Assembly: GCA_019359675.1 (NCBI GenBank)
Contig: JAHHGX010000065.1
Span: forward strand, 1 to 64,000
Source: Calothrix sp. FI2-JRJ7
Lineage (GTDB): Bacteria; Cyanobacteriota; Cyanobacteriia; Cyanobacteriales; Nostocaceae
Length of the DNA: 64,000 bases
Reading direction: 5' to 3'
The notes beneath the pieces are model-generated. The model was given only the letters and a program-made list of their open reading frames with translations. It made no database searches and was not told the DNA's origin. How positions within the stretch are numbered: position 1 is the stretch's first letter; every line of letters begins with the position of its first letter. A program made the position numbers and the translations under genes. This document shows, one piece after another, positions 1-64,000 of the stretch.

Positions 1-71
1 CAATTAATCGTTGTGCCGAATCTGGATTTTTCTCTATGTATCCTAGTATACTAGTCATATTTTAGCACTAA

Positions 72-869
72 AAAACTAATTTAATCTCTTTATACCACAA
101 TATATTTATATTTCGGAGATGTCTATTAGTTACAAGCGAATTAGCTAAATTATTCCCTGAACATATTCCCACTGTTCTCGCTATTGAAACTGAACGTCAC
201 TGGATGTTATTAGCAGACTTTGGAGAACCTGTTGGTAGAAAGGCGCCTGTAAAAATACAAAAAGACATTTATTCTTTACTTGCTCAAATCCAAATTAAAT
301 CAGTTCAGCATATAGATAAATTATTAAGTATAGGGTGTTTAGACAGACGTTTAGAATGGCTGGCAACTCAAATAGATATATTATTTAATGATGAAATTGC
401 TCTATCTCAAATGCAGCCAGATGAAATACAACAGTTACAAACCCTTGCTCCATCTCTTAAAGAACAATGCGCTCAACTAGCTAGCTATCAGATACCACAA
501 ACTTTAGTTCATGGTGATTTACATTTAGGTAATGTTGCTTTTCATAACAACAACTACATCTTGTTTGATTGGACTGATAGTTGTATTTCCCATCCTTTTT
601 TTGATATGTTTGAGTTCTTTTTTCCTCGTAAAAATCAACTGTCTTCATCTACTTTAATAGATTTACGAGATGAGTATTTAGCTCAATGGACAATTTATGA
701 ATCAAAATCACGTTTACTTGAAGCTTGGACATTCGCCGAACCTTTATGTGCTTTACATCATGCTGTAACGTATCAATATATTACTGCTTGTTTAGAGACT
801 AGAGCTAAACAAGAGTTAAGTAATGCTTTACCTGCTTTTTTGCGGGAACTTTTAAAATGTGCTAATTAA
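72..869 (+). pseudogene. Aminoglycoside phosphotransferase family protein, 5'-truncated
   Basis: This looks like the C-terminal two thirds of an APH/choline-kinase-fold phosphotransferase. The Brenner-type motif HGDLHLGN is followed by the metal-binding FDWTD, both characteristic of the family. The first ATG is at 204, but the same frame is open back to 72 and translates into family-like sequence just before that ATG (SELAKLFPEHIPTVLAIETE). The true N-terminal lobe with the ATP-binding glycine loop is missing, and an in-frame stop lies at 69-71. The gene therefore appears truncated or disrupted. A shorter protein starting at 204 could still be made but would lack part of the nucleotide-binding lobe. 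The substrate is unknown. A second, intact family member lies at 41352-42248. Confidence 0.7.
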
Positions 870-884
870 TTGGTGGTTGGTGAT

Positions 885-944
885 GGTGCGTAACTGCACT
901 TTAATTTTCGTTTTATTTGTGGTTCTTTTAAGCAGTTACGCACC
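885..944. repeat. Inverted repeat with GGTGCGTAAC termini
   Basis: Arms 885-897 and 932-944 are perfect 13-bp reverse complements around a 34-bp loop. The outer GGTGCGT resembles the arms at 25840-25898 and 37231-37289, so this is probably one member of a dispersed intergenic repeat family. It lies directly after the phosphotransferase remnant. Confidence 0.6.
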
Positions 945-998
945 CTACGTTTATATTGGGTTATGTTGGGTTGTGCCTACCCTACCCTACGGCAAAAC

Positions 999-1068
999 TA
1001 CCAGTAAAGGGAAAACTACGTTTACGTTAACGGGATATCCTACCAGTAAAGGGAAAACTCCGTTTACG
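999..1068. repeat. Tandem duplication, about 42-bp unit
   Basis: The 28-nt segment at 999-1026 is repeated at 1041-1068 with one difference, and the sequence between and after the copies is also similar. The block lies between the phosphotransferase remnant and the 3' end of ligA. An 80-codon open frame runs across it but has no recognisable coding features, so I treat the block as non-coding. Confidence 0.65.
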
Positions 1069-1109
1069 GATAACGGCATATTACGTAAACGCACTCGCTG
1101 ACACCCAAC

Positions 1110-3221
<2,112 letters not shown>

Positions 3222-3226
3222 TTATG

Positions 3227-4285
3227 TCACCGATGCCAGTCTTCTACTTCATAGAGAAATTTTGTACCACCGATTAACTTACGATTTGCAGAGGTACTTT
3301 GGACAAAAACCATGTACTTCTCCAAGTTGTTCGGTTTTATACGTGCCGTCTCACCTTCGGGTAAACCCAGCATTTCGCGTGCAGCTTGTCCTTCAAATAA
3401 GTCCCCTGTCCCTCTTTCCATCAAAACAATTTCTTTATATCCTTGGATAGTTTCTGTTTTCGTAAACTCGTAAAAACCACGTCCAACTTTGAAATTTAAA
3501 CCGTTTTCCAAAACAAACCCTTTAATCGAAGAATTATTGTCAATATCTAAAACCTGAAATCTACCTGGAGAAACCGCACGTAAATCAGCAGCTTGGAACA
3601 TCGTAGTTTCTTTACGATTCATCATCGAGTTAAAAATGCGATTCAAACCGCGATTCATTCGACCTTGTGCAACAACTTCTTGTTCGTATGCTTGCAGTTG
3701 TTCGTTTGAGGACTGCTGATAGCAAACTGCTAAAAATAAGTCAGTAATGTATGAAAATTGGTCAAGGTTAACGTGAAAACCACCCGATTGTTCGGCTAAT
3801 TCTCTATAAAATGGTGTTGCGTGACCACGATTTAGAGCTTGTACCCCATAAACCGTAATACCCTTGTCTGCTAATTTCGTGATTTCTTGGCGCCAATTTA
3901 ACTTTTGCGGGTTATGTGCAGGTGCATGAGGAATATCATCACCAATTAATACTAAAGACTTTGAAGCAGCTTCTGACCAAGTGAAAGATTGCGCTTCATG
4001 TAAAACTAATTCGTAACACTCAGGTGCATCACCACCACCCGTTGGTTCAACGTTTTGAACAAAATTACAAATTGCATCAATATCATTTGATAAATTAAAA
4101 TGCTTGGTAACATACGTCGAACCTGCATCACAATAGTCACCATGTGCAATAATACCAATCTTAATTAACGGAAGTTCATTCATTAACCGAGTCACGGTTT
4201 CTTTAATTCTTCGTCTAACTTGCGTTAAGCAAGGATACATGCTGCCCGTAGTATCAAAACTGAAAACAACTTCTATGCTGCTCAT
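3227..4285 (-). CDS. VWA-domain protein
   Basis: The N-terminal half is a von Willebrand factor A domain. The metal-dependent adhesion motif begins DTTGS at about residues 10-14, after the hydrophobic strand VVFSF, and the TGGGDAPE segment follows later. VWA domains bind ligand proteins through a divalent metal. In bacteria they are often stress-related or chaperone-like, but no partner is visible here. The C-terminal 130 residues match nothing I can name. There is no signal peptide or membrane segment, so a cytoplasmic location is expected. I place the start at the ATG of MSSIEVV (4283-4285), with GAGG upstream; an in-frame TTG two codons earlier is less likely. The gene follows ligA on the same strand, but the 29-bp gap alone does not prove co-transcription. 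Confidence 0.85.
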   Translation of the reverse strand: MSSIEVVFSFDTTGSMYPCLTQVRRRIKETVTRLMNELPLIKIGIIAHGDYCDAGSTYVTKHFNLSNDIDAICNFVQNVEPTGGGDAPECYELVLHEAQSFTWSEAASKSLVLIGDDIPHAPAHNPQKLNWRQEITKLADKGITVYGVQALNRGHATPFYRELAEQSGGFHVNLDQFSYITDLFLAVCYQQSSNEQLQAYEQEVVAQGRMNRGLNRIFNSMMNRKETTMFQAADLRAVSPGRFQVLDIDNNSSIKGFVLENGLNFKVGRGFYEFTKTETIQGYKEIVLMERGTGDLFEGQAAREMLGLPEGETARIKPNNLEKYMVFVQSTSANRKLIGGTKFLYEVEDWHR

Positions 4286-4339
4286 AACCAAAGCCTCGTT
4301 TTTGTGTCTATTTTAACTTTGTCAGTGATAAATTCTTAG

Positions 4340-4366
4340 CCCCCCGAATTCGCGGGGGGTTGGGGA
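4340..4366. repeat. GC-rich hairpin of the CCCCC/GGGGG family
   Basis: A run of six C, a short AT-rich centre and six G form a hairpin, followed by TTGGGG. The same design recurs at 27433-27515 and 43034-43138. It lies between the VWA gene and the 3' end of the histidine-kinase cluster. Confidence 0.55.
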
Positions 4367-4481
4367 ATTAATTCTTAAATATTATTGTGTATATTTACAA
4401 ATTCTGAAAGCATACTTTGGCGCCTTCCTAATTTATTAGTAATATTATACTATAGCGGTTAAAAAAAGCAAGGGTTAATTA

Positions 4482-5852
4482 TTACTTAGTATAAAAAGGA
4501 AGTTGAATAATAAACTCTGTACCTTTACCAGGTGAGGAAATACATTCAAGGGTGCCACCATGTTTTTCGGTAATGATTTGGTAGCTAATAGAAAGACCTA
4601 AGCCAGTACCTTTACCTTCGGGTTTTGTGGTATAAAAAGCTTGGAATATTTGGTCACGTACTGATAAATCCATACCTTTACCGTTGTCTCCAATTTGAAT
4701 TGTGACGTTTTCTTTATCAGTTGTGGTACATATACAAATTAAGGGAACTAACATTACATTGTCAGGAGTTAAATGTCTACCTTTATCACCCTCCCAGTCT
4801 CTATCTGGTACACTTTCGTCGATAGCATCGATAGCGTTAGCGATTAAATTCATAAACACTTGGTTAAGTTGTCCTGGGTAACATTCAATTAAAGGTAAAT
4901 TCCCGTATTCTTTAACAACGTGAATAGCTGGGCGCTTAGGTTGTGGTTTAAGACGGTGCTGAAGTATCATTAATGTGGTTTCAATACCTTCGTGGATGTC
5001 TACAGCTTTTTTCTCTTTCCCGTCTGCACGGGAGTAGGTACGCATTGACTGCATAATACTGCGAATTCTGTCACTTCCTAATTTCATTGATGAAATTAAT
5101 TTTGGTAAGTCTTCGGAAATATGGTCTAAATCTACTGACTCAATTATTTCTTCAATTTCATCACCTGGTTCAGGAAACTTTTCTCGATACAGTTTAAGTA
5201 AATTTATTAAGTCGTTTACGTATTGGTTAGCATGATATAAGTTAGTTGAAATAAAACCAATTGGGTTGTTGACTTCATGAGCAACCCCTGCAACCATTTG
5301 TCCTAATGAGGATATTTTCTCGGTTTGTACTAGTTGTAACTGGGTTTGTTGAAGTTCTTCTAGCGCTTCCGATAGTTCAGCAGTTCTTTCTGCTACTCGT
5401 TCCTCTAATTTCTGTTTTTGGTGGTCTAACTCTAAATTTAAACGTCGTAGCTTTAATTGTACATTAATACGTGCGATTACTTCTTCTTGCTGAAACGGTT
5501 TAGTTATATAGTCAACTGCTCCCATTTGAAAACCTTTGACTTTTTCTAATGTGTCAGATAAAGCTGTCATAAAGATGATAGGGATATCTTTGGTGATTGG
5601 GTTTGATTGCAGTTGGCAACAAGCTTCATAACCGTTTATTTTTGGCATCATAATATCGAGCAATATTAAATCTGGTGGATTATTTTGTGCCTGTTCAATA
5701 CCAGAATAACCATCCATTTCCACTAATACTTCATATCCAGCATCTGATAATGTTGTATATAAAACTTCTAAGTTGGTTGGACTATCGTCGATTACTAAGA
5801 TAGTTTCCACTGGTCTAATATTTTGACTTTGTTCTGAATTATGGTTTTCCAT
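4482..5852 (-). CDS. Response regulator-histidine kinase hybrid
   Basis: A soluble two-component protein of 456 residues. The N-terminal receiver spans about 17-135, with acidic residues IDD and phospho-acceptor D66 in LLDIMMP. A coiled coil follows (about 135-180), then a HisKA-type domain with H192 in VAHEVNNP and a HATPase domain (N box NLIANAIDAI, G boxes GDNGKGMD and GTGLGLSI). No membrane segment or sensory domain is present. It is therefore probably a relay kinase controlled by phosphorylation of its own receiver or by a partner. The large membrane kinase at 5906-8263 lies 53 bp upstream on the same strand, so the two are likely co-transcribed, with this kinase downstream in the relay. 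The signal and target genes cannot be inferred. Confidence 0.9.
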   Translation of the reverse strand: MENHNSEQSQNIRPVETILVIDDSPTNLEVLYTTLSDAGYEVLVEMDGYSGIEQAQNNPPDLILLDIMMPKINGYEACCQLQSNPITKDIPIIFMTALSDTLEKVKGFQMGAVDYITKPFQQEEVIARINVQLKLRRLNLELDHQKQKLEERVAERTAELSEALEELQQTQLQLVQTEKISSLGQMVAGVAHEVNNPIGFISTNLYHANQYVNDLINLLKLYREKFPEPGDEIEEIIESVDLDHISEDLPKLISSMKLGSDRIRSIMQSMRTYSRADGKEKKAVDIHEGIETTLMILQHRLKPQPKRPAIHVVKEYGNLPLIECYPGQLNQVFMNLIANAIDAIDESVPDRDWEGDKGRHLTPDNVMLVPLICICTTTDKENVTIQIGDNGKGMDLSVRDQIFQAFYTTKPEGKGTGLGLSISYQIITEKHGGTLECISSPGKGTEFIIQLPFYTK

Positions 5853-5905
5853 TGTTTTGATGTATCAATATTTTTTATATATATAATTTAATTTAACTCA
5901 GGTTT

Positions 5906-8263
5906 TTAGTTTCGTATGTATTCTTGTATGAAGTTTCTAATTTTTTGTATGTTAAGATTCTTCGCATACTTATTAAGTTGCCTTACAAAGATGTGATATT
6001 TCTCATCCATTATGGCGATTTTTTCCAATTCTTGTTTTATGCCTTTGATTTGTCCTTTACGAGCGTATTCAAGTAACAATGTTAAATCTGAAACTGGCGG
6101 TATTACCATTGCGCTGGTAAATACTGTTACAGCTTCACTTGATGATTCAACAGGAGGCGCCGCATAAGTCCAATTAATTTTAAGATGTTTGGTTAACATG
6201 TTATATAGTTCCTCTGGTTGTACTGGTCGAGTTAAAAACCCATCGGCGCCTGATAATAAAGTTTTTTGACGGTCAATTTCATACACATTCGGTGATGCAA
6301 TGATAATGACAGTATCTTGGAAAAGTTCAGATTGACGCATTTTAGCAAGCATTTCCCACCCGTTCATAATAGGCATAGTAACGTCAGAAATAATCATGTC
6401 AGGATGATATTGATTTGCTCTATCTATTCCCTCCTTACCATTACTAGCTTCGATAACTGCAAAACCAAGCGGTTCGAGTAAACTAATAAATAATGAGCGG
6501 TTTTCCCAAGAATCATCGACGATTAATATCTTTTTCTCTGGGCCTGAATAACCAATGATTTTACCTCGACTTGTGATAGTACTACTTTCGGTCCAGTCTT
6601 CAGCTAATCGGGATTCAAGCTCAAATTCAAATAAAGTCCCAACTCCCACTTGACTTTTGACTTGAATATTACTGCCCATCATTTCTACTATTTTCTGACT
6701 TATCGTCAACCCTAAACCATTCCCTTCGTTGGGTCTATCATTATTGACTACTTGCTCAAAAGGAGAAAATATCATTTTTATTTGATTAGTGTTCATTCCA
6801 ACACCCGTATCCACAACAGCAAAGTTAAGTTTTACATAATTAGGTTTACTCTCAGCAAATTTAACTTGTAGTTTTACACACCCTGTATCAGTAAATTTGA
6901 TAGCGTTAGTAAGTAAATTTATTAATACCTGTCGTAATCTTTTTTTGTCTATACTAATTCCTGCTGGTAAGTTAGGAGGTGAGTCATAAACAAAATCAAT
7001 ACCTTTTTGTTCAGCTTTAATTCGACAAATTTCTACAACTCCTTGAAGAAACGAAGGTAAATGAATATCTACAAATTGTAGCTCCATTTTGCGCGCTTCC
7101 ATTTTAGATAAATCTAATATGTCATTGATTAAATTCAGCAAATGAAATCCACATTCATATATAGTTTTAATTCCATGTTTTTGTTCTTCTGTTAAGTTTT
7201 GAGAATTTGCTAAAATTTGGGCATAACCAAGAATACCATTGAGTGGTGTTCTTAATTCATGACTCATCGAAGCCAAAAATTTACTTTTAGCTTGGTTTGC
7301 TCCATCTAAACTTGCTTGTGCCTTTTTTTGTTCTTCGACAAGTGTTTGAAGTTGATTTAGCAGGTTGTTGATACAATTAGCAAGTTGTGATGTATCATTA
7401 TCTTGATTAACAGAAATTTTGCAGTCAAAATTAGATTTAGTTTTTGCTTGACTACTCGCTTGTTTAGTAATTTTAATAATGTCTGTGATTGGACTTGCAA
7501 TTTCATGACTTAGATAGCGTATAAATAAATATGACAGCACAATTGTGATATTAATACCAATAATAATTATGATTATCCGGATTAATTGCGCGCGACTTAA
7601 GTCATCTTCAGCTATTTCTTCTTGTTTCTCCGTTATTTCAATGACATTTCCTAGTTGATGTATAAATTCTTGTGTTTTTTCTGTATCATTACTGCTATAT
7701 AAATTAGCAAATGACTCTTTAACTCGAAACATCTGTCTTTCTAGTAATCGATTTTCAGTTCGATTCAAAAGAGTCTCTAACTCTTGAAGATATTCTAAGT
7801 AATTTTCTTTATATTTTGCAAACAAATGTTCAAGAATTTGATTTGATGATTTCTGAGATTTCTGATTTAATTTTGTAAATAATTGTTTACTTTGTGTAAC
7901 TCGCGTCAGTGCTGTTGCCTTTGCCTGTTGAAAACTTTTCGGTTTTTGAAGTGAGGATGGAAAACTTGTTATAGTTAATAAGCTTAGTGTATCCGCGCGC
8001 AAATCACCTAACAGTTTACGCTCACGTCGTACTCGAATACGATATTCATTCGCTTGTGCTTGAAAATAATCAGCAATTATAATAGGTAATAAACCACCAA
8101 ACATTACTATTAATAATGCAATAATATACCCAAACAAAATTTTTCTTTGAATGGTCAAGTGATTATTATGATTCACAAATTTTAATAGCCATTGGAGTAT
8201 CATAACTCCTGGCTTTTGTAATTTAGAAGTTTGATTTGAGTTTTCATCCTTATGGTGGTTCAT
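5906..8263 (-). CDS. Membrane-bound hybrid histidine kinase
   Basis: About 785 residues. Two transmembrane segments (about 42-66 and 228-250) flank a predicted helical extracytoplasmic region of 160 residues, followed by a HAMP-like linker. The HisKA domain has its histidine in MSHELRTPLNG (near residue 335). The ATPase domain (N box LLTNAIKFTDTG, GNGLGLTI) and a receiver (ILIVDDSWENRS, phospho-acceptor in ISDVTMP) follow. The last 90 residues have no recognised domain; an Hpt role is possible but no clear Hpt motif is seen. I choose the ATG at 8261-8263 (MNHHKDENSN) over an in-frame TTG four codons upstream. It is first in an apparent operon with the kinase at 4482-5852. The ligand is unknown. 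Confidence 0.9.
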   Translation of the reverse strand: MNHHKDENSNQTSKLQKPGVMILQWLLKFVNHNNHLTIQRKILFGYIIALLIVMFGGLLPIIIADYFQAQANEYRIRVRRERKLLGDLRADTLSLLTITSFPSSLQKPKSFQQAKATALTRVTQSKQLFTKLNQKSQKSSNQILEHLFAKYKENYLEYLQELETLLNRTENRLLERQMFRVKESFANLYSSNDTEKTQEFIHQLGNVIEITEKQEEIAEDDLSRAQLIRIIIIIIGINITIVLSYLFIRYLSHEIASPITDIIKITKQASSQAKTKSNFDCKISVNQDNDTSQLANCINNLLNQLQTLVEEQKKAQASLDGANQAKSKFLASMSHELRTPLNGILGYAQILANSQNLTEEQKHGIKTIYECGFHLLNLINDILDLSKMEARKMELQFVDIHLPSFLQGVVEICRIKAEQKGIDFVYDSPPNLPAGISIDKKRLRQVLINLLTNAIKFTDTGCVKLQVKFAESKPNYVKLNFAVVDTGVGMNTNQIKMIFSPFEQVVNNDRPNEGNGLGLTISQKIVEMMGSNIQVKSQVGVGTLFEFELESRLAEDWTESSTITSRGKIIGYSGPEKKILIVDDSWENRSLFISLLEPLGFAVIEASNGKEGIDRANQYHPDMIISDVTMPIMNGWEMLAKMRQSELFQDTVIIIASPNVYEIDRQKTLLSGADGFLTRPVQPEELYNMLTKHLKINWTYAAPPVESSSEAVTVFTSAMVIPPVSDLTLLLEYARKGQIKGIKQELEKIAIMDEKYHIFVRQLNKYAKNLNIQKIRNFIQEYIRN

Positions 8264-8500
8264 GAGTGGCAACAATTTAACTAAGTAATATAGCGTAGTC
8301 AGATGTAACGCATAAATTAATTATTAAGTAATAAAACGGTTGGCGATTTGCATAAAGAGTTTCTGTATAAGAATCATCTTTACGCGCTAAGTGGTATAAG
8401 ATTTGCATCCCCTAGTTAATGGTTCCCAAATTTACAGCAATAATTCACACTGTGGTAACTTTGTTGCCAAATGGTATTATTATTGTGAGGGGGACATTAA

Positions 8501-9754
8501 GTGATGACTAGTTATGATTTGCTGCTGCGTCAAGCTAAACTAGTAACGGCGCCGGATAGTTCAAGTGTTGATATTGGTATACTAGACGGAAAGATTGTAA
8601 AGATTGCATCTGCTATTAGTGGGGATGCGTCGATGGAACTTAATATAGACGGTAAGTTGGTTTCGCCACCTTTTGTTGAGTCACATATTCATTTAGATTC
8701 GGCGTTAACCGCTGGTACACCTCGCTGGAACCAAAGCGGTACACTATTTGAAGGTATTCAAATTTGGAGTGAGCGCAAACAAAATTTGTCGCTAGAAGAT
8801 ATTAAAGCACGTGCGATCGAGACTCTCAAGCAACAAGCTGAATATGGAATTTTGTTTGTGCGGACACATGCTGATGTTAGTGAACCTTCTTTGATTGCAC
8901 TACAAGGTTTACTCGAAGCGCGCGATACTGTCAAAGATTGGATAACAGTCCAAGTCGTAGCGTTTCCTCAAGATGGTATTTATTCTCATCCTCAAAATGA
9001 AGCGCTACTGGAAAAAGCTTTACAAATGGGCGCCGATGTAGTAGGAGGAATACCGCATTATGAACTTACTCGTGATTGGGGTGTAAAATCAGTCGAGCGA
9101 ATCTTTGAATTAGCAGAACAATACGACCGTTTAATAGATATTCATTGTGACGAAGTAGACGACGAACAGTCACGGTTTCTTGAAGTAGTAGCAGCTTGTG
9201 CCGCACGTACAGGAACCGGAAAGCGTGTTACAGCAAGTCATACAACTGCTTTTGGCTCATATAATAACGCCTACGCATTTAAATTAATGGGGTTTTTGCA
9301 ACGCGCACAAATCAACTTTATTGCAAATCCACTCATCAACATTACTTTACAAGGACGTGCTGATACATATCCTAAACGTCGGGGTGTTACGCGCGTTAAA
9401 GAACTTTGGCAAAACGGCTTAAATGTCAGCTTTGGACACGACTGTATCCAAGACCCTTGGTATAGCTTAGGTACAGGTAATATGCTCGATGTTGCCCATA
9501 TGGGTGTTCACGTATGTCAAATGACCGGAATACCTGAAATTAACGCTTGTTATGAAATGGTGACAACAAACGGCGCCAAAACATTGCACGTCGAAGATAT
9601 ATATGGTGTAGAAGTTGGCAAACCCGCATCGCTAATTGTACTAGATACCGATAGCTATTATGATGCAGTCAGGCGCCGGAGCAAACCACGCTATGTTATT
9701 TCTCAAGGAAAATTACTTAATCAAACGGCGCCTGAAACCACTCAATGGCTATAA
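8501..9754 (+). CDS. codA: Cytosine deaminase
   Basis: An amidohydrolase-superfamily enzyme that deaminates cytosine to uracil for pyrimidine salvage. Residues match the E. coli CodA active site: H62 and H64 (HIHLD), H215 and E218 (HCDEVDDEQSRF), H247 (ASHTT) and D314 (GHDCIQDPW). The substrate segment WNQSGTLFEGI and the NPLIN...LQGR...YPKRRG region are also CodA-like. At 417 residues the length is normal. The start is either GTG 8501 or ATG 8504; a strong GAGGGGG ribosome site lies just upstream. No cytosine permease (codB) neighbour is present, and the next element is a transposase remnant only 14 bp past the stop. Confidence 0.9.
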   Translation: MMTSYDLLLRQAKLVTAPDSSSVDIGILDGKIVKIASAISGDASMELNIDGKLVSPPFVESHIHLDSALTAGTPRWNQSGTLFEGIQIWSERKQNLSLEDIKARAIETLKQQAEYGILFVRTHADVSEPSLIALQGLLEARDTVKDWITVQVVAFPQDGIYSHPQNEALLEKALQMGADVVGGIPHYELTRDWGVKSVERIFELAEQYDRLIDIHCDEVDDEQSRFLEVVAACAARTGTGKRVTASHTTAFGSYNNAYAFKLMGFLQRAQINFIANPLINITLQGRADTYPKRRGVTRVKELWQNGLNVSFGHDCIQDPWYSLGTGNMLDVAHMGVHVCQMTGIPEINACYEMVTTNGAKTLHVEDIYGVEVGKPASLIVLDTDSYYDAVRRRSKPRYVISQGKLLNQTAPETTQWL

Positions 9755-9768
9755 CATTCCAAAATTAA

Positions 9769-10156
9769 TGTAAAAATTCAGGACTTTATAGAGTTGTTAG
9801 CTTTTGTGATGTAGAAACGAAAACAGAGTATCGCTTAGTCACGAATTTACATGCATGATGGTGAAGCTCAAGTTTCAAATGAAGAAGTAATGGAAATTTA
9901 TAGATGCCGTTGGGGTGTTGAATTATTATGGAAGTTTTTAAAGATGCATCTAAAACTTGATAGACTTATCACTAAAAATGTCAATGGTATCACTATACAA
10001 ATCTACGCATGTCTCATTGCTTATTTAATTGTTCAATTAATAGATATTCCTAAACAATGGGGCAATAAATTAATAGATAAAATCCGCTATTTACAAGCTT
10101 GTATGAATAAAGAAATAAGCTATATTCATTGGATGCAAAATGTCATGCTATGTTGA
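9769..10156 (+). pseudogene. IS4-like transposase remnant (truncated, frameshifted)
   Basis: The frame starting near 9781 encodes GLYRVVSFCDVETKTEYR and ends at TGA 9871-9873. The following frame, to 10156, encodes VSNEEVMEIYRCRWGVELLW and KFLKMHLKLDRLI. The YRCRW...E..WKFLK pattern is the Y-(2)-R-(3)-E-(6)-K signature of IS4-superfamily DDE transposases. Both parts read as one protein broken by a frameshift, and the N-terminal two thirds are missing. No convincing terminal inverted repeats were found. This is an inactive insertion-sequence scar immediately downstream of codA. Confidence 0.75.
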
Positions 10157-10256
10157 TGCAATGACACCCTCATAGTATTAATATATATCAAAATGTAAAG
10201 TTTTGTATCAGGATTCAACATTTCTGGGTTTATAGTATGAAATTTTACCTCTCAAG

Positions 10257-10571
10257 CTATTCCAAATCTAAAATTAAAGGTGGTCTGACTTGGCTTGGCA
10301 ATATATTTCCCTTAATTACATCTAAATGTTGAGGAAAACTGCTTTGCTGTGCATCATCTGCACGTTCTTTATAAAATTCCACCATACCTTCTAAAGCTTC
10401 AGATGCCTCTTTCAAGCCTTCTGGAGCAGTTGTGGAAAGTGTATTGAGCAAAGTTAAGCATTGAAGCAGTAACATGCTATTTTGATTCAACTTACCATTC
10501 GGTTCAACAAAAATCGACTCGACTGAAACTTTAATGGTTAAAGGTGGTGCGTTAGATGACAAGGGTTCCAT
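10257..10571 (-). CDS. Small hypothetical protein
   Basis: A 104-residue protein that I do not recognise. It begins MEPLSSNAPPLTIKVSVES and contains a leucine-rich helix (MLLLQCLTLLNTL) in its middle. No signal peptide, membrane segment or metal-binding motif is seen. It looks like a plausible soluble protein with ordinary codon use. It lies alone between the transposase scar and tRNA-Gly. Confidence 0.55.
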   Translation of the reverse strand: MEPLSSNAPPLTIKVSVESIFVEPNGKLNQNSMLLLQCLTLLNTLSTTAPEGLKEASEALEGMVEFYKERADDAQQSSFPQHLDVIKGNILPSQVRPPLILDLE

Positions 10572-10708
10572 TGTTTCAAAGCTTTATACTAATGACTAGA
10601 ATAACTTTTACTCTAAAATAATAGTACTCTATGTCATTAATTTTGAGGGCTTGTGGCACAGGTGTACTTACCTCTGTGGCAATGGTCAGCTTAATTTAAT
10701 TTCATATA

Positions 10709-10779
10709 AGCGGGTGAGGGGAATCGAACCCCTATCATTAGCTTGGAAGGCTAAGGTTTTACCACTAAACTACACCCGC
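10709..10779 (-). tRNA. tRNA-Gly (anticodon TCC)
   Basis: Read on the minus strand, the acceptor stem GCGGGTG pairs with CACCCGC. The D arm is GTTT-AGTGGTA-AAAC. The anticodon stem TTAGC/GCTAA encloses CTTCCAA, giving anticodon TCC. The T arm is AGGGG-TTCGATT-CCCCT. The discriminator base is T, and CCA is not encoded. The full cloverleaf was folded by eye. Confidence 0.95.
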
Positions 10780-10856
10780 AGTGGTTTTATTTATTTAACT
10801 TTCAAAGTATAACATGGCTTGGACTGAAAAACAAGTATTTAACTAGGATTTTTTTC

Positions 10857-12476
10857 TCAGGCGCCGCCCGCAGGCTCTATTGTTATCTGTGTACGTGTTG
10901 TACCAGGCGCCGGACCATCTTCACTAATAGCTGGTGTAAATTTCATAGTTCTAAAATAGTAGTCTGCATATCTTTGACATATGCTTTCTGCTCCTGGCAC
11001 TTTGCTATCGGTAAAAGCTTTAACAGGCGGGTTATCTTTTTTGAAAGGATTAAGATTAGAAAGATTACCCTTTTCATCGACAGATAACCAGACACCACAC
11101 TCTATTGGTTCTGTTACCAACTTTTTGTCTTGCTCGTTGAGTATGGTTAATTCTTTCGGAGTTTTTGCTGTTGGTTGAAATTGAGGGAGTGCTTTCAGTA
11201 TAGTACCCCCCGTCTTTTTAAGAGCTTCTTGCTCCTCATCGCCAATAGGTAAAATTGCTACCCCAAATCCTCCTTGACCTTCAGTATTACCTGCTGTTGT
11301 AGTCGCTGGTGTTGATGTTGGTGTCGGTTTTTGTGTGGGTGTGGGTTTTACCGTGGGTCTGGGTGCTGGTGCTTCGGTTGGTGTTGTTACCGGTGTGGGT
11401 CTAGAAAATGGTGTATCTGGATTTCCAGATATTTCTACAGGTGCAGTATTTACAGGTAGTTTTGCCTGATTTCTTGCAACATCTTCTGTTCGCTGTTGTG
11501 CGTCAATTTGTTGTTGACGTTGTTGTTGGGCAAGTTTTTGTAAACGTTGTTGCTCGGCAAGTTCTTCAGTACGTTGTTGTTGGGCAAGTTTTTGTAAACG
11601 TTGTTGCTCGGCAAGTTCTTCAGTACGTTGTTGTTGGGCAAGTTTTTGTAGACGCTGTTGTTCTGCTAATTCTTGTTGACGTTGTTGTTGGGCAAGTTTT
11701 TGTAGACGCTGTTGTTCTGCTAATTCTTGTTGACGTTGTTGTTGGGCAAGTTTATCAAAGCGCCTTTGTTGTGCAAGTTCTTGTAGACGTTGTTGTTCTG
11801 CAAGCTGTTGCAGGCGCCTTTGTTGTGCGAGTTCTTGTAGACGCTGTTGTTCTGCAAGTCTTTGTAAACGCTGTTGTTCTGCAAGTCTTTGTAAACGCTG
11901 TTGTTCTGCAAGTCTTTGCAGGCGCCTAATTTCTGCAATATTTGGTTTTTTAGGCTCTGTATTGACAGGTTTTGGGGGTATTATTGCAGTTTTTTGCTCA
12001 AATGATGGTTTTATGGGTGGTAGAGAACGCTGTTTTTGAGCTAATGGTGATTTGTTAACAGGCTTTTTGACAGGTATTTTGTTTGTAAATGCAATTGTAC
12101 CAGGTTGAGATGTTTGATTTTGAGGTGGTTGTACAGGATTTATTACTGGTTGAGCAGGAACTGGTTGAGTTTTAATTTTCGGTTTAACTTGAATCTGTTT
12201 TGATTCTAATTTGGGTTGTAGTTTCGGTTTTTGCGCTATTACTCTAGGTTTAGCTTTGGCTTTGATTGTGGGCACAACTTCTACAACTTTAATTGGTGTC
12301 GCTGCATTTGACCTACGACCCACTACATTTAATTTGGATGTAAACATTAACCAAAGTAGTAGTGAGTGTAACACGACAGAACCAATCACAATGGCTACCC
12401 ACAAACCCGGTGGGTCAATGTGGCGCCGTTCGATTGTGATTGGCATTGGGGTTTTATCGGCTACCGATTCTGGCAT
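10857..12476 (-). CDS. TonB-like protein with long coiled-coil repeat
   Basis: A 539-residue protein with TonB/TolA-like architecture. A short cytoplasmic N-terminus precedes one membrane anchor (residues about 25-46, LWVAIVIGSVVLHSLLLWLM). Next come a Lys/Pro-rich periplasmic stretch (60-180), 16-17 copies of a nine-residue unit of the type RLQ-x-LAEQQ (about 185-337, a predicted rigid helix), a Pro/Thr-rich linker and a folded C-terminal domain of about 140 residues. The C-terminal domain (GVWLSVDEKGNLSNL to ITIEPAGGA) resembles TonB-type ends only loosely. A role linking the inner membrane to an outer-membrane transporter is inferred from architecture. cyaC lies 50 bp upstream on the same strand, so the two may share a transcript. 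No TonB-dependent receptor or ExbBD gene is nearby. Confidence 0.7.
   Translation of the reverse strand: MPESVADKTPMPITIERRHIDPPGLWVAIVIGSVVLHSLLLWLMFTSKLNVVGRRSNAATPIKVVEVVPTIKAKAKPRVIAQKPKLQPKLESKQIQVKPKIKTQPVPAQPVINPVQPPQNQTSQPGTIAFTNKIPVKKPVNKSPLAQKQRSLPPIKPSFEQKTAIIPPKPVNTEPKKPNIAEIRRLQRLAEQQRLQRLAEQQRLQRLAEQQRLQELAQQRRLQQLAEQQRLQELAQQRRFDKLAQQQRQQELAEQQRLQKLAQQQRQQELAEQQRLQKLAQQQRTEELAEQQRLQKLAQQQRTEELAEQQRLQKLAQQQRQQQIDAQQRTEDVARNQAKLPVNTAPVEISGNPDTPFSRPTPVTTPTEAPAPRPTVKPTPTQKPTPTSTPATTTAGNTEGQGGFGVAILPIGDEEQEALKKTGGTILKALPQFQPTAKTPKELTILNEQDKKLVTEPIECGVWLSVDEKGNLSNLNPFKKDNPPVKAFTDSKVPGAESICQRYADYYFRTMKFTPAISEDGPAPGTTRTQITIEPAGGA
11466..11924 (-). repeat. 27-bp coding repeat array inside the TonB-like gene
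   Basis: Sixteen to seventeen imperfect 27-bp units encode the nonapeptide RLQxLAxQQ. Some 54-bp double units are almost identical at the DNA level (for example within 11530-11640), which points to recent unit duplication. Open frames on the other strand across this block are by-products of the repeat. Confidence 0.85.
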
Positions 12477-12525
12477 TATATAAAATAAAGGCTTTAACTA
12501 ATATTGATAATAACCACTTGCCATT

Positions 12526-15500
12526 TTAGCGATTTGCTACGACTTCTGGTGTCACAACAAAAGTTAAAACTGTCTCATCAACTCCTTTTAACTCTAATGA
12601 ACTGCCTTTAATTATTTCTTCGTCCTGTAAATAATCTGCTACTGCTGCCGAAGCAAGTATTGTACCTGGCTTTGCGGCTTGTTGTAACCGCGCGGCAATG
12701 TTAACCGAAGGTCCAATTGCTGTATAGTCTGCACGTTCGGAACTTCCAAACATCCCGACTACAGCAGTTCCTTGATGGATACCACACCTAAATTGAACTT
12801 CGCTTCGCCCATCAGTATCAAAAATTCCTTGCTGGCGCCAACGTTCGTTCAATTTGTCAAGAGAACGTAACATTGCTCTTGCGGTGTTTATTGACCGTCG
12901 TACTTGCTCGTTGGGCGTCAATTCTTCAGGCGCCCCAAATAAGGCTAAAATTGCATCTCCCATGAATTTATCGACGGTACCCCCATTATCAAACACGGCT
13001 CGCGTCATTGCTTCGAGATACTCGTTGAGCAATTCGGCGACTTTGCGTGACCTGAGTGTATTAGATAACTGAGTAAATCCAACTATGTCGCTAAATAGCA
13101 CCGTAATTAATCGCGGTTCAGGACGTAAATCTAGAACTAAATCACCTGCTGCGGCTTTTTGCACCAGTGCTGGTGGCAAAAATCTTTGCAATACAGATTC
13201 TGTTAAATACGTATTTAGCTTTAGAACCCGACGCTCGTTTTCTTTCAATGCTACGAGATTTCGCACTTCTGCAAGTAACTCACGGTCATTAAAAGGTTTT
13301 GCTAAATACGCATCGGCGCCTAATTCAGTACCTGCAATACGGGTTTCTTCGTCAATTTTCGCTGTTAAAAGAATTACTGGTGTTCCTTTTAACTTTGAAT
13401 CAGCGCGAATCATACCTATCATTTCTAACCCTGTCACCAAAGGCATCATTAAATCGGTGACAATTAGGCTAGGTTGAATTTTTTGAGCATTTTTAAAACC
13501 TTCGGCGCCATTACGGGCAGTATGTACTGCATACCCATTTGATCGAAGAATACCTGAAACATAACCGCGTAAATCAGGATTATCGTCAACTACAAGAATT
13601 GTATGTCCCGTTGAAGGAATTTCAGTAGCTTCAGAAAAATCATAGGCACCAGTTGGGGTTTCTTCAGCATCAATAAGTTCTAAGTCTGCAAGTTCCACCG
13701 AAGCACGGTTAATGTTTAACTCGGCAGGTACATCAACAATACAGTCAGCTGGTAAATGCTCGGTACCAGCGAGTAAAGAAATAGTAAAAGTTGTCCCCTC
13801 TCCATAAACGGAGTTAACTGTCACCTCACCACCGTGAAGTTCCACTAATTCTTTGACCAAAGCCAAACCTAAACCGCTACCTTCATAGGAACGATTTTCT
13901 GAACCTTCAGCTTGACGAAAGCGTTCAAATAAGTGTGGAAGTTGTTCTGTGACAATTCCGATACCAGTATCCCTAACTTGTAAAATGCAATTTTGTTTAT
14001 TTGAAACAAGTGAGACTGAAATGATGCCACCATGTGGTGTAAACTTCATGGCATTCGACAGCAGGTTATAAAGTACCTTGTCGAATTTCTCCATATCTAA
14101 ATACACAGTTGGACATTGAACTAAGTTGCTAATTAGCTGCAATCCCTTTTTCTCGCAGTAAGTACGGAAGGACTCGACGATTTGACTAGTAAATTCTACC
14201 AAGTCGCATCTGCGAAAAGTCGGTTGCATCCTACCTGCATCAAGACGCTGTAAATCGAGTAGTTGGTTAACTAATCGTAATAAGCGACGCGAATTACGTA
14301 GAGCAATAGTACTTTGAGCGTAGGATAATCCTTCTTTAGTAGCTACCGCTGATTCGAGGGGTCCTTGAATCAATGTAATAGGTGTCCGAAACTCGTGTGA
14401 GATATTTTGGAAAAATTCTGTTTTTTGTTTATCTAATTCTAATAACCGTTCGGCTTGTTCGCGTGTCTTTTGATATAAACGTGACTGTTGTACCGCAATT
14501 GCAGCTTGTGCTGCTACCGAAGATGCCAGTTCAATTTCGCTTGGGAGCCATTTGCGCGCTCTGTTGTCTTCTCGTAGCGTTATGCTGCCGATACTTTTTC
14601 CATCTGCCAGCAATGGTACAACTATCAGCGAACGCGAACGACCCCGCAACGGCAATTCAAACCCGTTTAACTCAGGTGGACAATTATTCATATCCGTTAC
14701 TACAACTGGTTCGAGTGTTCGTAACATGTGTTGTAGTATTGGGTTTTCTTTTATTGACACCGAGGACTGAGGTAGTTCATATAATGATATGTCGTTTTGT
14801 ATAATGTCATCTGAATTTACTTCGCTACTTTCGTATAAACCTACACACTGAACATACTCATCTTCCTCAGTCCACAGCGACAATACGCAGCCATTGACTT
14901 GTAAAGCTTGTCCGAGTTGTTGAGTAATAGCAGCAAAAATATCTTGTTGGTTAAGGCTAGAACGAATCGCACTGGTAATTGTATTAATTAATGCTTCTCT
15001 TTTTGCTAATGCTCGTACTTGTTCGTAGGCATAAGCTTGTGATAGTGCTAAAGCGGCTTGGTCTGCCACCATTACTACCAATTTGACTTCATCTTCGCTC
15101 CACATACGACTTTCGCCGCATTGATGTAGGGCTAAAACAGCCATTAACTCTTGTCGGAGAATTAGTGGTACTACTAAGCTGGAACTAATATTTGAGACAG
15201 TAAATGCCTCAGCACGGCTTGAAGTAATTGCCTGACTTTGAATACGCTCATCGCTGTTTACGTCATTAATCACTTGCACTTCGCGCGTTTCCCAAACAGT
15301 CTCACGTAACAGAGATATATTTTTATCCTCGTTCGCATGGCCAGGTTTAAAAGGCGCCTTTTGGTAGATAAAGCTTTCGTCAGCTAGCTGTCCATTTAAA
15401 AAAGGACGCAATAAACAAACATCAACTTCAAGCATATGACCAACAGTATCGACAATTGTTTGTAAAATTTGCCGATAATCTAGGGCACTGCGAATTGTAT

Positions 15501-15957
15501 TTGTAACCGTATTAAGTAGAGACTCTTGACGCAGCGTTCGCGTTAATTCGCGCGTGCGAGCTTTGAGAACATTGTGAGTGTCCAAAGCTTGACGGACCAC
15601 TGCCTTTAGCTCTTCCGCTTCCCACGGTTTCGTAACATATTTAAATACTTTACCAGCATTAATAGCCTCTACCAAGTCTTCGACATCGGTATAGCCAGTT
15701 AAAATAATCCGAATAATATCGGGATATTGTGTAGCTGTCAGACTTAAAAATTCTGTCCCGCTCATCATTGGCATTCGTTGGTCAGAGATGATAACTGATA
15801 CATCTCCTTCAATAGCCAACAATTCGAGCGCGTCAGGTCCTGAATTTGCTTTTATCACCTTGTATTCGCGATAGAAGGTGCGATAAAGCAAGTCAAGATT
15901 GTCGGGTTCGTCATCGACGACTAAAATTTTTGGCTTACTGTTTACTTGAGATTTCAT
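12526..15957 (-). CDS. cyaC: Adenylate cyclase CyaC (receiver-GAF-GAF-kinase-receiver-cyclase)
   Basis: A 1143-residue fusion making cAMP under two-component control. In order: a receiver (1-125, phospho-acceptor D59 in ISDQRMP), two GAF-like domains (about 150-310 and 325-490), HisKA with H521 in NISHEFRTP, HATPase (NLLSNAMKFT, GSGLGLAL), a second receiver (about 785-905, VTDLMMP) and a class III cyclase domain (from about 950). The cyclase domain carries the metal aspartates FSDIVGFT and GDAILALFG, the lysine of TVDKFMGD and NIAARLQ. This order and length match CyaC described in Anabaena and Arthrospira (Spirulina), where it is a main cAMP source. It is soluble. The TonB-like gene follows 50 bp downstream; upstream lies a 660-bp divergent region shared with the acetyltransferase. 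Confidence 0.9.
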   Translation of the reverse strand: MKSQVNSKPKILVVDDEPDNLDLLYRTFYREYKVIKANSGPDALELLAIEGDVSVIISDQRMPMMSGTEFLSLTATQYPDIIRIILTGYTDVEDLVEAINAGKVFKYVTKPWEAEELKAVVRQALDTHNVLKARTRELTRTLRQESLLNTVTNTIRSALDYRQILQTIVDTVGHMLEVDVCLLRPFLNGQLADESFIYQKAPFKPGHANEDKNISLLRETVWETREVQVINDVNSDERIQSQAITSSRAEAFTVSNISSSLVVPLILRQELMAVLALHQCGESRMWSEDEVKLVVMVADQAALALSQAYAYEQVRALAKREALINTITSAIRSSLNQQDIFAAITQQLGQALQVNGCVLSLWTEEDEYVQCVGLYESSEVNSDDIIQNDISLYELPQSSVSIKENPILQHMLRTLEPVVVTDMNNCPPELNGFELPLRGRSRSLIVVPLLADGKSIGSITLREDNRARKWLPSEIELASSVAAQAAIAVQQSRLYQKTREQAERLLELDKQKTEFFQNISHEFRTPITLIQGPLESAVATKEGLSYAQSTIALRNSRRLLRLVNQLLDLQRLDAGRMQPTFRRCDLVEFTSQIVESFRTYCEKKGLQLISNLVQCPTVYLDMEKFDKVLYNLLSNAMKFTPHGGIISVSLVSNKQNCILQVRDTGIGIVTEQLPHLFERFRQAEGSENRSYEGSGLGLALVKELVELHGGEVTVNSVYGEGTTFTISLLAGTEHLPADCIVDVPAELNINRASVELADLELIDAEETPTGAYDFSEATEIPSTGHTILVVDDNPDLRGYVSGILRSNGYAVHTARNGAEGFKNAQKIQPSLIVTDLMMPLVTGLEMIGMIRADSKLKGTPVILLTAKIDEETRIAGTELGADAYLAKPFNDRELLAEVRNLVALKENERRVLKLNTYLTESVLQRFLPPALVQKAAAGDLVLDLRPEPRLITVLFSDIVGFTQLSNTLRSRKVAELLNEYLEAMTRAVFDNGGTVDKFMGDAILALFGAPEELTPNEQVRRSINTARAMLRSLDKLNERWRQQGIFDTDGRSEVQFRCGIHQGTAVVGMFGSSERADYTAIGPSVNIAARLQQAAKPGTILASAAVADYLQDEEIIKGSSLELKGVDETVLTFVVTPEVVANR

Positions 15958-16616
15958 GCACCGCTAACCTTACGCAAGGGTATTTGGATAATGAACTTAC
16001 TACTCAAGTCATGGGACTTAGAGAAGTTGAGGGTATTGCAGACCGGAACGACTAATTCGTCAATATATCTACATGACTGCATTTGAAGAAAGCACGTGTT
16101 CACGTTAATTTACCCCAGAAACCCGTAGAAGTTATAGACTCGTAGCGGTGTACACGTATATAGCTCAGAACCTGTGTTACCCCTATAATATATAACGCTT
16201 GCCAATTAATTTACCTCCACATAAATAAAAGTTCAACCGGACGTACAGCAGTGAAGACTATTCGTCTGACATAAATCTGTATCCCGCATATTAAGTTTTC
16301 CCGCTATAGCCTCAAGACTAACATCCACCCAATAATTTTATTTATTTAGACATATCTAAGTAAAAAATATTACACCCATTGCGTAAAGAACAAAGTATAT
16401 TATTAGACAATAGTCTTTACCAATTAAGCAACTGCTCGCGCGGTTTGGGCAATTAAAGAAACCTGGTTTGTTAAACAAACCAGGTTTCTGGCTTATTTTG
16501 ACGTAATATTGTGAGGAGGGGCAAACACTAAAATTCGTGTCTGGTTATAATTATTGTTTAGCTTCTCAACAGTTGATGCTCCTTGCCAGTTTTGTAAAAT
16601 CATCACCTAACTAACT
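15958..16616. other. Divergent intergenic region, cyaC / acetyltransferase
   Basis: A 659-bp stretch between the starts of two divergent genes. No credible coding frame was found. It contains the palindrome at 16457-16489 and is otherwise AT-rich sequence that should hold both promoters. I could not assign promoter boxes with confidence. Confidence 0.6.
16457..16489. repeat. Perfect palindrome, AGAAACC family
   Basis: Two perfect 16-nt arms flank a single central A, and the outer ends read AGAAACC/GGTTTCT. A relative with the same ends is at 26012-26045. Both lie upstream of a start codon rather than behind a gene, so they are dispersed repeats or regulatory hairpins rather than plain terminators. 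Confidence 0.65.
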
Positions 16617-17219
16617 TTGATACCCTGGTTTTCAGACTCATCTCACAAACGACCCGATACCTCTATGAATGCTGACTCTTGGGGGCGCCAGTTCCAAGTA
16701 CGCGCCGCATATGCAGACGATTTGAATGATGTTGCTCAAATCATTACTGAGAGTTTTCATTCACCCAGTGGCTTTTGGGGATGGACTTTGCCCCTGTTAC
16801 GCTTGGGTATTTACGAAGATTTAAGACACCGTTTGGCATCACCTGCACCACATCAGCTTTGTTTAGTGGCAGTTGATATAGCAAATACCAACAATACCAA
16901 GGCTGGAACCGTCGAATTAGGTGTGCGTTACAATGATACTTGGGGACATCCAAGTAAAAGCTTTGTTTATTTATCTAATTTAGCGGTACATCCAAATTAC
17001 CGTCGGCAAGGTGTTGGCTCTAGTTTGCTTACAAATTGCGAAAAGCTTGCTCTGAAATGGGGGTTTCAAGATATATATCTCCACGTCTTGGAAACCAACC
17101 ATACTGCGCGGCAACTTTACTTTAAGCTTGGATATCGCGTACATAAAGTCGAAACAGGCTGGAATCTATTCTTCTTCAAACGGGCACCGCAAATTCTCTT
17201 GCATAAGCGCTTGAGTTAG
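16617..17219 (+). CDS. GNAT-family N-acetyltransferase
   Basis: A single GNAT domain that should transfer an acetyl group from acetyl-CoA to an amine or N-terminus. The acetyl-CoA loop is clear in LAVHPNYRRQGVGSSLL (Q/R-x-x-G-x-G/A), followed by the strand IYLHVLETN and the helix ARQLYFKLGY typical of motif B. The substrate cannot be predicted. The start is uncertain: the longest frame begins with TTG at 16617 and the first ATG is at 16665 (MNADSWG). Neither has a strong ribosome site, and the domain is complete with either. It is divergent from cyaC. Confidence 0.85.
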   Translation: MIPWFSDSSHKRPDTSMNADSWGRQFQVRAAYADDLNDVAQIITESFHSPSGFWGWTLPLLRLGIYEDLRHRLASPAPHQLCLVAVDIANTNNTKAGTVELGVRYNDTWGHPSKSFVYLSNLAVHPNYRRQGVGSSLLTNCEKLALKWGFQDIYLHVLETNHTARQLYFKLGYRVHKVETGWNLFFFKRAPQILLHKRLS

Positions 17220-18070
17220 CATAGTCATACGATAAATATTAAATAAATATTAAATTTTTATTTGCGTAAGATATTACACCTCATCTATAGATATATGTAG
17301 ATATATATTTTTTTACTTAAAAGTCAGTATTATGTCTGAGCAACAATGAAATATTGTTAAGTATGATTAATTTAGCACGTCATCAGGGGTTGGATAGCAC
17401 ATACTGATCTATCTGAGGTCGTAGAGAACGTTGGAAACAACGTAAAAATTATCAAGATAGGTGTGGAGTCATGTAATAATCATGTTTCGTTGAAATTGCT
17501 AGTTACAGTTGATGCGACAATTTGAGGATGGCAAAGTATAAAAGTTTTTATTTATCTTGATATGCTTTATCTTTACTTTACACAATTGCCCAATTCCCAT
17601 GAAGACGCATTTAATTTATCAGCGTTGAAAATCAATCTTGGTTCTGTTAAAAATCTACCCTGACTCTGGTGTCGTCATCCTTCTTAAAGGAGATGTAATT
17701 CACAACTAAATAGTAAAGCAGGACTTGATTTCATCAAATATCCGTGTTGTCATCAGTAAAATTACGTGACAAAATTTTGAAATTTCTCACAGTAACTTTG
17801 TAATCTAGATATTCAACTTTATACAAACTTTAAGGAAAAACCCTTATGTCTCAAGACAAAAGTAATCAAATCTCATAGAATAAGATTACTCAACTGTTGA
17901 AAAACTTTGATTAATTCTGATTCGACTTGAATAAATTAGGAAAATATTGATAATAATAAGAACTCAGCTTCGTATATATAGCTTCGAGTTGTAATAAAAG
18001 TTCACGCTCTTTACCGATTACATAAACATTAAAAAACATCGATAGCCAAAAATAAAGCTATCAGGCTGCT
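17220..18070. other. Long AT-rich leader region
   Basis: An 851-bp gap upstream of the conserved unknown gene at 18071. No gene of normal size is present. A ten-codon frame at 17846-17878 (MSQDKSNQIS) has a TAAGG-like site 10 nt upstream and is the only candidate peptide. The length suggests a long 5' leader, a small RNA or a decayed gene, but I see no recognisable RNA family. Confidence 0.5.
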
Positions 18071-18589
18071 ATGGTATCAACTTATTATCCTGACACCAGT
18101 TTTCTCGAATATCTTGTAACACCAGACGGTTGTGAGCAATTTTATGGCTCGGACATTCTGACGATGTTACACAGTGGAAAGGTTTTGACGGTGAATAGCA
18201 AAAGACGGAATGGTTTAATATTGTTCAAACGTTATCACGCCGAATTTGCCGGACCTGGCGCCGCCGTTGGTGGTGACTATGACCGCGATTGTCTGGGCGC
18301 CCTAGCGATTGGTAATCTTTCTTTACTAAGCCCTGAAACCCATGAAGAACGCCAAAAAGCTTATTTAATTAGGCGCCAGTGGATTCGACTAATCAGGCAA
18401 ATTACAGAGTCTTCATTAGCTTCTAAACGAGTAATAAAGATTCTCGACCAATTTGAACAATATTTTCCATCAGAAATGGTATCTCAATTACCAGATGAAG
18501 CATTTGCACTATTGGTGGGCGTATTGCCACAGACAGTAGCAAACGTGCGTCATTCTGCTAATGATATAGAAGATAAATTCGACTATTAA
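18071..18589 (+). CDS. Conserved cyanobacterial protein, unknown function
   Basis: A 172-residue protein I cannot assign to a named family, although the sequence looks like a well-kept cyanobacterial protein. The N-terminal half contains LTVNSKRRNGLILFKRYHAE and a Gly/Ala-rich segment (GPGAAVGG). The C-terminal half is helical and ends with LPDEAFALLVGVLPQTVANV, which resembles a Crp-type helix-turn-helix (turn near LLVGVLP). That suggests a DNA-binding regulator, but this is a guess from pattern. There is no signal peptide or membrane segment. It is convergent with hisC, with only 49 bp between the genes. Confidence 0.65.
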   Translation: MVSTYYPDTSFLEYLVTPDGCEQFYGSDILTMLHSGKVLTVNSKRRNGLILFKRYHAEFAGPGAAVGGDYDRDCLGALAIGNLSLLSPETHEERQKAYLIRRQWIRLIRQITESSLASKRVIKILDQFEQYFPSEMVSQLPDEAFALLVGVLPQTVANVRHSANDIEDKFDY

Positions 18590-18638
18590 GATTAGTTAAC
18601 ATAAAGTCATAAAACAATAAATAATTCTAAAGACTTAC

Positions 18639-19787
18639 CTAAATTTCGACTTCAAATTCATCTAAAACGGTTTTCATCCTCATCAAAGTATGAGCATTTT
18701 CTGTAGGAGTTCCAATAGTAATTCGTAAACCCCCTCCGGTTTGACGTACTAAAGTACCCATTTGAAGCAATTGCTCAGTTAAACTCGTTAATAAATCATC
18801 AATTTTGACTGTATTGCTTATTTTTGGCTGTAAATAAATAAAATTCGCCGTGCTATCCCACACTTTGAGTTGCGTGAATTGTCTTAAACCAACTTGTAGT
18901 TTTTTTCGCTCGCTAATCGTTTCAGGTATTGTATTAAGTAGTAAGTCTCGATTTTGAATTGCGAGTAGTGCAGCCGCGATAGAGAAACTAGGAAGATTAT
19001 AAGGTAAACGGACTTTTTCGAGAACGGATATCAATTCCGGATGGGCAATACAATATCCCACACGCATCGCAGCAAGTCGAAAAGCTTTAGAAAACGTCCG
19101 CATCACTACCCAGTTGGGATGTGAGTCTAATTCCGACACTAAGGTATTCTGACTAAACTCAAAATAAGCTTCGTCAATAACTATTAAGATAGTAGGCGAT
19201 ATACTTTTAATCCAAGATAATTCGTTTTCACTTAATGCGTTTGCGGTGGGAGAATTAGGGTGAACGACAAAAATAGCCCGAATTGGTGGATTTTGCTGAC
19301 TTTGGAGCGCAGCAGCAGCCGCATCTAAATCAATTTCAAAAGTTTCCTTATTTCTACCAACTGTTACAACATTAATTCCCAACGTTTGCGCCAAAATACC
19401 GTACATCGAAAACGTCGGATTTGCCACTAATATTGAACCGTTGCCTCCAACGCAGCTAGCAATTAACAGTGAACGTATCAATTCATCTGAACCATTTCCG
19501 ACAGATATATTAGATGCTGTAATAAATGGCGCCGTAGCAGTTTGATTAACATATTCGGCAATTGCCCGCTTCAGTTCTTCGTGTCCCCCATCTGGGTAAC
19601 GATTTGTTTCAATGACTTGTTCATAAGTCCAAGCAAGTTTTTGTTTTAACTCTACTGGCAAATCGTAAGGACTTTCATTGGTATCAAGTCTATCGAACAC
19701 AGTTGCAACTGGTTCGGAGCTATTACTTCCAGGATGTGGTTTGTAAGCACTGAACTGCGCGAGGTCTTGACGAATATAAGGGAGCAT
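18639..19787 (-). CDS. hisC: Histidinol-phosphate aminotransferase
   Basis: A fold-type I PLP enzyme that converts imidazole-acetol phosphate plus glutamate to histidinol phosphate in histidine synthesis. The 382-residue length is typical. Visible landmarks are [12 protein letters not shown] near the N-terminus, GNGSDELI (phosphate/PLP cup), NPNSPTA-type HPNSPTAN, the PLP-contacting D205 and Y208 (IDEAYFEF), and catalytic lysine K234 in [10 protein letters not shown]. Related aromatic aminotransferases share these features, so the exact substrate is inferred. No other his genes are adjacent, as is usual in cyanobacteria. The yqiA-like gene lies 46 bp upstream on the same strand. Confidence 0.88.
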
Positions 19788-19832
19788 AGAAAATTTTAAA
19801 TTTTGCCCAATTGAATTTGCAATTATACATGT

Positions 19833-20465
19833 TTACTGCAATTGACAAAACCGTGAAATTGCTTCCTTGATATTATCGACTACATCATACATTGCGTGGT
19901 CGCTATCTAGTTCTACCAATTCAACTGTATGACGTTTTCGTGCAAAATCGCGACTAGCTTGAATTGGGATAACTTCATCGTTGATTCCATGCAATATCAA
20001 AGTCGGTATAGGGCGCCGTAATTTATCTTCTTGATACAGTGCCGCATCGGTAACGAAATCGTAATGTAAAGGTAACTCGCGCGTTTCGCCGTAATGGTAG
20101 ACCATCATGTATTTAGTTTGGCACCAACGTTGAAGCTTTTCTTCACCAAGTTTGGGTATCCAATGCGATAAAAAGCCAAAAGCAGGTGCGAGTAAAACTA
20201 AACGCTGCACAGAAATATGATTTTCTGCTAAAAAGGCTGCGGTTAAACCTCCTAAACTTGAGCCAATAAGCGTTACAGGTGTAGAGCTTTTAGGAAATTC
20301 TTTCTCAACTTGTTTGAGTTGACGTGTGATAGTTAAGTGCGAAAAATCGCCGTTATTTAAATCAGGTATTTTGATATTTACATGTAAATTCGCAAGATAT
20401 GACTGAATATCACGCGCTTTAGCTGAATTTGGGCTGGATGCAAACCCATGCAGGTAAATGAACAT
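19833..20465 (-). CDS. YqiA/YcfP-like alpha/beta hydrolase
   Basis: A small (210-residue) serine esterase-like protein. It has the oxyanion segment YLHGFASSPNSAKA, nucleophile S70 in GSSLGG, an acid in HGINDEVIP and a catalytic histidine in DSDHAMYD, in the order expected for the alpha/beta-hydrolase triad. The UPF0227/YqiA group shows weak thioesterase or esterase activity. The physiological substrate is unknown. It lies between gor and hisC on the same strand and may be co-transcribed with hisC. There is no export signal. Confidence 0.85.
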   Translation of the reverse strand: MFIYLHGFASSPNSAKARDIQSYLANLHVNIKIPDLNNGDFSHLTITRQLKQVEKEFPKSSTPVTLIGSSLGGLTAAFLAENHISVQRLVLLAPAFGFLSHWIPKLGEEKLQRWCQTKYMMVYHYGETRELPLHYDFVTDAALYQEDKLRRPIPTLILHGINDEVIPIQASRDFARKRHTVELVELDSDHAMYDVVDNIKEAISRFCQLQ

Positions 20466-20512
20466 AGTTATGAGTTATGAGTTGGGGATATTAACTCCTA
20501 ACTCCTAACTCC
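20466..20512. repeat. Heptamer short tandem repeats (STRR type)
   Basis: Heptamers AGTTATG, AGTTATG, AGTTGGG (20466-20486) are followed by three TAACTCC units (20492-20512). The two blocks are partly complementary and could fold back on each other. Tandem heptamers between genes are a known feature of heterocystous cyanobacteria. Confidence 0.7.
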
Positions 20513-20525
20513 GCGCCTCCTAGCT

Positions 20526-21905
20526 TTATCTCATTGTGACAAATTCTTCGGCGGCTGATGGGTGAATACCAACGGTCGCGTCGAAGTCTTTTTTGGTGGC
20601 GCCCATTTTGACTGCGATAGCTATACCTTGGATAATTTCGGCAGCATCGTCACCTACCATATGGGCACCTAATACTTTATCGGTATTACTATCGACTATT
20701 AACTTCATCATTGTACGTTCGTCGCTGCCTGGTAGGGTGTAGTACATGGGGCGGAAACTAGTTTTGAAGATTTTGACGTTATCTCCGTATTTACCCTTAG
20801 CTTGTTCTTCGGTTAATCCCACAGTTGCCGCTTCGGGTGTGGAGAATACGGCAGTAGCGACATCTTCGTGACTAAATACACGTCGGTTATTACCGAATTC
20901 ACTGTCAGCAAAAGCACGCCCTTCACCAATGGCGACTGGAGTTAGGTTGATTCTATCCGTAACATCACCGACAGCGTAAATGTTTTCTTGGGAAGTTTGG
21001 CTGTATTCATTAACGGCGATAGCGTTCATTGTGCTATAACCTGGGCCCTCAATTGAACCTTGTACTAAGTTAACTCCAGCATTTTCTAAACCTAATCCTT
21101 CAATATTAGGCGCCCGTCCCGCAGCAATTAAAAATACATCGGCATTTAATGGCGCCAAATTTTCATCAGATAAAGTTAACTTCAAACCGTCGCCATTTTT
21201 CTCAACCTGTTTGACAATATTATTGCGAATCAAATTAATACCGTGATTCTTCATCCCAGATTCAATATTGTCGCGAACATCTTCGTCAAACCCTTTGAGA
21301 ATTTTCTGCCCGCGCGTGATTTGTGTGACTTCACATCCTAAACCTCGCATAATACAAGCAAACTCAGTGCCAATATAACCAGCACCGATAATTGCAATAT
21401 GCTTGGGTTTTTCCTTAAGGTGGAATATTTCGTTCGATGTAATGCCGTATTCAGCAAAACCGGGCATATCTGGTTTAACAGGGCGCCCACCGACAGCGAT
21501 TAAAATTTTATCAGCAGTGTATTTCTTATCGCCAACTTCAACGGTATGAGGGTCTAAAATTTTGCCTTTACCCGAAATTAATTCTACTCCTGCTTTTTCT
21601 AAGAAGCTGATATGTAATTGTGACAGGCGCCGAACTTCTTTATCAATAGATGTAATAAAGTGTTCCCAGTCTAACGAGGTGTCACCAACTTTCCAACCAT
21701 AACCTTGTGCTTCTTTGAATATTGCAGGGAAATGCGAAGCGTAAACCATCAACTTTTTTGGTACACAACCGCGAATGACACATGTACCACCAACTAAGTC
21801 ATTTTCGGCGATTGCCACTTTTGCACCGTAGCTTGCTGCACGCTTGGAAGCTGCTAAACCACCTGAACCGGCGCCAATAACGAACAAATCATAATCATAT
21901 GCCAT
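20526..21905 (-). CDS. gor: Glutathione reductase
   Basis: An FAD-dependent disulfide reductase regenerating GSH from GSSG with NADPH. The FAD fold GAGSGG is at the N-terminus, the redox disulfide is in GGTCVIRGCVPKK, the second nucleotide fold is GAGYIGTE, and the C-terminal dimer-interface pair is HPSAAEE. The NADPH 2'-phosphate region reads ITRGQKILKGFD. It keeps an arginine where the E. coli enzyme has R198 and a lysine in place of R204, so NADPH use is expected. I place the start at ATG 21903-21905 (MAYDYD), preceded by AGGAAG, rather than at a TTG eight codons upstream. A divergent paralogue lies directly upstream. Confidence 0.9.
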   Translation of the reverse strand: MAYDYDLFVIGAGSGGLAASKRAASYGAKVAIAENDLVGGTCVIRGCVPKKLMVYASHFPAIFKEAQGYGWKVGDTSLDWEHFITSIDKEVRRLSQLHISFLEKAGVELISGKGKILDPHTVEVGDKKYTADKILIAVGGRPVKPDMPGFAEYGITSNEIFHLKEKPKHIAIIGAGYIGTEFACIMRGLGCEVTQITRGQKILKGFDEDVRDNIESGMKNHGINLIRNNIVKQVEKNGDGLKLTLSDENLAPLNADVFLIAAGRAPNIEGLGLENAGVNLVQGSIEGPGYSTMNAIAVNEYSQTSQENIYAVGDVTDRINLTPVAIGEGRAFADSEFGNNRRVFSHEDVATAVFSTPEAATVGLTEEQAKGKYGDNVKIFKTSFRPMYYTLPGSDERTMMKLIVDSNTDKVLGAHMVGDDAAEIIQGIAIAVKMGATKKDFDATVGIHPSAAEEFVTMR

Positions 21906-22018
21906 ATTACAACTTCCTAGGCTACACAAAACTTAAGAACGAATTTTATCTATATATATGTTAAACAAGTTCGATGGAATCAATACACAGGCAAGGATGC
22001 CTGTGTCACAAGAATATA

Positions 22019-23362
22019 TTAAAGGGTCATCAATTCCTCGGCTGTTGTGGGGTGAATACCAATTGTTTCTACTAAATCTTGCTTGGTAATACCCTTTCTA
22101 ATTGCGACACCCAAACTTTGAATGATATCCGCTGCATGTTCCCCTACCATGTGGGCGCCTAAAACTTGTTGATTTTCTGCTTGAACTATAATCTTTATGA
22201 GCGTTTTCTCGTCGCTACCACCAAATTGTTCTCGTAACGATTTGAACTCGGTTTTAAAAGATTCTACAGAGTCACCAAATTTTTCGCGCGCTTGTTGTTC
22301 CGTCATTCCATAGCTTGCACCTTCTGGACGAGAGAACACCGCAGTTGGGACTTCGTTGTAATTTACTGTTTTTGGTGTTTTGCCAAATACGGTTAGAGCA
22401 AAAGCTTGTCCTTCAGCTTTCGCGACAGGTGTTAATTGTAAGCTGCTCGAACAATCACCAACTGCGTAAATATTTTCAATGTTGGTGCCATTGTACTCAT
22501 TGACTTGGATGGTACCTTTTTCAGCTAACTCGATACCAACTTTTTCTAAACCTAGTTTTTCGATGTTCGGCAGGCGACCTGTGGCGACTAAAATAGTGTC
22601 AGCGGCAACTGTCGCTTGCTTATCACCTTTAATTTTCACAAGCAAGCCATCTTCACAAAGTTTAATTTCTTTTGCAGTGCTGTTGTGAAAAAATCTAATC
22701 CCTCGTTTTGTTAAACCTTGTTGAATATGAGCGCGAACATCATCATCAAATCCTGACAATATGAGTTCGTCGTGATTAATAACGGTAACTTTGCACCCAA
22801 AAACGTTCATCATACTGGCAAATTCGATGCCAATGTAACCACCACCAATTACTACAAACCGCTTGGGCAAGTAAGGCAGGTGAAACATTTCGCGCGATGT
22901 GATAGCAAATTCAATGCCGGGAATATTTGGTAAGTTGGGGCGCCCGCCAACAGCGATTAAAATCTTATCAGCTGTAATTTTACGGTTATCTACTTCTAGG
23001 GTGTGGTCATCAACAAAGGTAGCGTACCCTTTTATTAAATCTACTCCTGCTTTTTGTAGCTGTTTTGAAAACGAGTCGTTAAGATTATCAAGATGTTTGT
23101 CTACTAATTTAGTAAACCTTGTCCAGTCAAAATAATTATCGCATTGGCTCCATCCATACTGGTGTGCCATTTGCTTTTGCAGGGCAAAGTCAGCGGCGTA
23201 AACGATTAGCTTTTTAGGAATGCAGCCACGGTTAACACAAGTTCCGCCCAAAGCTTCGTGTTCTGCTATACCAACACGGGCACCGAAGCTTGCAGCTGTT
23301 TTGGCTGCCGCTAGTCCTCCTGAACCAGCACCAATTACAAACAAGTCGTAGTCAAAAGTCAT
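22019..23362 (-). CDS. Glutathione-reductase-like disulfide reductase (paralogue)
   Basis: A 447-residue flavoprotein with the same layout as the neighbour: GAGSGG FAD fold, redox cysteines in GGTCVNRGCIPKK, GGGYIGIE nucleotide fold and HPTTAEE near the C-terminus. It lacks a lipoyl dehydrogenase-type active site. Its nucleotide-specificity segment reads INHDELILSGFD. The positions equivalent to the two NADPH-binding arginines are His and Ser, with acidic residues between them, so NADH or relaxed cofactor use is possible. It lies 113 bp upstream of gor, same strand. It may be a second GSSG reductase or act on another thiol or metal substrate. Confidence 0.85.
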   Translation of the reverse strand: MTFDYDLFVIGAGSGGLAAAKTAASFGARVGIAEHEALGGTCVNRGCIPKKLIVYAADFALQKQMAHQYGWSQCDNYFDWTRFTKLVDKHLDNLNDSFSKQLQKAGVDLIKGYATFVDDHTLEVDNRKITADKILIAVGGRPNLPNIPGIEFAITSREMFHLPYLPKRFVVIGGGYIGIEFASMMNVFGCKVTVINHDELILSGFDDDVRAHIQQGLTKRGIRFFHNSTAKEIKLCEDGLLVKIKGDKQATVAADTILVATGRLPNIEKLGLEKVGIELAEKGTIQVNEYNGTNIENIYAVGDCSSSLQLTPVAKAEGQAFALTVFGKTPKTVNYNEVPTAVFSRPEGASYGMTEQQAREKFGDSVESFKTEFKSLREQFGGSDEKTLIKIIVQAENQQVLGAHMVGEHAADIIQSLGVAIRKGITKQDLVETIGIHPTTAEELMTL

Positions 23363-23560
23363 GGCTGTAGAGATGATGGCATTATCTACTATCTTTACAA
23401 ATCTTTACCCTAAATGCCATCTATCTCGAAAGTTGATTTCTAAAAAGATAAATCTAGCCAAAGGTAGAAAATGGAAAATTGTAGCATAGGCGCCTCGCCT
23501 GGACAGCCAAAGTATTTATTTTTACAACGTTGACACAGAGAACACAGAGACAAGAGTTAT

Positions 23561-24173
23561 TTATACACATTCAGAAATAATTAATTGGGTGATGTGTTTT
23601 AAAATTTTAAGAACATCATATAATTCATTATCGGGGTTGCGAAGTTCAAAAATCCTAGAGGTAGCATATTGTGGCTGTTCTCCTTGGATGAGCTTTATAA
23701 ATACAAAACTTCCTCCCGTTGTAATCATGCCAAAATTAGGTTGATTTCGGTAAGGATTTGCTAACATATAAGCTAATATCTGTGCTAAACCTGCTTAAGA
23801 GCGAAAAAGCTGCTTGTTTAGATTCAATCACCATTAGCCATAGTTGGTCTTTCAACACGAGGACATCCAAACTTCCCTTGATTATAGTATCTTCATCAAG
23901 AGCAGATATTTCGATGGATTTTTCGGACTTGACGCAGTATGGCGAAAGGTAAAAGTCACCGATAAATAAAAGTGGGTCTAGCACTACCATTTTAACTACG
24001 TTTTCGAGAAAAGGCGGGTATCTCAGTAGATTAAAATATCCGGCTTGTACTTTATATAACTGTTGCTTTTCTGATTCGCTCAGTTCTGGTAAATTATCTT
24101 GCCATTCACGAAAAAATTCTTTATCTCTAATTAGTTTAATGCTAAATAAGGTTTCTATTTCTAATAATGTCAT
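23561..24173 (-). pseudogene. PD-(D/E)XK-like nuclease family gene, frameshifted
   Basis: Two overlapping frames join into one protein. The first (from ATG 24171-24173) runs LEIETLFSIKLIRDKEFF to LMVIESKQAAFS. The second, in another frame, continues GLAQILAYMLANPYRN and GMITTGGSFVFIKL to the stop at 23561. The change falls near 23790-23810. SLDVLVLKD...LMVIESK fits the D-x(n)-E-x-K core of restriction-endonuclease-like folds, and such proteins are often labelled as restriction subunits in cyanobacteria. A single-base indel, real or from sequencing, would explain it. The gene is divergent from the CoiA-like gene. Confidence 0.75.
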
Positions 24174-24236
24174 ATCTTTTGGATGTGTATATATCTTTTA
24201 GTATAAATAAGATGTTTAGGTCACGAACCGCAATAG

Positions 24237-24256
24237 CCTAGGGTTTCAACCCTAGG
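24237..24256. promoter_or_regulatory. Perfect palindrome in a divergent promoter region
   Basis: CCTAGGGTTTCAACCCTAGG has perfect 9-bp arms around TC. It sits between two divergent start codons (24173 minus, 24294 plus), so it is better placed as an operator or dispersed repeat than as a terminator. Confidence 0.45.
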
Positions 24257-24293
24257 AAAGCAAAGGAAGAAAGAAAGAAGGAGATATTTAGTT

Positions 24294-25235
24294 GTGTGGT
24301 TAAATTATGGTGTGGATAGTTCTGGGGTTTTGGTATATGTTGAGGATGTTTGTAGTGGTAAGAGTCGGTTGAGGTGTCCTTATTGTGGTGGTGGGTTGAC
24401 TGCTAAGAAGGGTAAGAAGAAGGAACACCATTTTGCCCATACTGATGATACTTGTCGTTCGGTTGCTAATCAAGAGTTCCCTGTTTTACCTTTTTACGAT
24501 AGCTTTAATATTCAGTTATCTGGTAAGGATTTGAAGTTACTTAAGTTATTGTGGAGTGAGTATGGTTGTAAAGATTATTTAGTGAGTTCTCAATTGCTTA
24601 GTCCTGGTTTATTAAAGTCAGGATTGTTGAATAAGAATGTTTATATGGTTCCGGCTGGTTATGAGTTTAATGATTTGGGGAAAATACCTGTTGGTGCCTT
24701 AGATTTAGCGTTGTTCAATTCGGTGCAGGAACCTTTAATATTTAAGAAGCTGTTGAAGTTAGAGTTAGCTGTTGAACATGCGACTTTTAAGAAAAGTTCT
24801 GATATGTCACATCGAATTATTGATTTACAATTATACCGCGCGCAGTTAAGACGAGTATTATCAAATACGCTGTATTTTTTGGAAATTCGGACTGATGATA
24901 AAAAGGTATTCTATAAAGTTGGTGTTACTGGGCGCCAAATTCAAAAGCGTCTCAAAGAAGTAGAGATAGATTTGGTCGCACATTATAAAACTATTGAAAT
25001 AAAAGTGCTGGGTACATGGAAAAATCGCGGCAATATTGAAAAGTATTTTAAGCACCGTTATCAAAGCTTTAATTATCCGATTGGCAGTTTAACGGAGTAT
25101 TATAAATTTAGTACTGAGAACGTCAAAACAGTAATGCACGATTTGCAACAAATGCAACCGAAACAACTTAATCAAATCGAGTTAGATATATTAGCTGAAG
25201 AAAATCATCAAATCAAAGTGCTGGTTACTCGCTAA
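24294..25235 (+). CDS. CoiA-like zinc-finger / GIY-YIG (T5orf172-type) protein
   Basis: The N-terminal 60 residues match the CoiA-like pattern: RCPYCGGGLTAKKGK, then HHFAHTDD with conserved H-F-A-H. The C-terminal 110 residues (LYFLEIRTDD..FYKVGVTGRQIQKRL to GNIEKYFKHRYQ) resemble the GIY-YIG-type T5orf172/MUG113 nuclease domain, with Y/G strands, R and a late catalytic-type E. The middle (60-200) is unassigned. The combination suggests a DNA-processing enzyme, perhaps linked to competence or mobile DNA, but no partners are seen. The start is GTG 24294 with AAGGAG about 10 nt upstream. It is divergent from a broken nuclease-like gene. Confidence 0.7.
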   Translation: MWLNYGVDSSGVLVYVEDVCSGKSRLRCPYCGGGLTAKKGKKKEHHFAHTDDTCRSVANQEFPVLPFYDSFNIQLSGKDLKLLKLLWSEYGCKDYLVSSQLLSPGLLKSGLLNKNVYMVPAGYEFNDLGKIPVGALDLALFNSVQEPLIFKKLLKLELAVEHATFKKSSDMSHRIIDLQLYRAQLRRVLSNTLYFLEIRTDDKKVFYKVGVTGRQIQKRLKEVEIDLVAHYKTIEIKVLGTWKNRGNIEKYFKHRYQSFNYPIGSLTEYYKFSTENVKTVMHDLQQMQPKQLNQIELDILAEENHQIKVLVTR

Positions 25236-25353
25236 ATTCTACTTACTTCGTATGTATTAATTTCGACAGTTACACTGGTTTCCATACTTAATGTCAGGCG
25301 CCCAGTTTTGACTCATAATTTGTATAACTCAATCATCAAGCTGTTCTTATTAT

Positions 25354-25839
25354 ATGCACTCTGACACCAACGCTAAACTAGCCAAACTGCAAAGTCTACG
25401 AAAATTAAGTGATTTATGGGACCGTTCGCTTGGTGTTCCTGGGACAAGGTTTAAAGTTGGACTAGAGTCACTAGTTGGGTTATTACCCGTAGGAGGAGAT
25501 TTTGTTGGTATTTTGCTATCAGTTTATATATTATTTCAGGCAATTCAATTTAAACTGCCTAAAACAACATTGGCAAAAATGATATTTAATATAGTTATTG
25601 ATGGCGCCGTTGGTTCAATCCCAATTTTGGGAGATATATTTGATACAACATGGAAAGCAAACACCAAAAATGTAAATTTACTCGAAGCGCATCTACGCGA
25701 ACCAATTCAAAGCCGTCAAAAAGATGAATGGTTCATAAATATAGTCATAATTGTTCTAGTCTTAACTCTTATTGGTATAATTTCCTTATTTGCCTTTGCA
25801 ATATGGTTAGCAGTAGGATTTTTTGGAAACAATCGGTAG
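25354..25839 (+). CDS. DUF4112 family membrane protein
   Basis: A 161-residue protein with the DUF4112 pattern: LWDRSLGVPGTRFKVGLESL, then LLPVGGDFVGILLSVYIL and GAVGSIPILGDIFDTTWKAN. Two hydrophobic segments lie within that domain and a third strong one near the C-terminus (IVIIVLVLTLIGIISLFAFA), so it is an integral membrane protein. The biochemical function of the family is not known. It is followed at once by the inverted repeat at 25840-25898. Confidence 0.85.
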   Translation: MHSDTNAKLAKLQSLRKLSDLWDRSLGVPGTRFKVGLESLVGLLPVGGDFVGILLSVYILFQAIQFKLPKTTLAKMIFNIVIDGAVGSIPILGDIFDTTWKANTKNVNLLEAHLREPIQSRQKDEWFINIVIIVLVLTLIGIISLFAFAIWLAVGFFGNNR

Positions 25840-25898
25840 GGTGCGTGACGCTATAACAAACTTACAACGAAGCAAATAAACTCGTGGCATCACGCACC
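25840..25898. repeat. Inverted repeat with GGTGCGTGA termini
   Basis: Arms 25840-25848 and 25890-25898 are perfect 9-bp complements spaced 41 bp apart. It shares its termini with 37231-37289 and, more loosely, with 885-944. Confidence 0.6.
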
Positions 25899-26011
25899 AA
25901 AGTATATTATAACCCACAAACATGTTTTTATATCTAAAAATTAAATAAATTATTAAAAAATTTTCATAAACCTTTCATGGCTGTTTAATGCGGTTCGCCG
26001 AAACTTCTTTT

Positions 26012-26045
26012 AGAAACGCGGTTTCTCGTGAGAAACCGCGTTTCT
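26012..26045. repeat. Perfect hairpin, AGAAAC family
   Basis: Arms 26012-26026 and 26031-26045 are perfect 15-bp complements with loop CGTG. It lies 34 bp before the efflux adaptor start codon and shares AGAAAC ends with 16457-16489. Confidence 0.65.
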
Positions 26046-26078
26046 TAGTTTAACTGCGTTATCAAGGAGGGATGCGCC

Positions 26079-27431
26079 ATGAGTCCGAGGGATGAAATTA
26101 TTACAGATACTCAAGCTATCGTTGAAGATGAAGATATTAGCGATGCTGATTACACCCCGACTCAGCGAAAACCCTGGCTTGGAGTATTGCTTGCAGCACT
26201 AATACTCGGCGCCGGTGTTATTGGTTGGCGAGTATTAACACCAGGAAAAACATCGCAACCTGCCACCGCACAGGCGCCCCAAACTCCACCACCACGTCCA
26301 GTAGAAACCACTACATTAATTACTGGGCAAGGTATGCGTAGTTACCAGTTATTAGGACAAGTCGAAGCAACGCAACAAGCGACTATCCGCGCGCAAACTG
26401 GCGGACTATTAAAACAAATTATGGTGCAACCAGGAGATAGAGTTACTCCAGGAATGACTATTGCTGTATTAGATGATGCCGACCAGCAACTAGCACTTTC
26501 CCAAGCTTTGGCACAGTTGGCACAGCAGCGTAGTAACATGGCACGTCTAGAAGTAGGTACTCGTCCAGAAATTATTGCCCAGCGTCAAGCTGCACTGCGT
26601 TCGACACTTGCACGCGAACAAGAAGCACGCGATAATTTACAGCGTAATAGTAATTTAGTTAGAGAAGGTGCTATTTCTCAACGGTTGTTAGTGGAAGCAA
26701 GAGCGTCTGTTGATGATGCACATGGGGAACGATTAGCTGCTGAAGCTACTTTAAAAGAAGCACAAGCTGGAGCAACGCGCGAAGAAATGGAGGCACAAAG
26801 AGCATTAGTAGGCGCCGCATCTGCCGCAGTTAATCAAGCAAGGTTAGCTTTACAGAGAACTAAAATTACTTCTAATTCTACAGGTATTGTTCAAGAGCGC
26901 AAAGTTAGTGCTGGAGATTTGGTACAAACGGGTGGAGAAATTGCCAGTCTTGTAGCTGGTGATAGGCTAGATGTTTTTTTAGAATTACCAGAAGAGTTAA
27001 CGGGAAGAATTACACCTGGTACAAGGGTAGAGTTAACGGCGCGCGCTTTACCTAATTGGAAAAGTAATGCCACTATTACAGGTGTTGTACCTACTGCTGA
27101 TGGCGCCTCTCGTCGGCAAAGAGTGCGGGTACAGTTCAATAACCCACCCAGAGGTTTGGTATCTGGAATGGCTGTTACTGGTACTTTACAATCTGCAACA
27201 AATCAACCTAGTTTTGTTGTATTGCGCGATGTATTAACTAAGCGTCAAGATAAGTGGTTTGTATATACTGTCGCAGAAGGTAGAGCCAAACAGCAAGAAG
27301 TACAAATGGTCGCTGATATGGGTGAGAAGGTGGCTATTTATCATCCTCAGTTACGTGCTGGTCAAGAAATTGTTTCTCGTGGTGGCGATATGTTAAACGA
27401 TGGCGCCGCTATTCGTGAAGTATCGAATTAA
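26079..27431 (+). CDS. RND efflux periplasmic adaptor subunit
   Basis: A membrane-fusion protein (HlyD/AcrA type) linking the inner-membrane pump to an outer-membrane channel. It has a cytoplasmic N-terminus, an anchor at about residues 35-52 (LGVLLAALILGAGVIGW), a lipoyl-like beta segment (GQVEATQQATIRAQTGG...VQPGDRVTPGM), a long alpha-hairpin (about 140-250) and barrel and membrane-proximal domains. No lipobox is seen. The ribosome site AAGGAGG is excellent. It is followed 114 bp downstream by the pump gene, and the gap contains GC-rich hairpins that could reduce read-through. Substrates are unknown. Confidence 0.92.
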   Translation: MSPRDEIITDTQAIVEDEDISDADYTPTQRKPWLGVLLAALILGAGVIGWRVLTPGKTSQPATAQAPQTPPPRPVETTTLITGQGMRSYQLLGQVEATQQATIRAQTGGLLKQIMVQPGDRVTPGMTIAVLDDADQQLALSQALAQLAQQRSNMARLEVGTRPEIIAQRQAALRSTLAREQEARDNLQRNSNLVREGAISQRLLVEARASVDDAHGERLAAEATLKEAQAGATREEMEAQRALVGAASAAVNQARLALQRTKITSNSTGIVQERKVSAGDLVQTGGEIASLVAGDRLDVFLELPEELTGRITPGTRVELTARALPNWKSNATITGVVPTADGASRRQRVRVQFNNPPRGLVSGMAVTGTLQSATNQPSFVVLRDVLTKRQDKWFVYTVAEGRAKQQEVQMVADMGEKVAIYHPQLRAGQEIVSRGGDMLNDGAAIREVSN

Positions 27432-27432
27432 A

Positions 27433-27515
27433 AATCCCCCCTAACAAGAACGCGAATTCGGGGGGAACAAGAAGCACCTCTTAGCCCCCCGTTATTAAGG
27501 GGGGGTTGGGGGGAT
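27433..27515. repeat. GC-rich hairpins between adaptor and pump genes
   Basis: Runs of C (27436, 27485) and G (27463, 27499) give two hairpin units, the second of the form CCCCCGTTATTAAGGGGG followed by TTGGGGGG. They belong to the same family as 4340-4366 and 43034-43138. They lie inside a presumed operon and might set the adaptor-to-pump ratio. Confidence 0.6.
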
Positions 27516-27545
27516 CAAACTTCAAACTATAACAAATCATAAATC

Positions 27546-30500
27546 ATGAAAATTATAGAAACTGCTGTTCGTTGGCGACATGGCACATTTGTTTTATTCT
27601 GCCTTCTCGCTGTATTCGGAATATTGTCTCTGTTGAATTTACCTTTGGAACTTCAACCTGGTGGTGATAGACCGGAGATTACTATTAGTACTACTTATCC
27701 CGGCGCCGGACCAACTGAGGTGGAAGATTTAATTACCCGTCCGATTGAAGAACGGATGGAGGAAGTGTTGGGTGTGCAGGAAATTAGCAGTACTTCAAGG
27801 TCGGGACGCAGCACTATTAATTTAGAATTTAATTGGGGTAGCGATGTTGATGAGCGTTTAGTAGATGTATTAAATCGTTTACAACAAGTTGAAAGTTTAC
27901 CAGAAGAAGCTGGGGAATCTGCGGTTGAGATTGTTAGTGGCGCCAGTTCTCCGATGATGTGGATACCAATGGCGCCAAAGGCAGGATTTAAAAGTGACCC
28001 AAATCGTAACCGTGATTTAGCTGAAGAAGTTATTATACCTCGGTTACGTCGTGTGGAAGGAACAGGTCAATTTTTAGTTGTGGGTGGACAACAGCGTGAA
28101 GTGGAAGTGCGTGTTGACCCGAAAGCTTTAGCTGAGAGAAACTTAGCTATTGGTGACGTGGTAAGGGTGCTACGAGAGAATAACCGTGATATCCGAGGCG
28201 GTCCATTAATATTGGGTCGTCGTGAATACAGAGTTCGCACGGTGAGCAGGTCGCAAGATATGGAGCAAATAGCGGGTTTTGTGCTACGACGCGATGCTTC
28301 CGGAACGGTATATTTACGTGATGTCGCTCAAATACAAATGGGACGTAAACCCCAAGATAGTGCATTGCTATTTAATGATAATCCCACTGTGGCAATTGGT
28401 ATTATTCGCCGGATTGGCGCCAATGTTCCAGATGTAGCAAAAGGGGTACGTGCGGCAATTAGTGAATTAGAAGCTCAGTTCGACCGCGCGGGTGAAGGCA
28501 TCAAGTTTATCTATAATTATGACGAGAGTGAGTATATAAATCAGTCGGTAACACTGGTACAAGAGAACTTAATTAGTGGTTCTTTGCTTGCGGTAGTAAT
28601 ATTATTACTGTTTCTCGGTTCGATGCGAACTGTTGCAGTAGTTGCTTTAACTATTCCCACAACGATGATAACTGTGTTTATCGCCATGTCGTTGTTGGGA
28701 CGCACGCTAAATATTATCAGTTTGGCAGCACTGGGTTTTGCATCTGGGATGGTTGTAGATAACGCAATAGTAGTAGTGGAAAATGCTTTTACCCACATGC
28801 AACAAGGTAAAAACCCAGTTAACGCGACTATTGACGGTACAAAGGAAGTTTCTGGAGGGTTATTAGGCGCCACTTTAACGAATATTGCAGTATTTGCTCC
28901 TTTAGTATTAGTAAAAGGAGAAATTGCCCAGTTATTTACAGATATGGCAATTGCAATTACTGCTGCTGCTTTATTTTCGATGTTAGCGGCAGTTACACTT
29001 GTACCAATGCTATCTGGGTTGTTTCTCAATCAAGCAGAAGCAGTACAAGTTTTAGAAGGTGGTAAATATAAAGGTGGTAATTGGTTAGTTCGTGCAGTTG
29101 CAAATACTTCTGCTGTATTTAGAGTATTTCAAACAAAGATTGAAAATATTCTTATCGCCACAGTTGGTTGGTCAACAGGAAATGGTAGACTTGGGCGCCG
29201 ACTATTTATATTATCGATTCCAATTGGTTTAATGGTAGCAAGTATATTCTTACTGCCACCTGCTGATTATTTGCCCGAAGGTAATCGTAACTTAGTACTA
29301 TGGCGCGCAGAACCGATGCCAGGAACAAGTATACCCGAAGCAATTCGTCAATCGGAACCCGTGCGCGCGTATTTGAGAAAGCAACCCGAAGTTGAAAGGG
29401 TAATGTATGTAGACCGTCCGGGTGCAATACGTGGTATATCGGCAATTCTTAAACCGGAGTTTGCCACGAGTAATGGTTTAGCAATGATGATAGAACGGAT
29501 GCGCTCTGCTAGTAATAATTTTGCTGGTTATCGCTTTATGGTGCCAAACCGTATTTCTATATTCCGTGACCCAGGTAAAGAATTTGAAGTAGATATAGTC
29601 GGCGCCGACTTAAATCAACTAAGTGAATACGAACGCGATATCATGGGTAAACTGCGTCCCTTACCTGGTGTACGAAACGTTCGTTCTAATTATGTCGGAG
29701 GCGCCGCCGAACTGCAAGTAATCCCTAACCGCGAACGACTTGCCGAAGTTGGCATAGCAGAAGCAGAAGTTGGTTCAATGGTTGAAGCAGCATTAGGAGG
29801 ACGTTTAGCATCAGAATTTATCGACGGAAAAGAAGAACTTGATGTCTCCGTCGAACTCAAAGACTTATTCGTGCAAACACCCGAACAACTACGACAGCTA
29901 CCTCTATATACCAACCGTGGACAAGTTCAACTCAATGACGTTGCCGAAGTCAAAGAAACAGTTGGGCCAGATGTAATTAACCACGTAGACTTAGAACGTT
30001 CAATAACTCTCACAGTTACACTAAACCCAGATGCACCATTAGGCAGCATAGTTCAAACTACCCAACAAGATATTCTGGCGCCAATTCAAGCTAAATTACC
30101 AGCAGGGTATCGAATCGAACTTTCAGGTTCTGCTGACCGACTGGGTGAAACAGTTACACAACTAGCCACAGCGTTTGTATTATCCATATTTATTATCTAC
30201 CTCTTGCTCGTAGCGTTATACCGTTCTTTCTTATACCCAGTAGTCATTATGGCAACCGTACCAATGGGAATGAGCGGCGCCTTACTAAGTTTAGTTATCG
30301 CAAACAGCATTCCCGGCGTAACAGTTCCACTCGATATGATCACCGCACTAGGATTTATAATCTTGACAGGTGTGGTTGTAAACACATCAATATTAATAGT
30401 AGAACGCGCGTTGCAACTTCTAGAAGAAGGCATGGACTACGACAAGGCAGTATATCAAGCCACAAAAGACCGCTTACGCGCAATCTTTATGTCAGCCATC

Positions 30501-30710
30501 ACCAGTGTATTGGGAATGTTACCCCTCGCCGTCGTACCAGGACAAGGCGCCGAACTATATCAAGGACTAGGCATAGTCTTAACAGGAGGACTATTATTCT
30601 CAACAATACTCACACCCACAGTCGTACCCGCATTAATGGGACTAATATATGACCTCTCAGGCAAACGCCAAGTTAAAAAGAGTAGGAAAAAACAACTGGC
30701 GCCATCATGA
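27546..30710 (+). CDS. RND efflux pump, inner-membrane subunit
   Basis: A 1054-residue AcrB-family (HAE-type) proton-driven transporter. Twelve transmembrane segments with the usual 1+5 and 1+5 layout and two large periplasmic loops are visible. Diagnostic segments are TISTTYPGAGPTEVEDLITR near the N-terminus, GSMRTVAVVALTIPTTM (TM2 region), GMVVDNAIVVVENA (TM4 proton-relay acidic residue) and GFIILTGVVVNTSILIVER in the second half. The exported compounds cannot be read from sequence. It pairs with the adaptor directly upstream. The outer-membrane partner could be the TolC-type gene at the window end, though that one is 33 kb away. Confidence 0.95.
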   Translation: MKIIETAVRWRHGTFVLFCLLAVFGILSLLNLPLELQPGGDRPEITISTTYPGAGPTEVEDLITRPIEERMEEVLGVQEISSTSRSGRSTINLEFNWGSDVDERLVDVLNRLQQVESLPEEAGESAVEIVSGASSPMMWIPMAPKAGFKSDPNRNRDLAEEVIIPRLRRVEGTGQFLVVGGQQREVEVRVDPKALAERNLAIGDVVRVLRENNRDIRGGPLILGRREYRVRTVSRSQDMEQIAGFVLRRDASGTVYLRDVAQIQMGRKPQDSALLFNDNPTVAIGIIRRIGANVPDVAKGVRAAISELEAQFDRAGEGIKFIYNYDESEYINQSVTLVQENLISGSLLAVVILLLFLGSMRTVAVVALTIPTTMITVFIAMSLLGRTLNIISLAALGFASGMVVDNAIVVVENAFTHMQQGKNPVNATIDGTKEVSGGLLGATLTNIAVFAPLVLVKGEIAQLFTDMAIAITAAALFSMLAAVTLVPMLSGLFLNQAEAVQVLEGGKYKGGNWLVRAVANTSAVFRVFQTKIENILIATVGWSTGNGRLGRRLFILSIPIGLMVASIFLLPPADYLPEGNRNLVLWRAEPMPGTSIPEAIRQSEPVRAYLRKQPEVERVMYVDRPGAIRGISAILKPEFATSNGLAMMIERMRSASNNFAGYRFMVPNRISIFRDPGKEFEVDIVGADLNQLSEYERDIMGKLRPLPGVRNVRSNYVGGAAELQVIPNRERLAEVGIAEAEVGSMVEAALGGRLASEFIDGKEELDVSVELKDLFVQTPEQLRQLPLYTNRGQVQLNDVAEVKETVGPDVINHVDLERSITLTVTLNPDAPLGSIVQTTQQDILAPIQAKLPAGYRIELSGSADRLGETVTQLATAFVLSIFIIYLLLVALYRSFLYPVVIMATVPMGMSGALLSLVIANSIPGVTVPLDMITALGFIILTGVVVNTSILIVERALQLLEEGMDYDKAVYQATKDRLRAIFMSAITSVLGMLPLAVVPGQGAELYQGLGIVLTGGLLFSTILTPTVVPALMGLIYDLSGKRQVKKSRKKQLAPS

Positions 30711-31118
30711 GGTGCATGTAACTATCTTGTGGAACGGGCAGGGATGCCCGTTTCATATTCAGGGGCAAGGATGCCAGCCCTTTCAACGCGAACTAACGAA
30801 CTAGTGCAGCAAGGCAGATGGCAGATGGCAGATGGCAGAAGGGAAAGTCTTATTAAATGTACACTTTTTTGCTGTTTCAACCAGGCTACTACTTTAGTCA
30901 AGCTGCACTATGAGCATATGTATTAAAAATCAAGTTATTAGCTGCGTAAAAATAAGGTATTTTTTATAGAATATTAAATATACGAACTCTCAAAGTATTA
31001 AATGTGTTTGCTTATTTACACATCTTATCAAATACAATTTTATTCATAAGTTTTTCTTAGATAAAACATCATATTTGATAAATAGTTGACATGAAAAATA
31101 AACATCTTGTCAAAGATG
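30711..31118. other. Repeat-containing intergenic region
   Basis: This 408-bp gap holds the hairpin GGAACGGGCA...TGCCCGTTTC at 30731-30754 and 3.7 copies of the heptamer GGCAGAT at 30813-30838. AT-rich sequence follows. No coding frame is convincing. Confidence 0.6.
30813..30838. repeat. Heptamer tandem repeat GGCAGAT
   Basis: Three full copies and a partial fourth of GGCAGAT in direct tandem, of the STRR type found between genes in heterocystous cyanobacteria. Confidence 0.75.
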
Positions 31119-31120
31119 TT
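31095..31120 (-). terminator. Intrinsic terminator of the 45-residue gene
   Basis: AACATCTT/AAGATGTT (31101-31108 and 31113-31120) form a perfect 8-bp stem with a 4-nt loop. On the minus strand it is followed by TATTTTT. It begins within the stop codon region of the small gene at 31119-31256. Confidence 0.65.
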
Positions 31121-31256
31121 ACTGTACTATTTCTGTGAATTCTGAATCAGATACAGGTTTACCAGCAAAAGCACTACTATCAAGTTCATCCAATTCTTTC
31201 CAATACTGGATTTCCTCTGCTGAAGGTTTTAGTAAATTTTGATTGTTAGTTGACAT
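31119..31256 (-). CDS. Small acidic protein, 45 residues
   Basis: A short frame from ATG 31254-31256 encodes MSTNNQNLLKPSAEEIQYWK, then ELDELDSSAFAGKPVSDSEF and TEIVQ. It has nine acidic and three basic residues, no cysteine, one tryptophan and no signal peptide. The frame ends at an intrinsic terminator (31095-31120) on the same strand, which supports a real transcript. The ribosome site (GGTAAG) is modest. Function is unknown; a regulator peptide, small anti-factor or modified-peptide precursor are all possible. No maturation or export genes are next to it. Confidence 0.5.
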   Translation of the reverse strand: MSTNNQNLLKPSAEEIQYWKELDELDSSAFAGKPVSDSEFTEIVQ

Positions 31257-31324
31257 TTTTGCTTACCAATCTAATTAAATCTTGAAATTAATGACGGCTT
31301 ATTTGGGTTATTTTGTTCAAAATC

Positions 31325-31417
31325 ATATCATGTCCAGTAGTGTAACCGTAATAAAATGCTTGTAGAGACGTTACATGTAACGTCTCTACATTGTGGGCAA
31401 TCAACCGGACATGATAT
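31325..31417. repeat. MITE-like element with nested palindrome
   Basis: Outer arms 31325-31338 and 31404-31417 are 14-bp inverted repeats with one mismatch (ATATCATGTCC). Inside, 31361-31390 is a perfect 30-nt palindrome starting TGTAGAGACGT. The same 30-mer is at 35856-35885. The 93-bp unit looks like a small non-autonomous repeat. Confidence 0.6.
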
Positions 31418-31501
31418 CAGCTATCTGCCTGGATTTTATAGCATAGTCATTTAAAAATATGCACTCAAGCGACGCGCACGGTTCACGTCGCTTAGAACAT
31501 T

Positions 31502-31747
31502 CTATTGAACCGCAATATTACGGCTTAAAATACTCATTACCTCACCAGGGTTCGCGGTTGGTATCAATTGACTCCAGTCACTTACTTGTGCGTAACCAAG
31601 CACTTGTAACGAATAAATTGTGCTTTTTACCGCTTTTGGTGAACCAATAACCAAGTGTTTAACCGTTTCGCGACTTGGTGAGCTTGCTTTATCTGGTAAA
31701 ACGGTTCCTTGCTCATCAACTTCAGAATATCTCGATTGTGTCATCAT
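31502..31747 (-). CDS. Conserved small cyanobacterial protein
   Basis: An 81-residue protein starting MMTQSRYSEVDEQGTVLPDK. Its body (SPSRETVKHLVIGSPKAVKS and STIYSLQVLGYAQVSDWSQL) looks like a compact helical fold. The sequence looks familiar from cyanobacterial genomes as an unknown small protein, but I cannot name a family. Start is either of two adjacent ATGs (31747 or 31744), with AGGAAG about 9 nt upstream. There is no membrane segment. Confidence 0.7.
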   Translation of the reverse strand: MMTQSRYSEVDEQGTVLPDKASSPSRETVKHLVIGSPKAVKSTIYSLQVLGYAQVSDWSQLIPTANPGEVMSILSRNIAVQ

Positions 31748-31938
31748 ATAGTTGTTCTTCCTTACTCAGGTTGGACATTTGGGCGGTGGCTGATTCTTGC
31801 CGGAACTCGCACCGCCCAAATTTATATTTATTATATACATACGTATGTAAATATGTAAATATGTAAATATGTATTTTAATCGGACAAAAAATTTGTCAAA
31901 ATGAATGTTGAGGTGTTTATGTGTGTATATAAAAAATT

Positions 31939-32124
31939 GTGCCAAGACCTAAACGAACTGAAAAAGATAAATATGGCGAAAGTAAGCAGAGGTATCAAAT
32001 AATGCTCACAGAGACAGCTTCTGCTGAATTAGATAAAGTATCTGAAGAGTTAGGAATTACCAGAAGCGAGCTACTTGAGCTTGTAATTAGGCAAGGGTTA
32101 ATCAAGCAAGTTAATCTTGATTAA
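31939..32124 (+). CDS. Small CopG/RHH-like DNA-binding protein
   Basis: 61 residues, starting at GTG (PRPKRTEKDKYGESKQRYQI). The sequence RYQIMLTETASAELDKVSEE followed by LGITRSELLELVIRQGL fits a ribbon-helix-helix fold: a basic strand, helix A, a turn with G, and helix B starting at RSE. RHH proteins usually act as dimeric repressors, often as antitoxins. No toxin-like gene is adjacent on the same strand. The alternative is a stand-alone regulator. Confidence 0.65.
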   Translation: MPRPKRTEKDKYGESKQRYQIMLTETASAELDKVSEELGITRSELLELVIRQGLIKQVNLD

Positions 32125-32176
32125 TCCTTACTGTAAGGCGCCTTACATTTGATATCAAAATTACCATCTACGTTAA

Positions 32177-33016
32177 TTAGTAATCGGCAATAACAAAACC
32201 ACCGCTAAGTAAAAATGCGTAAACTAGTAGCCCAAATACGCAAGCTGTGTTGACACCGCCGATAATAGCAAACATTTTTACTAAGTTTTGACGGCGCCAA
32301 TTAAGCGTTAAAATCAAACCAGTTCCAAGCATTGCAAATAAAGCCGCAATAAGCATCATTTGTGGTTCGTTCAAATCCATTAATATACTTGTTACTGGTT
32401 TAATTCTATAAAGTTGAACTAATCCTTGATAAAAAATATTCAACCCAATAGCTAAATTAGCAAAAGCCTGTATATATCTATTTGGATATTGCCAAATAAT
32501 AATTGCCGCAATAATACCACAAATACCGGATAAAATAACTGATATATTCGACCAAGTATTTTGATTGAACTGAGCAAACCAATTATCTGACTTTAAAGAT
32601 TGTAATTGCTGGCTAGTTAAACCTAAAGTGCTAGTTGTATATATTGAATTAACAAAGCGAACTCCACCAGCATAACCACCACTTCCCACAAAACAATTAA
32701 AGTTTTGCCCTGAATATGATAGTAGACATTTAGGAAGTTGATTTGGCTCAAATTGTTTATTGTTAACCGTTATTTCTAATGGACGCTTATTTATATTTAC
32801 ACGACACTCTGTAATATCATTACTTTTTATACATGATTCAAAAATATTTCCATAAAATCGAACGGGTGTTGGAGTATTATATCCAATTGTAACAGCTTCA
32901 ATTGGTGTATTTGCTCGGAACGGCGCCACTGTATTTAAAAACAAGGCAAATGAGCAAATTGATATCAAGATGAAAGAAGCTACAAACAAGATGATAAATT
33001 TAAATTTTCTTTGCAT
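32177..33016 (-). CDS. Hypothetical multi-pass membrane protein
   Basis: A 279-residue protein with one N-terminal transmembrane helix (IILFVASFILISICSFALFL), an extracytoplasmic region of about 110 residues with several cysteines (CIKSNDITEC, CLLSYSGQNFNC), and four more membrane helices in the C-terminal half. The four cysteines may form disulfides outside the membrane. No family recognised. It lies 15 bp downstream of the repeat protein at 33032 on the same strand, so the two are probably one operon. Confidence 0.7.
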   Translation of the reverse strand: MQRKFKFIILFVASFILISICSFALFLNTVAPFRANTPIEAVTIGYNTPTPVRFYGNIFESCIKSNDITECRVNINKRPLEITVNNKQFEPNQLPKCLLSYSGQNFNCFVGSGGYAGGVRFVNSIYTTSTLGLTSQQLQSLKSDNWFAQFNQNTWSNISVILSGICGIIAAIIIWQYPNRYIQAFANLAIGLNIFYQGLVQLYRIKPVTSILMDLNEPQMMLIAALFAMLGTGLILTLNWRRQNLVKMFAIIGGVNTACVFGLLVYAFLLSGGFVIADY

Positions 33017-33031
33017 AAGATTTGATATAAT

Positions 33032-34582
33032 TTATTTGACTAATTGCACAGCTTGCGCGAGTAAAAGTAAAGATTTATCTTTTTGCCCTTTGTCTGAGTA
33101 TTCGTTAGCAATTTTTGTTAATGCATTCACTCGATGCTGTGTAATTTTAATAGACTCAGCAACTTTTATTGCTCGGTCAAAGTTTCCAGCTTTCGCATAA
33201 CTTTGAGCAACAACAGGCAACATCCAATCTATATCATTTGCTTCATCAGATAGCGAAGCAGAAAATTTATTAATTGTGTTGATAAGATTTATTGCTTCGT
33301 CAGGGTTTCCATTTTCAGCGTATTTAAGAGCTATCTCAGATAAAACTCCAGCTTTTTCGTACTTACGGTTAATACTTTGAGCAACTGCTACAGCTTTATC
33401 AAATTGCTTTGCAGCAACCAGTGCGCGTGTAATTTCCATTATGGCGCCTGCTTTATGTGCAGCATTACCAATTTGTCGTTGAGCAATCTGTAAAGCTAAA
33501 TCAAATTTTTCTTGACGTGCAACTTCACCAGCAATTCGAGACAATGCAGCAGCTTGATATTCGCGGCTTTTGATACCTTTTGCTATTTTGATAGCTTGGT
33601 CGTATTGTCCGGTTTTCGCAGTATAACCTGCAACTGTAAGTAATAAATCGTCTTGTGCAGAAGCTGGTTTAGTTTTATTTGCAATTGTTAAAGCTTGTTC
33701 TAATAATAGGTTTGCTTTTGGCTTTTGATTAACTGCTGCATACTCGGCTCCAATGGCGCCTAAATTATTGATTCTAAAGGAGGGGTTAGATACTTTCTGT
33801 GTAGCAAGTGTAGCTTGTTCAAGAAGCTTGATAGCTTCAGTAGGTTGACCAAGTTTATTATAAGCACGTGCAATAAAAAGTAATGTATTAGGTTTGCCAT
33901 CAACATCTTGAATAGCTGGTACAGCTTTCTGTGCCTCAGCTAGCAACTTGATAGCTTGTGTATTTTGTTGCGCTTCGATAAGCTCATAGGCGCCACGACT
34001 TAAAGCAAAAGCTCTTTGGTTAGCATCTTTGATACTTTGAGCTACATTTAAAATTTCAGTAGTCAAAGCATTAACTTGGTCAACTTTATTACTTTTAGCC
34101 CAATCGCGCGCAATTAAAGACAATCCATAAACCTGATAGAACGAAGAAGCATCATCCAAACCTTTTACACTTTGAAGCGCTAAATCATAAAGTCCTTCTT
34201 CAATATATTTATTAGAAATATCCAATAAATTCTCAACAGAATCGTTGGTACTGTTGCAACCTTTTGCTGTCTTAGTAATTTTGATAGCTTGTTCTAACAA
34301 AAGGTTGGCTTGATTCTCTTGTCCAACCCGTGCATAATTCCCAGCAATAGTAGCCATAGGTTTTGGCTTATCACAGTTACTAGAAATGTTATCAACCAAA
34401 GGGAGTGCTTGAGTAATTAATTCAGAAGCTTTTTGTTTTTGTCCAGCTTTGGCATATTGTTGAGCAATACTACTTAGCATCCCAATCTGATTAGGATTGT
34501 TTTGGGTAGCTGTTTTTGCTACAACACTAGTTGGAATGACAAAAGATATAAGTGCTGCAACTGCAAGGGTTTTAGGTGACAT
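33032..34582 (-). CDS. Exported TPR-like helical repeat protein
   Basis: The protein begins MSPKTLAVAALISFVIPTSV followed by VAKT, a Sec signal peptide with likely cleavage after VAK or VVA. The remainder is about a dozen helical repeats of TPR/Sel1-like spacing (for example IAQQYAKAGQKQKASELITQ, IARAYNKLGQPTEAIKLLEQ, VAGYTAKTGQYDQAIKIAKG), suggesting a periplasmic scaffold. I prefer ATG 34580-34582 because it gives a clean signal peptide; the frame is open to a TTG at 34657. The gene is divergent from the exported peptidase gene at 34773 and is followed by a membrane protein 15 bp away. Confidence 0.75.
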   Translation of the reverse strand: MSPKTLAVAALISFVIPTSVVAKTATQNNPNQIGMLSSIAQQYAKAGQKQKASELITQALPLVDNISSNCDKPKPMATIAGNYARVGQENQANLLLEQAIKITKTAKGCNSTNDSVENLLDISNKYIEEGLYDLALQSVKGLDDASSFYQVYGLSLIARDWAKSNKVDQVNALTTEILNVAQSIKDANQRAFALSRGAYELIEAQQNTQAIKLLAEAQKAVPAIQDVDGKPNTLLFIARAYNKLGQPTEAIKLLEQATLATQKVSNPSFRINNLGAIGAEYAAVNQKPKANLLLEQALTIANKTKPASAQDDLLLTVAGYTAKTGQYDQAIKIAKGIKSREYQAAALSRIAGEVARQEKFDLALQIAQRQIGNAAHKAGAIMEITRALVAAKQFDKAVAVAQSINRKYEKAGVLSEIALKYAENGNPDEAINLINTINKFSASLSDEANDIDWMLPVVAQSYAKAGNFDRAIKVAESIKITQHRVNALTKIANEYSDKGQKDKSLLLLAQAVQLVK

Positions 34583-34681
34583 TTGGAGATAACTTAAATA
34601 TAAATAATCGCTGAATATATTTAGATTAGAGTCATCCACAACACTAATTGTTCCCAAACATTCTAATTTTAACAGTCTTGC

Positions 34682-34705
34682 GGAACGGGCATCCTTGCCC
34701 GTGCC
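34682..34705. repeat. GGAACGGGCA hairpin
   Basis: GGAACGGGCA and TGCCCGTGCC pair around a short centre. Related copies are at 30731-30754, 62393-62416 and, as a larger form, 40059-40120. Confidence 0.6.
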
Positions 34706-34772
34706 ATCATAATGTTAGTGATGTACTAACCTTTTGCTAAACTTAAACTAAAATAAATGCAAAGTTTTTCGA

Positions 34773-35783
34773 GTGCGATTTCCAAGCGTGGTCATCAAAA
34801 TCAACAAGTCAAAATACTTCCAACTGGCAGCAATTATCTTACTCACCACAATAACCTCATTACCAGCAGTTGCAAAACGTTCCATTATAGGCAACCCTAA
34901 CAACGTCAACCTGGGTCTTGCTGGCCCAGTTTATAACTTAGGTGGTGGTGGAACTGACGTAGATTCAGCAATACAATGGATGGTCAACCAAGCGCGTGGA
35001 TGTACAAAGTGTTCCAACAAAGTAGATGTAGTAATCATTCGTGCTTCCGGTAGCGATGCATACAACGAACCGATTTATCAAATGAACGGTGTTGATTCAG
35101 TAGAAACTATACTCATTAATAATAGAAACGATGCAAACGCACCAAATATAATTGAAAAAGTTAAAAATGCCGAGGTAATTTTCTTTGCAGGCGGCGACCA
35201 GTGTAAATACGTTCGTAACTTCCAAAACACCCAATTAGAAACGGCTATAGAATCAGTATCTGCTCGTGGAGGCGCCATTGGTGGAACAAGTGCAGGCGCC
35301 ATGATACAAAGTGGTATTGTTTACAATGCTTGTGGTCGTGCGGTAGAATCACGCGATGCACTTTATGACCCATATCGCAATATAAATTTTACCTATAACT
35401 TTTTACCTTGGTCTAATCTTAGAAACACTATTATAGATACACACTTCGATAAACGCGATAGAATGGGGCGCCTGATGACATTTATCGCGCGACAACTTCA
35501 AGACAAAAGAGCCAAGTCTGTACTAGGTATTGGAATAAGCGAACAAACATCAGTCGTAGTAGACAGAAACGGAAACGCAAAAGTCATGGGTAGAGGTCCC
35601 GCATACTTTGTACTTGGCAACCACCGACCAGAAGTATGCGAGAGAGATAAATATCTAACCTACAGAGACTTTAAAATATGGAGAGTAAACAGCGGAGACA
35701 CTTTCAGCTTAAGAAACAGACCAAGAAAAGGCTATTATTTAAGGAGTGTTGAAAGAGGTAGATTCAATTCTAACCCTTATTAA
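34773..35783 (+). CDS. Exported cyanophycinase-like peptidase (S51 family)
   Basis: The mature part matches the S51 peptidase group, with the catalytic serine in GGAIGGTSAGAM, the preceding EVIFFAGGDQCKYV strand and turn, and the later DTHFDKRDRMGRL and GIGISEQTSVVV segments typical of cyanophycinase. It differs from cytosolic CphB by an N-terminal signal peptide (YFQLAAIILLTTITSLPAVA), which suggests export to the periplasm or outside. The substrate may be cyanophycin released from cells or other beta-linked aspartyl peptides. The start is GTG 34773. It is divergent from the TPR-like protein. Confidence 0.85.
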   Translation: MRFPSVVIKINKSKYFQLAAIILLTTITSLPAVAKRSIIGNPNNVNLGLAGPVYNLGGGGTDVDSAIQWMVNQARGCTKCSNKVDVVIIRASGSDAYNEPIYQMNGVDSVETILINNRNDANAPNIIEKVKNAEVIFFAGGDQCKYVRNFQNTQLETAIESVSARGGAIGGTSAGAMIQSGIVYNACGRAVESRDALYDPYRNINFTYNFLPWSNLRNTIIDTHFDKRDRMGRLMTFIARQLQDKRAKSVLGIGISEQTSVVVDRNGNAKVMGRGPAYFVLGNHRPEVCERDKYLTYRDFKIWRVNSGDTFSLRNRPRKGYYLRSVERGRFNSNPY

Positions 35784-35855
35784 ATCGTAGGTTGGGTGTA
35801 GCGACAGCGGAACCCAACATTATCAAAGAGGGCTTGAAAACATGGACATCGAGAA

Positions 35856-35885
35856 TGTAGAGACGTTACATGTAACGTCTCTACA
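35856..35885. repeat. Perfect 30-nt palindrome (TGTAGAGACGT family)
   Basis: Identical over all 30 nt to 31361-31390. It lies between the 3' ends of two convergent genes. A looser relative is at 42286-42332. Confidence 0.8.
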
Positions 35886-35922
35886 ATAACAATATATATA
35901 ACAGGCGCCACATTCCCACGAA

Positions 35923-37104
35923 TTAAACAGGCGCCACCTGTGGTAAATTAGGGTCTTGTTCAACGGTGTCCATATTGCTGGGGTCATATTCACCCGTTGT
36001 TAAAAACCTGAAAGTCTCTTGATATAAACTTTGCCAAAAGCGGTTTGTCATTCCCTGACTTTGAACATTAGGTTCAGCGAGTGGATGGGGTACTAAGTCG
36101 CTAGCAGGATATTTAAACAAACGGTGTCCAGCGTCAGTTCCACCAATTTTACTAAAAAAGTCTTCGTTCGTTGGAATACTAGCAGCATCCTCATTCTCTG
36201 TAAGTACCATCCAAGTGGGAACGTTTTTCAGTGCTTTGATATTTTTAAGTTCGCGGACATATGCTCCATATCGTGATGCAGCAGTTAAGGCGCCTACAGG
36301 AAAACTTTCTCCAGGATGCCAACTCTTTTCGTACATATCCAATGGACCCGCTAATTCAATATATCGCTCAAGCGTTGGCTCGTAAAGTTTCAACAGCGGT
36401 GTGTATGCAACTACTTTTGCTACACGTTTTGGTTGGTCTGCTGCTAATCCTAACGCGATGGCGCCGCCTACCGATAGTCCAATTACATAAATAGGTCCTG
36501 GCATTGCATCGAGTTCATCCAAACGTTTACGCGCATCGGTGAGATAATCCATGTGATTGGAAGTAAAGTAGCGCGAGAAATTTGGGTCATTATCATTTTC
36601 TGCTGCTGCCATAATGCTCATTAAACGTGGTTCAATTAACATTAACCGCGCAACCAAATTAGCCATTTGCAGCATTGAAGGACGCTCATATTTACTTGGG
36701 TCTTCCGGCAAACTGGCGATAAAGTTTTGTAAAACAGGGTCTTTCTGTGCTTTTGAACGCAAAGGATTAAGAATTTCTGGCTTTAAATCAACTTGACACC
36801 AAAATTTATCAGGTGGTTGTAATGTATGGTTCGCTAAATTAGCTTGGTAATAATTAAAACCGTTATTATACAAATAATCAGATAGCGCAGATAACTGAGT
36901 TGGTTTAGCGCTAAAACCGTGAAATATAATTACCGTACCGCGTACAGCTTCATTAGCATTATGGAAACCGTAGAATGGAGCAGAACCCGTGCGGTAATTA
37001 GGGTTAGATTTTATATTTTGAATAGAAGCGTCTATCTTATTTTTAGTGCGTGTGATTTGGTCTTGAGTAGGAGTTACCCAAGTTTGTGAATCAGCAGTCA
37101 TCAT
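35923..37104 (-). CDS. Alpha/beta hydrolase
   Basis: A 393-residue serine hydrolase with oxyanion segment VIIFHGFSAKPTQ, nucleophile serine in YVIGLSVGGAIALG and a late PHPLAEP histidine region. There is no signal peptide. The insertion between the nucleophile strand and the start is long for the family (a cap domain of about 100 residues). The substrate is unknown; lipase or esterase is the closest general call. Start is either of two adjacent ATGs (37104 or 37101). It is convergent with the cyanophycinase-like gene. Confidence 0.8.
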   Translation of the reverse strand: MMTADSQTWVTPTQDQITRTKNKIDASIQNIKSNPNYRTGSAPFYGFHNANEAVRGTVIIFHGFSAKPTQLSALSDYLYNNGFNYYQANLANHTLQPPDKFWCQVDLKPEILNPLRSKAQKDPVLQNFIASLPEDPSKYERPSMLQMANLVARLMLIEPRLMSIMAAAENDNDPNFSRYFTSNHMDYLTDARKRLDELDAMPGPIYVIGLSVGGAIALGLAADQPKRVAKVVAYTPLLKLYEPTLERYIELAGPLDMYEKSWHPGESFPVGALTAASRYGAYVRELKNIKALKNVPTWMVLTENEDAASIPTNEDFFSKIGGTDAGHRLFKYPASDLVPHPLAEPNVQSQGMTNRFWQSLYQETFRFLTTGEYDPSNMDTVEQDPNLPQVAPV

Positions 37105-37758
37105 ATATAGTAGCTCTTAATATAGTCTCTTAAGTACAACTACCCAAGATACATATATGATTCCGCAAAATTAAAAAATTACCACGTTTATTTCAGTACG
37201 ACTTACGCGATTGGCACATAAAAACCGTAGGGTGTGTGACGCTATGAACAAATTTTAACGTAGCGATAAGACATGTAGCGTCACGCACCATCTGCCAATT
37301 GTGATTATATTAAATCTCCAACTTTAGTATGGGCGCCTTCCTCAATAAAAAGTGTGGTTCCAATTCAAGCTTTATTCCGATGTGTGAAAGCAGGTGAAAT
37401 TTCTAATATATACACATGAAAGCGAACAGCGAATGTAGACTGATGAACGAAAAACTTTATTTTATAGTACTATTGCACCAAAAAAGTGCATAGCCAGAGC
37501 GTTTATGGCAGAAACACAAAAACCCAGTCTTAATAACTGGGTTTAAGCTGGGATAAGTTCCCTTACTTTACTTATATAGGTTCGATATATCCGTTTGTAT
37601 ATTATCTACTACCCAACCGCACTTGACGATTTCGGAAAAACCCGTCCCGAATTCCCAAAAAAAAATAACTTGTTGGTTGCTGCTCTGAAAAATGATTGCT
37701 CCTGCGTTGGCGCCAATAATTGAGATAATGCGATTGGTTTACAGGTAAGCGCGAACAG
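37105..37758. other. Intergenic region with repeats
   Basis: This 654-bp gap holds the GGTGTGTGAC inverted repeat at 37231-37289 and an 8-bp hairpin AAACCCAG/CTGGGTTT at 37520-37544. I see no coding frame. It contains both the promoter of the hydrolase and that of the EVE gene. Confidence 0.6.
37231..37289. repeat. Inverted repeat with GGTGTGTGACGCTA termini
   Basis: Arms 37231-37244 and 37276-37289 pair over 14 bp with one G-T position. It is the same family as 25840-25898. Confidence 0.6.
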
Positions 37759-38226
37759 ATGAACTCGGTAAATTATTGGCTAATGAAGTCAGAACCAGAC
37801 GTATACAGCATTTTTGACCTCGAACGACAGGGTGAAACTATCTGGGATGGTGTTCGTAATTACCAAGCACGTAACTTTCTACGGCAAATGCAAGAGGGAG
37901 ACTTAGCTTTTTTCTATCACTCAAACACTAATCCCCCTGGTATCGTTGGATTAATGCGTGTCGTTAAAGCGGAAGTTGCAGACCCAAGCCAGTTTGACCC
38001 AAAAAGCGACTACTACGACCCAAAATCAACTCCCGATTCTCCGCGCTGGCAAACAGTTATGTTAGAGTTCGTTGAGACTTTCCCTAACTTAATCTCACTG
38101 TCACAACTCCGTTCTAAGTTTACCCCAGAACAGCTAATGGTAGTGAAACAAGGAAATCGCTTATCGGTAATGCCAGTTTTTGCAGAAGTTGCGGGCAAAA
38201 TTCTGGCTATGAAAACCTGCCACTGA
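37759..38226 (+). CDS. EVE domain protein
   Basis: 155 residues forming a single EVE (PUA-like) domain: YWLMKSEPDVYSIFDLERQG, IWDGVRNYQARNFLRQM, GDLAFFYHSNTNPPGIVGL, and the late LVVKQGNRLS-type stretch. EVE domains bind modified bases in DNA or RNA, and in bacteria often accompany modification or restriction systems. No such genes flank it here. The next gene (P450 remnant) overlaps its stop codon by one ATGA-type contact. Confidence 0.9.
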   Translation: MNSVNYWLMKSEPDVYSIFDLERQGETIWDGVRNYQARNFLRQMQEGDLAFFYHSNTNPPGIVGLMRVVKAEVADPSQFDPKSDYYDPKSTPDSPRWQTVMLEFVETFPNLISLSQLRSKFTPEQLMVVKQGNRLSVMPVFAEVAGKILAMKTCH

Positions 38227-38609
38227 TGGAGCATAGTAGCTGTTTTTTGGCAAATTTAGTCAAAACAGAAACCAAGCGTGTACTATTAAAGGTAATATAT
38301 CAGATTAACATTTGTCAGTATATAGTTCATCGTCACCCGGAATTTTGGGATAACCCAGAAAAATTTGACCCAGACAATTTTTTACCATCCAAGGTCAACC
38401 AAAGACCAAAATTTGCTTACTTTCCTTTTGGCGCCGGACAAAGAATCTGTATCGGTAAGAGTTTTGCGTTGATGGAAGCTACAATAATCTTGGCATCTAT
38501 ATTCCAGCGTTTCAGGCTAGAATTAGTACCACAACAAATTGAACTAGACCCGACCTTTACCCTGCGTCCGAAATATGGCGTTAAGGTTAAAGTGTGGAAA
38601 AGAAGCTAA
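38226..38609 (+). pseudogene. Cytochrome P450, C-terminal remnant
   Basis: Only about 100 residues of a P450 remain. They run from IVHRHPEFWDNPEKFDPDNF through the haem-ligand motif FPFGAGQRICIGKSFA (cysteine ligand present) to the end LRPKYGVKVKVW. The I-helix and the E-x-x-R helix are absent. The first 25 codons after ATG 38226 do not resemble P450. A folded monooxygenase cannot result. It lies 6 bp before the TetR-family regulator, which may once have controlled it. Confidence 0.85.
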
Positions 38610-38615
38610 TTAAGA

Positions 38616-39236
38616 ATGCAAAAACTCGATGCGGCAAAACGAGAAGCAATATTAAATGCAGCAAAACAGCGTCTTCGCACATATGGTATCCAAAAAACAA
38701 CAATGCAAGAAATTGCCAAGGATGTCGGAATTGCCGTAGGGACGCTTTATCTGTATTTTAAGAACAAAGATGATATTTTGATTGCTAGTGCAGAAAGTTA
38801 TGCTCAGAAACACATAACAGATGCTGTAGAGATTTTAAATTCACAAATTTCTCCAAGCGAAAAACTCAAAGCTTATATTATTAACCGCTTTCGTGCGGCA
38901 TTAGATACACGTCAAAGTACTTCTCATGCTGCCGAACTCGCACGTGCGGTAATTCGACTTAAGCCAGAGTTACTGGAAGAACAAACTACTTGGATGAGAG
39001 AGAATTTGCAGAAAATCATTCAATCCGGGATTGATACGAATTTGTTTTGTATAGATAACGTTGAGCAAGATGTGGAGATTTTTTTATATTCTATTGCTTA
39101 CTTTTTTCCTATTGCCACTACTGAAAGGTATTATGAGCCTGAAGAGGAAAAGTTGTGTATGGTTATTGATTGGTTTATTAAGCAATGGTCATCCAGGGCG
39201 GAACTGGCACCAAGAAAGCAACAAATTTGGCTATAA
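38616..39236 (+). CDS. TetR/AcrR family transcriptional regulator
   Basis: 206 residues. The N-terminal helix-turn-helix is clear: AILNAAKQRLRTYGIQKTTM, QEIAKDVGIAVGTLYLYFKN. The remainder is a helical ligand-binding and dimerisation domain of normal length with a C-terminal YFFPIATTERYYEPEEEK stretch. TetR proteins normally repress until a small molecule binds. The closest candidate target is the truncated P450 directly upstream on the same strand. Confidence 0.9.
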   Translation: MQKLDAAKREAILNAAKQRLRTYGIQKTTMQEIAKDVGIAVGTLYLYFKNKDDILIASAESYAQKHITDAVEILNSQISPSEKLKAYIINRFRAALDTRQSTSHAAELARAVIRLKPELLEEQTTWMRENLQKIIQSGIDTNLFCIDNVEQDVEIFLYSIAYFFPIATTERYYEPEEEKLCMVIDWFIKQWSSRAELAPRKQQIWL

Positions 39237-39602
39237 ACTCAAATCGGCATACGCAATGATATACAAAATTAAAAGATAGACTTGTTCAAAATAATATACT
39301 TTCTTGAGTTGTGTTGACTTACATAAGCTTATTGATACCGTTGGTTTTCTAAAAGGCGCCTTTACACGGTAAACGTAAGTAAGGAGTCGGATGCGCTCAA
39401 TCTGCTGGTATTATACTTATGTTTATTAAGTGTTGATGTATACCGTAATTTCAATATGGGTACTTCGTCGTCCTCCAAGCGCTTTTTGAGCGGAACGAGT
39501 CGCACTCCCGTCAGCGCTTGCGCTATCGCTACCCTTGACGTGCCTACTTGGCTTTTAGCAGAAAACTAGCTATTTGGCAAGATTATTGTTATACTTATTT
39601 AC
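39237..39602. other. Intergenic region
   Basis: A 366-bp gap with no coding frame. It has one GGCGCC-centred small palindrome (AAGGCGCCTT, 39352-39361) and a GC-richer patch at 39463-39550 with several CGCTT/AAGCG short inverted pieces. It should hold the promoter of the small gene at 39603. Confidence 0.5.
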
Positions 39603-39848
39603 ATGATAAATAATTTAGATTTCCGATCTCCTGAGATGTTTGGTGCTTTTGTTTTTAGTCCTAGCTTTAATAGCTTTAAGACTATCAATGCAAACCAAGC
39701 TTGGTCTTTATTCTTTACAGGTGGTAGAGAAGATCAAAGAGTAGATTCTAACCCTCGAATAAGTCTGTTCTTTACTAGTATTTTGCTAGCGCTTGGTGCT
39801 TTAGGCTTTGCTAGACCACTGATTATGCGGACTTTCTTCCCTGCCTAA
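39603..39848 (+). CDS. Small membrane protein, unknown
   Basis: 81 residues beginning MINNLDFRSPEMFGAFVFSP. The second half has one transmembrane segment (ISLFFTSILLALGALGFA) followed by RPLIMRTFFPA. A strong intrinsic terminator lies 33 bp downstream (39882-39914), supporting a monocistronic gene. The ribosome site is weak. I do not recognise a family. The gene contains two of the twelve GATC sites of the whole window, which sets it apart from its neighbours. Confidence 0.65.
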   Translation: MINNLDFRSPEMFGAFVFSPSFNSFKTINANQAWSLFFTGGREDQRVDSNPRISLFFTSILLALGALGFARPLIMRTFFPA

Positions 39849-39881
39849 GTGCTTAAGTAATAGTTAATACAAAATATAACT

Positions 39882-39914
39882 CTGAACCACCAAGAAGTTG
39901 GTGGTTCAGATTTT
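39882..39914 (+). terminator. Intrinsic terminator
   Basis: A perfect 12-bp stem (CTGAACCACCAA with TTGGTGGTTCAG) and loop GAAG are followed by ATTTTT. It ends transcription of the small gene at 39603-39848. Confidence 0.85.
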
Positions 39915-40475
39915 TAGTGTGTCTTTTACCTAATAAATGCTTTGTTTATAGATGGCGCCAAAAATAAAAACCACTTTCTAAGCACGCTCTTGAGTGTGCG
40001 CCTATTGTGGAGAGCGATTCTTAGGGACTTTCAAATAAAAAATATCCACTAATTTATTGTGGGGTGGGCATCCGAGCAAACACCCTTATGCTTGGAACGG
40101 GCTTTCTATGCCCATTCCACAAATGGAGAATTTAATTTTTGCAAGTCCCTTAGAGCTATGAACTCTTATTCAGTCAACTACCTCAAGTGAATCAAATTGA
40201 TTTTAACTTACAAGTTAAAGGCGCCACATGTCGCGAAAATACAAAAAGCGATTAACGATACGGTGCTGGTTGGTTGAGATTGGCACCGTTGTAATACTTC
40301 AATACCTAAATACCTAAATATGATTACCATTATTAAAGCAGCTTTTCGTGTTTTCGACTTGTTACACTTGTTTAAGGGCGCCTGCTACCTAAATTTAGTT
40401 ATTACTATATAAGCGTCTTCTTCTAAAACTTCTACTACAAATAAATTCATATTACTTTTTTCCAAGCATAGTATT
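39915..40475. other. Intergenic region with nested inverted repeats
   Basis: No gene. GTGGGGTGGGCA (40059-40070) and TGCCCATTCCAC (40109-40120) form an imperfect inverted repeat. It sits inside a looser outer pair, CTTAGGGACTT near 40020 and AAGTCCCTTAG near 40145, giving a nested element of about 130 bp. AT-rich sequence with one GGCGCC follows. Confidence 0.5.
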
Positions 40476-40832
40476 TTATTTCGATGTAGACATAATTCGC
40501 TTCCATGTAATGCTAATAAACGATACTCCAAGTAATAAGTGTATAATAATCAGAAGTGAATTAGTTATGCTATTAGTAAAGTTTGAAAACAGAGTTAATG
40601 CAGCTAAAGAATGAAAAACAGACAAGGTTATTAATCCTGGTTTTAATTCTTTCGACTCTTTTAAGGTTAACATTAAAAAACTCAAAATTCCCAAAGCCAC
40701 AGCACCACATCCGATTACCCGCAGAAAAGAAACAGCTAGTTCGTTATTCTTTACAATAAAGCTTGGAAATAAGATAAATACAAAGCCAATTCCTATTTCA
40801 AAAATAGTATTAGCTATTAATAATACTGGCAT
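40476..40832 (-). CDS. Small four-helix membrane protein
   Basis: 118 residues with about four transmembrane segments: LIANTIFEIGIGFVFILFPS, VIGCGAVALGILSFLML, LITLSVFHSLAALTLF and LLIIIHLLLGVSFISI. This resembles small DUF4345-like membrane proteins in layout, but no signature allows a firm family call. Function unknown. Confidence 0.65.
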   Translation of the reverse strand: MPVLLIANTIFEIGIGFVFILFPSFIVKNNELAVSFLRVIGCGAVALGILSFLMLTLKESKELKPGLITLSVFHSLAALTLFSNFTNSITNSLLIIIHLLLGVSFISITWKRIMSTSK

Positions 40833-40943
40833 AAAATTCTCAAACTTAGTTTATTCTTTGGTTGTTTTAAAATGAGCCGCCTACCTTTAAATAAATTATA
40901 GACACCTGTAATGCTAATTTTTATATTGCTAGCAAAAAGGTGG

Positions 40944-41192
40944 TTATAAAGTCTGGTTAACTTTCTCTCTCAACTTACTAATGACTTGAGAAGGTAATGG
41001 CACGTATCCGAGGGGAGAAGCAGATTTTTGTCCTTCAGTCAATGACCAATTTAAAAAGTATTTCAAAGTAGCAGCTTTATCTGGTTCATCATACTTATTG
41101 TAAATTAACAACCAAGTATAAGCAACGATTGGATAAGAATAGGCGCCGTTTGGATCAGTTATAAAAACACGCAGGTTGTTAGGCAATATCAC
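40944..41192 (-). pseudogene. PstS-like phosphate-binding protein, C-terminal remnant
   Basis: About 80 residues match the end of PstS-type phosphate ABC transporter binding proteins: NLRVFITDPNGAYSYPIVAY, TWLLIYNKYDEPDKAATLKY, FLNWSLTEGQKSASPLGYVP and LPSQVISKLRE. The N-terminal three quarters, including the signal peptide and the phosphate-binding loops, are missing. The only start is a GTG. It is a gene fragment. It contains one of the rare GATC sites (41153). Confidence 0.85.
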
Positions 41193-41351
41193 AGAATTTA
41201 GTATGTTTACTGCCCTGCTACTGATTGTACAAATTGTAAAGGCAGTATTTAACTATACAGATGTTACACCTCTCTTTCTATGTACCTTTAGAAAGAGATT
41301 TGTGTAAATTGATTCTTATCTATCATAATAATTACATAATTGATGATTATT

Positions 41352-42248
41352 CTATAAGTAAAAGCTTTCACGTTCTCTAAACCACTGTAAGCGTGCGTTT
41401 AATCGTTCCAAGCTTTGAGGGGCATGTTGCCCAATAATATAATTCCAAAGCACCGTCTGAAACGTTCGCGCTTCAACAAACAAATCTAACAACCCTTCAT
41501 TTATATCTTTACCGTATCCCTGAAGTGCTGCATTCGCTTGTTCTATCTCAGTACCCAATACGCGCGCACGTGCTACCAAACAAGCTAAGTCCCAAGTAAC
41601 TGGGCCAATAAATGTATCTTCCCAATCTGCCCATAGTACTCCGCGCGTTGTGTTTAGCACATTGGAAAAATTAGCATCTCCATGAAGCGGTTGCATCGGC
41701 GCCTGAATTTGTTTAGTATTCAATCTTTGGTAAATGCTAATTAACATAGAAGCATCGTCATTAGAAAATGCTCCTTGCTTTATAAGTTTTGGAAGTATGC
41801 GCTCTGATTCTTCTAATGGGTCAAGAATAGATAAATCACCCTGAAAATTACTCAGCACTTCGTGGCAATGATGTAGTGTACGACCTGCTATAAATGGGTC
41901 AACTGGTTCTTTCAATACTTCTACAAATTCCCAAAAACTTAGTATCAACCCGTTATGCTCGTAAGCACCAGGTGGTAATTGTGTTGAGGGAGGTATTATA
42001 GGGGCGCCGTTCTCTGCTAAATACGTACTTACTGCTACTTCGCGTTTTAACCATGCATCGCCTTTACGAACTGTGCCTGTTGTCGTCGCAACTCTTGCCA
42101 CAACTGAAGTTGGATGTAAGTGTATGAGTACATTACTTTGATGGCTTAGAATAATTGGTTTGTCAAATATAATATTGTTATTATCAGCTATTTCACATGC
42201 TGCACGTACAGCTTCTTGTAAAACAGGATTTTCTTCTATATCAATCAT
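41352..42248 (-). CDS. Aminoglycoside phosphotransferase family protein
   Basis: 298 residues with an intact APH fold. The N-lobe has NNNIIFDKPIILSHQSNVLI and the lysine-equivalent VVARVA strand. The catalytic loop is MQPLHGDANFSNVLNT and the metal site is VLWADWEDTFIGP. Family members phosphorylate small hydroxyl compounds (antibiotics, sugars, choline); the actual substrate is unknown. The gene appears complete, in contrast to the truncated relative at the window start. Confidence 0.85.
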   Translation of the reverse strand: MIDIEENPVLQEAVRAACEIADNNNIIFDKPIILSHQSNVLIHLHPTSVVARVATTTGTVRKGDAWLKREVAVSTYLAENGAPIIPPSTQLPPGAYEHNGLILSFWEFVEVLKEPVDPFIAGRTLHHCHEVLSNFQGDLSILDPLEESERILPKLIKQGAFSNDDASMLISIYQRLNTKQIQAPMQPLHGDANFSNVLNTTRGVLWADWEDTFIGPVTWDLACLVARARVLGTEIEQANAALQGYGKDINEGLLDLFVEARTFQTVLWNYIIGQHAPQSLERLNARLQWFRERESFYL

Positions 42249-42285
42249 ATATGGTAGCCGGATTTATAAAAAATTATATCCGCGT

Positions 42286-42332
42286 TGTAGAGACGCGATA
42301 TATGTGGAGACGTGATATATCATGTCTCTACA
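42286..42332. repeat. Inverted repeat, TGTAGAGACG family
   Basis: Ends TGTAGAGACG and CATGTCTCTACA match the termini of the palindromes at 31361 and 35856, with a longer, partly duplicated centre (GAGACGCGATATAT/GAGACGTGATATAT). Confidence 0.6.
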
Positions 42333-42349
42333 TTGTGTGTGTATTAATT

Positions 42350-42934
42350 TTAAGGTTGTGGTTTGACGGCAGCTTGCAATAATTCAATGTCTCGAATTAG
42401 CAATATTCCACTACTTTCAAATTGTACTGTAATCTGAATCTTACAAGGGTCTGTTTCTTTCTTGTAATGAGCGCGCGTTTCGTAAAGTTGAAAATCTCCG
42501 CTTTGAGTAAGACTCGAAGCACGATATGTAGTTGTTGTACCCCATTGTCCTTTTCTTGCGAAACCTAAACAAACTCTGATAGATTTTTCTGTATTTAATG
42601 CTCTTGCGTAAAATCTACAGGCAAGAACACATTCTTGAACGTCTGGTTCCGCAACTTCAAATAAAATTACACTTCGTAACGGTTCTGAAATATTTATTAA
42701 AGGCTGATTATAACCATCATTATATGCTTCAATTTGCCAGGTTTGACCATTAATTGCAATTCCTCCCTGTGTTACTGTGGAGTCAGTAGGTGTGAAACGG
42801 CGAATTAATGTGAATGGTTCTACTGCTTCTGGTACTCCAAAGCGTTTTTCTAGTTCTTTACCAGCTTGTTCAACTTTAGATGTAACAAATTCTTTCAGGT
42901 TGTTTTTGATATTGTTAAATAGTTCGTCAAACAT
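42350..42934 (-). CDS. Hypothetical protein
   Basis: 194 residues from ATG 42932-42934 (MFDELFNNIKNNLKEFVTSK). A short amphipathic helical N-terminus is followed by a beta-rich domain (TVTQGGIAINGQTWQIEAYN, VCLGFARKGQWGTTTTYRAS, IQITVQFESSGILLIRDIEL). No signal peptide, lipobox or catalytic motif. A GTG three codons earlier is possible. No family recognised. Confidence 0.6.
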   Translation of the reverse strand: MFDELFNNIKNNLKEFVTSKVEQAGKELEKRFGVPEAVEPFTLIRRFTPTDSTVTQGGIAINGQTWQIEAYNDGYNQPLINISEPLRSVILFEVAEPDVQECVLACRFYARALNTEKSIRVCLGFARKGQWGTTTTYRASSLTQSGDFQLYETRAHYKKETDPCKIQITVQFESSGILLIRDIELLQAAVKPQP

Positions 42935-43033
42935 GGCAAACACTTGCTAATTATATAGATATAGTGTTCCCTCAAAGGGCGAATGACATATTATGCAATA
43001 TTATTTTGATTAAAAAAATATATATAAAAATTC

Positions 43034-43138
43034 CCTCTTCTCCCCCCTTAATAAGGGGGGAAAAGAGGGAATTTTTACCCTTTAAATATAAAAAAGTAAA
43101 TCTATATTAAGCACCCCTTATTAAGGGGGTTGGGGGGA
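43034..43138. repeat. Pair of CCCCTTAATAAGGGG hairpins
   Basis: Two units, near 43034-43055 (CCCCCCTTAATAAGGGGGG inside longer CCCTCTT/AAGAGGG arms) and 43111-43138 (CACCCCTTATTAAGGGGG then TTGGGGGGA), lie between two minus-strand genes. Same family as 4340 and 27433. Confidence 0.7.
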
Positions 43139-43143
43139 TTTCT

Positions 43144-43458
43144 TTATCCTTTCTTAATTTCTTGCGCCATCTTCAAATAATAATCCATCTGCTTGTTGTT
43201 GGTACGGCGCCGCGAAGCAGCTGGTTCAAAACTAGTTTTTTGTTCAGTTGTAAGCATTGGTTTTGGTTCCGAACGCTTAACACCTTGTGAATCATCCTTT
43301 TCTAAGTAATATTGAGAGTCGCTTTCGCTAAATCCGAAAACGTTTCCAAGGAAACCAGAAATACCTTTAAACAGATTACCGATGCTTTTTAATGCTACCG
43401 ACAGAAAGGCGACGAAACGAATCAGTGTGTTTTGTAATACTTGTATTAATCTAGACAT
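43144..43458 (-). CDS. Small hypothetical membrane-associated protein
   Basis: 104 residues. The N-terminal 45 are hydrophobic and amphipathic (LIRFVAFLSVALKSIGNLFK, GISGFLGNVFGF), and the C-terminal half is charged and probably disordered, ending MDYYLKMAQEIKKG. This layout suggests a membrane-attached protein with a cytoplasmic tail. No family named. Confidence 0.6.
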   Translation of the reverse strand: MSRLIQVLQNTLIRFVAFLSVALKSIGNLFKGISGFLGNVFGFSESDSQYYLEKDDSQGVKRSEPKPMLTTEQKTSFEPAASRRRTNNKQMDYYLKMAQEIKKG

Positions 43459-43564
43459 GACAAACCTTTAATAACCACTTATTAATTATTGTTCCCAATA
43501 TAATGATGATTATTAATATTGTTTACAGTCTCTACCAAAAGTTATGTCTTTAAGGTACATATGT

Positions 43565-44338
43565 TTATCTCCCTGAATATATAACTAGTGCGTGTGGTAT
43601 TGAGCGATTTGTTGCAATTAAGGGTTTACCATCGATAACTATATTAGTACTACCACCACCATCAAGCATTGCTGTTGTACTGGCGCCAAAGTTTCGCAGT
43701 ATTGTTGCTGCATCTATTTGACGCGCGTAGTTACTCGAATAGAAGATAACCATATTTTTGTTTACACCCACGAATGTACGCGGTAGGTAACGTGAAGCTG
43801 ATTTGTCTGCTGTTGCATCTAAGGCGCCTACAACATCAGCATTACTAGAATTAAATATATCTTTTGAATACGGTGTAATGGCGCCACCTTTATTATTCCA
43901 AGAGAAAGTGCGAATTTGACCTGGATATTCTTTACCTATTGCATAGCCGTATGTAATTATACGCCCACTGGCTTTTAGACCGAATGCTATTCCTGTTGGG
44001 TTGTCATTGGTTGAAAAAAAGGCGCCGTTAATAACGACTCTTGCTTTCTTTGTAGAAGTGTTTCGGGTCGCTGCATCTTGCCAAAACTCAGTTATCAGCT
44101 TTTTTCTAATCCGCTCTTGAGTATTTACTACTTCTCCCGTTAAGTTCGTTATTGTTGCATTTACTATGTTTACAACCGTGACATACTCTTGTTTGCCATT
44201 TGGGTAGTCTTTTTTGTATACTTGTACACTATTATCTTTGATTACAGCTTGAAACCCTTGTGGAATAGGCTGCGCGTAGCTTGTCTCTGTAACTGTTATT
44301 ACAACGCCAATAATTACAGAATTGATAATTTTGTTCAT
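43565..44338 (-). CDS. Exported phosphodiester glycosidase family protein
   Basis: 257 residues with an N-terminal signal peptide (INSVIIGVVITVTETSYAQP). The domain has the DUF2233/NAGPA pattern: ARVVINGAFFSTNDNPTGIA, PRTFVGVNK, and the diagnostic AMLDGGGSTNIVIDGKP. Family members cleave GlcNAc-1-phosphodiesters or modify envelope polysaccharides. The substrate in cyanobacteria is unknown. Confidence 0.85.
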   Translation of the reverse strand: MNKIINSVIIGVVITVTETSYAQPIPQGFQAVIKDNSVQVYKKDYPNGKQEYVTVVNIVNATITNLTGEVVNTQERIRKKLITEFWQDAATRNTSTKKARVVINGAFFSTNDNPTGIAFGLKASGRIITYGYAIGKEYPGQIRTFSWNNKGGAITPYSKDIFNSSNADVVGALDATADKSASRYLPRTFVGVNKNMVIFYSSNYARQIDAATILRNFGASTTAMLDGGGSTNIVIDGKPLIATNRSIPHALVIYSGR

Positions 44339-44910
44339 ATTCAGTCACATATTTAGCAGTAATAAGCGCAAAAACGGGATATAAGACGTGTTTTTCCCCG
44401 TTTTTCCAATATCAAATCCCAACGAAAATCGATTGATTTTTCAAATCAGGGCAATCACCCCTGATAATAACCAAGTGAACAAACCTCGGCAAGTGAAGGC
44501 GCCTGAGTCTTGATGTGGCGCCTTCCGAGTCTAAAGTAATGATAAGTTGAAAACTGAGAGCGTTTTTGGATGAGATACACTTTCAAAAAGCAGAAGTGTT
44601 TATAGATATAGCTTATAGGCTTATTGAAGTGTTATAATTTGATGAGAAGATTATGTAGTTTTGTATAAAGCATTGCGAAATGTTTAGTTTTATATAGTAT
44701 TGAGTGATAATCAGTTTTTTAGATGGTAATTAAGGAAACGTATCTATAAGACGGATGTGGGCGAGAAATAAAACTAGTTAAAAATGCCTATTTAGGCTTG
44801 ATTGTGTTCGATTTGACGGAGAAAGCGCGTGAATTTAGTAACTTTCTCCGTTATTCTTATGGTTTTTGCCTACAATCCGACGAGACTTTGGCTTTACTTC
44901 AGGATTGTGT
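44339..44910. other. Divergent intergenic region
   Basis: 572 bp between two divergent starts, no gene. GAAGGCGCC (44495-44503) and GGCGCCTTC (44517-44525) form a perfect 9-bp stem. The rest is AT-rich. Promoters for the glycosidase and GH65 genes should be here, but I could not assign boxes. Confidence 0.55.
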
Positions 44911-47160
44911 ATGATTATGATTAATACTTTGACCCAGGATTTGTTACAAAATCGTCCCTGTGTTGATGCTGCTAGTTGGCACGTTGTTGAGACAGCATTT
45001 GACCGTAACAAATTACATCATCAAGAGACTGTATTTACACTAGGTAATGGGTATTTAGGAACACGCGGAACCTTCGAGGAGGGTTATCCGGGTGATTGTG
45101 CGGCAACGTTCATCAATGGTGTTTATGATGATGTTGCTATAGGTAAAACTGAACTTGTTAATGTAGCAAGTTGGTTGCCTTTGGTTATTAAAGTAGCTGG
45201 AGAAGCTTTTCGTTTAGATGCTGGAACGGTTATCGAGTATGAAAGAAGACTTGATATGCGGTTGGGTTTGGTTAGTCGGGATATTCGCTGGCGGGCGCCT
45301 TGTGGTCATACAATAGATTTGCACTTTGAAAGATTTGCTTCTTTGGCAGACCAGCATGTTATGGCTGTTCGTGTTGCGGTTACATCGGTTGATTTTACAG
45401 GTGATATTTCTATAGAAACGTATTTTGATGATGCTGATAATCAGGGAGTTCAGCATTGGGAACTATTAAGTAAAGGCAATAAAAATAATTATATTTGGTT
45501 ACATAGTCGAACTAGGAATTCTAATATTCAACTTGGTATGGCTACTAAGTTGGTATCAGAAGGTAATGATTTAACTAATACATTTGCTTGCGTACCAGGG
45601 CAAACTATATCTTTAGAAAAAATAGTAACTGTATTTACATCACGCTCTTGTGAAAACCCGTTAGTTGCGGCATGTGATAGGTTAAATGAGGCGCCTAACT
45701 ATAGTACATTGCTTGCGGCGCATATTGCAGCATGGGAACAAGTTTGGGAAAACAGCGATATTGTAATTGAGGGAGACAACCAAGCACAGGTAAGCGTTCG
45801 TTTTAGTTTATTTCAACTTCTTGCTGCGGCGCCTTATCGAGATAATACAGTAAGTATCCCACCCAAAACGCTTTCGGGGTTTGCTTATCGCGGACACATA
45901 TTTTGGGATACCGAAATTTTTGCAATGCCGTTTTTTACTTTTACTCAGCCACAAATCGCGCGTAACTTGCTCGAATATCGGTATAATACGCTTGCAGGCG
46001 CCCGACGTAAAGCTCTTGAAGCTGGTTATAAAGGAGCAATGTACGCATGGGAAAGTGCGGATACAGGAGATGAAACAACACCACGTTGGGTACCATCAGT
46101 CACAGGTGAGCAAATACGAATTTGGTGTGGTGATATAGAAGTTCATATAAACACCGATGTTGCTTATGCTATATGGCAGTATTGGAAAGCCACAGGTGCT
46201 GATGATTGGATGGTTAATTATGGTGCGTCTATAATTCTGGAAACTGCTGCTTTTTGGGAAAGTCGGGTTGAGTGGAATGAAGCACGCTGTGGTTACGATA
46301 TTTTAGACGTAATTGGCCCCGACGAAAATCACGACCGGGTAAATAATAACGCTTTTACTAATGTTATGGTACGGTGGCATCTCCGCGCGGCGTTACATTT
46401 ATGGGAGTGGTTACAACAAAAGTCTCCAGAAACAGCATTACATATAGACCAAAAATTGAAATTGAACGATGTTCGACTCGACCGTTGGACAGAAATTGAA
46501 TATCGTTTGTATGTAAACCAAGATGCTGAAACTGGGTTGATTGAACAATTTGAAGGCTTTTTTGACTTGGAAGATGTAGACCTAGAAGACTATGAACCAC
46601 GCACCAAGTCAATGCAAGCACTGCTGGGTATCGAAGCAACCAATCAAAAACAGATTCTCAAACAACCCGATGTTTTGATGTTACTGTATTTACTACGAAA
46701 TATTGGGCGCCATGAATCACCCAATTTACACTGCGATACAAAAACATTGCAAGCAAACTGGAATTATTACAGTCCTCGTACCGACCATACTTACGGTTCT
46801 TCGTTGGGTCCAGCAATTAATGCCATAATGGCTTGCGACATGAACCAACCAGAAGAAGCATACACTCACTTTTTGCGTGCAGCATTAGTAGACTTAGAAG
46901 ACACACGCAAAAATGCAGCAGAAGGAATTCACGCAGCAAGTGCAGGAGGTGTATGGCAAGCAGTAGTATTTGGATTTGCTGGTATTCGCATCGCACCATT
47001 TGGTCCCATTGCCTGTCCCAACCTGCCACCAACATGGAAACGGTTAAAATTCAAACTGCAATGGCAAAATCATGTGTATGAGTTTGATTTAAGTTCCGAT
47101 AATGTAACTCAACAACACGAGAAACAAGATTCTGTTTCTTTGTTAAATCTTGCAGCGTAG
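44911..47160 (+). CDS. Glycoside hydrolase family 65 disaccharide phosphorylase
   Basis: About 750 residues with the GH65 layout. The N-terminal beta-sandwich begins HQETVFTLGNGYLGTRGTFE. The (alpha/alpha)6 barrel contains GFAYRGHIFWDTEIFAMPFF, the general-acid Glu in DVIGPDENHDRVNNN, and the phosphate-binding segments TYGSSLGP and GIHAASAGGVWQAVVFG. Family members phosphorolyse maltose, trehalose, kojibiose or nigerose; the exact sugar cannot be read. I place the start at ATG 44911 (MIMINTLTQDLL), with AGGA 6 nt upstream, not at a TTG 15 codons earlier. No beta-phosphoglucomutase gene is adjacent. Confidence 0.9.
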   Translation: MIMINTLTQDLLQNRPCVDAASWHVVETAFDRNKLHHQETVFTLGNGYLGTRGTFEEGYPGDCAATFINGVYDDVAIGKTELVNVASWLPLVIKVAGEAFRLDAGTVIEYERRLDMRLGLVSRDIRWRAPCGHTIDLHFERFASLADQHVMAVRVAVTSVDFTGDISIETYFDDADNQGVQHWELLSKGNKNNYIWLHSRTRNSNIQLGMATKLVSEGNDLTNTFACVPGQTISLEKIVTVFTSRSCENPLVAACDRLNEAPNYSTLLAAHIAAWEQVWENSDIVIEGDNQAQVSVRFSLFQLLAAAPYRDNTVSIPPKTLSGFAYRGHIFWDTEIFAMPFFTFTQPQIARNLLEYRYNTLAGARRKALEAGYKGAMYAWESADTGDETTPRWVPSVTGEQIRIWCGDIEVHINTDVAYAIWQYWKATGADDWMVNYGASIILETAAFWESRVEWNEARCGYDILDVIGPDENHDRVNNNAFTNVMVRWHLRAALHLWEWLQQKSPETALHIDQKLKLNDVRLDRWTEIEYRLYVNQDAETGLIEQFEGFFDLEDVDLEDYEPRTKSMQALLGIEATNQKQILKQPDVLMLLYLLRNIGRHESPNLHCDTKTLQANWNYYSPRTDHTYGSSLGPAINAIMACDMNQPEEAYTHFLRAALVDLEDTRKNAAEGIHAASAGGVWQAVVFGFAGIRIAPFGPIACPNLPPTWKRLKFKLQWQNHVYEFDLSSDNVTQQHEKQDSVSLLNLAA

Positions 47161-47199
47161 CAATTATCTTGTTAGATAGTAAGGTGGCCAGTGCCCACC

Positions 47200-47856
47200 T
47201 TACGATTGTTGTTCATCATTCAAACTTGGCTGTGCAACAATATTATCTAATTGCAACTCACATTCTTTAAAAATATAATTAATCGCAGCAAACAACCGCT
47301 CCAATTCTTGAATTGTGTAAAAAGTTTTATTTTGAGTAAAAATATTTGAGTTTAGTTTTCCAAATTGCCAAACTGCTCCATTAGAAACAATGCCAAATAT
47401 ATTTGTGATTACATCGGGTTCAGTATTTAATCTTTGTGCGGCTATCATTTCTGCCAAACATTGACCCCAACCCTCTGTAAAATCACTTTCTTTTTTCGCC
47501 TCAACTAGAACAAGATATGGTTTATCAAAAACTACTGTTCCAAGAGATGAGCGTTTTGCCAAAATATAATCGGGAACACCACACAACTTCTCATCATACA
47601 CTAATGTTTGATGGCTCCACAATAAAAATTTACTTCGGTATAGTTTCCATACCTCTCTTAATACCGGGTAAATTATATTCTCACAAATAGCTATTTCAGA
47701 ATTATCAAATACGCTTTCATTAAATGTTAAATCTAATTCGTCTCTGAAAGCTTGACTGATAGTAAAATCAGTTTCGATAATAAAATCTTTTCTGACATAT
47801 TTAATAATATATTCTTTGGCAACAGCACTGATACTTTTATAACTACTAAAAGGCAT
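47200..47856 (-). CDS. PD-(D/E)XK nuclease-like protein
   Basis: About 218 residues from ATG 47854-47856 (MPFSSYKSISAVAKEYIIKY), which has AGGAAAA upstream. The frame is open to an ATG 26 codons earlier, but that extension looks non-coding. The core GVPDYILAKRSS, then PYLVLVEAKKESDFTEGWGQ matches the D-x(n)-E-x-K nuclease motif, with a following conserved Q in the WGQCLAEMIAA helix. Such proteins are widespread in cyanobacteria with unknown targets. The gene is convergent with the GH65 gene. Confidence 0.75.
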   Translation of the reverse strand: MPFSSYKSISAVAKEYIIKYVRKDFIIETDFTISQAFRDELDLTFNESVFDNSEIAICENIIYPVLREVWKLYRSKFLLWSHQTLVYDEKLCGVPDYILAKRSSLGTVVFDKPYLVLVEAKKESDFTEGWGQCLAEMIAAQRLNTEPDVITNIFGIVSNGAVWQFGKLNSNIFTQNKTFYTIQELERLFAAINYIFKECELQLDNIVAQPSLNDEQQS

Positions 47857-47934
47857 TTCTAACTTTTCCTGATTAAAAGAGAAGTATCGATAATTATTGT
47901 AACTTATATATATAAGGACGGCCTCGACGCCCAT

Positions 47935-48152
47935 CCCACAAGAGAGAGACTTTTGAGTGACTCTCTGTGTTCTCTGTGTCTCCGTGGTAAAAAGTTATTT
48001 ATATTACCGTTAACCCACCACCGAGTTTTTTGTAACAAAACATGTGATAGCACTTGAGTTACGAAGCTATATTTTATACCAAGCTGACATTGTAAGTATT
48101 ATTTTGTAAAGACCGTATTAATACAGTCTTTACTGTATACGGCGCGTAAAAG
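47935..48152. other. Intergenic with common repeat and hairpin
   Basis: 47955-47990 is a copy of the dispersed CTCTGTGT...CCGTGGTAAAAA intergenic sequence. ATACAGT/ACTGTAT (48121-48138) forms a hairpin inside CCGTAT...ATACGG and may terminate the small gene pair that ends at 48153. Confidence 0.55.
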
Positions 48153-48353
48153 TTAACTTATTAGCTTTTCAAGACGAATAATTTCGTCAAGCACAACTTG
48201 AAAACGTTTGTTAGTTTCATGGGCTTGGCGCATCAACGAACTTCCTTCTTTCATATTTCCTGATTGAAGTAAAGCAATACCCTGTCTGCTATACGATAGG
48301 GTTTCTTTACTTAACTCCTTAGCTTTTTCTTTTAGCTGTTCAACTGTTTTCAT
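48153..48353 (-). CDS. Tiny helical protein, second of a coupled pair
   Basis: 66 residues (MKTVEQLKEKAKELSKETLS) predicted almost wholly helical with coiled-coil-like heptads. Its ATG overlaps the stop of the preceding gene as TAATG, so translation is coupled. Function unknown. Tiny coupled pairs can be toxin-antitoxin modules, but neither sequence matches a known one. Confidence 0.6.
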   Translation of the reverse strand: MKTVEQLKEKAKELSKETLSYSRQGIALLQSGNMKEGSSLMRQAHETNKRFQVVLDEIIRLEKLIS

Positions 48354-48550
48354 TATTCCTCCAGTTCATTGATGATATGTTCTAGGTTTATTGCCTCGTC
48401 ATAGAGCTTGTCTGCTCGGATTCTCAGCAAACTGACATCGGGTAAGTCATTATTATCCAGAGCAACTTGCTGCGCTTCATACAACTCCTGAACTATTACT
48501 TGTAATTGTACATAAGCTCGCATTAAGGCATCTATAGTAGTTTGTTTCAT
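48353..48550 (-). CDS. Tiny helical protein, first of a coupled pair
   Basis: 65 residues (MKQTTIDALMRAYVQLQVIV), acidic and predicted helical throughout. Stop and next start overlap by one base. The pair is divergent from a ribbon-helix-helix gene across a 240-bp region with repeated AATACAA heptads. Function unknown. Confidence 0.6.
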   Translation of the reverse strand: MKQTTIDALMRAYVQLQVIVQELYEAQQVALDNNDLPDVSLLRIRADKLYDEAINLEHIINELEE

Positions 48551-48692
48551 CGATATCTATCAGTTTTAGTCCTACGAACCACAGGCTTTTCACCTAGGGT
48601 TGCACCACCAGCAGTCTGCATAAGGGCTACTTGCCCCAATGGCATATTGATTTACGAACCGAACCCGCTGATAGATTCGGCAGTTGTGTTTC

Positions 48693-48750
48693 ATTGTATT
48701 GATTAATTAATACAATATCAATACAATCACAAATACATCTATCAATACAA
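48693..48750. promoter_or_regulatory. Candidate operator: repeated AATACAA heptads
   Basis: Heptads TTGTATT (48694-48700) and AATACAA (48709-48715, 48720-48726, 48744-48750) are spread over 57 bp just upstream of the RHH gene. Two lie in a longer direct repeat ATCAATACAA (48717-48726, 48741-48750). RHH repressors such as the omega protein bind arrays of heptads, so autoregulation by the neighbouring protein is a reasonable inference. Confidence 0.5.
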
Positions 48751-48791
48751 GTGCAATAGAATAGGTATTATTCAGTTCAAGTCTCAAAATT

Positions 48792-49064
48792 ATGGCAAAT
48801 CAAAAAAAAAGAACCTTTGTATCAATTGCTATATCTGACGAAAAAAAGGAAATCTTTAAAAATAAGGCTGAGAGCGAAGGCAGAAGCATTACTGATATCA
48901 TCTTAGAAATGATAGATACTTATATTGCCTCTCCTAGTTACGTACAGAAAAGCCAAGAAATAGAGGAGTTGAAACTACAAGTTCAGCATATGCAGGAAGT
49001 TCTTGAAAGGCACAACCAGAAATTTCAGCAGTATGAGCAATCACTGGGGGAGTTGGCCGCCTGA
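48792..49064 (+). CDS. Ribbon-helix-helix protein with coiled-coil tail
   Basis: 90 residues. RTFVSIAISDEKKEIFKNKA, then ESEGRSITDIILEMIDTYI, fits RHH (strand, helix A, G-R-S turn, helix B). Residues 55-90 form a coiled coil (EIEELKLQVQHMQEVLERHN), probably for oligomerisation. Likely a DNA-binding repressor. The heptad array immediately upstream is the obvious target, and the divergent tiny gene pair may be co-regulated. Confidence 0.75.
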   Translation: MANQKKRTFVSIAISDEKKEIFKNKAESEGRSITDIILEMIDTYIASPSYVQKSQEIEELKLQVQHMQEVLERHNQKFQQYEQSLGELAA

Positions 49065-49507
49065 GAGAGGAAAACGACCATCTTAGGCAAATTCATCACT
49101 CTCTTCTGGAAACCTTAAAGAAAAAACCCGCCAATCATCAGTTGGGCTAACTTTGTTTAAAGACATACTTGTATTAATACAGTATTGCATTGTAAATACA
49201 GACATGCAATCTTCGTGGCTCGGTTTTCCCATCTGCGAACAAATAGGAGATTACAGGAATCGAGATAGTCGAGGGTGCCTGTGCCGTTGTCATGTCAGCT
49301 TTTCCAACTAAAAAATAATATTTCAATAAAAACCCAAAATTAGCAAAATAATTCAGGAATTGAATAAATTTCTGATGTATCTGTTATTGCCTTCAGGAAT
49401 TTGGGGACACTAATTATAGATAGATTGCAGGAAACGAAAAATTAGATTCCCGACTTGTTTAATAAGCCGGGAATTTTAGTCATAAATACACTTATGAAAA
49501 CCCAGAT
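49065..49507. other. Intergenic region with hairpins
   Basis: No gene. TTGTATTAATACAG near 49168-49181 repeats the heptad motif of the RHH operator. ATTCCCG/CGGGAAT (49446-49452 and 49468-49474) form a stem with extra pairing inside, 34 bp before the next start, so it could be a terminator or leader hairpin. Confidence 0.5.
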
Positions 49508-52285
49508 ATGAAAAAAATTCTCAATGTTGTACTAAATCTAATACCTCACCTGATATTTTGGGGTTGGAATCTTATCTTTCTGTCAGTCGTATATTTGGGT
49601 ATTTTGCCGTTAATTGGTATATTCCTAATAATCGCAACTGTTTCGGGACAAGTTCCCATTGAGTTTTTTATATCTTTAGCAACTTTAATATTAGTGCCTT
49701 TAGCTTGCACCTTCATTGGCGCCTCTCAGTTTAGTAGACAACCTGGAGAACTATTACGATTATTTTATGGTGTAGAGGCGCCTTTAGTTTTACTATGTGG
49801 GTTACGGTTATTTATATTCCGAGAGCTTACACCTGCTAGTATCCAAATTCTAGGAAGTGTAACAATTTGTATTTCCGCTTTTGCGATGGAAATGCTATAT
49901 GGATACGTCGGTGAAAAACGAAGTATAGCATGGGTACAAATGCTTGCACATAGTTTAATGCTGTTTTTCGGTATTTATGCAGGCGCCATATTATGTTTTT
50001 ATGCGTTACCTGTAGCAGCTTGGTCAATAACAGCATTCCTTAAATTTCAGTGGGCTATTGACCTCTGGAACGCATTTACATACTCTCCAGGGTTGGTCAT
50101 TTTTGGGTGGATACCTTCGAGTTTAATACTATTTGGTTTAACTTGTTCGCTCTTTGTGGCAATGCCGTTAATGCTAGCATATTTATATACTGTATCCGGA
50201 ATTAGTATATTAAAAGCTTTCGCTGCACAATACGGGCAAAAAAAGGCATTTGCTGGATTATTAGGAGTTTCAGTCTTCACCCTAACTCTTTTCTTCTCAT
50301 TTCAACAACAGCCACAAGCTCAAGCGTTCTCATTACTTGCCAATACTCCACAAACTGATAGTAACCGTCAAGCATTACTTACCAAATCAGAAACGATACG
50401 GAATGGATTAGTAAATGCTTATTTATCTAATTACCGCTACCTCAGCAGTGTGAAGGATAGTAACCAAATTGAGGCAATGTATTACCACATGACTGGTTCT
50501 GCTGTAATTAGCAAAAACATTCAAAATCTCTACAACCAATTAATGTCACCATTCTTGTACAAAGGTAAAGAGAGTGACGTCGAAAAAGCAGAAAAGCTTT
50601 ATGCCCAATTTTTCGATACACCTATACAAAAAGGTGAACAACAAGCGGTCAATCATGCTTTGCAATCAACTTCCAACTTAGATGAAGCCAAAGCTGGTTT
50701 ACTAAATCTCAATCAGAGAAAAGTGTGGTTGCGAGAGCAAGAAGTTACAGTCAAAGAACATGGAGACTGGGCAGATATTAAACTTTATGAGGTTTACGAA
50801 AACAAAACCAGAGATGTACAAGAAGTATTTTACTCGTTTTCTTTACCCGAAAGTGCAGTAATTACAGGAATTTGGCTAGGAGACACAGCAAATTTATCGA
50901 AGCGCTTTGAATATGTAGTTTCTCCTCGCGGCGCCGCTCAAAAAGTGTACAATCAGCAAGTGCAGCGAGAAAGACCAGTTGATCCAGCTTTATTAGAGCA
51001 AGTTGGACCAAGACATTATCGGTTACGAGCATTTCCCATACCACCCGAAAGAACAGCAGCAGAAATTAGTTCTCAACCTAACCGTCCTAAAGAAATGCAT
51101 CTTTGGTTAACTTACAAAGTCATGCGACAAGATAAAGGGTGGGCATTACCACAATTAGGCGAAAAACGAAATATATTTTGGACGAATCAAACAAAACGTA
51201 ATTTTAACGGCAACCATCAAAAAACAGATAATTGGTTACAAGCATATATACCAGCAAGCAAGGCGCCTCAACCACAAATTAAACAAGCAACATTATTAGC
51301 TTCCACAGATAACTACAAAATTACAGCAAAACCCTTAGCTCAACAAGATTACAAATTACCGCAAAATCAACGCTTCGCCATTGTCCTAGATACATCCCGC
51401 AGTATGAACGCGCACATCAAGGAACTAGAAAAAACCTTCAACTGGCTTAAAAATAAAGGTTTTGCCAATAATCAACTATCAGATAACGATGCTGATTTAT
51501 ACATTACATCTATTCCAGGAGCAGAACCAAAACGACTTGATGATATTAACCAATTCAAACCAGCAAAAATGACATTTTACGGCGCCATGCAGCTTAAAGA
51601 AATGTTACAACAATTTGACAAACTGCGTGGAGATACTAAATATAATGGCATTTTGGTAGTTACAGACGAAGGTAGTTACGAACTATCCGACGACAAGAAG
51701 AATTTTCCTACCGTTACCTCTCCATTATGGATGGTGCATTTAGGTGCCCTTCCCAAAGCTTACGACGACAACACCCTCAAAGCAATAGAAAATAGTGGTG
51801 GGGGTGTATCTACCGATATTTCTGAAGTACTTTATCGACAGGCAACAAAATCTGCTTTAGGTAACACCGTTGTTAGCGTCATTGATGGTTACGCATGGTT
51901 CATGGACAAATTAACCACTTCTTCCACCCCAGCACCCGATGCTTTCGACTCTTTAGCAGCAAGACAACTAATATTAGGTTTAAGTCGCGAGAAAAACTTA
52001 GAACAACTAACAGAATTAGATGCAATTCATAAACTAGCGAAAAGGTTTAAAATAGTTACACCTTACTCTTCTATGATTGTTTTAGTAAACGACGAACAAC
52101 GGCGCCAGCTAAAAGAAGCTGAAGCACAGAAAGACCGTTTTAACCGCGAAGTAGAATCAGGCAAAGAAAACCTAACAAAACCAAACAATCCTTTGAAAAA
52201 TGCCTCCATTCCTGAACCTTCAAGTGGCGCCGCACTGTTAATTGCAGGGTTTATAATTTTTGTAGTTACCAAACGACGAAAATAA
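49508..52285 (+). CDS. PEP-CTERM system-associated membrane protein with VIT and VWA domains
   Basis: 925 residues. About seven to eight transmembrane helices occupy residues 1-260. A VIT-like domain follows (KVYNQQVQRERPVDPALLEQ, VGPRHYRLRAFPIPP), then a VWA domain with FAIVLDTSRSM (MIDAS). The protein ends SIPEPSSGAALLIAGFIIFV followed by VTKRRK, a PEP motif, hydrophobic helix and basic tail like the PEP-CTERM sorting signal. The arrangement fits the family annotated TIGR02921. It implies that an exosortase is encoded elsewhere; none is in this window. The role is unknown, perhaps envelope or exopolysaccharide-linked. Confidence 0.8.
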   Translation: MKKILNVVLNLIPHLIFWGWNLIFLSVVYLGILPLIGIFLIIATVSGQVPIEFFISLATLILVPLACTFIGASQFSRQPGELLRLFYGVEAPLVLLCGLRLFIFRELTPASIQILGSVTICISAFAMEMLYGYVGEKRSIAWVQMLAHSLMLFFGIYAGAILCFYALPVAAWSITAFLKFQWAIDLWNAFTYSPGLVIFGWIPSSLILFGLTCSLFVAMPLMLAYLYTVSGISILKAFAAQYGQKKAFAGLLGVSVFTLTLFFSFQQQPQAQAFSLLANTPQTDSNRQALLTKSETIRNGLVNAYLSNYRYLSSVKDSNQIEAMYYHMTGSAVISKNIQNLYNQLMSPFLYKGKESDVEKAEKLYAQFFDTPIQKGEQQAVNHALQSTSNLDEAKAGLLNLNQRKVWLREQEVTVKEHGDWADIKLYEVYENKTRDVQEVFYSFSLPESAVITGIWLGDTANLSKRFEYVVSPRGAAQKVYNQQVQRERPVDPALLEQVGPRHYRLRAFPIPPERTAAEISSQPNRPKEMHLWLTYKVMRQDKGWALPQLGEKRNIFWTNQTKRNFNGNHQKTDNWLQAYIPASKAPQPQIKQATLLASTDNYKITAKPLAQQDYKLPQNQRFAIVLDTSRSMNAHIKELEKTFNWLKNKGFANNQLSDNDADLYITSIPGAEPKRLDDINQFKPAKMTFYGAMQLKEMLQQFDKLRGDTKYNGILVVTDEGSYELSDDKKNFPTVTSPLWMVHLGALPKAYDDNTLKAIENSGGGVSTDISEVLYRQATKSALGNTVVSVIDGYAWFMDKLTTSSTPAPDAFDSLAARQLILGLSREKNLEQLTELDAIHKLAKRFKIVTPYSSMIVLVNDEQRRQLKEAEAQKDRFNREVESGKENLTKPNNPLKNASIPEPSSGAALLIAGFIIFVVTKRRK

Positions 52286-52600
52286 TCCGTAAGTTATCTG
52301 TCTTGCATACAAATATTTCTTAAATATGGACATGTTGCTTTCACAGATATTTAACAATATTAAGGACAAACTCTTCATCCTGAGATTTTTATTATACTGC
52401 AAACGGGTAAAATCTAGACTTATGTCATGAGTCGTGAACGAAGGGCGCAGTTTTACCGTAGGGTAGCATCTTAAGGATTTTGGTCTCTGTTTAAAAGTAA
52501 AGTTCTAACCCGTTTTCAGTATAAGCTGTATGATTATAATAATCTGAACAAATACGGCGCCGTTGGGTTAGCCCAACTTCAAGACATATATAATTTTATG
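52286..52600. other. Intergenic region holding a MITE-like element
   Basis: 315 bp with no gene. Most of it is the 133-bp inverted-repeat element at 52392-52524, listed separately. Confidence 0.6.
52392..52524. mobile_element. MITE-like element, 17-bp terminal inverted repeats
   Basis: TTATACTGCAAACGGGT (52392-52408) and ACCCGTTTTCAGTATAA (52508-52524) are inverted repeats with one mismatch. The 99-bp interior has no coding capacity. The size, termini and TA-rich ends fit a miniature inverted-repeat element mobilised by a transposase in trans. Confidence 0.6.
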
Positions 52601-53056
52601 TTATTGTTCATCTACTGATTGTTTTGGCTCTACTGGTGGATGTTCTCCTGCTGCATACATTAAGCGACGTAAATTAACTACACCTTCTCGGTTTAACAGC
52701 AAACTTTCTACTGTTGCTCTTCCAATAGAAGTCAATCCAATAAGTATAGTAAAATCTTCATTCCAGGCAAAATGAACACTCCACAGGTGCTGACGTGGAT
52801 GATAAAGTGCAGTCTTGTCACCACTTGCTGGGTCGTAACCTTCAGTCTTATTATATTTATGATTATTACACCCTTAACAGGAAAAAGCCAAATTATGTAG
52901 TGCTGTTTCTCCACCCCGACTTTTAGGAGTTATGTGTTCAACTGAAAATGGTTGAATAGCATAACGTACAGGACTTCGACAATACTCACAGCAACCATTT
53001 GCTCGTTCAGCAACAGCCTTTTTTTGTTGAGGTGTGACTCGACGAGTATTAGACAT
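52601..53056 (-). pseudogene. HNH endonuclease with in-frame stop
   Basis: From ATG 53054-53056 (MSNTRRVTPQQKKAVAERAN), the sequence GCCEYCRSPV...FSVEHITPKSRGGE is a classic HNH/zinc beta-beta-alpha nuclease core with paired CxxC. In-frame TAA at 52874-52876 follows LAFSC. The same frame then continues GCNNHKYNKTEGYDPASGDK and TALYHPRQHLWSVHFAWNED to the natural stop at 52601. A CAA to TAA change would restore SCQGCNNHK, the usual family sequence, so one base inactivates the gene. Its start overlaps the stop of the upstream gene, showing a former coupled operon. Confidence 0.9.
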
Positions 53057-53450
53057 ATTGTGGCATTTCAATTCCTAAATCATCCATTAGTGTAGGCAGC
53101 GACACTCCGCGAATACTTGCTAATTCTGCCAAATATTGTATACGTTGTGCTTGCACTTTTTCTACCTGTTCGGTTAAAAGTAATAAATGTTGATGTTCTT
53201 CGACTGTCAATGTTTCAGCTTCACGTTTAACAATTAATTCGTCGTAAACTTTTTGAGTATCTGAGGGAATACCTTGATTTATCTTTATTAATAATTCTGC
53301 TTCATTTTTCGGCAAGCTTGTAGCTTTGCGTTGCGCTTGCAGTACGATTACTTGAGATACAAATTGTTCCAAATCTTCTTGACTCAACTGTTCAACTGCT
53401 TTTATCAAGTTTTTTGATAACATTTGCACTTCAACTTTAACTGTTGACAT
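53049..53450 (-). CDS. Conserved protein paired with HNH gene
   Basis: 133 residues from ATG 53448-53450 (MSTVKVEVQMLSKNLIKAVE) with AGGAAA upstream. Predicted mostly helical (LEQFVSQVIVLQAQRKATSL, HLLLLTEQVEKVQAQRIQYL). No signature known to me. The stop overlaps the HNH start by 8 bp, so the two were translated together. It may be an accessory or control protein for the nuclease. It remains intact although the nuclease is broken. Confidence 0.7.
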   Translation of the reverse strand: MSTVKVEVQMLSKNLIKAVEQLSQEDLEQFVSQVIVLQAQRKATSLPKNEAELLIKINQGIPSDTQKVYDELIVKREAETLTVEEHQHLLLLTEQVEKVQAQRIQYLAELASIRGVSLPTLMDDLGIEMPQYV

Positions 53451-53465
53451 TTTTCGTTTCCTCAA

Positions 53466-53714
53466 TACTCTCGCTTATTGATATTATAGCTTGACCCTCT
53501 CTAACTCCCCACTCTATGTTAGGAGCGTCTCTGTGGAAAAGGTTATTACGTCACTGCACAAGCGCTTTGACCCGTGCTACAACTGGGCACCATAGAACGC
53601 GCGGATGGTGTTGTGACAGGTACTACTCCTATTTTCTAATTGAGGAAAAAAGAGAGAGTCAGTTACTTTCTCTAATTCTTTATTATGACGCAATTATGAT
53701 GCATTAGCAGTCGG
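53466..53714. other. Intergenic region with haemagglutinin tail remnant
   Basis: 53595-53617, read on the minus strand, encodes VTTPSAR, matching the C-terminal tail of the haemagglutinin pseudogene (VTPSARPVV) and the copy at 54836-54864. It looks like a leftover end of another paralogue. Nothing else is recognisable. Confidence 0.45.
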
Positions 53715-54624
53715 TTAAGGACATCTATGTACTACAGGACGTGCGGATGGAGTAACTTCTGAAACTTGAGCAACAAGTACTACGCTCCCATCAGTATTTT
53801 TAACCCAGCCTTGTGCTTCAATTATTGTGTTTTGAGGATTTTGCGATTGAGGAGCGATTCTATATGTGTTTGATATATTACTCGTATCGTTGTCTAAAGT
53901 TGCGAGCTTAGTAATACTAGTTGTACCTGGTAACAATTCCAGAGGACTGGGGGGCAAACTAACGCGTCCAGTAATAGTAAATTCACCTAAAAGTTTATCA
54001 CCAGGATTCACAGGGCAAATTTGAGCTACCCTTCTAGTCGCATCAACAACTTCTTCTGGTAGTTCAATTATTGCTTGGTAGAGTCAACATCAGGGGTATT
54101 AATTTCTGTACTACCAATCAAATCTGGACTGGCGCCTGTAGCTGTAATATCACTTTCAGAAGTAGTAAAATCACGAGCTTGAGTACCAAAGATACCTTGG
54201 GATGTAATTTTGGCCCGACCACCGCGAAAGTTGGTAGAGTTGGCGCCACTTAGTTCTACCTTTTTAGAAGCGTTTACAATTAAATTACCTGCTTTACCGA
54301 TGCCAAATGTTGAAGCACTTATCTGGGCGCCAATCCCGTATAAATAAATCTTGGGTGGTAATCGTCAAATCTCCTGCATCCCCTGATGAACCAGCTTGAG
54401 CCGAAGTAGAGAAAATTGTAGGAAGATTACCACTAGCCGATGTACCAATCAGCTCGACTTTATTTGTAGCATATGGCGCCTCGTAGTTGTACATTCGGGT
54501 TAATTTTGGATACTTCTGTCGAGAGCGTATTATCAGGTATAATTTGTGCTTGAACACGAGTACAAACAAATACCAAAAAGCCACATAATAAAAGCTGTTG
54601 AGACAAAACTCGCTTCTTACTCAT
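53715..54624 (-). pseudogene. Filamentous haemagglutinin-type exoprotein, collapsed
   Basis: ATG 54622-54624 starts MSKKRVLSQQLLLCGFLVFV, a signal peptide followed by QAQIIPDNTLSTEVSKINPN, the usual start of two-partner secretion exoproteins. Family-like pieces follow in changing frames: VELIGTSASGNLPTIFSTSA, then GDLTITTQDLFIRDG-like, GRAKITSQGIFGTQARDFTT, EINTPDVDSTKQ, IIELPEEVVDATRRVAQICP, and the end INPGDKLLGEFT-type to SARPVVHRCP. The haemagglutination/beta-helix body (normally hundreds of residues) is deleted and at least three frameshifts are present. It is dead. A TpsB transporter is not nearby. Confidence 0.85.
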
Positions 54625-55162
54625 GGTGCTTATACCCCTGATTTTTGAAAATGATTATTAAAGTTTTTTATTCAGTTCACATATAACAGTATTTATGACT
54701 ATAATCAACCTCATACAGCAAGTATGAGGTTGATTATTACTCTAACTCTGTGTCCTTCGTGTCTCTGTGGTAAAAAAATAACCCACTGCACAGGCGAGAC
54801 GCCTATGCTACAAGAGCTGTAATTAATGACAAGATACTACAGGACGTGCGGATGGTGTTGTGACTCGAACAAGTTTTTGGACACTTTGGAACAAGAAATT
54901 GGACAACTCGATGTTCTTTGTGTCTTTGCGGTTTATTTCTTGGAGGAACCATATAATCCGGAGGATTTCCCGCTTCATTAGACACAAAAGGCACAAATGG
55001 AGGAGGATTCTTTCTGACTCGATAGCTTCTAAACACCTATTATAGAGAAGAGTATTCAGAGAAAATACTTAATTAATAATTTTTTTGGGATACAAAGTTT
55101 AATCTCACCTCATGTTGGGGAAATATAAGTAGGTGACGAGTTTAGAGTATTGAGGTTAAACG
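54625..55162. other. Intergenic region with hairpin and repeat remnants
   Basis: A perfect 14-bp stem (54703-54716 with 54722-54735, loop AGCAA), a CTCTGTG...GTCTCTGTGGTAAAAA repeat (54741-54778) and a third haemagglutinin tail copy (54836-54864, minus strand VTTPSARPVV). A 77-codon frame across 54803-55036 is probably spurious. The promoter of the giant kinase should lie near 55080-55160. Confidence 0.5.
54703..54735. repeat. Perfect 14-bp hairpin
   Basis: AATCAACCTCATAC and GTATGAGGTTGATT pair around AGCAA. No clear T tract on either side, so it is more likely a repeat or regulatory hairpin than a terminator. Confidence 0.6.
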
Positions 55163-58100
55163 ATGCTATCTGCTTTGAAGGTTCCTGGCTACCTAATAAC
55201 CGAACTAATTCATGATGGTTTAAACACAATAGTGTATCGGGGAGTATCGCAATCAAATTCAGAAAAAGTAATCCTGAAAGTGTTGAAAGGTGAGTATCCT
55301 TCTTTAGAAGAGATTAGTCGCTTGAAGCATGAATACAGCATTACCCAAAACCTTGATATCGAAGGAATTGTTAAAGTTGTACGTTTAGAAGCTCAAGTAT
55401 GTCACTATATATTAGTGTTAGAAGATTTTGGTGGTATTAGTCTTCAAAACTTTCTTGCTAGCGAACGGTTATCTCTCGTCTCTTTTCTCTGCATCGCTAT
55501 ACAACTCTCAAAGTCCTTGATATCACTACATACTCACCATATAATCCATAAAGATGTTAAACCTTCAAATATCATTATTAACCCAGAAAGCGGTATTGTT
55601 AAACTCACCGACTTTAGCATCGCTTCACGTCTAAGTCAAGAAGCACAGTTAATCAGTTTGAGTAAGTTGGAGGGAACATTAGCGTATATTTCCCCTGAGC
55701 AAACGGGACGAATGAACCGCGCGGTAGATTATCGTAGTGATTTTTACTCTTTAGGTGTTACATTCTATGAAATGTTGACGGGACAGTTGCCATTTCAGAG
55801 CGATGATGCTTTGGAAATAGTGCATTGCCATATTGCCAAACAACCACCATCTATTTTAGATTTTAATCCAAATGTACCCTTGGTGATAGCTGCAATTATA
55901 ACTAAGCTAATGGCAAAAAATGCGGAAGACCGTTATCAAAGTGCAGCAGGGTTGTTAGCTGATTTGCAGCGTTGTTTGGATGAGTTGAAGGATAGAGGTA
56001 AAATTACTGAGTTTCTGCCAGGGGAGAGTGACCGTATTTCTCAATTGAATATTCCTCAAAAGCTTTATGGAAGGGGAAGAGAAGTTGAAACACTACTAGC
56101 TGGGTTTGATGCGATTAGTCAAGGGGAAAGTCAACTAATGCTAGTTGCTGGGTACTCTGGAATTGGTAAATCTTCGTTAGTAAATGAAGTTCACAAGCCA
56201 ATTGTGCGGCAACGCGGGTATTTCATCAGTGGAAAATTTGACCAGTTTCAGCGCGCTGTCCCTTATGCATCGTTAATTCAGGCATTTCAGTCTTTGATGC
56301 GGCAGTTATTAGTCGAAAATGCCACACAGCTAAAATCGTGGAAAGAAAAATTAAGCAGAGCGTTGGGTAATAACGGACAGGTGATTATTGATGTGATTCC
56401 AGAATTGGAATTGATTATAGGAGTCCAACCACCTGTTGTTGAGTTAGGTGCAATGGAGAGACAAAACCGTTTTAATCAAGTATTCTGTACATTTGTTGGT
56501 GTTTTTACGCAAAAAGAACATCCTCTAGTTATCTTTTTAGATGATTTGCAATGGGCAGATATTGCTTCACTCAAGTTAATGCAGCGATTAATCACTGATA
56601 ATAATAGTCAGTATTTATTGTTAATTGCCGCTTATCGCGATAACGAAGTTAGTCCAACACATCCGTTCATCCAGACCGTAGAAGAAATTCAAAAAACAGA
56701 CACAACAATTAATCGAATAACTTTAGAAAATTTAAATATTTCTCAAGTACAGCAATTAGTAAATGATACCTTTAATATTACTGATAATTCTATTACTCAA
56801 GGTTTAGCATCTTTACTATTTAATAAAACATTAGGTAATCCTTTCTTTCTAACGCAGCTAATAAAAACAATTTATCAAGAGAAATTAATCAAATATGATT
56901 TTGATTTAAAATGCTGGGATTGGAATCTTCAGCAAATTCAAAGTGTCGGCATCACCAACTTGAGTATAGTAGAATTAATGGCAAGCAATATCAGTAAATT
57001 GCCTGCTGCTACTCAGTCAGCATTGCAATTAGCTGCTTGTATTGGCGCTTTCTTTAAATTAGATGTTTTAGCAACAGTAACCGAAAAATCTGCATCCGAT
57101 ATCATCAAATCACTGTGGCCTGCATTGCAACAAGGATTAATATTACCATTAAGTCATAATTATCAGGTGCCAACTGAACAGTTACTATTAATTTGTGACG
57201 AGTCAGTGCAAAAACTCGATTGTGGCGAGATAGAATTAGAATTTAAGTTTTTACATGACCGAGTTCAACAAGCTGCTTATTCTCTGATTCCAGAGGAGGG
57301 AAAACAAACTATACATTTAAGAATTGGTAAGCTTTTACTTGGTTATTTTTCTTCATCAGAACTAGAAGCTCACATTTTAGATATTGTTAATCATTTTAAT
57401 ATGGGAGCAAACTTACTCTCATCACAAGTAGAAAAAGAAGAACTTGCCTTCCTTAATTTATTAGCTAGTCGTAAAGCCAAAACAGCTAATGCTTATCATT
57501 CATCTGCTGAGTATTTAAATACAGGAATACAATTGCTGCCAGATAACAGTTGGCAAAGTAACTATGATTTGACGCTAAATCTATATGTGGAATTAATCGA
57601 GGCTGAGTACTTAAATACTAATTTTGACCGTTTGCAGCAGCTATGCGAAATCGTCTTAATTCATGCGAACAATATCTTAGATACAATTAAAGTATATGAA
57701 GTAAAAATTCAGTCTTGTAATTCCCAACTTCGACCAGAATTAGCAATTGAAATTGGTCTTGATGTACTGAATAAGCTGGGAGTAACACTTGCTCTCACAT
57801 TACCCAAAAATATTGATGTTGAGCAATTGGAAAATCTGCCGCAAATTCAAGACGCATATCAAATAGCAGTCTTAAAAATACTTAATAATTTAACTTATTC
57901 TACTTATCAAACAGCCCCCGATTTATATCTAAAACTTATATATACAATGGCGGATATTTGTATCCACTATGGTAATTCTGAAACTGCGGCTTTTGCCTAT
58001 GCTTGTTGTAGTTTAGTTTGCGAAGTTCAAGGCGAGGTTGACTTGGGGTATCAGTATGGTTTATTATCGCTCTTAATATTGGATAAATTTAATGCGATAA

Positions 58101-60475
58101 CTTTTGCTCCCAAGGTTTTAACGACTTATAACGTCTGTGTTCGTCATTGGAAAGAGCATGGTAAATTCACCCTTAATGCATTTTCAGAAGCTTTTAATCT
58201 AGGTGTGGAGGCAGGAGATATTGAATATGCGTGTTTTGCCAGTATCTACTTTTGCCTTTACAGCTTTTTAACTGGTGAAGCACTTCCAGTCGTAGATGAA
58301 AAATATAGAAAGTATCTTGATTATGTGAAATCTGTCAAACAGGAGTTCTCCACTCATTGCTTTGAGATATGGCACCAGCTAGCTTTGAACTTACAAGTTT
58401 TTAGTCAAAATAGTTATCGTTTAATCGGCGATAGTTTTAATGAAGATGAACTATTGCCAATATTGATTGAGAAAAATCAACTTCATTTATTGTTTGGGGT
58501 TTATTTTTCTAAGTTAATGCTAGCTTATCTATTTCAAAAATATGAGCAAGCGATTCAGTATTCACGTTTGGCAGAAAAATATGCGGTGGGCGCCAGCGCG
58601 ACAATGATGATTGTACACCATAACTTTTACTATTCGTTAGCACTACTTAAACATTATCCTAACGTTTCTGTCGAAGAACAAGAAGAATATTTAGCTACTG
58701 TTATAGCTAACCAAAGCCAGATGAAAATATGGAGTTTTCATTGTGCTGCAAACAACCAGCATAAATATGACCTTGTAGAAGCCGAAAAATGCCGTATATT
58801 AAGTCAATATTGGGAGGCAACACAGCTATACAATCGCGCGATAGAACTAGCATCTGAAAATGGATATATACAAGAACAAGCGATAGCTTCGGAGCTAGCA
58901 GGTGAGTTTTATTTAGCATCAGGTAATATGAAAATCGCCTCATTGTATCTTACTGATGCTTATTATGGATATCAGCAATGGGGAGCAACAGCCAAAGTTA
59001 AAGATTTAGAATCCCGCTATCCTTACCTTACCCTTCGTAAGAGGGAATCAATGTCTCCAACCACTACTACTACAACTACTACTCAAACTACTAACAATTA
59101 TTCATCGCTTGATTCGGCAACTATAATTAAAGCATCCCGTACTCTCTCTAGCGAAATAGTTATTAGCAATTTACTAACTAAACTCATGCATTTATTACGA
59201 GAAAATGCAGGTGGCCAAAAAGTATGCTTTATTTCTAAACAAGACAAACAGTTATTTTTAGAAGCAGTTCTTGGAGAAGATAACGAGGTAAAGGTCTTAC
59301 AATCAATACCGATCAGTGAATGTAATATTTTACCGTTATCATTAATTAATTATTTACAACATACTCTCACACCTTTAGTATTAGACAATGCCACTCAATC
59401 AGATTTTAGTACAGATAGTTATATAGAAGCAAATCAAGTATTATCTGTATTAGTATTTCCAGTTATTCATCAAAGCAAGCTCCAAGGCATTTTATATTTA
59501 GAAAACAATCTTACTAAAGCCGCATTCACACAAGATAGAATTGAACTGCTAAGTGTTATTACAGCACAAGCAGCTATATCTATAGAAAACGCGCGCTTTT
59601 ATACAACTCTAGAAAACCGTGTTGCCGAACGCACACAAGAACTTGCAGAAAGAAATCAAGAACTGCAAGCAACATTAGAAAAATTACATCAAACTCAAAT
59701 CAAGCTCATTCAAACTGAGAAAATGTCGAGTTTAGGGCAGTTAGTTGCAGGTGTTGCTCACGAAATAAATAATCCAATCAATTTTATCTATGGTAATTTA
59801 ACTCATACTCATCAATACACTCAATCACTGTTTGAATTAATTAAACTGTATCAAAAAAACTATCCCAAACCTGTTGCTGAAATTTGTGATACTATTGAAG
59901 AAATTGATTTAGATTTTATTCAAGATGATTTGCCCCAAATTTTATCTTCGATGAAGAACGGCGCCGGACGGATAAAAAATATAGTATTATCATTAAGAAA
60001 CTTCGCACGTCTTGACGAAGCAGATAGAAAAACAGTTAACATCCACGAAGGGCTAGATAATACCTTAATGATTCTACATCAAAAATTAGAAGCAATTCAA
60101 TTAATCAAAGAATATGCAAATCTACCAGAAGTATATTGCTTTGCAGGAGAATTGAACCAGGTATTTATGCATCTATTGAACAATGCAATTGATGCAGTAG
60201 CAAGCACAACAATAAATACTCCGACAATTTGGATACGTACTGGTGTCAGAGAAAATAATCAAATTGCAATTAGTATTATAGATAATGGCGCCGGAATCAA
60301 ACCAGAGATACAATCAAAAATATTCGACCCATTCTTTACTACTAAACCTGTTGGTCATGGAACTGGTTTAGGGTTATCGATAAGTCATCAAATAGTACAA
60401 CAGCACAAAGGACAGTTGCTTTGTTCATCTGAGTTAGGTGTTGGTACAGAGTTTACAATATTACTACCGTATTGA
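55163..60475 (+). CDS. Ser/Thr kinase - AAA-type ATPase - GAF - histidine kinase fusion
   Basis: 1770 residues. An N-terminal eukaryotic-type kinase (about 8-275; HKDVKPSNIIIN catalytic loop, KLTDFSIA, GTLAYISPEQTGRMN) is followed by an AAA/ORC-type ATPase (Walker A GYSGIGKSS near 330, Walker B VIFLDDLQWAD). A long helical region (about 700-1290), a GAF domain (about 1325-1475), a coiled coil, and a HisKA/HATPase module (H near 1531 in VAHEINNP; DNGAGI; GTGLGLSI) complete it. This is the HstK-type family known in heterocystous cyanobacteria. It should be cytoplasmic. Ribosome site GAGG 8 nt before ATG. Signal and partners unknown; no receiver is attached. Confidence 0.92.
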   Translation: MLSALKVPGYLITELIHDGLNTIVYRGVSQSNSEKVILKVLKGEYPSLEEISRLKHEYSITQNLDIEGIVKVVRLEAQVCHYILVLEDFGGISLQNFLASERLSLVSFLCIAIQLSKSLISLHTHHIIHKDVKPSNIIINPESGIVKLTDFSIASRLSQEAQLISLSKLEGTLAYISPEQTGRMNRAVDYRSDFYSLGVTFYEMLTGQLPFQSDDALEIVHCHIAKQPPSILDFNPNVPLVIAAIITKLMAKNAEDRYQSAAGLLADLQRCLDELKDRGKITEFLPGESDRISQLNIPQKLYGRGREVETLLAGFDAISQGESQLMLVAGYSGIGKSSLVNEVHKPIVRQRGYFISGKFDQFQRAVPYASLIQAFQSLMRQLLVENATQLKSWKEKLSRALGNNGQVIIDVIPELELIIGVQPPVVELGAMERQNRFNQVFCTFVGVFTQKEHPLVIFLDDLQWADIASLKLMQRLITDNNSQYLLLIAAYRDNEVSPTHPFIQTVEEIQKTDTTINRITLENLNISQVQQLVNDTFNITDNSITQGLASLLFNKTLGNPFFLTQLIKTIYQEKLIKYDFDLKCWDWNLQQIQSVGITNLSIVELMASNISKLPAATQSALQLAACIGAFFKLDVLATVTEKSASDIIKSLWPALQQGLILPLSHNYQVPTEQLLLICDESVQKLDCGEIELEFKFLHDRVQQAAYSLIPEEGKQTIHLRIGKLLLGYFSSSELEAHILDIVNHFNMGANLLSSQVEKEELAFLNLLASRKAKTANAYHSSAEYLNTGIQLLPDNSWQSNYDLTLNLYVELIEAEYLNTNFDRLQQLCEIVLIHANNILDTIKVYEVKIQSCNSQLRPELAIEIGLDVLNKLGVTLALTLPKNIDVEQLENLPQIQDAYQIAVLKILNNLTYSTYQTAPDLYLKLIYTMADICIHYGNSETAAFAYACCSLVCEVQGEVDLGYQYGLLSLLILDKFNAITFAPKVLTTYNVCVRHWKEHGKFTLNAFSEAFNLGVEAGDIEYACFASIYFCLYSFLTGEALPVVDEKYRKYLDYVKSVKQEFSTHCFEIWHQLALNLQVFSQNSYRLIGDSFNEDELLPILIEKNQLHLLFGVYFSKLMLAYLFQKYEQAIQYSRLAEKYAVGASATMMIVHHNFYYSLALLKHYPNVSVEEQEEYLATVIANQSQMKIWSFHCAANNQHKYDLVEAEKCRILSQYWEATQLYNRAIELASENGYIQEQAIASELAGEFYLASGNMKIASLYLTDAYYGYQQWGATAKVKDLESRYPYLTLRKRESMSPTTTTTTTTQTTNNYSSLDSATIIKASRTLSSEIVISNLLTKLMHLLRENAGGQKVCFISKQDKQLFLEAVLGEDNEVKVLQSIPISECNILPLSLINYLQHTLTPLVLDNATQSDFSTDSYIEANQVLSVLVFPVIHQSKLQGILYLENNLTKAAFTQDRIELLSVITAQAAISIENARFYTTLENRVAERTQELAERNQELQATLEKLHQTQIKLIQTEKMSSLGQLVAGVAHEINNPINFIYGNLTHTHQYTQSLFELIKLYQKNYPKPVAEICDTIEEIDLDFIQDDLPQILSSMKNGAGRIKNIVLSLRNFARLDEADRKTVNIHEGLDNTLMILHQKLEAIQLIKEYANLPEVYCFAGELNQVFMHLLNNAIDAVASTTINTPTIWIRTGVRENNQIAISIIDNGAGIKPEIQSKIFDPFFTTKPVGHGTGLGLSISHQIVQQHKGQLLCSSELGVGTEFTILLPY

Positions 60476-60611
60476 TAAAAATTTAAACGATTGAAGTTCA
60501 TTGTAGGCAAGTATTGACACTAGGTTGATTTCTTGTACCTTTAGGTTGATGCTTTTATTAAGAAATGTATTCAATCTTGAAGTTAATTTATCATTTAGGT
60601 ACAGGAAATTA

Positions 60612-61805
60612 ATGGCGCCCGCTAAACGCTTACTAAAAAATCAGGGTTGGATAGGTATTGCGCTGTCTTTCTATGCTTTTATAGCTATTGGCATTGCTGA
60701 AGGAGGGTTAGGTGTTCTTATTCCTTCTATTCAAGCAACGTATAATCTAAGTGCTGCTACTATTACGTTACTTTTCATTAGTCAAGTTACAGGTTATGTC
60801 ATAGCTGCTTTTTCTAGTAGTCTACTAAGTAGTCGTATTGGACTCGCGCGCATGTTATTGTTAGCATCTACAATTTTGACCAGCGCACTGATTATTTATG
60901 CACTTTCACCATATTGGTTAGTAATGGTTGCTGCTGGTACATTACTTGGATTAGGAATTGGAATAATTGATGCTGGCATTAATACTTATATAGCACAACA
61001 AGACAATGCTGATTTAATGGGGATTCTTCATGCTTTTTACGGTGTGGGAGCATTACTTGGTCCTGCGGTGGCAACTAGTTTACTGGCGATAAATTTAAAC
61101 TGGCGCTCCTGTTATTTAGTTATTGCCCTTGTAGTAAGTGTAACAATATTTGGAATGCTTTGGGCAGTAGTAAATAACTATAAACCTTTAAATAAAAAAG
61201 CCGAAGCATCAAACACTAATGGTAGACAAAATTTAACTGTAGCCTTAAAAACACCAAAAGTCTTGATAGCAGGGTTATTACTATTTGTATATGTAGGTGT
61301 AGAAGCATCAATAGGTAACTGGGCTTTTAGTGTTCAAAGTAAAGTTAGAAATACACCAGTGACTCTTGCTGGTTACAGTGTTAGCGCTTATTGGTTTGGG
61401 CTAACTGTAGGAAGACTATTAACAGGACGTGCAGTAAAATATCTCGGCGCCACACGCGCGCTTGATATGTCTTTAATATTATTAGTAATCAGCGTAGTTG
61501 CTTGGTGGTTGTTGCCCCAGCAATTAATAAGCTTACCGTTAATGGGTTTATCTCTAGCTGCAATTTTCCCAATGATAATATGGCTAATGCCAATCTTAGT
61601 ATCACCGCAAACAGTACCCGCAGCTATTGGGTTTATCACAAGTGCCGCTTCGTTAGGCGCCGCAGGTATTCCAACTATGTTAGGATGGTTTGCCGCACGC
61701 TTCGGGTTGGGCATTATTCCTGCATTACTCTTACCCCTAGCAATTGTAATGTTAATTTTACATCGCTTATTAAATACCCATACCGCAACTAAACCAAATC
61801 CCTAA
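60612..61805 (+). CDS. MFS transporter
   Basis: About 397 residues and twelve transmembrane segments, with a loop containing NYKPLNKKAEASNTNGRQNL between helices 6 and 7. The fold is major facilitator, resembling sugar or drug transporters; the TM2-3 loop reads SSRIGLARM. The substrate is unknown. I choose ATG 60612 (MAPAKRLLKNQGW), with AGGAAA 5 nt upstream; the frame extends to a TTG at 60525. The end overlaps the convergent DinB gene by 17 bp. Confidence 0.88.
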   Translation: MAPAKRLLKNQGWIGIALSFYAFIAIGIAEGGLGVLIPSIQATYNLSAATITLLFISQVTGYVIAAFSSSLLSSRIGLARMLLLASTILTSALIIYALSPYWLVMVAAGTLLGLGIGIIDAGINTYIAQQDNADLMGILHAFYGVGALLGPAVATSLLAINLNWRSCYLVIALVVSVTIFGMLWAVVNNYKPLNKKAEASNTNGRQNLTVALKTPKVLIAGLLLFVYVGVEASIGNWAFSVQSKVRNTPVTLAGYSVSAYWFGLTVGRLLTGRAVKYLGATRALDMSLILLVISVVAWWLLPQQLISLPLMGLSLAAIFPMIIWLMPILVSPQTVPAAIGFITSAASLGAAGIPTMLGWFAARFGLGIIPALLLPLAIVMLILHRLLNTHTATKPNP

Positions 61806-62349
61806 CAACATTATACATATAAATAAAATCCGTCATCCCATAATCATAACCAAGCTGGTGCAGCAAAGTAGTAACCTGCGCGCGGTGATGTGTTTGATGA
61901 TTAAAAAAATGAGCAAGCGCAAACCAAAGTGAATGTTCTCGTTCAACAGTCTTAGATACATTATGATATTGCATCGACGCTGATAATATCTCATCACTTA
62001 GTTCGCTAACCCAACTTTCAATAACATTATCAGTTTGCGCGCGTTCGTTACAAAGTTCCGTAAAATCACTATATAGTTCTTTCCCCAAAGACTCAACGTC
62101 AAAAATTAGCTTTGCATCTTGTAGAGATTTAAACTGATGACAAGTACTAGTCGCAAACCTTCCTAACCAAGTTCTGTCAGCTAAAAGAGTATGATTCAAT
62201 GTACCATGAATCGAATCAAAAAAAGCTCCAAGATTGCGGCGCCGTTCTTCCGGAGTTAGTGATGCCACAAGTTCGTAAATTTGATTATTGACCCACGTAT
62301 TATATTGTGCCATCAAGCGAAACTGTTTAATATGAGTAGATTCTGCCAT
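61789..62349 (-). CDS. DinB family metal-binding protein
   Basis: 186 residues forming a four-helix DinB/YfiT-like bundle. The metal-binding histidines are in GTLNHTLLADRTWLGRF and HFFNHQTHHRAQVTTLLHQL, the usual three-His arrangement. DinB-like proteins are thought to be thiol S-transferases using low-molecular-weight thiols. AGGTGAG precedes the ATG. The tail overlaps the MFS gene end. Confidence 0.9.
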   Translation of the reverse strand: MAESTHIKQFRLMAQYNTWVNNQIYELVASLTPEERRRNLGAFFDSIHGTLNHTLLADRTWLGRFATSTCHQFKSLQDAKLIFDVESLGKELYSDFTELCNERAQTDNVIESWVSELSDEILSASMQYHNVSKTVEREHSLWFALAHFFNHQTHHRAQVTTLLHQLGYDYGMTDFIYMYNVVRDLV

Positions 62350-62767
62350 AACTCACCTATCTTCATCTAATTAAGATAAATACATCTCTTGTGGAATGGG
62401 CATCCCTGCCCGTTCCATCTTATAAAATACTAATAAAAATAATTATCTTACCACAGAGACATAGACTATAAAAATCCCCTTGAAACACCTTAAGTAGTTG
62501 TTTGTTCTTCCAAAGTCAAAGTTGTAATGGCTGCATTTACAAAATTAATTTAGTTAATCAGCTGTGTAACAGTTGAATATTATCTTTGAAAAAGCAAGAA
62601 ATGCTCAATATCTAGCACCAAAACAACTGTCTGCTAATTGCTCCGTTGCTGTTAGCACAGTCAAACCTATAATATTCACATCCTAGTAAAAGCACGCGGT
62701 GTACATAAATATTGTAATATAGTCTCCTGTTGAAGTTACAATAGAGTTGTAGTTAGGTAAGCTCTCG
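62350..62767. other. Intergenic region
   Basis: 418 bp, no gene. It contains the GGAATGGGCA...TGCCCGTTCC hairpin (62393-62416) and a piece of the CCACAGAGAC dispersed repeat (62451-62467). The remainder is AT-rich and should include the xisH promoter. Confidence 0.55.
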
Positions 62768-63183
62768 ATGGCAGCTAGAGATCTTTTCCATGAGGCTGTA
62801 AAAGCAGCTCTTCAAAAAGAGCAATGGATTATTACAGGCGACCCCTTGAAATTAGATGTAGGTGGCACTAAGCTAGAAATTGACCTTGGGGCTGAACGTT
62901 TATTAGCAGCCGAACGTCAAGGTGAGAAAATCGCGGTTGAAATAAAATCTTTCCTGGGTGACTCACCTTTAACTGACTATCACGCAGCGCTAGGACAATT
63001 CTTGAACATGGACTCGCCTTAGAAATTCATGAGCCTGACCGCATTCTCTATCTAGCTATTCCTCTAACTGTATATGATGCTTTTTTCCAACGTGAATTTG
63101 CCCAACTATCAGTGGAACGTTATCAAATAAAACGTATTGTCTATGACCCAATTAATGAGGTGATTACTCAATGGATAAATTAG
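62768..63183 (+). pseudogene. xisH: XisH-like fdxN-element excision controlling factor, frameshifted
   Basis: MAARDLFHEAVKAALQKEQW, DLGAERLLAAERQGEKIAVE and IKSFLGDSPLTDYHAALGQF are classic XisH, including the E...E-x-K nuclease-like core. The frame ends early at 63020-63022. In another frame HGLALEIHEPDRILYLAIP, FFQREFAQLSVERYQIKRIV and EVITQW continue to the expected XisH end (63183), overlapping the xisI start. A small deletion near 63010 breaks the gene, unless it is a sequencing error. Confidence 0.85.
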
Positions 63184-63506
63184 AGCGATATCGAGCAATG
63201 GTTCAAAAAGTTTTGACAGAATATGCTTCTGTTCCTGTTGCGTCGGGCGAAATTGATTCTCAACTTATCTTTGACAAAGAACGTGACCGTTATCAAGTTG
63301 TAAGCGTTGGTTGGGTAGGACACCGCCGCGTACATGGCTGTGTTTTACATCTGGACATTATCAATGAAAAAATTTGGATACAGCAGAATACTACCGAACT
63401 ACAAATCGGTCAAGAATTAGTTGCTACTGGAATTCCTAGGGAAGACATTATACTTGGTTTCCAAGCTCCCTATATGCGGCAATACACTGATTTTGGTGTT
63501 GCATAA
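63171..63506 (+). CDS. xisI: XisI-like fdxN-element excision controlling factor
   Basis: 111 residues with the full XisI pattern (MDKLERYRAMVQKVLTEYAS, DRYQVVSVGWVGHRRVHGCV, IWIQQNTTELQIGQELVATG, GFQAPYMRQYTDFGVA). In Anabaena, XisH and XisI are needed with the XisF recombinase for fdxN-element excision, but many stand-alone pairs exist and their general role is unclear. The start overlaps the xisH stop region, so the two are translationally coupled. No recombinase is nearby. Confidence 0.92.
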   Translation: MDKLERYRAMVQKVLTEYASVPVASGEIDSQLIFDKERDRYQVVSVGWVGHRRVHGCVLHLDIINEKIWIQQNTTELQIGQELVATGIPREDIILGFQAPYMRQYTDFGVA

Positions 63507-63588
63507 TAATTAGTATAAATTTTTAGCTTCCCGCGTGGAAGCTGCTGTGTACACACAAGTTTTGTAACGTCGTTTTGTATGATTTTGA

Positions 63589-64000
63589 TCAATTTTCAAT
63601 TTTAACTTGCCAAGTTTGTAAAGTTGTACCAAGAAACAGGTCTAAATTAGTTAAAGCGTTAAGGTATTGAATTGTAGCATCAAGTTCTGCATTTCTTGCT
63701 TGAGCGAGTTCGTTTTGCAATCTAATCAACTGAAAAACTGCATTCCCTCTACCTAGTTTTAATTTTTCCTGTTCAATTTCGAGTTGCTGTTGCGATAATT
63801 GAGTTGCTCGTCTAGCAAGCTCTAGTTGATTATAGCTTAAATTGGTGTTTCGCACTCGGTCTTGTAACTCAATATCTAGTTTTGTTTGTACATTTTTTAA
63901 TGTGTTTTCTGACTTCCGTAACTCAACTTGCGCGCGCTTAAATGCTTGTTCTAAATTTAAATCTCCAAAGGTATGACCAAAAGTTAAACCTAATCTTGCA
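63589..64000 (-). CDS. TolC-family outer-membrane efflux protein (partial)
   Basis: The frame is open to the window edge, so only the C-terminal 136 residues are seen. They contain LNLEQAFKRAQVELRKSENT and the helical LELARRATQLSQQQLEIEQE, LGRGNAVFQLIRLQNELAQA and LNALTNLDLFLGTTLQTW, the coiled alpha-barrel repeat and typical end of TolC/OEP proteins. The rest of the gene lies beyond the window. It could form the exit duct for an RND or type I system. Confidence 0.85.
   Translation of the reverse strand, partial: ARLGLTFGHTFGDLNLEQAFKRAQVELRKSENTLKNVQTKLDIELQDRVRNTNLSYNQLELARRATQLSQQQLEIEQEKLKLGRGNAVFQLIRLQNELAQARNAELDATIQYLNALTNLDLFLGTTLQTWQVKIEN

Follow-up and report, generated by a model that had tools for sequence, protein, structure and literature searches.

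GGCGCC as a probable methylation-linked alternate highly iterated palindrome of a Calothrix genus

The purpose of highly iterated palindromes (HIPs) is a standing question, and selection on HIP1 (GCGATCGC) was reportedly argued for by Xu, Lawrence and Durand in 2018. GGCGCC resembles HIP1 in being a GC-rich palindrome that recurs roughly every 0.5-1 kb, inside genes as well as between them, and is associated with solitary methylases, but it is another word with another methylase, and HIP1 stands at chance level in the present genome. The initial annotation presented GGCGCC as a new palindrome; in Calothrix PCC 7103 and D253 it had already been named as the alternate HIP, in the first report of such a swap (Elhai 2015, PMC4390886). 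Those data comprised one genome and 19 kb, such HIPs were judged sporadic and without clade pattern, and the relation of HIPs to their methylases was called a mystery. The present case shares with PCC 7103 and D253 the word, the order of density (1,000-2,000 per Mb), a strong reduction of HIP1 and GATC, and GRCGYC-family methylases. A similar case in Elhai 2015 is Oscillatoria PCC 10802, whose alternate HIP, RCCGGY, differs in sequence but is likewise GC-rich, supplants HIP1 and is linked to an m5C methylase. The methylases also resemble the BsaHI and HgiDI restriction-modification systems (GRCGYC) in family, recognition-domain spacing and R.BsaHI-type neighbours in other genomes, but no RE_HindVP nuclease was found in the Calothrix genus, where one GRCGYC word is hugely enriched. 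New relative to Elhai 2015 are the genus-wide spread, the measured turnover of sites, and the base methylated by the family, which we take from another paper.

We counted GGCGCC in the window, the whole 64-kb stretch of DNA analysed (38% GC). The results showed 116 sites, far above chance and in line with the roughly 110 first reported, compared to 3.16 predicted by base composition and 5.35 ± 2.75 (maximum 13) in dinucleotide-preserving shuffles (n = 100). GGCGCC was the top hexamer by count. The six positions originally offered as examples all proved to be real sites, with coordinates off by 1-2 bases. The features, located by word count except for the gene, were as follows.

242..62243, no strand: 116 GGCGCC sites across the window (first 242-247, last 62238-62243); 0 of 100 shuffles reach 116
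1110..3197, minus strand: ligA, assigned by Pfam as a NAD-dependent DNA ligase; it carries 6 GGCGCC sites and served for comparing the genus with relatives that have HIP1
2670..2675, no strand: GGCGCC inside ligA (first given as 2672)
8548..8553, no strand: GGCGCC (first given as 8549)
27702..27707, no strand: GGCGCC (first given as 27701)
29700..29705, no strand: GGCGCC (first given as 29699)
35271..35276, no strand: GGCGCC (first given as 35269)
60287..60292, no strand: GGCGCC (first given as 60286)

The enrichment extended to the whole genome (8.66 Mb), which carried 14,889 GGCGCC (1.72/kb) compared to 8 copies of the mirror word CCGCGG. HIP1 was absent from the window (0 copies), as had been noted, and occurred genome-wide at chance level (31 copies vs 51 of its mirror word). 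The initial annotation had allowed for a genome-wide GGCGCC count near expectation or for HIP1 being abundant elsewhere; given these two counts, neither is the case. In 464 kb, 839 GGCGCC were found vs 42 expected under an order-1 Markov model, and the remaining all-GC palindromes were scarce (CCGCGG 0, CCCGGG 2, GCCGGC 10). The reported avoidance of GATC was borne out both in the window (12 vs ~160 expected) and in 464 kb (112 vs 1,064). So was the occurrence of GGCGCC in genes and gaps and in all frames: in the window 96 sites lay inside called genes and 20 outside, and simple ORF calls in 304 kb of the same contig gave 265, 82 and 123 sites per reading frame and densities of 2.08/kb in genic and 1.02/kb in non-genic DNA. 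Flank neutrality held roughly for A, T and C (.315,.333 and.251 of preceding bases in 464 kb) and failed for G, which was disfavoured (.100 vs.189 before other GG). Searched against plasmids, a 5.5-kb piece of the window gave no match. GGCGCC is thus a GC-rich palindrome hugely over-represented throughout the genome, within 1,000-2,000 per Mb, in a host whose HIP1 is scarce, as is characteristic of alternate HIPs.

A comparison of related strains for a switch from HIP1 to GGCGCC had been proposed, and it revealed GGCGCC in all seven genomes of the Calothrix genus to which the present one belongs (1.15-1.72/kb), with 31-163 copies of HIP1. Two of them, G389 and G391, held three to four times as much HIP1 as mirror word (163/58 and 147/37), so the loss of HIP1 is not complete throughout the genus. 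This distribution corrects Elhai's view: alternate HIPs can be genus-wide. In an unrelated lineage of another family (G059), the GGCGCC-centred palindrome CGGCGCCG occurred 159 times compared to 6.6 expected, and this genome carries an orphan methylase of the GRCGYC family. A further candidate, G136 (GGCGCC 872, mirror word 9, HIP1 81, methylase present), was dropped because its own iterated word is RCCGGY, the type seen in Oscillatoria PCC 10802.

Solitary methylases were present, as had been anticipated, and the target of their family includes GGCGCC; strict specificity for that word gained no support, the family target being GRCGYC. Both L009 and L010 belong to Pfam PF00145 and are assigned by sequence to the GRCGYC (M.BsaHI-type) family, so their specificity is a predicted one. 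The assignment draws on R.BsaHI motifs in the neighbours of outside loci and on recognition-domain spacing. In M.BsaHI methylases an R lies eleven and a G or A nine residues ahead of the TL motif (PMC2413257); L010 has R and G, and L009 has R and A, before PSPTI. R.BsaHI motifs adjoined 20 of 28 outside homologues, 19 of them with the full published motif, and one partner nuclease was RE_HindVP (E = 1e-156). M.BsaHI methylates the inner C of GRCGYC (PMC2413257). The closest solved structures were M.HaeIII and M.HhaI, and NCBIfam offered no specific name for the methylases. L010-type methylases occurred in 7/7 genomes of the genus (81-98% identical); RE_HindVP had no match at E <= 0.001 in any of these seven or in G059, and both positive controls matched.

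We also assessed carriers of the methylase elsewhere. An L010-type match was found in 111 of the 388 genomes surveyed, so the methylase alone is insufficient for a GGCGCC HIP; no carrier besides the genus and G059 exceeded 0.13 GGCGCC/kb. G340, with the methylase present, HIP1 absent and only 9 GGCGCC, is kept as a counterexample to the methylase-linked model, though a broken nuclease remnant adjoins its methylase gene. In a family sample that left out the genus itself (30 carriers, three by partial matches, and 39 non-carriers), median GGCGCC was 0.85 per Mb in carriers compared to 4.5 per Mb in non-carriers (P = 0.008), and the control CCGCGG was also lower in carriers (P = 0.014); for the GGCGCC/CCGCGG ratio, P = 0.045. 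Across 77 loci from named genomes, GGCGCC numbered 85 vs 297 expected and CCGCGG 99 vs 269. The depletion of GGCGCC in HIP1-bearing carriers, which would have spoken for the predicted specificity, is not clearly beyond that of the control word.

Site turnover was measured in a 207-kb alignment of three genomes, covering one genomic region; G389 and G390, with only ~33 kb aligned each, did not enter the rate estimates. The results showed that GGCGCC was the best-kept hexamer, ranking 1 of 1,007 for identity with G392 and 1 of 910 with G388. Silent changes at positions 1, 2, 5 and 6 numbered 26 vs 119.5 expected (0.22 of background) and at positions 3 and 4, 59 vs 83.5, and the flanks changed at the background rate, so protection ends at six bases. 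The silent-site control ATCGCC gave a ratio of 0.45 (3 changes vs 6.6). The inner C was the least protected and fastest-changing base: inner C>T made up 93 of the 164 substitutions (64.2 expected), compared to 71 substitutions of all other kinds (179.9 expected). With inner C>T included, the all-substitution ratio of GGCGCC (0.65) was unexceptional beside AAGCTT (0.68), GTTGGC (0.66) and CGCCGC (0.59). Losses exceeded gains (130 vs 38). Gains from one-off words were raised (21 vs 4.3 expected), the commonest being GGCACC to GGCGCC (11 vs 1.8 expected), of which by our guess about three may be parallel losses instead. From the silent-change ratios and the standard fixation formula, we calculate a scaled bias of about 2-3.

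We consider that GGCGCC is an alternate HIP of this Calothrix genus, probably linked to methylation, kept by a weak site-by-site bias and slowly decaying. The ancestor of the genus would have lost HIP1 and kept GRCGYC (M.BsaHI-type) cytosine methylases lacking a matching nuclease, perhaps in that order; sites would then have arisen genome-wide through ordinary point changes in one- and two-off sequences, with a weak bias, possibly selective, favouring each intact palindrome over its broken forms. The inner C is probably methylated, and the mark may now erode sites by deamination. We infer both that GGCGCC is methylated in the cell and that the methylase has a causal role. As to the bias, weak selection for GG(m5C)GCC is, we think, likelier than methylation-directed biased repair, and both fit. 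A genus of seven swapped genomes and the independent swap in G059 serve as natural replicates for the purpose of HIPs, and the rates (0.22 silent change at four of six positions, unprotected flanks, inner C fastest) make the choice between selection and repair by-product quantitative. More tentatively, what matters functionally in a HIP might be the G(m5C) mark, present in abundance, whichever word carries it. A genome that has lost HIP1 could then gain a replacement founded by a solitary G(m5C) methylase, with selection for that mark protecting each new site; the GGCGCC of Calothrix and the CGGCGCCG of G059 would have been invented anew independently of each other, inner-C erosion being the price paid for the mark.

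Elhai's ratchet in full is unlikely. It holds that GmeC-directed mismatch repair keeps GmeC-creating mutations, so that GGCGCC builds up without selection to about one site per kb and stops once every base is near a GmeC. The family methylase in all seven genomes, inner-C methylation by M.BsaHI, which makes GmeC (PMC2413257), the raised one-off gains and a density of the right order agree with it. Against it, spacing in 464 kb was near random (CV 0.98; 119 gaps >1 kb vs 136 expected), gains were not concentrated in gaps (P = 0.41), losses were independent of the nearest-neighbour site (P = 0.25), and losses outnumbered gains. Selection of GGCGCC as the binding site of a hypothetical DNA-organising or repair protein, with methylation incidental, is improbable: protection of the six bases at silent positions, and not of the flanks, suits such a site, but the inner C, expected to be essential to a binding protein, is the least protected base, and the second lineage with a GGCGCC-centred palindrome (G059) also has the methylase family.

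Accumulation driven by short-patch repair restoring GGTGCC/GGCACC to GGCGCC, on the analogy of Vsr repair, agrees with GGCACC to GGCGCC being the commonest gain, but it requires inner C>T to be the change repaired best. That change is in fact the commonest loss, which makes this driver very doubtful, and the one-off word was not depleted in the window (16 vs 9.3 and 18.7 expected under two models). Conversion of HIP1 sites in place, such as GGCGATCGCC minus GATC giving GGCGCC, fits by its letters and by the avoidance of GATC, yet scarcely merits belief, GATC excision included: in ligA, one gene and thus a test of low power, columns with HIP1 in 28 relatives overlapped those with GGCGCC in 6 congeners in 2 of 464 column hits (8.0 expected), and the relatives mostly had hexamers one to three changes from GGCGCC (AGCACC in 27/28 at one site). 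Within ligA, then, GGCGCC did not come up at the places where relatives carry HIP1, and the suggestion that it fills the HIP1 niche fails in this gene as a position-by-position replacement. A bias in codons or composition (Gly-Ala written GGC GCC, plus a general GC preference) is just as implausible: the GGC GCC frame holds 265 of the 470 coding sites in 304 kb, but 205 lie in other frames and further sites outside genes, and the rarity of other all-GC palindromes and the twentyfold lower Markov expectation run against a preference for GC as such.

GGCGCC was the most frequent hexamer of the window, with 116 copies against 3.16 predicted from base composition, and 100 shuffles of the window gave 5.35 copies (maximum 13). 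The excess described in the initial annotation was thus borne out, and its six example coordinates were correct to within 2 bases. HIP1, the usual highly iterated palindrome (HIP) of cyanobacteria, was absent from the window as annotated, and GATC was avoided (12 vs ~160 expected). Sites had been placed in genes, gaps and all frames; simple ORF calls on 304 kb of the contig agreed, with 2.08 GGCGCC/kb inside called genes, in all three frames, and 1.02/kb outside. Over 464 kb of the genome, the absence of any strong flank preference held, with G alone disfavoured. Spacing over these 464 kb was near random (mean 551 bp, CV 0.98), with 46 gaps shorter than 50 bp against 72.6 expected. The window forms the first 64 kb of contig C65. 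The whole genome (8.66 Mb) contained 14,889 GGCGCC against 8 copies of the mirror word CCGCGG, and 31 HIP1 against 51 copies of its mirror word. Many palindromes were avoided in the 464 kb, among them GATC (112 vs 1,064), GGCC (106 vs 854), CTGCAG (5 vs 84) and TGGCCA (12 vs 89). CGCGCG was raised (195 vs 43), yet showed no special conservation.

Among 388 genomes sampled evenly from a larger set of the order, only three exceeded 1.5 GGCGCC/kb: that of the window (G000), its congener G379, and G059 from another family. All seven genomes examined from the window's genus carried GGCGCC at 1.15-1.72/kb, with 1-8 copies of the mirror word.

GGCGCC copies in the seven genomes of the genus
G000 (window): 14,889
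G379: 15,449
G388: 19,393
G389: 17,704
G390: 18,131
G391: 7,475
G392: 20,380

HIP1 occurred 31-163 times in these genomes (3.6-22.6/Mb), exceeding its mirror word in G389 (163 vs 58) and G391 (147 vs 37), where it was partly clustered. Eight of the G389 copies lay within less than 8 kb (contig C7, 654281-661928), the rest of that genome being nearly without HIP1; this segment is probably a recent acquisition from a HIP1-bearing cyanobacterium. Elsewhere in the family, the 69 genomes sampled all had at least 203 HIP1/Mb and at most 108 GGCGCC/Mb. The proposed HIP1-to-GGCGCC switch is therefore shared across the genus, contrary to the view, in the accessible text of Elhai 2015 (PMC4390886), that exceptional HIPs are sporadic rather than clade-wide. 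Contrary to the annotation, the palindrome is not new: the same text names GGCGCC as the alternate HIP in Calothrix PCC 7103 and in a 19-kb sample from Calothrix D253, and reports a strong reduction of both HIP1 and GATC together with a pair of GRCGYC methylases. A literature search on GGCGCC with Calothrix, HIP1 or cyanobacteria, which covered few subscription journals, found this paper alone, and later work may exist.

Site turnover was followed in an alignment of a 304-kb part of the window's contig to the syntenic regions of G392 and G388, which have 207,428 columns in common (divergence about 6%, close to a star tree); the data thus describe one region in three genomes with simple ORF calls. 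GGCGCC was the best kept of 1,007 words with at least 100 occurrences against G392 (420/471; all hexamers 0.708) and of 910 words against G388 (380/432; all hexamers 0.720). From a majority ancestor with 444 sites (1,332 site-branches), we counted 130 losses and 38 gains. With all substitutions pooled, the GGCGCC ratio of 0.65 was unexceptional beside AAGCTT (0.68), GTTGGC (0.66) and CGCCGC (0.59), so the strong signal lies in the substitution spectrum. Inner C>T made up 93 of 164 substitutions within sites, 1.45 times the 64.2 that the trinucleotide background predicts, while the remaining 71 compared with 179.9 expected (0.39). Four-fold silent changes numbered 26 vs 119.5 at site positions 1, 2, 5 and 6 (0.22; 95% 0.14-0.32) and 59 vs 83.5 at positions 3 and 4 (0.71; 0.54-0.91); control words gave 1.09 (GCGCGC) and 1.07 (CGCGCG); against the signal, ATCGCC gave 0.45 in a small sample (3 vs 6.6). 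At 11 distances 1-30 bases outside the site, the rate was 0.019-0.037 against a background of 0.028. Gains from one-off ancestors were 21 vs 4.3 expected, and 17 further gains required at least two changes. The inner C of GRCGYC is the base methylated by M.BsaHI, as reported in the accessible part of Neely and Roberts 2008 (PMC2413257); that of Elhai 2015 (PMC4390886) gives the base as unknown. Protection thus covers GGCGCC apart from the presumed M.BsaHI methylation position, at which change matches the expectation for deamination of a putative m5C.

A weak bias acting on every intact palindrome would account for slowed loss and raised gain alike, with a scaled strength, by our own arithmetic, of about 2-3. 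Both selection for the presumably methylated word and methylation-directed repair fit as its source. We lean to selection because the effect is confined to the six bases, is independent of the distance to the next site, and accompanies near-random spacing. The density-saturating ratchet, the GmeC-directed mismatch repair put forward in the accessible text of Elhai 2015 (PMC4390886), predicts none of these three features; for distance to the next site, the tests gave P = 0.41 (gains) and P = 0.25 (losses). Losses exceeded gains in all three lineages (48, 40 and 42 vs 9, 17 and 12), and a stricter count, with the other two genomes agreeing across the whole hexamer, gave 104 losses vs 18 gains. 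Fifty-five sites were confined to a single genome of the three and 104 were shared by two (P = 0.0001); by our reasoning, a steady state would need at least as many of the former as of the latter. There are more sites than the present bias would seem to sustain, which suggests that the drive was stronger in the past.

The window's genome encodes five full-length m5C methylases and three fragments. Two short methylases, L009 (305 aa) and L010 (313-317 aa), share 60% identity, and family membership points to GRCGYC as their target. L010-type genes occurred in 7/7 congeners (81-98% identity to L010); in G379, one copy (97/93%) was split across contig ends and another (82-83%) was intact. The R.BsaHI motifs sought in neighbouring ORFs and, for the methylases, the R and G/A spacing before the TL residues were those given in the accessible part of Neely and Roberts 2008 (PMC2413257). 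An ORF with R.BsaHI motifs lay near 20 of 28 L010-type loci of other genomes, although L068 had a loose PERR part only and the motif frame was short or split in, for example, L049, L055, L058 and L067; none lay within 1.5 kb at 10 loci drawn from all seven members of the window's genus. Likewise, a named collection had the motif at 57/77 other loci vs 0/3 Calothrix loci. A partner ORF matched the nuclease family RE_HindVP (E = 1e-156), which a profile search found intact in G181 and G220 and did not find in the seven congeners or G059. The annotation's call for a solitary methylase was therefore answered in part: L010-type genes without a RE_HindVP match occur in 7/7 congeners, but the family target is GRCGYC, not strictly GGCGCC. 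An L010-type match was present in 111/388 genomes, yet G136, the carrier with most GGCGCC outside the genus and G059, reached 0.13/kb, so this methylase alone is insufficient for GGCGCC accumulation. G340 had an L010-type gene, no HIP1 and only 9 GGCGCC; the adjoining nuclease remnant with a stop may explain the low count. The HIP1-rich relative G303 (6,611 HIP1) had an L010-type methylase, no RE_HindVP match, and 277 GGCGCC vs 14 mirror words, perhaps an effect of an orphan methylase while HIP1 persists. Methylation of GGCGCC in the cell, the role of the methylase and any function of the word are putative.

G059 (3.8 Mb, 53% GC) contained 9,489 GGCGCC and 2,450 mirror words, with HIP1 at 74 vs 174 for its mirror. 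In 148.6 kb, its leading palindrome was CGGCGCCG (159 vs 6.6 expected), GGCGCC itself numbering 331 vs 83.5. It carried an L010-type methylase (54% identity) and no RE_HindVP match. None of its four sampled congeners had an L010-type match; HIP1 numbered 3,110-3,424 in three and 134 in G007. G059 would represent a second origin. In 20 kb of G007 (L112), GGCC-based palindromes led (TGGCCA, 25 vs 9.3; AGGCCT, 22 vs 7.9), perhaps another alternate HIP in this genus. In G136 (81 HIP1), GCCGGT (136), ACCGGC (132) and GCCGGC (78) led in 74 kb (L103-L106), an RCCGGY-type word as in Oscillatoria PCC 10802 (accessible text of Elhai 2015, PMC4390886). Five genomes of family f9 (G170, G008, G037, G060 and G193) had GGCGCC clearly above the mirror word (3,403/13; 2,493/38; about 1,050/10-21) while HIP1 remained abundant (as many as 15,293 copies in the 6.4 Mb of G170), and no L010-type match; this would be an intermediate state. 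G159 (family f14, genus g45) had 59 HIP1 vs about 2,000 in its congeners G013, G172 and G195, 542 GGCGCC vs 4 mirror words, and no L010-type match, a possible early or failed switch.

We compared ligA (window 1110-3197) in six of the seven congeners with the 28 of 77 searched outside genomes that were returned as loci. The 28 relatives held 58 HIP1 and no GGCGCC. HIP1 columns fell on GGCGCC columns in 2/464 cases vs 8.0 expected by column share, and the fraction of codon shifts at or above the observed overlap was 0.199. One site read AGCACC in 27/28 relatives and GGCGCC in 6/6 congeners. GGCGCC sites in this one gene would thus have arisen at new places by point changes.

Two repeats were also seen in the window:
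30772-31121: repeat of ~350 bp, probably a small mobile element, with at least 15 further copies in G389 (86-93% identity)
31325-31419: dispersed repeat of ~95 bp, with copies in 7/7 genomes of the genus
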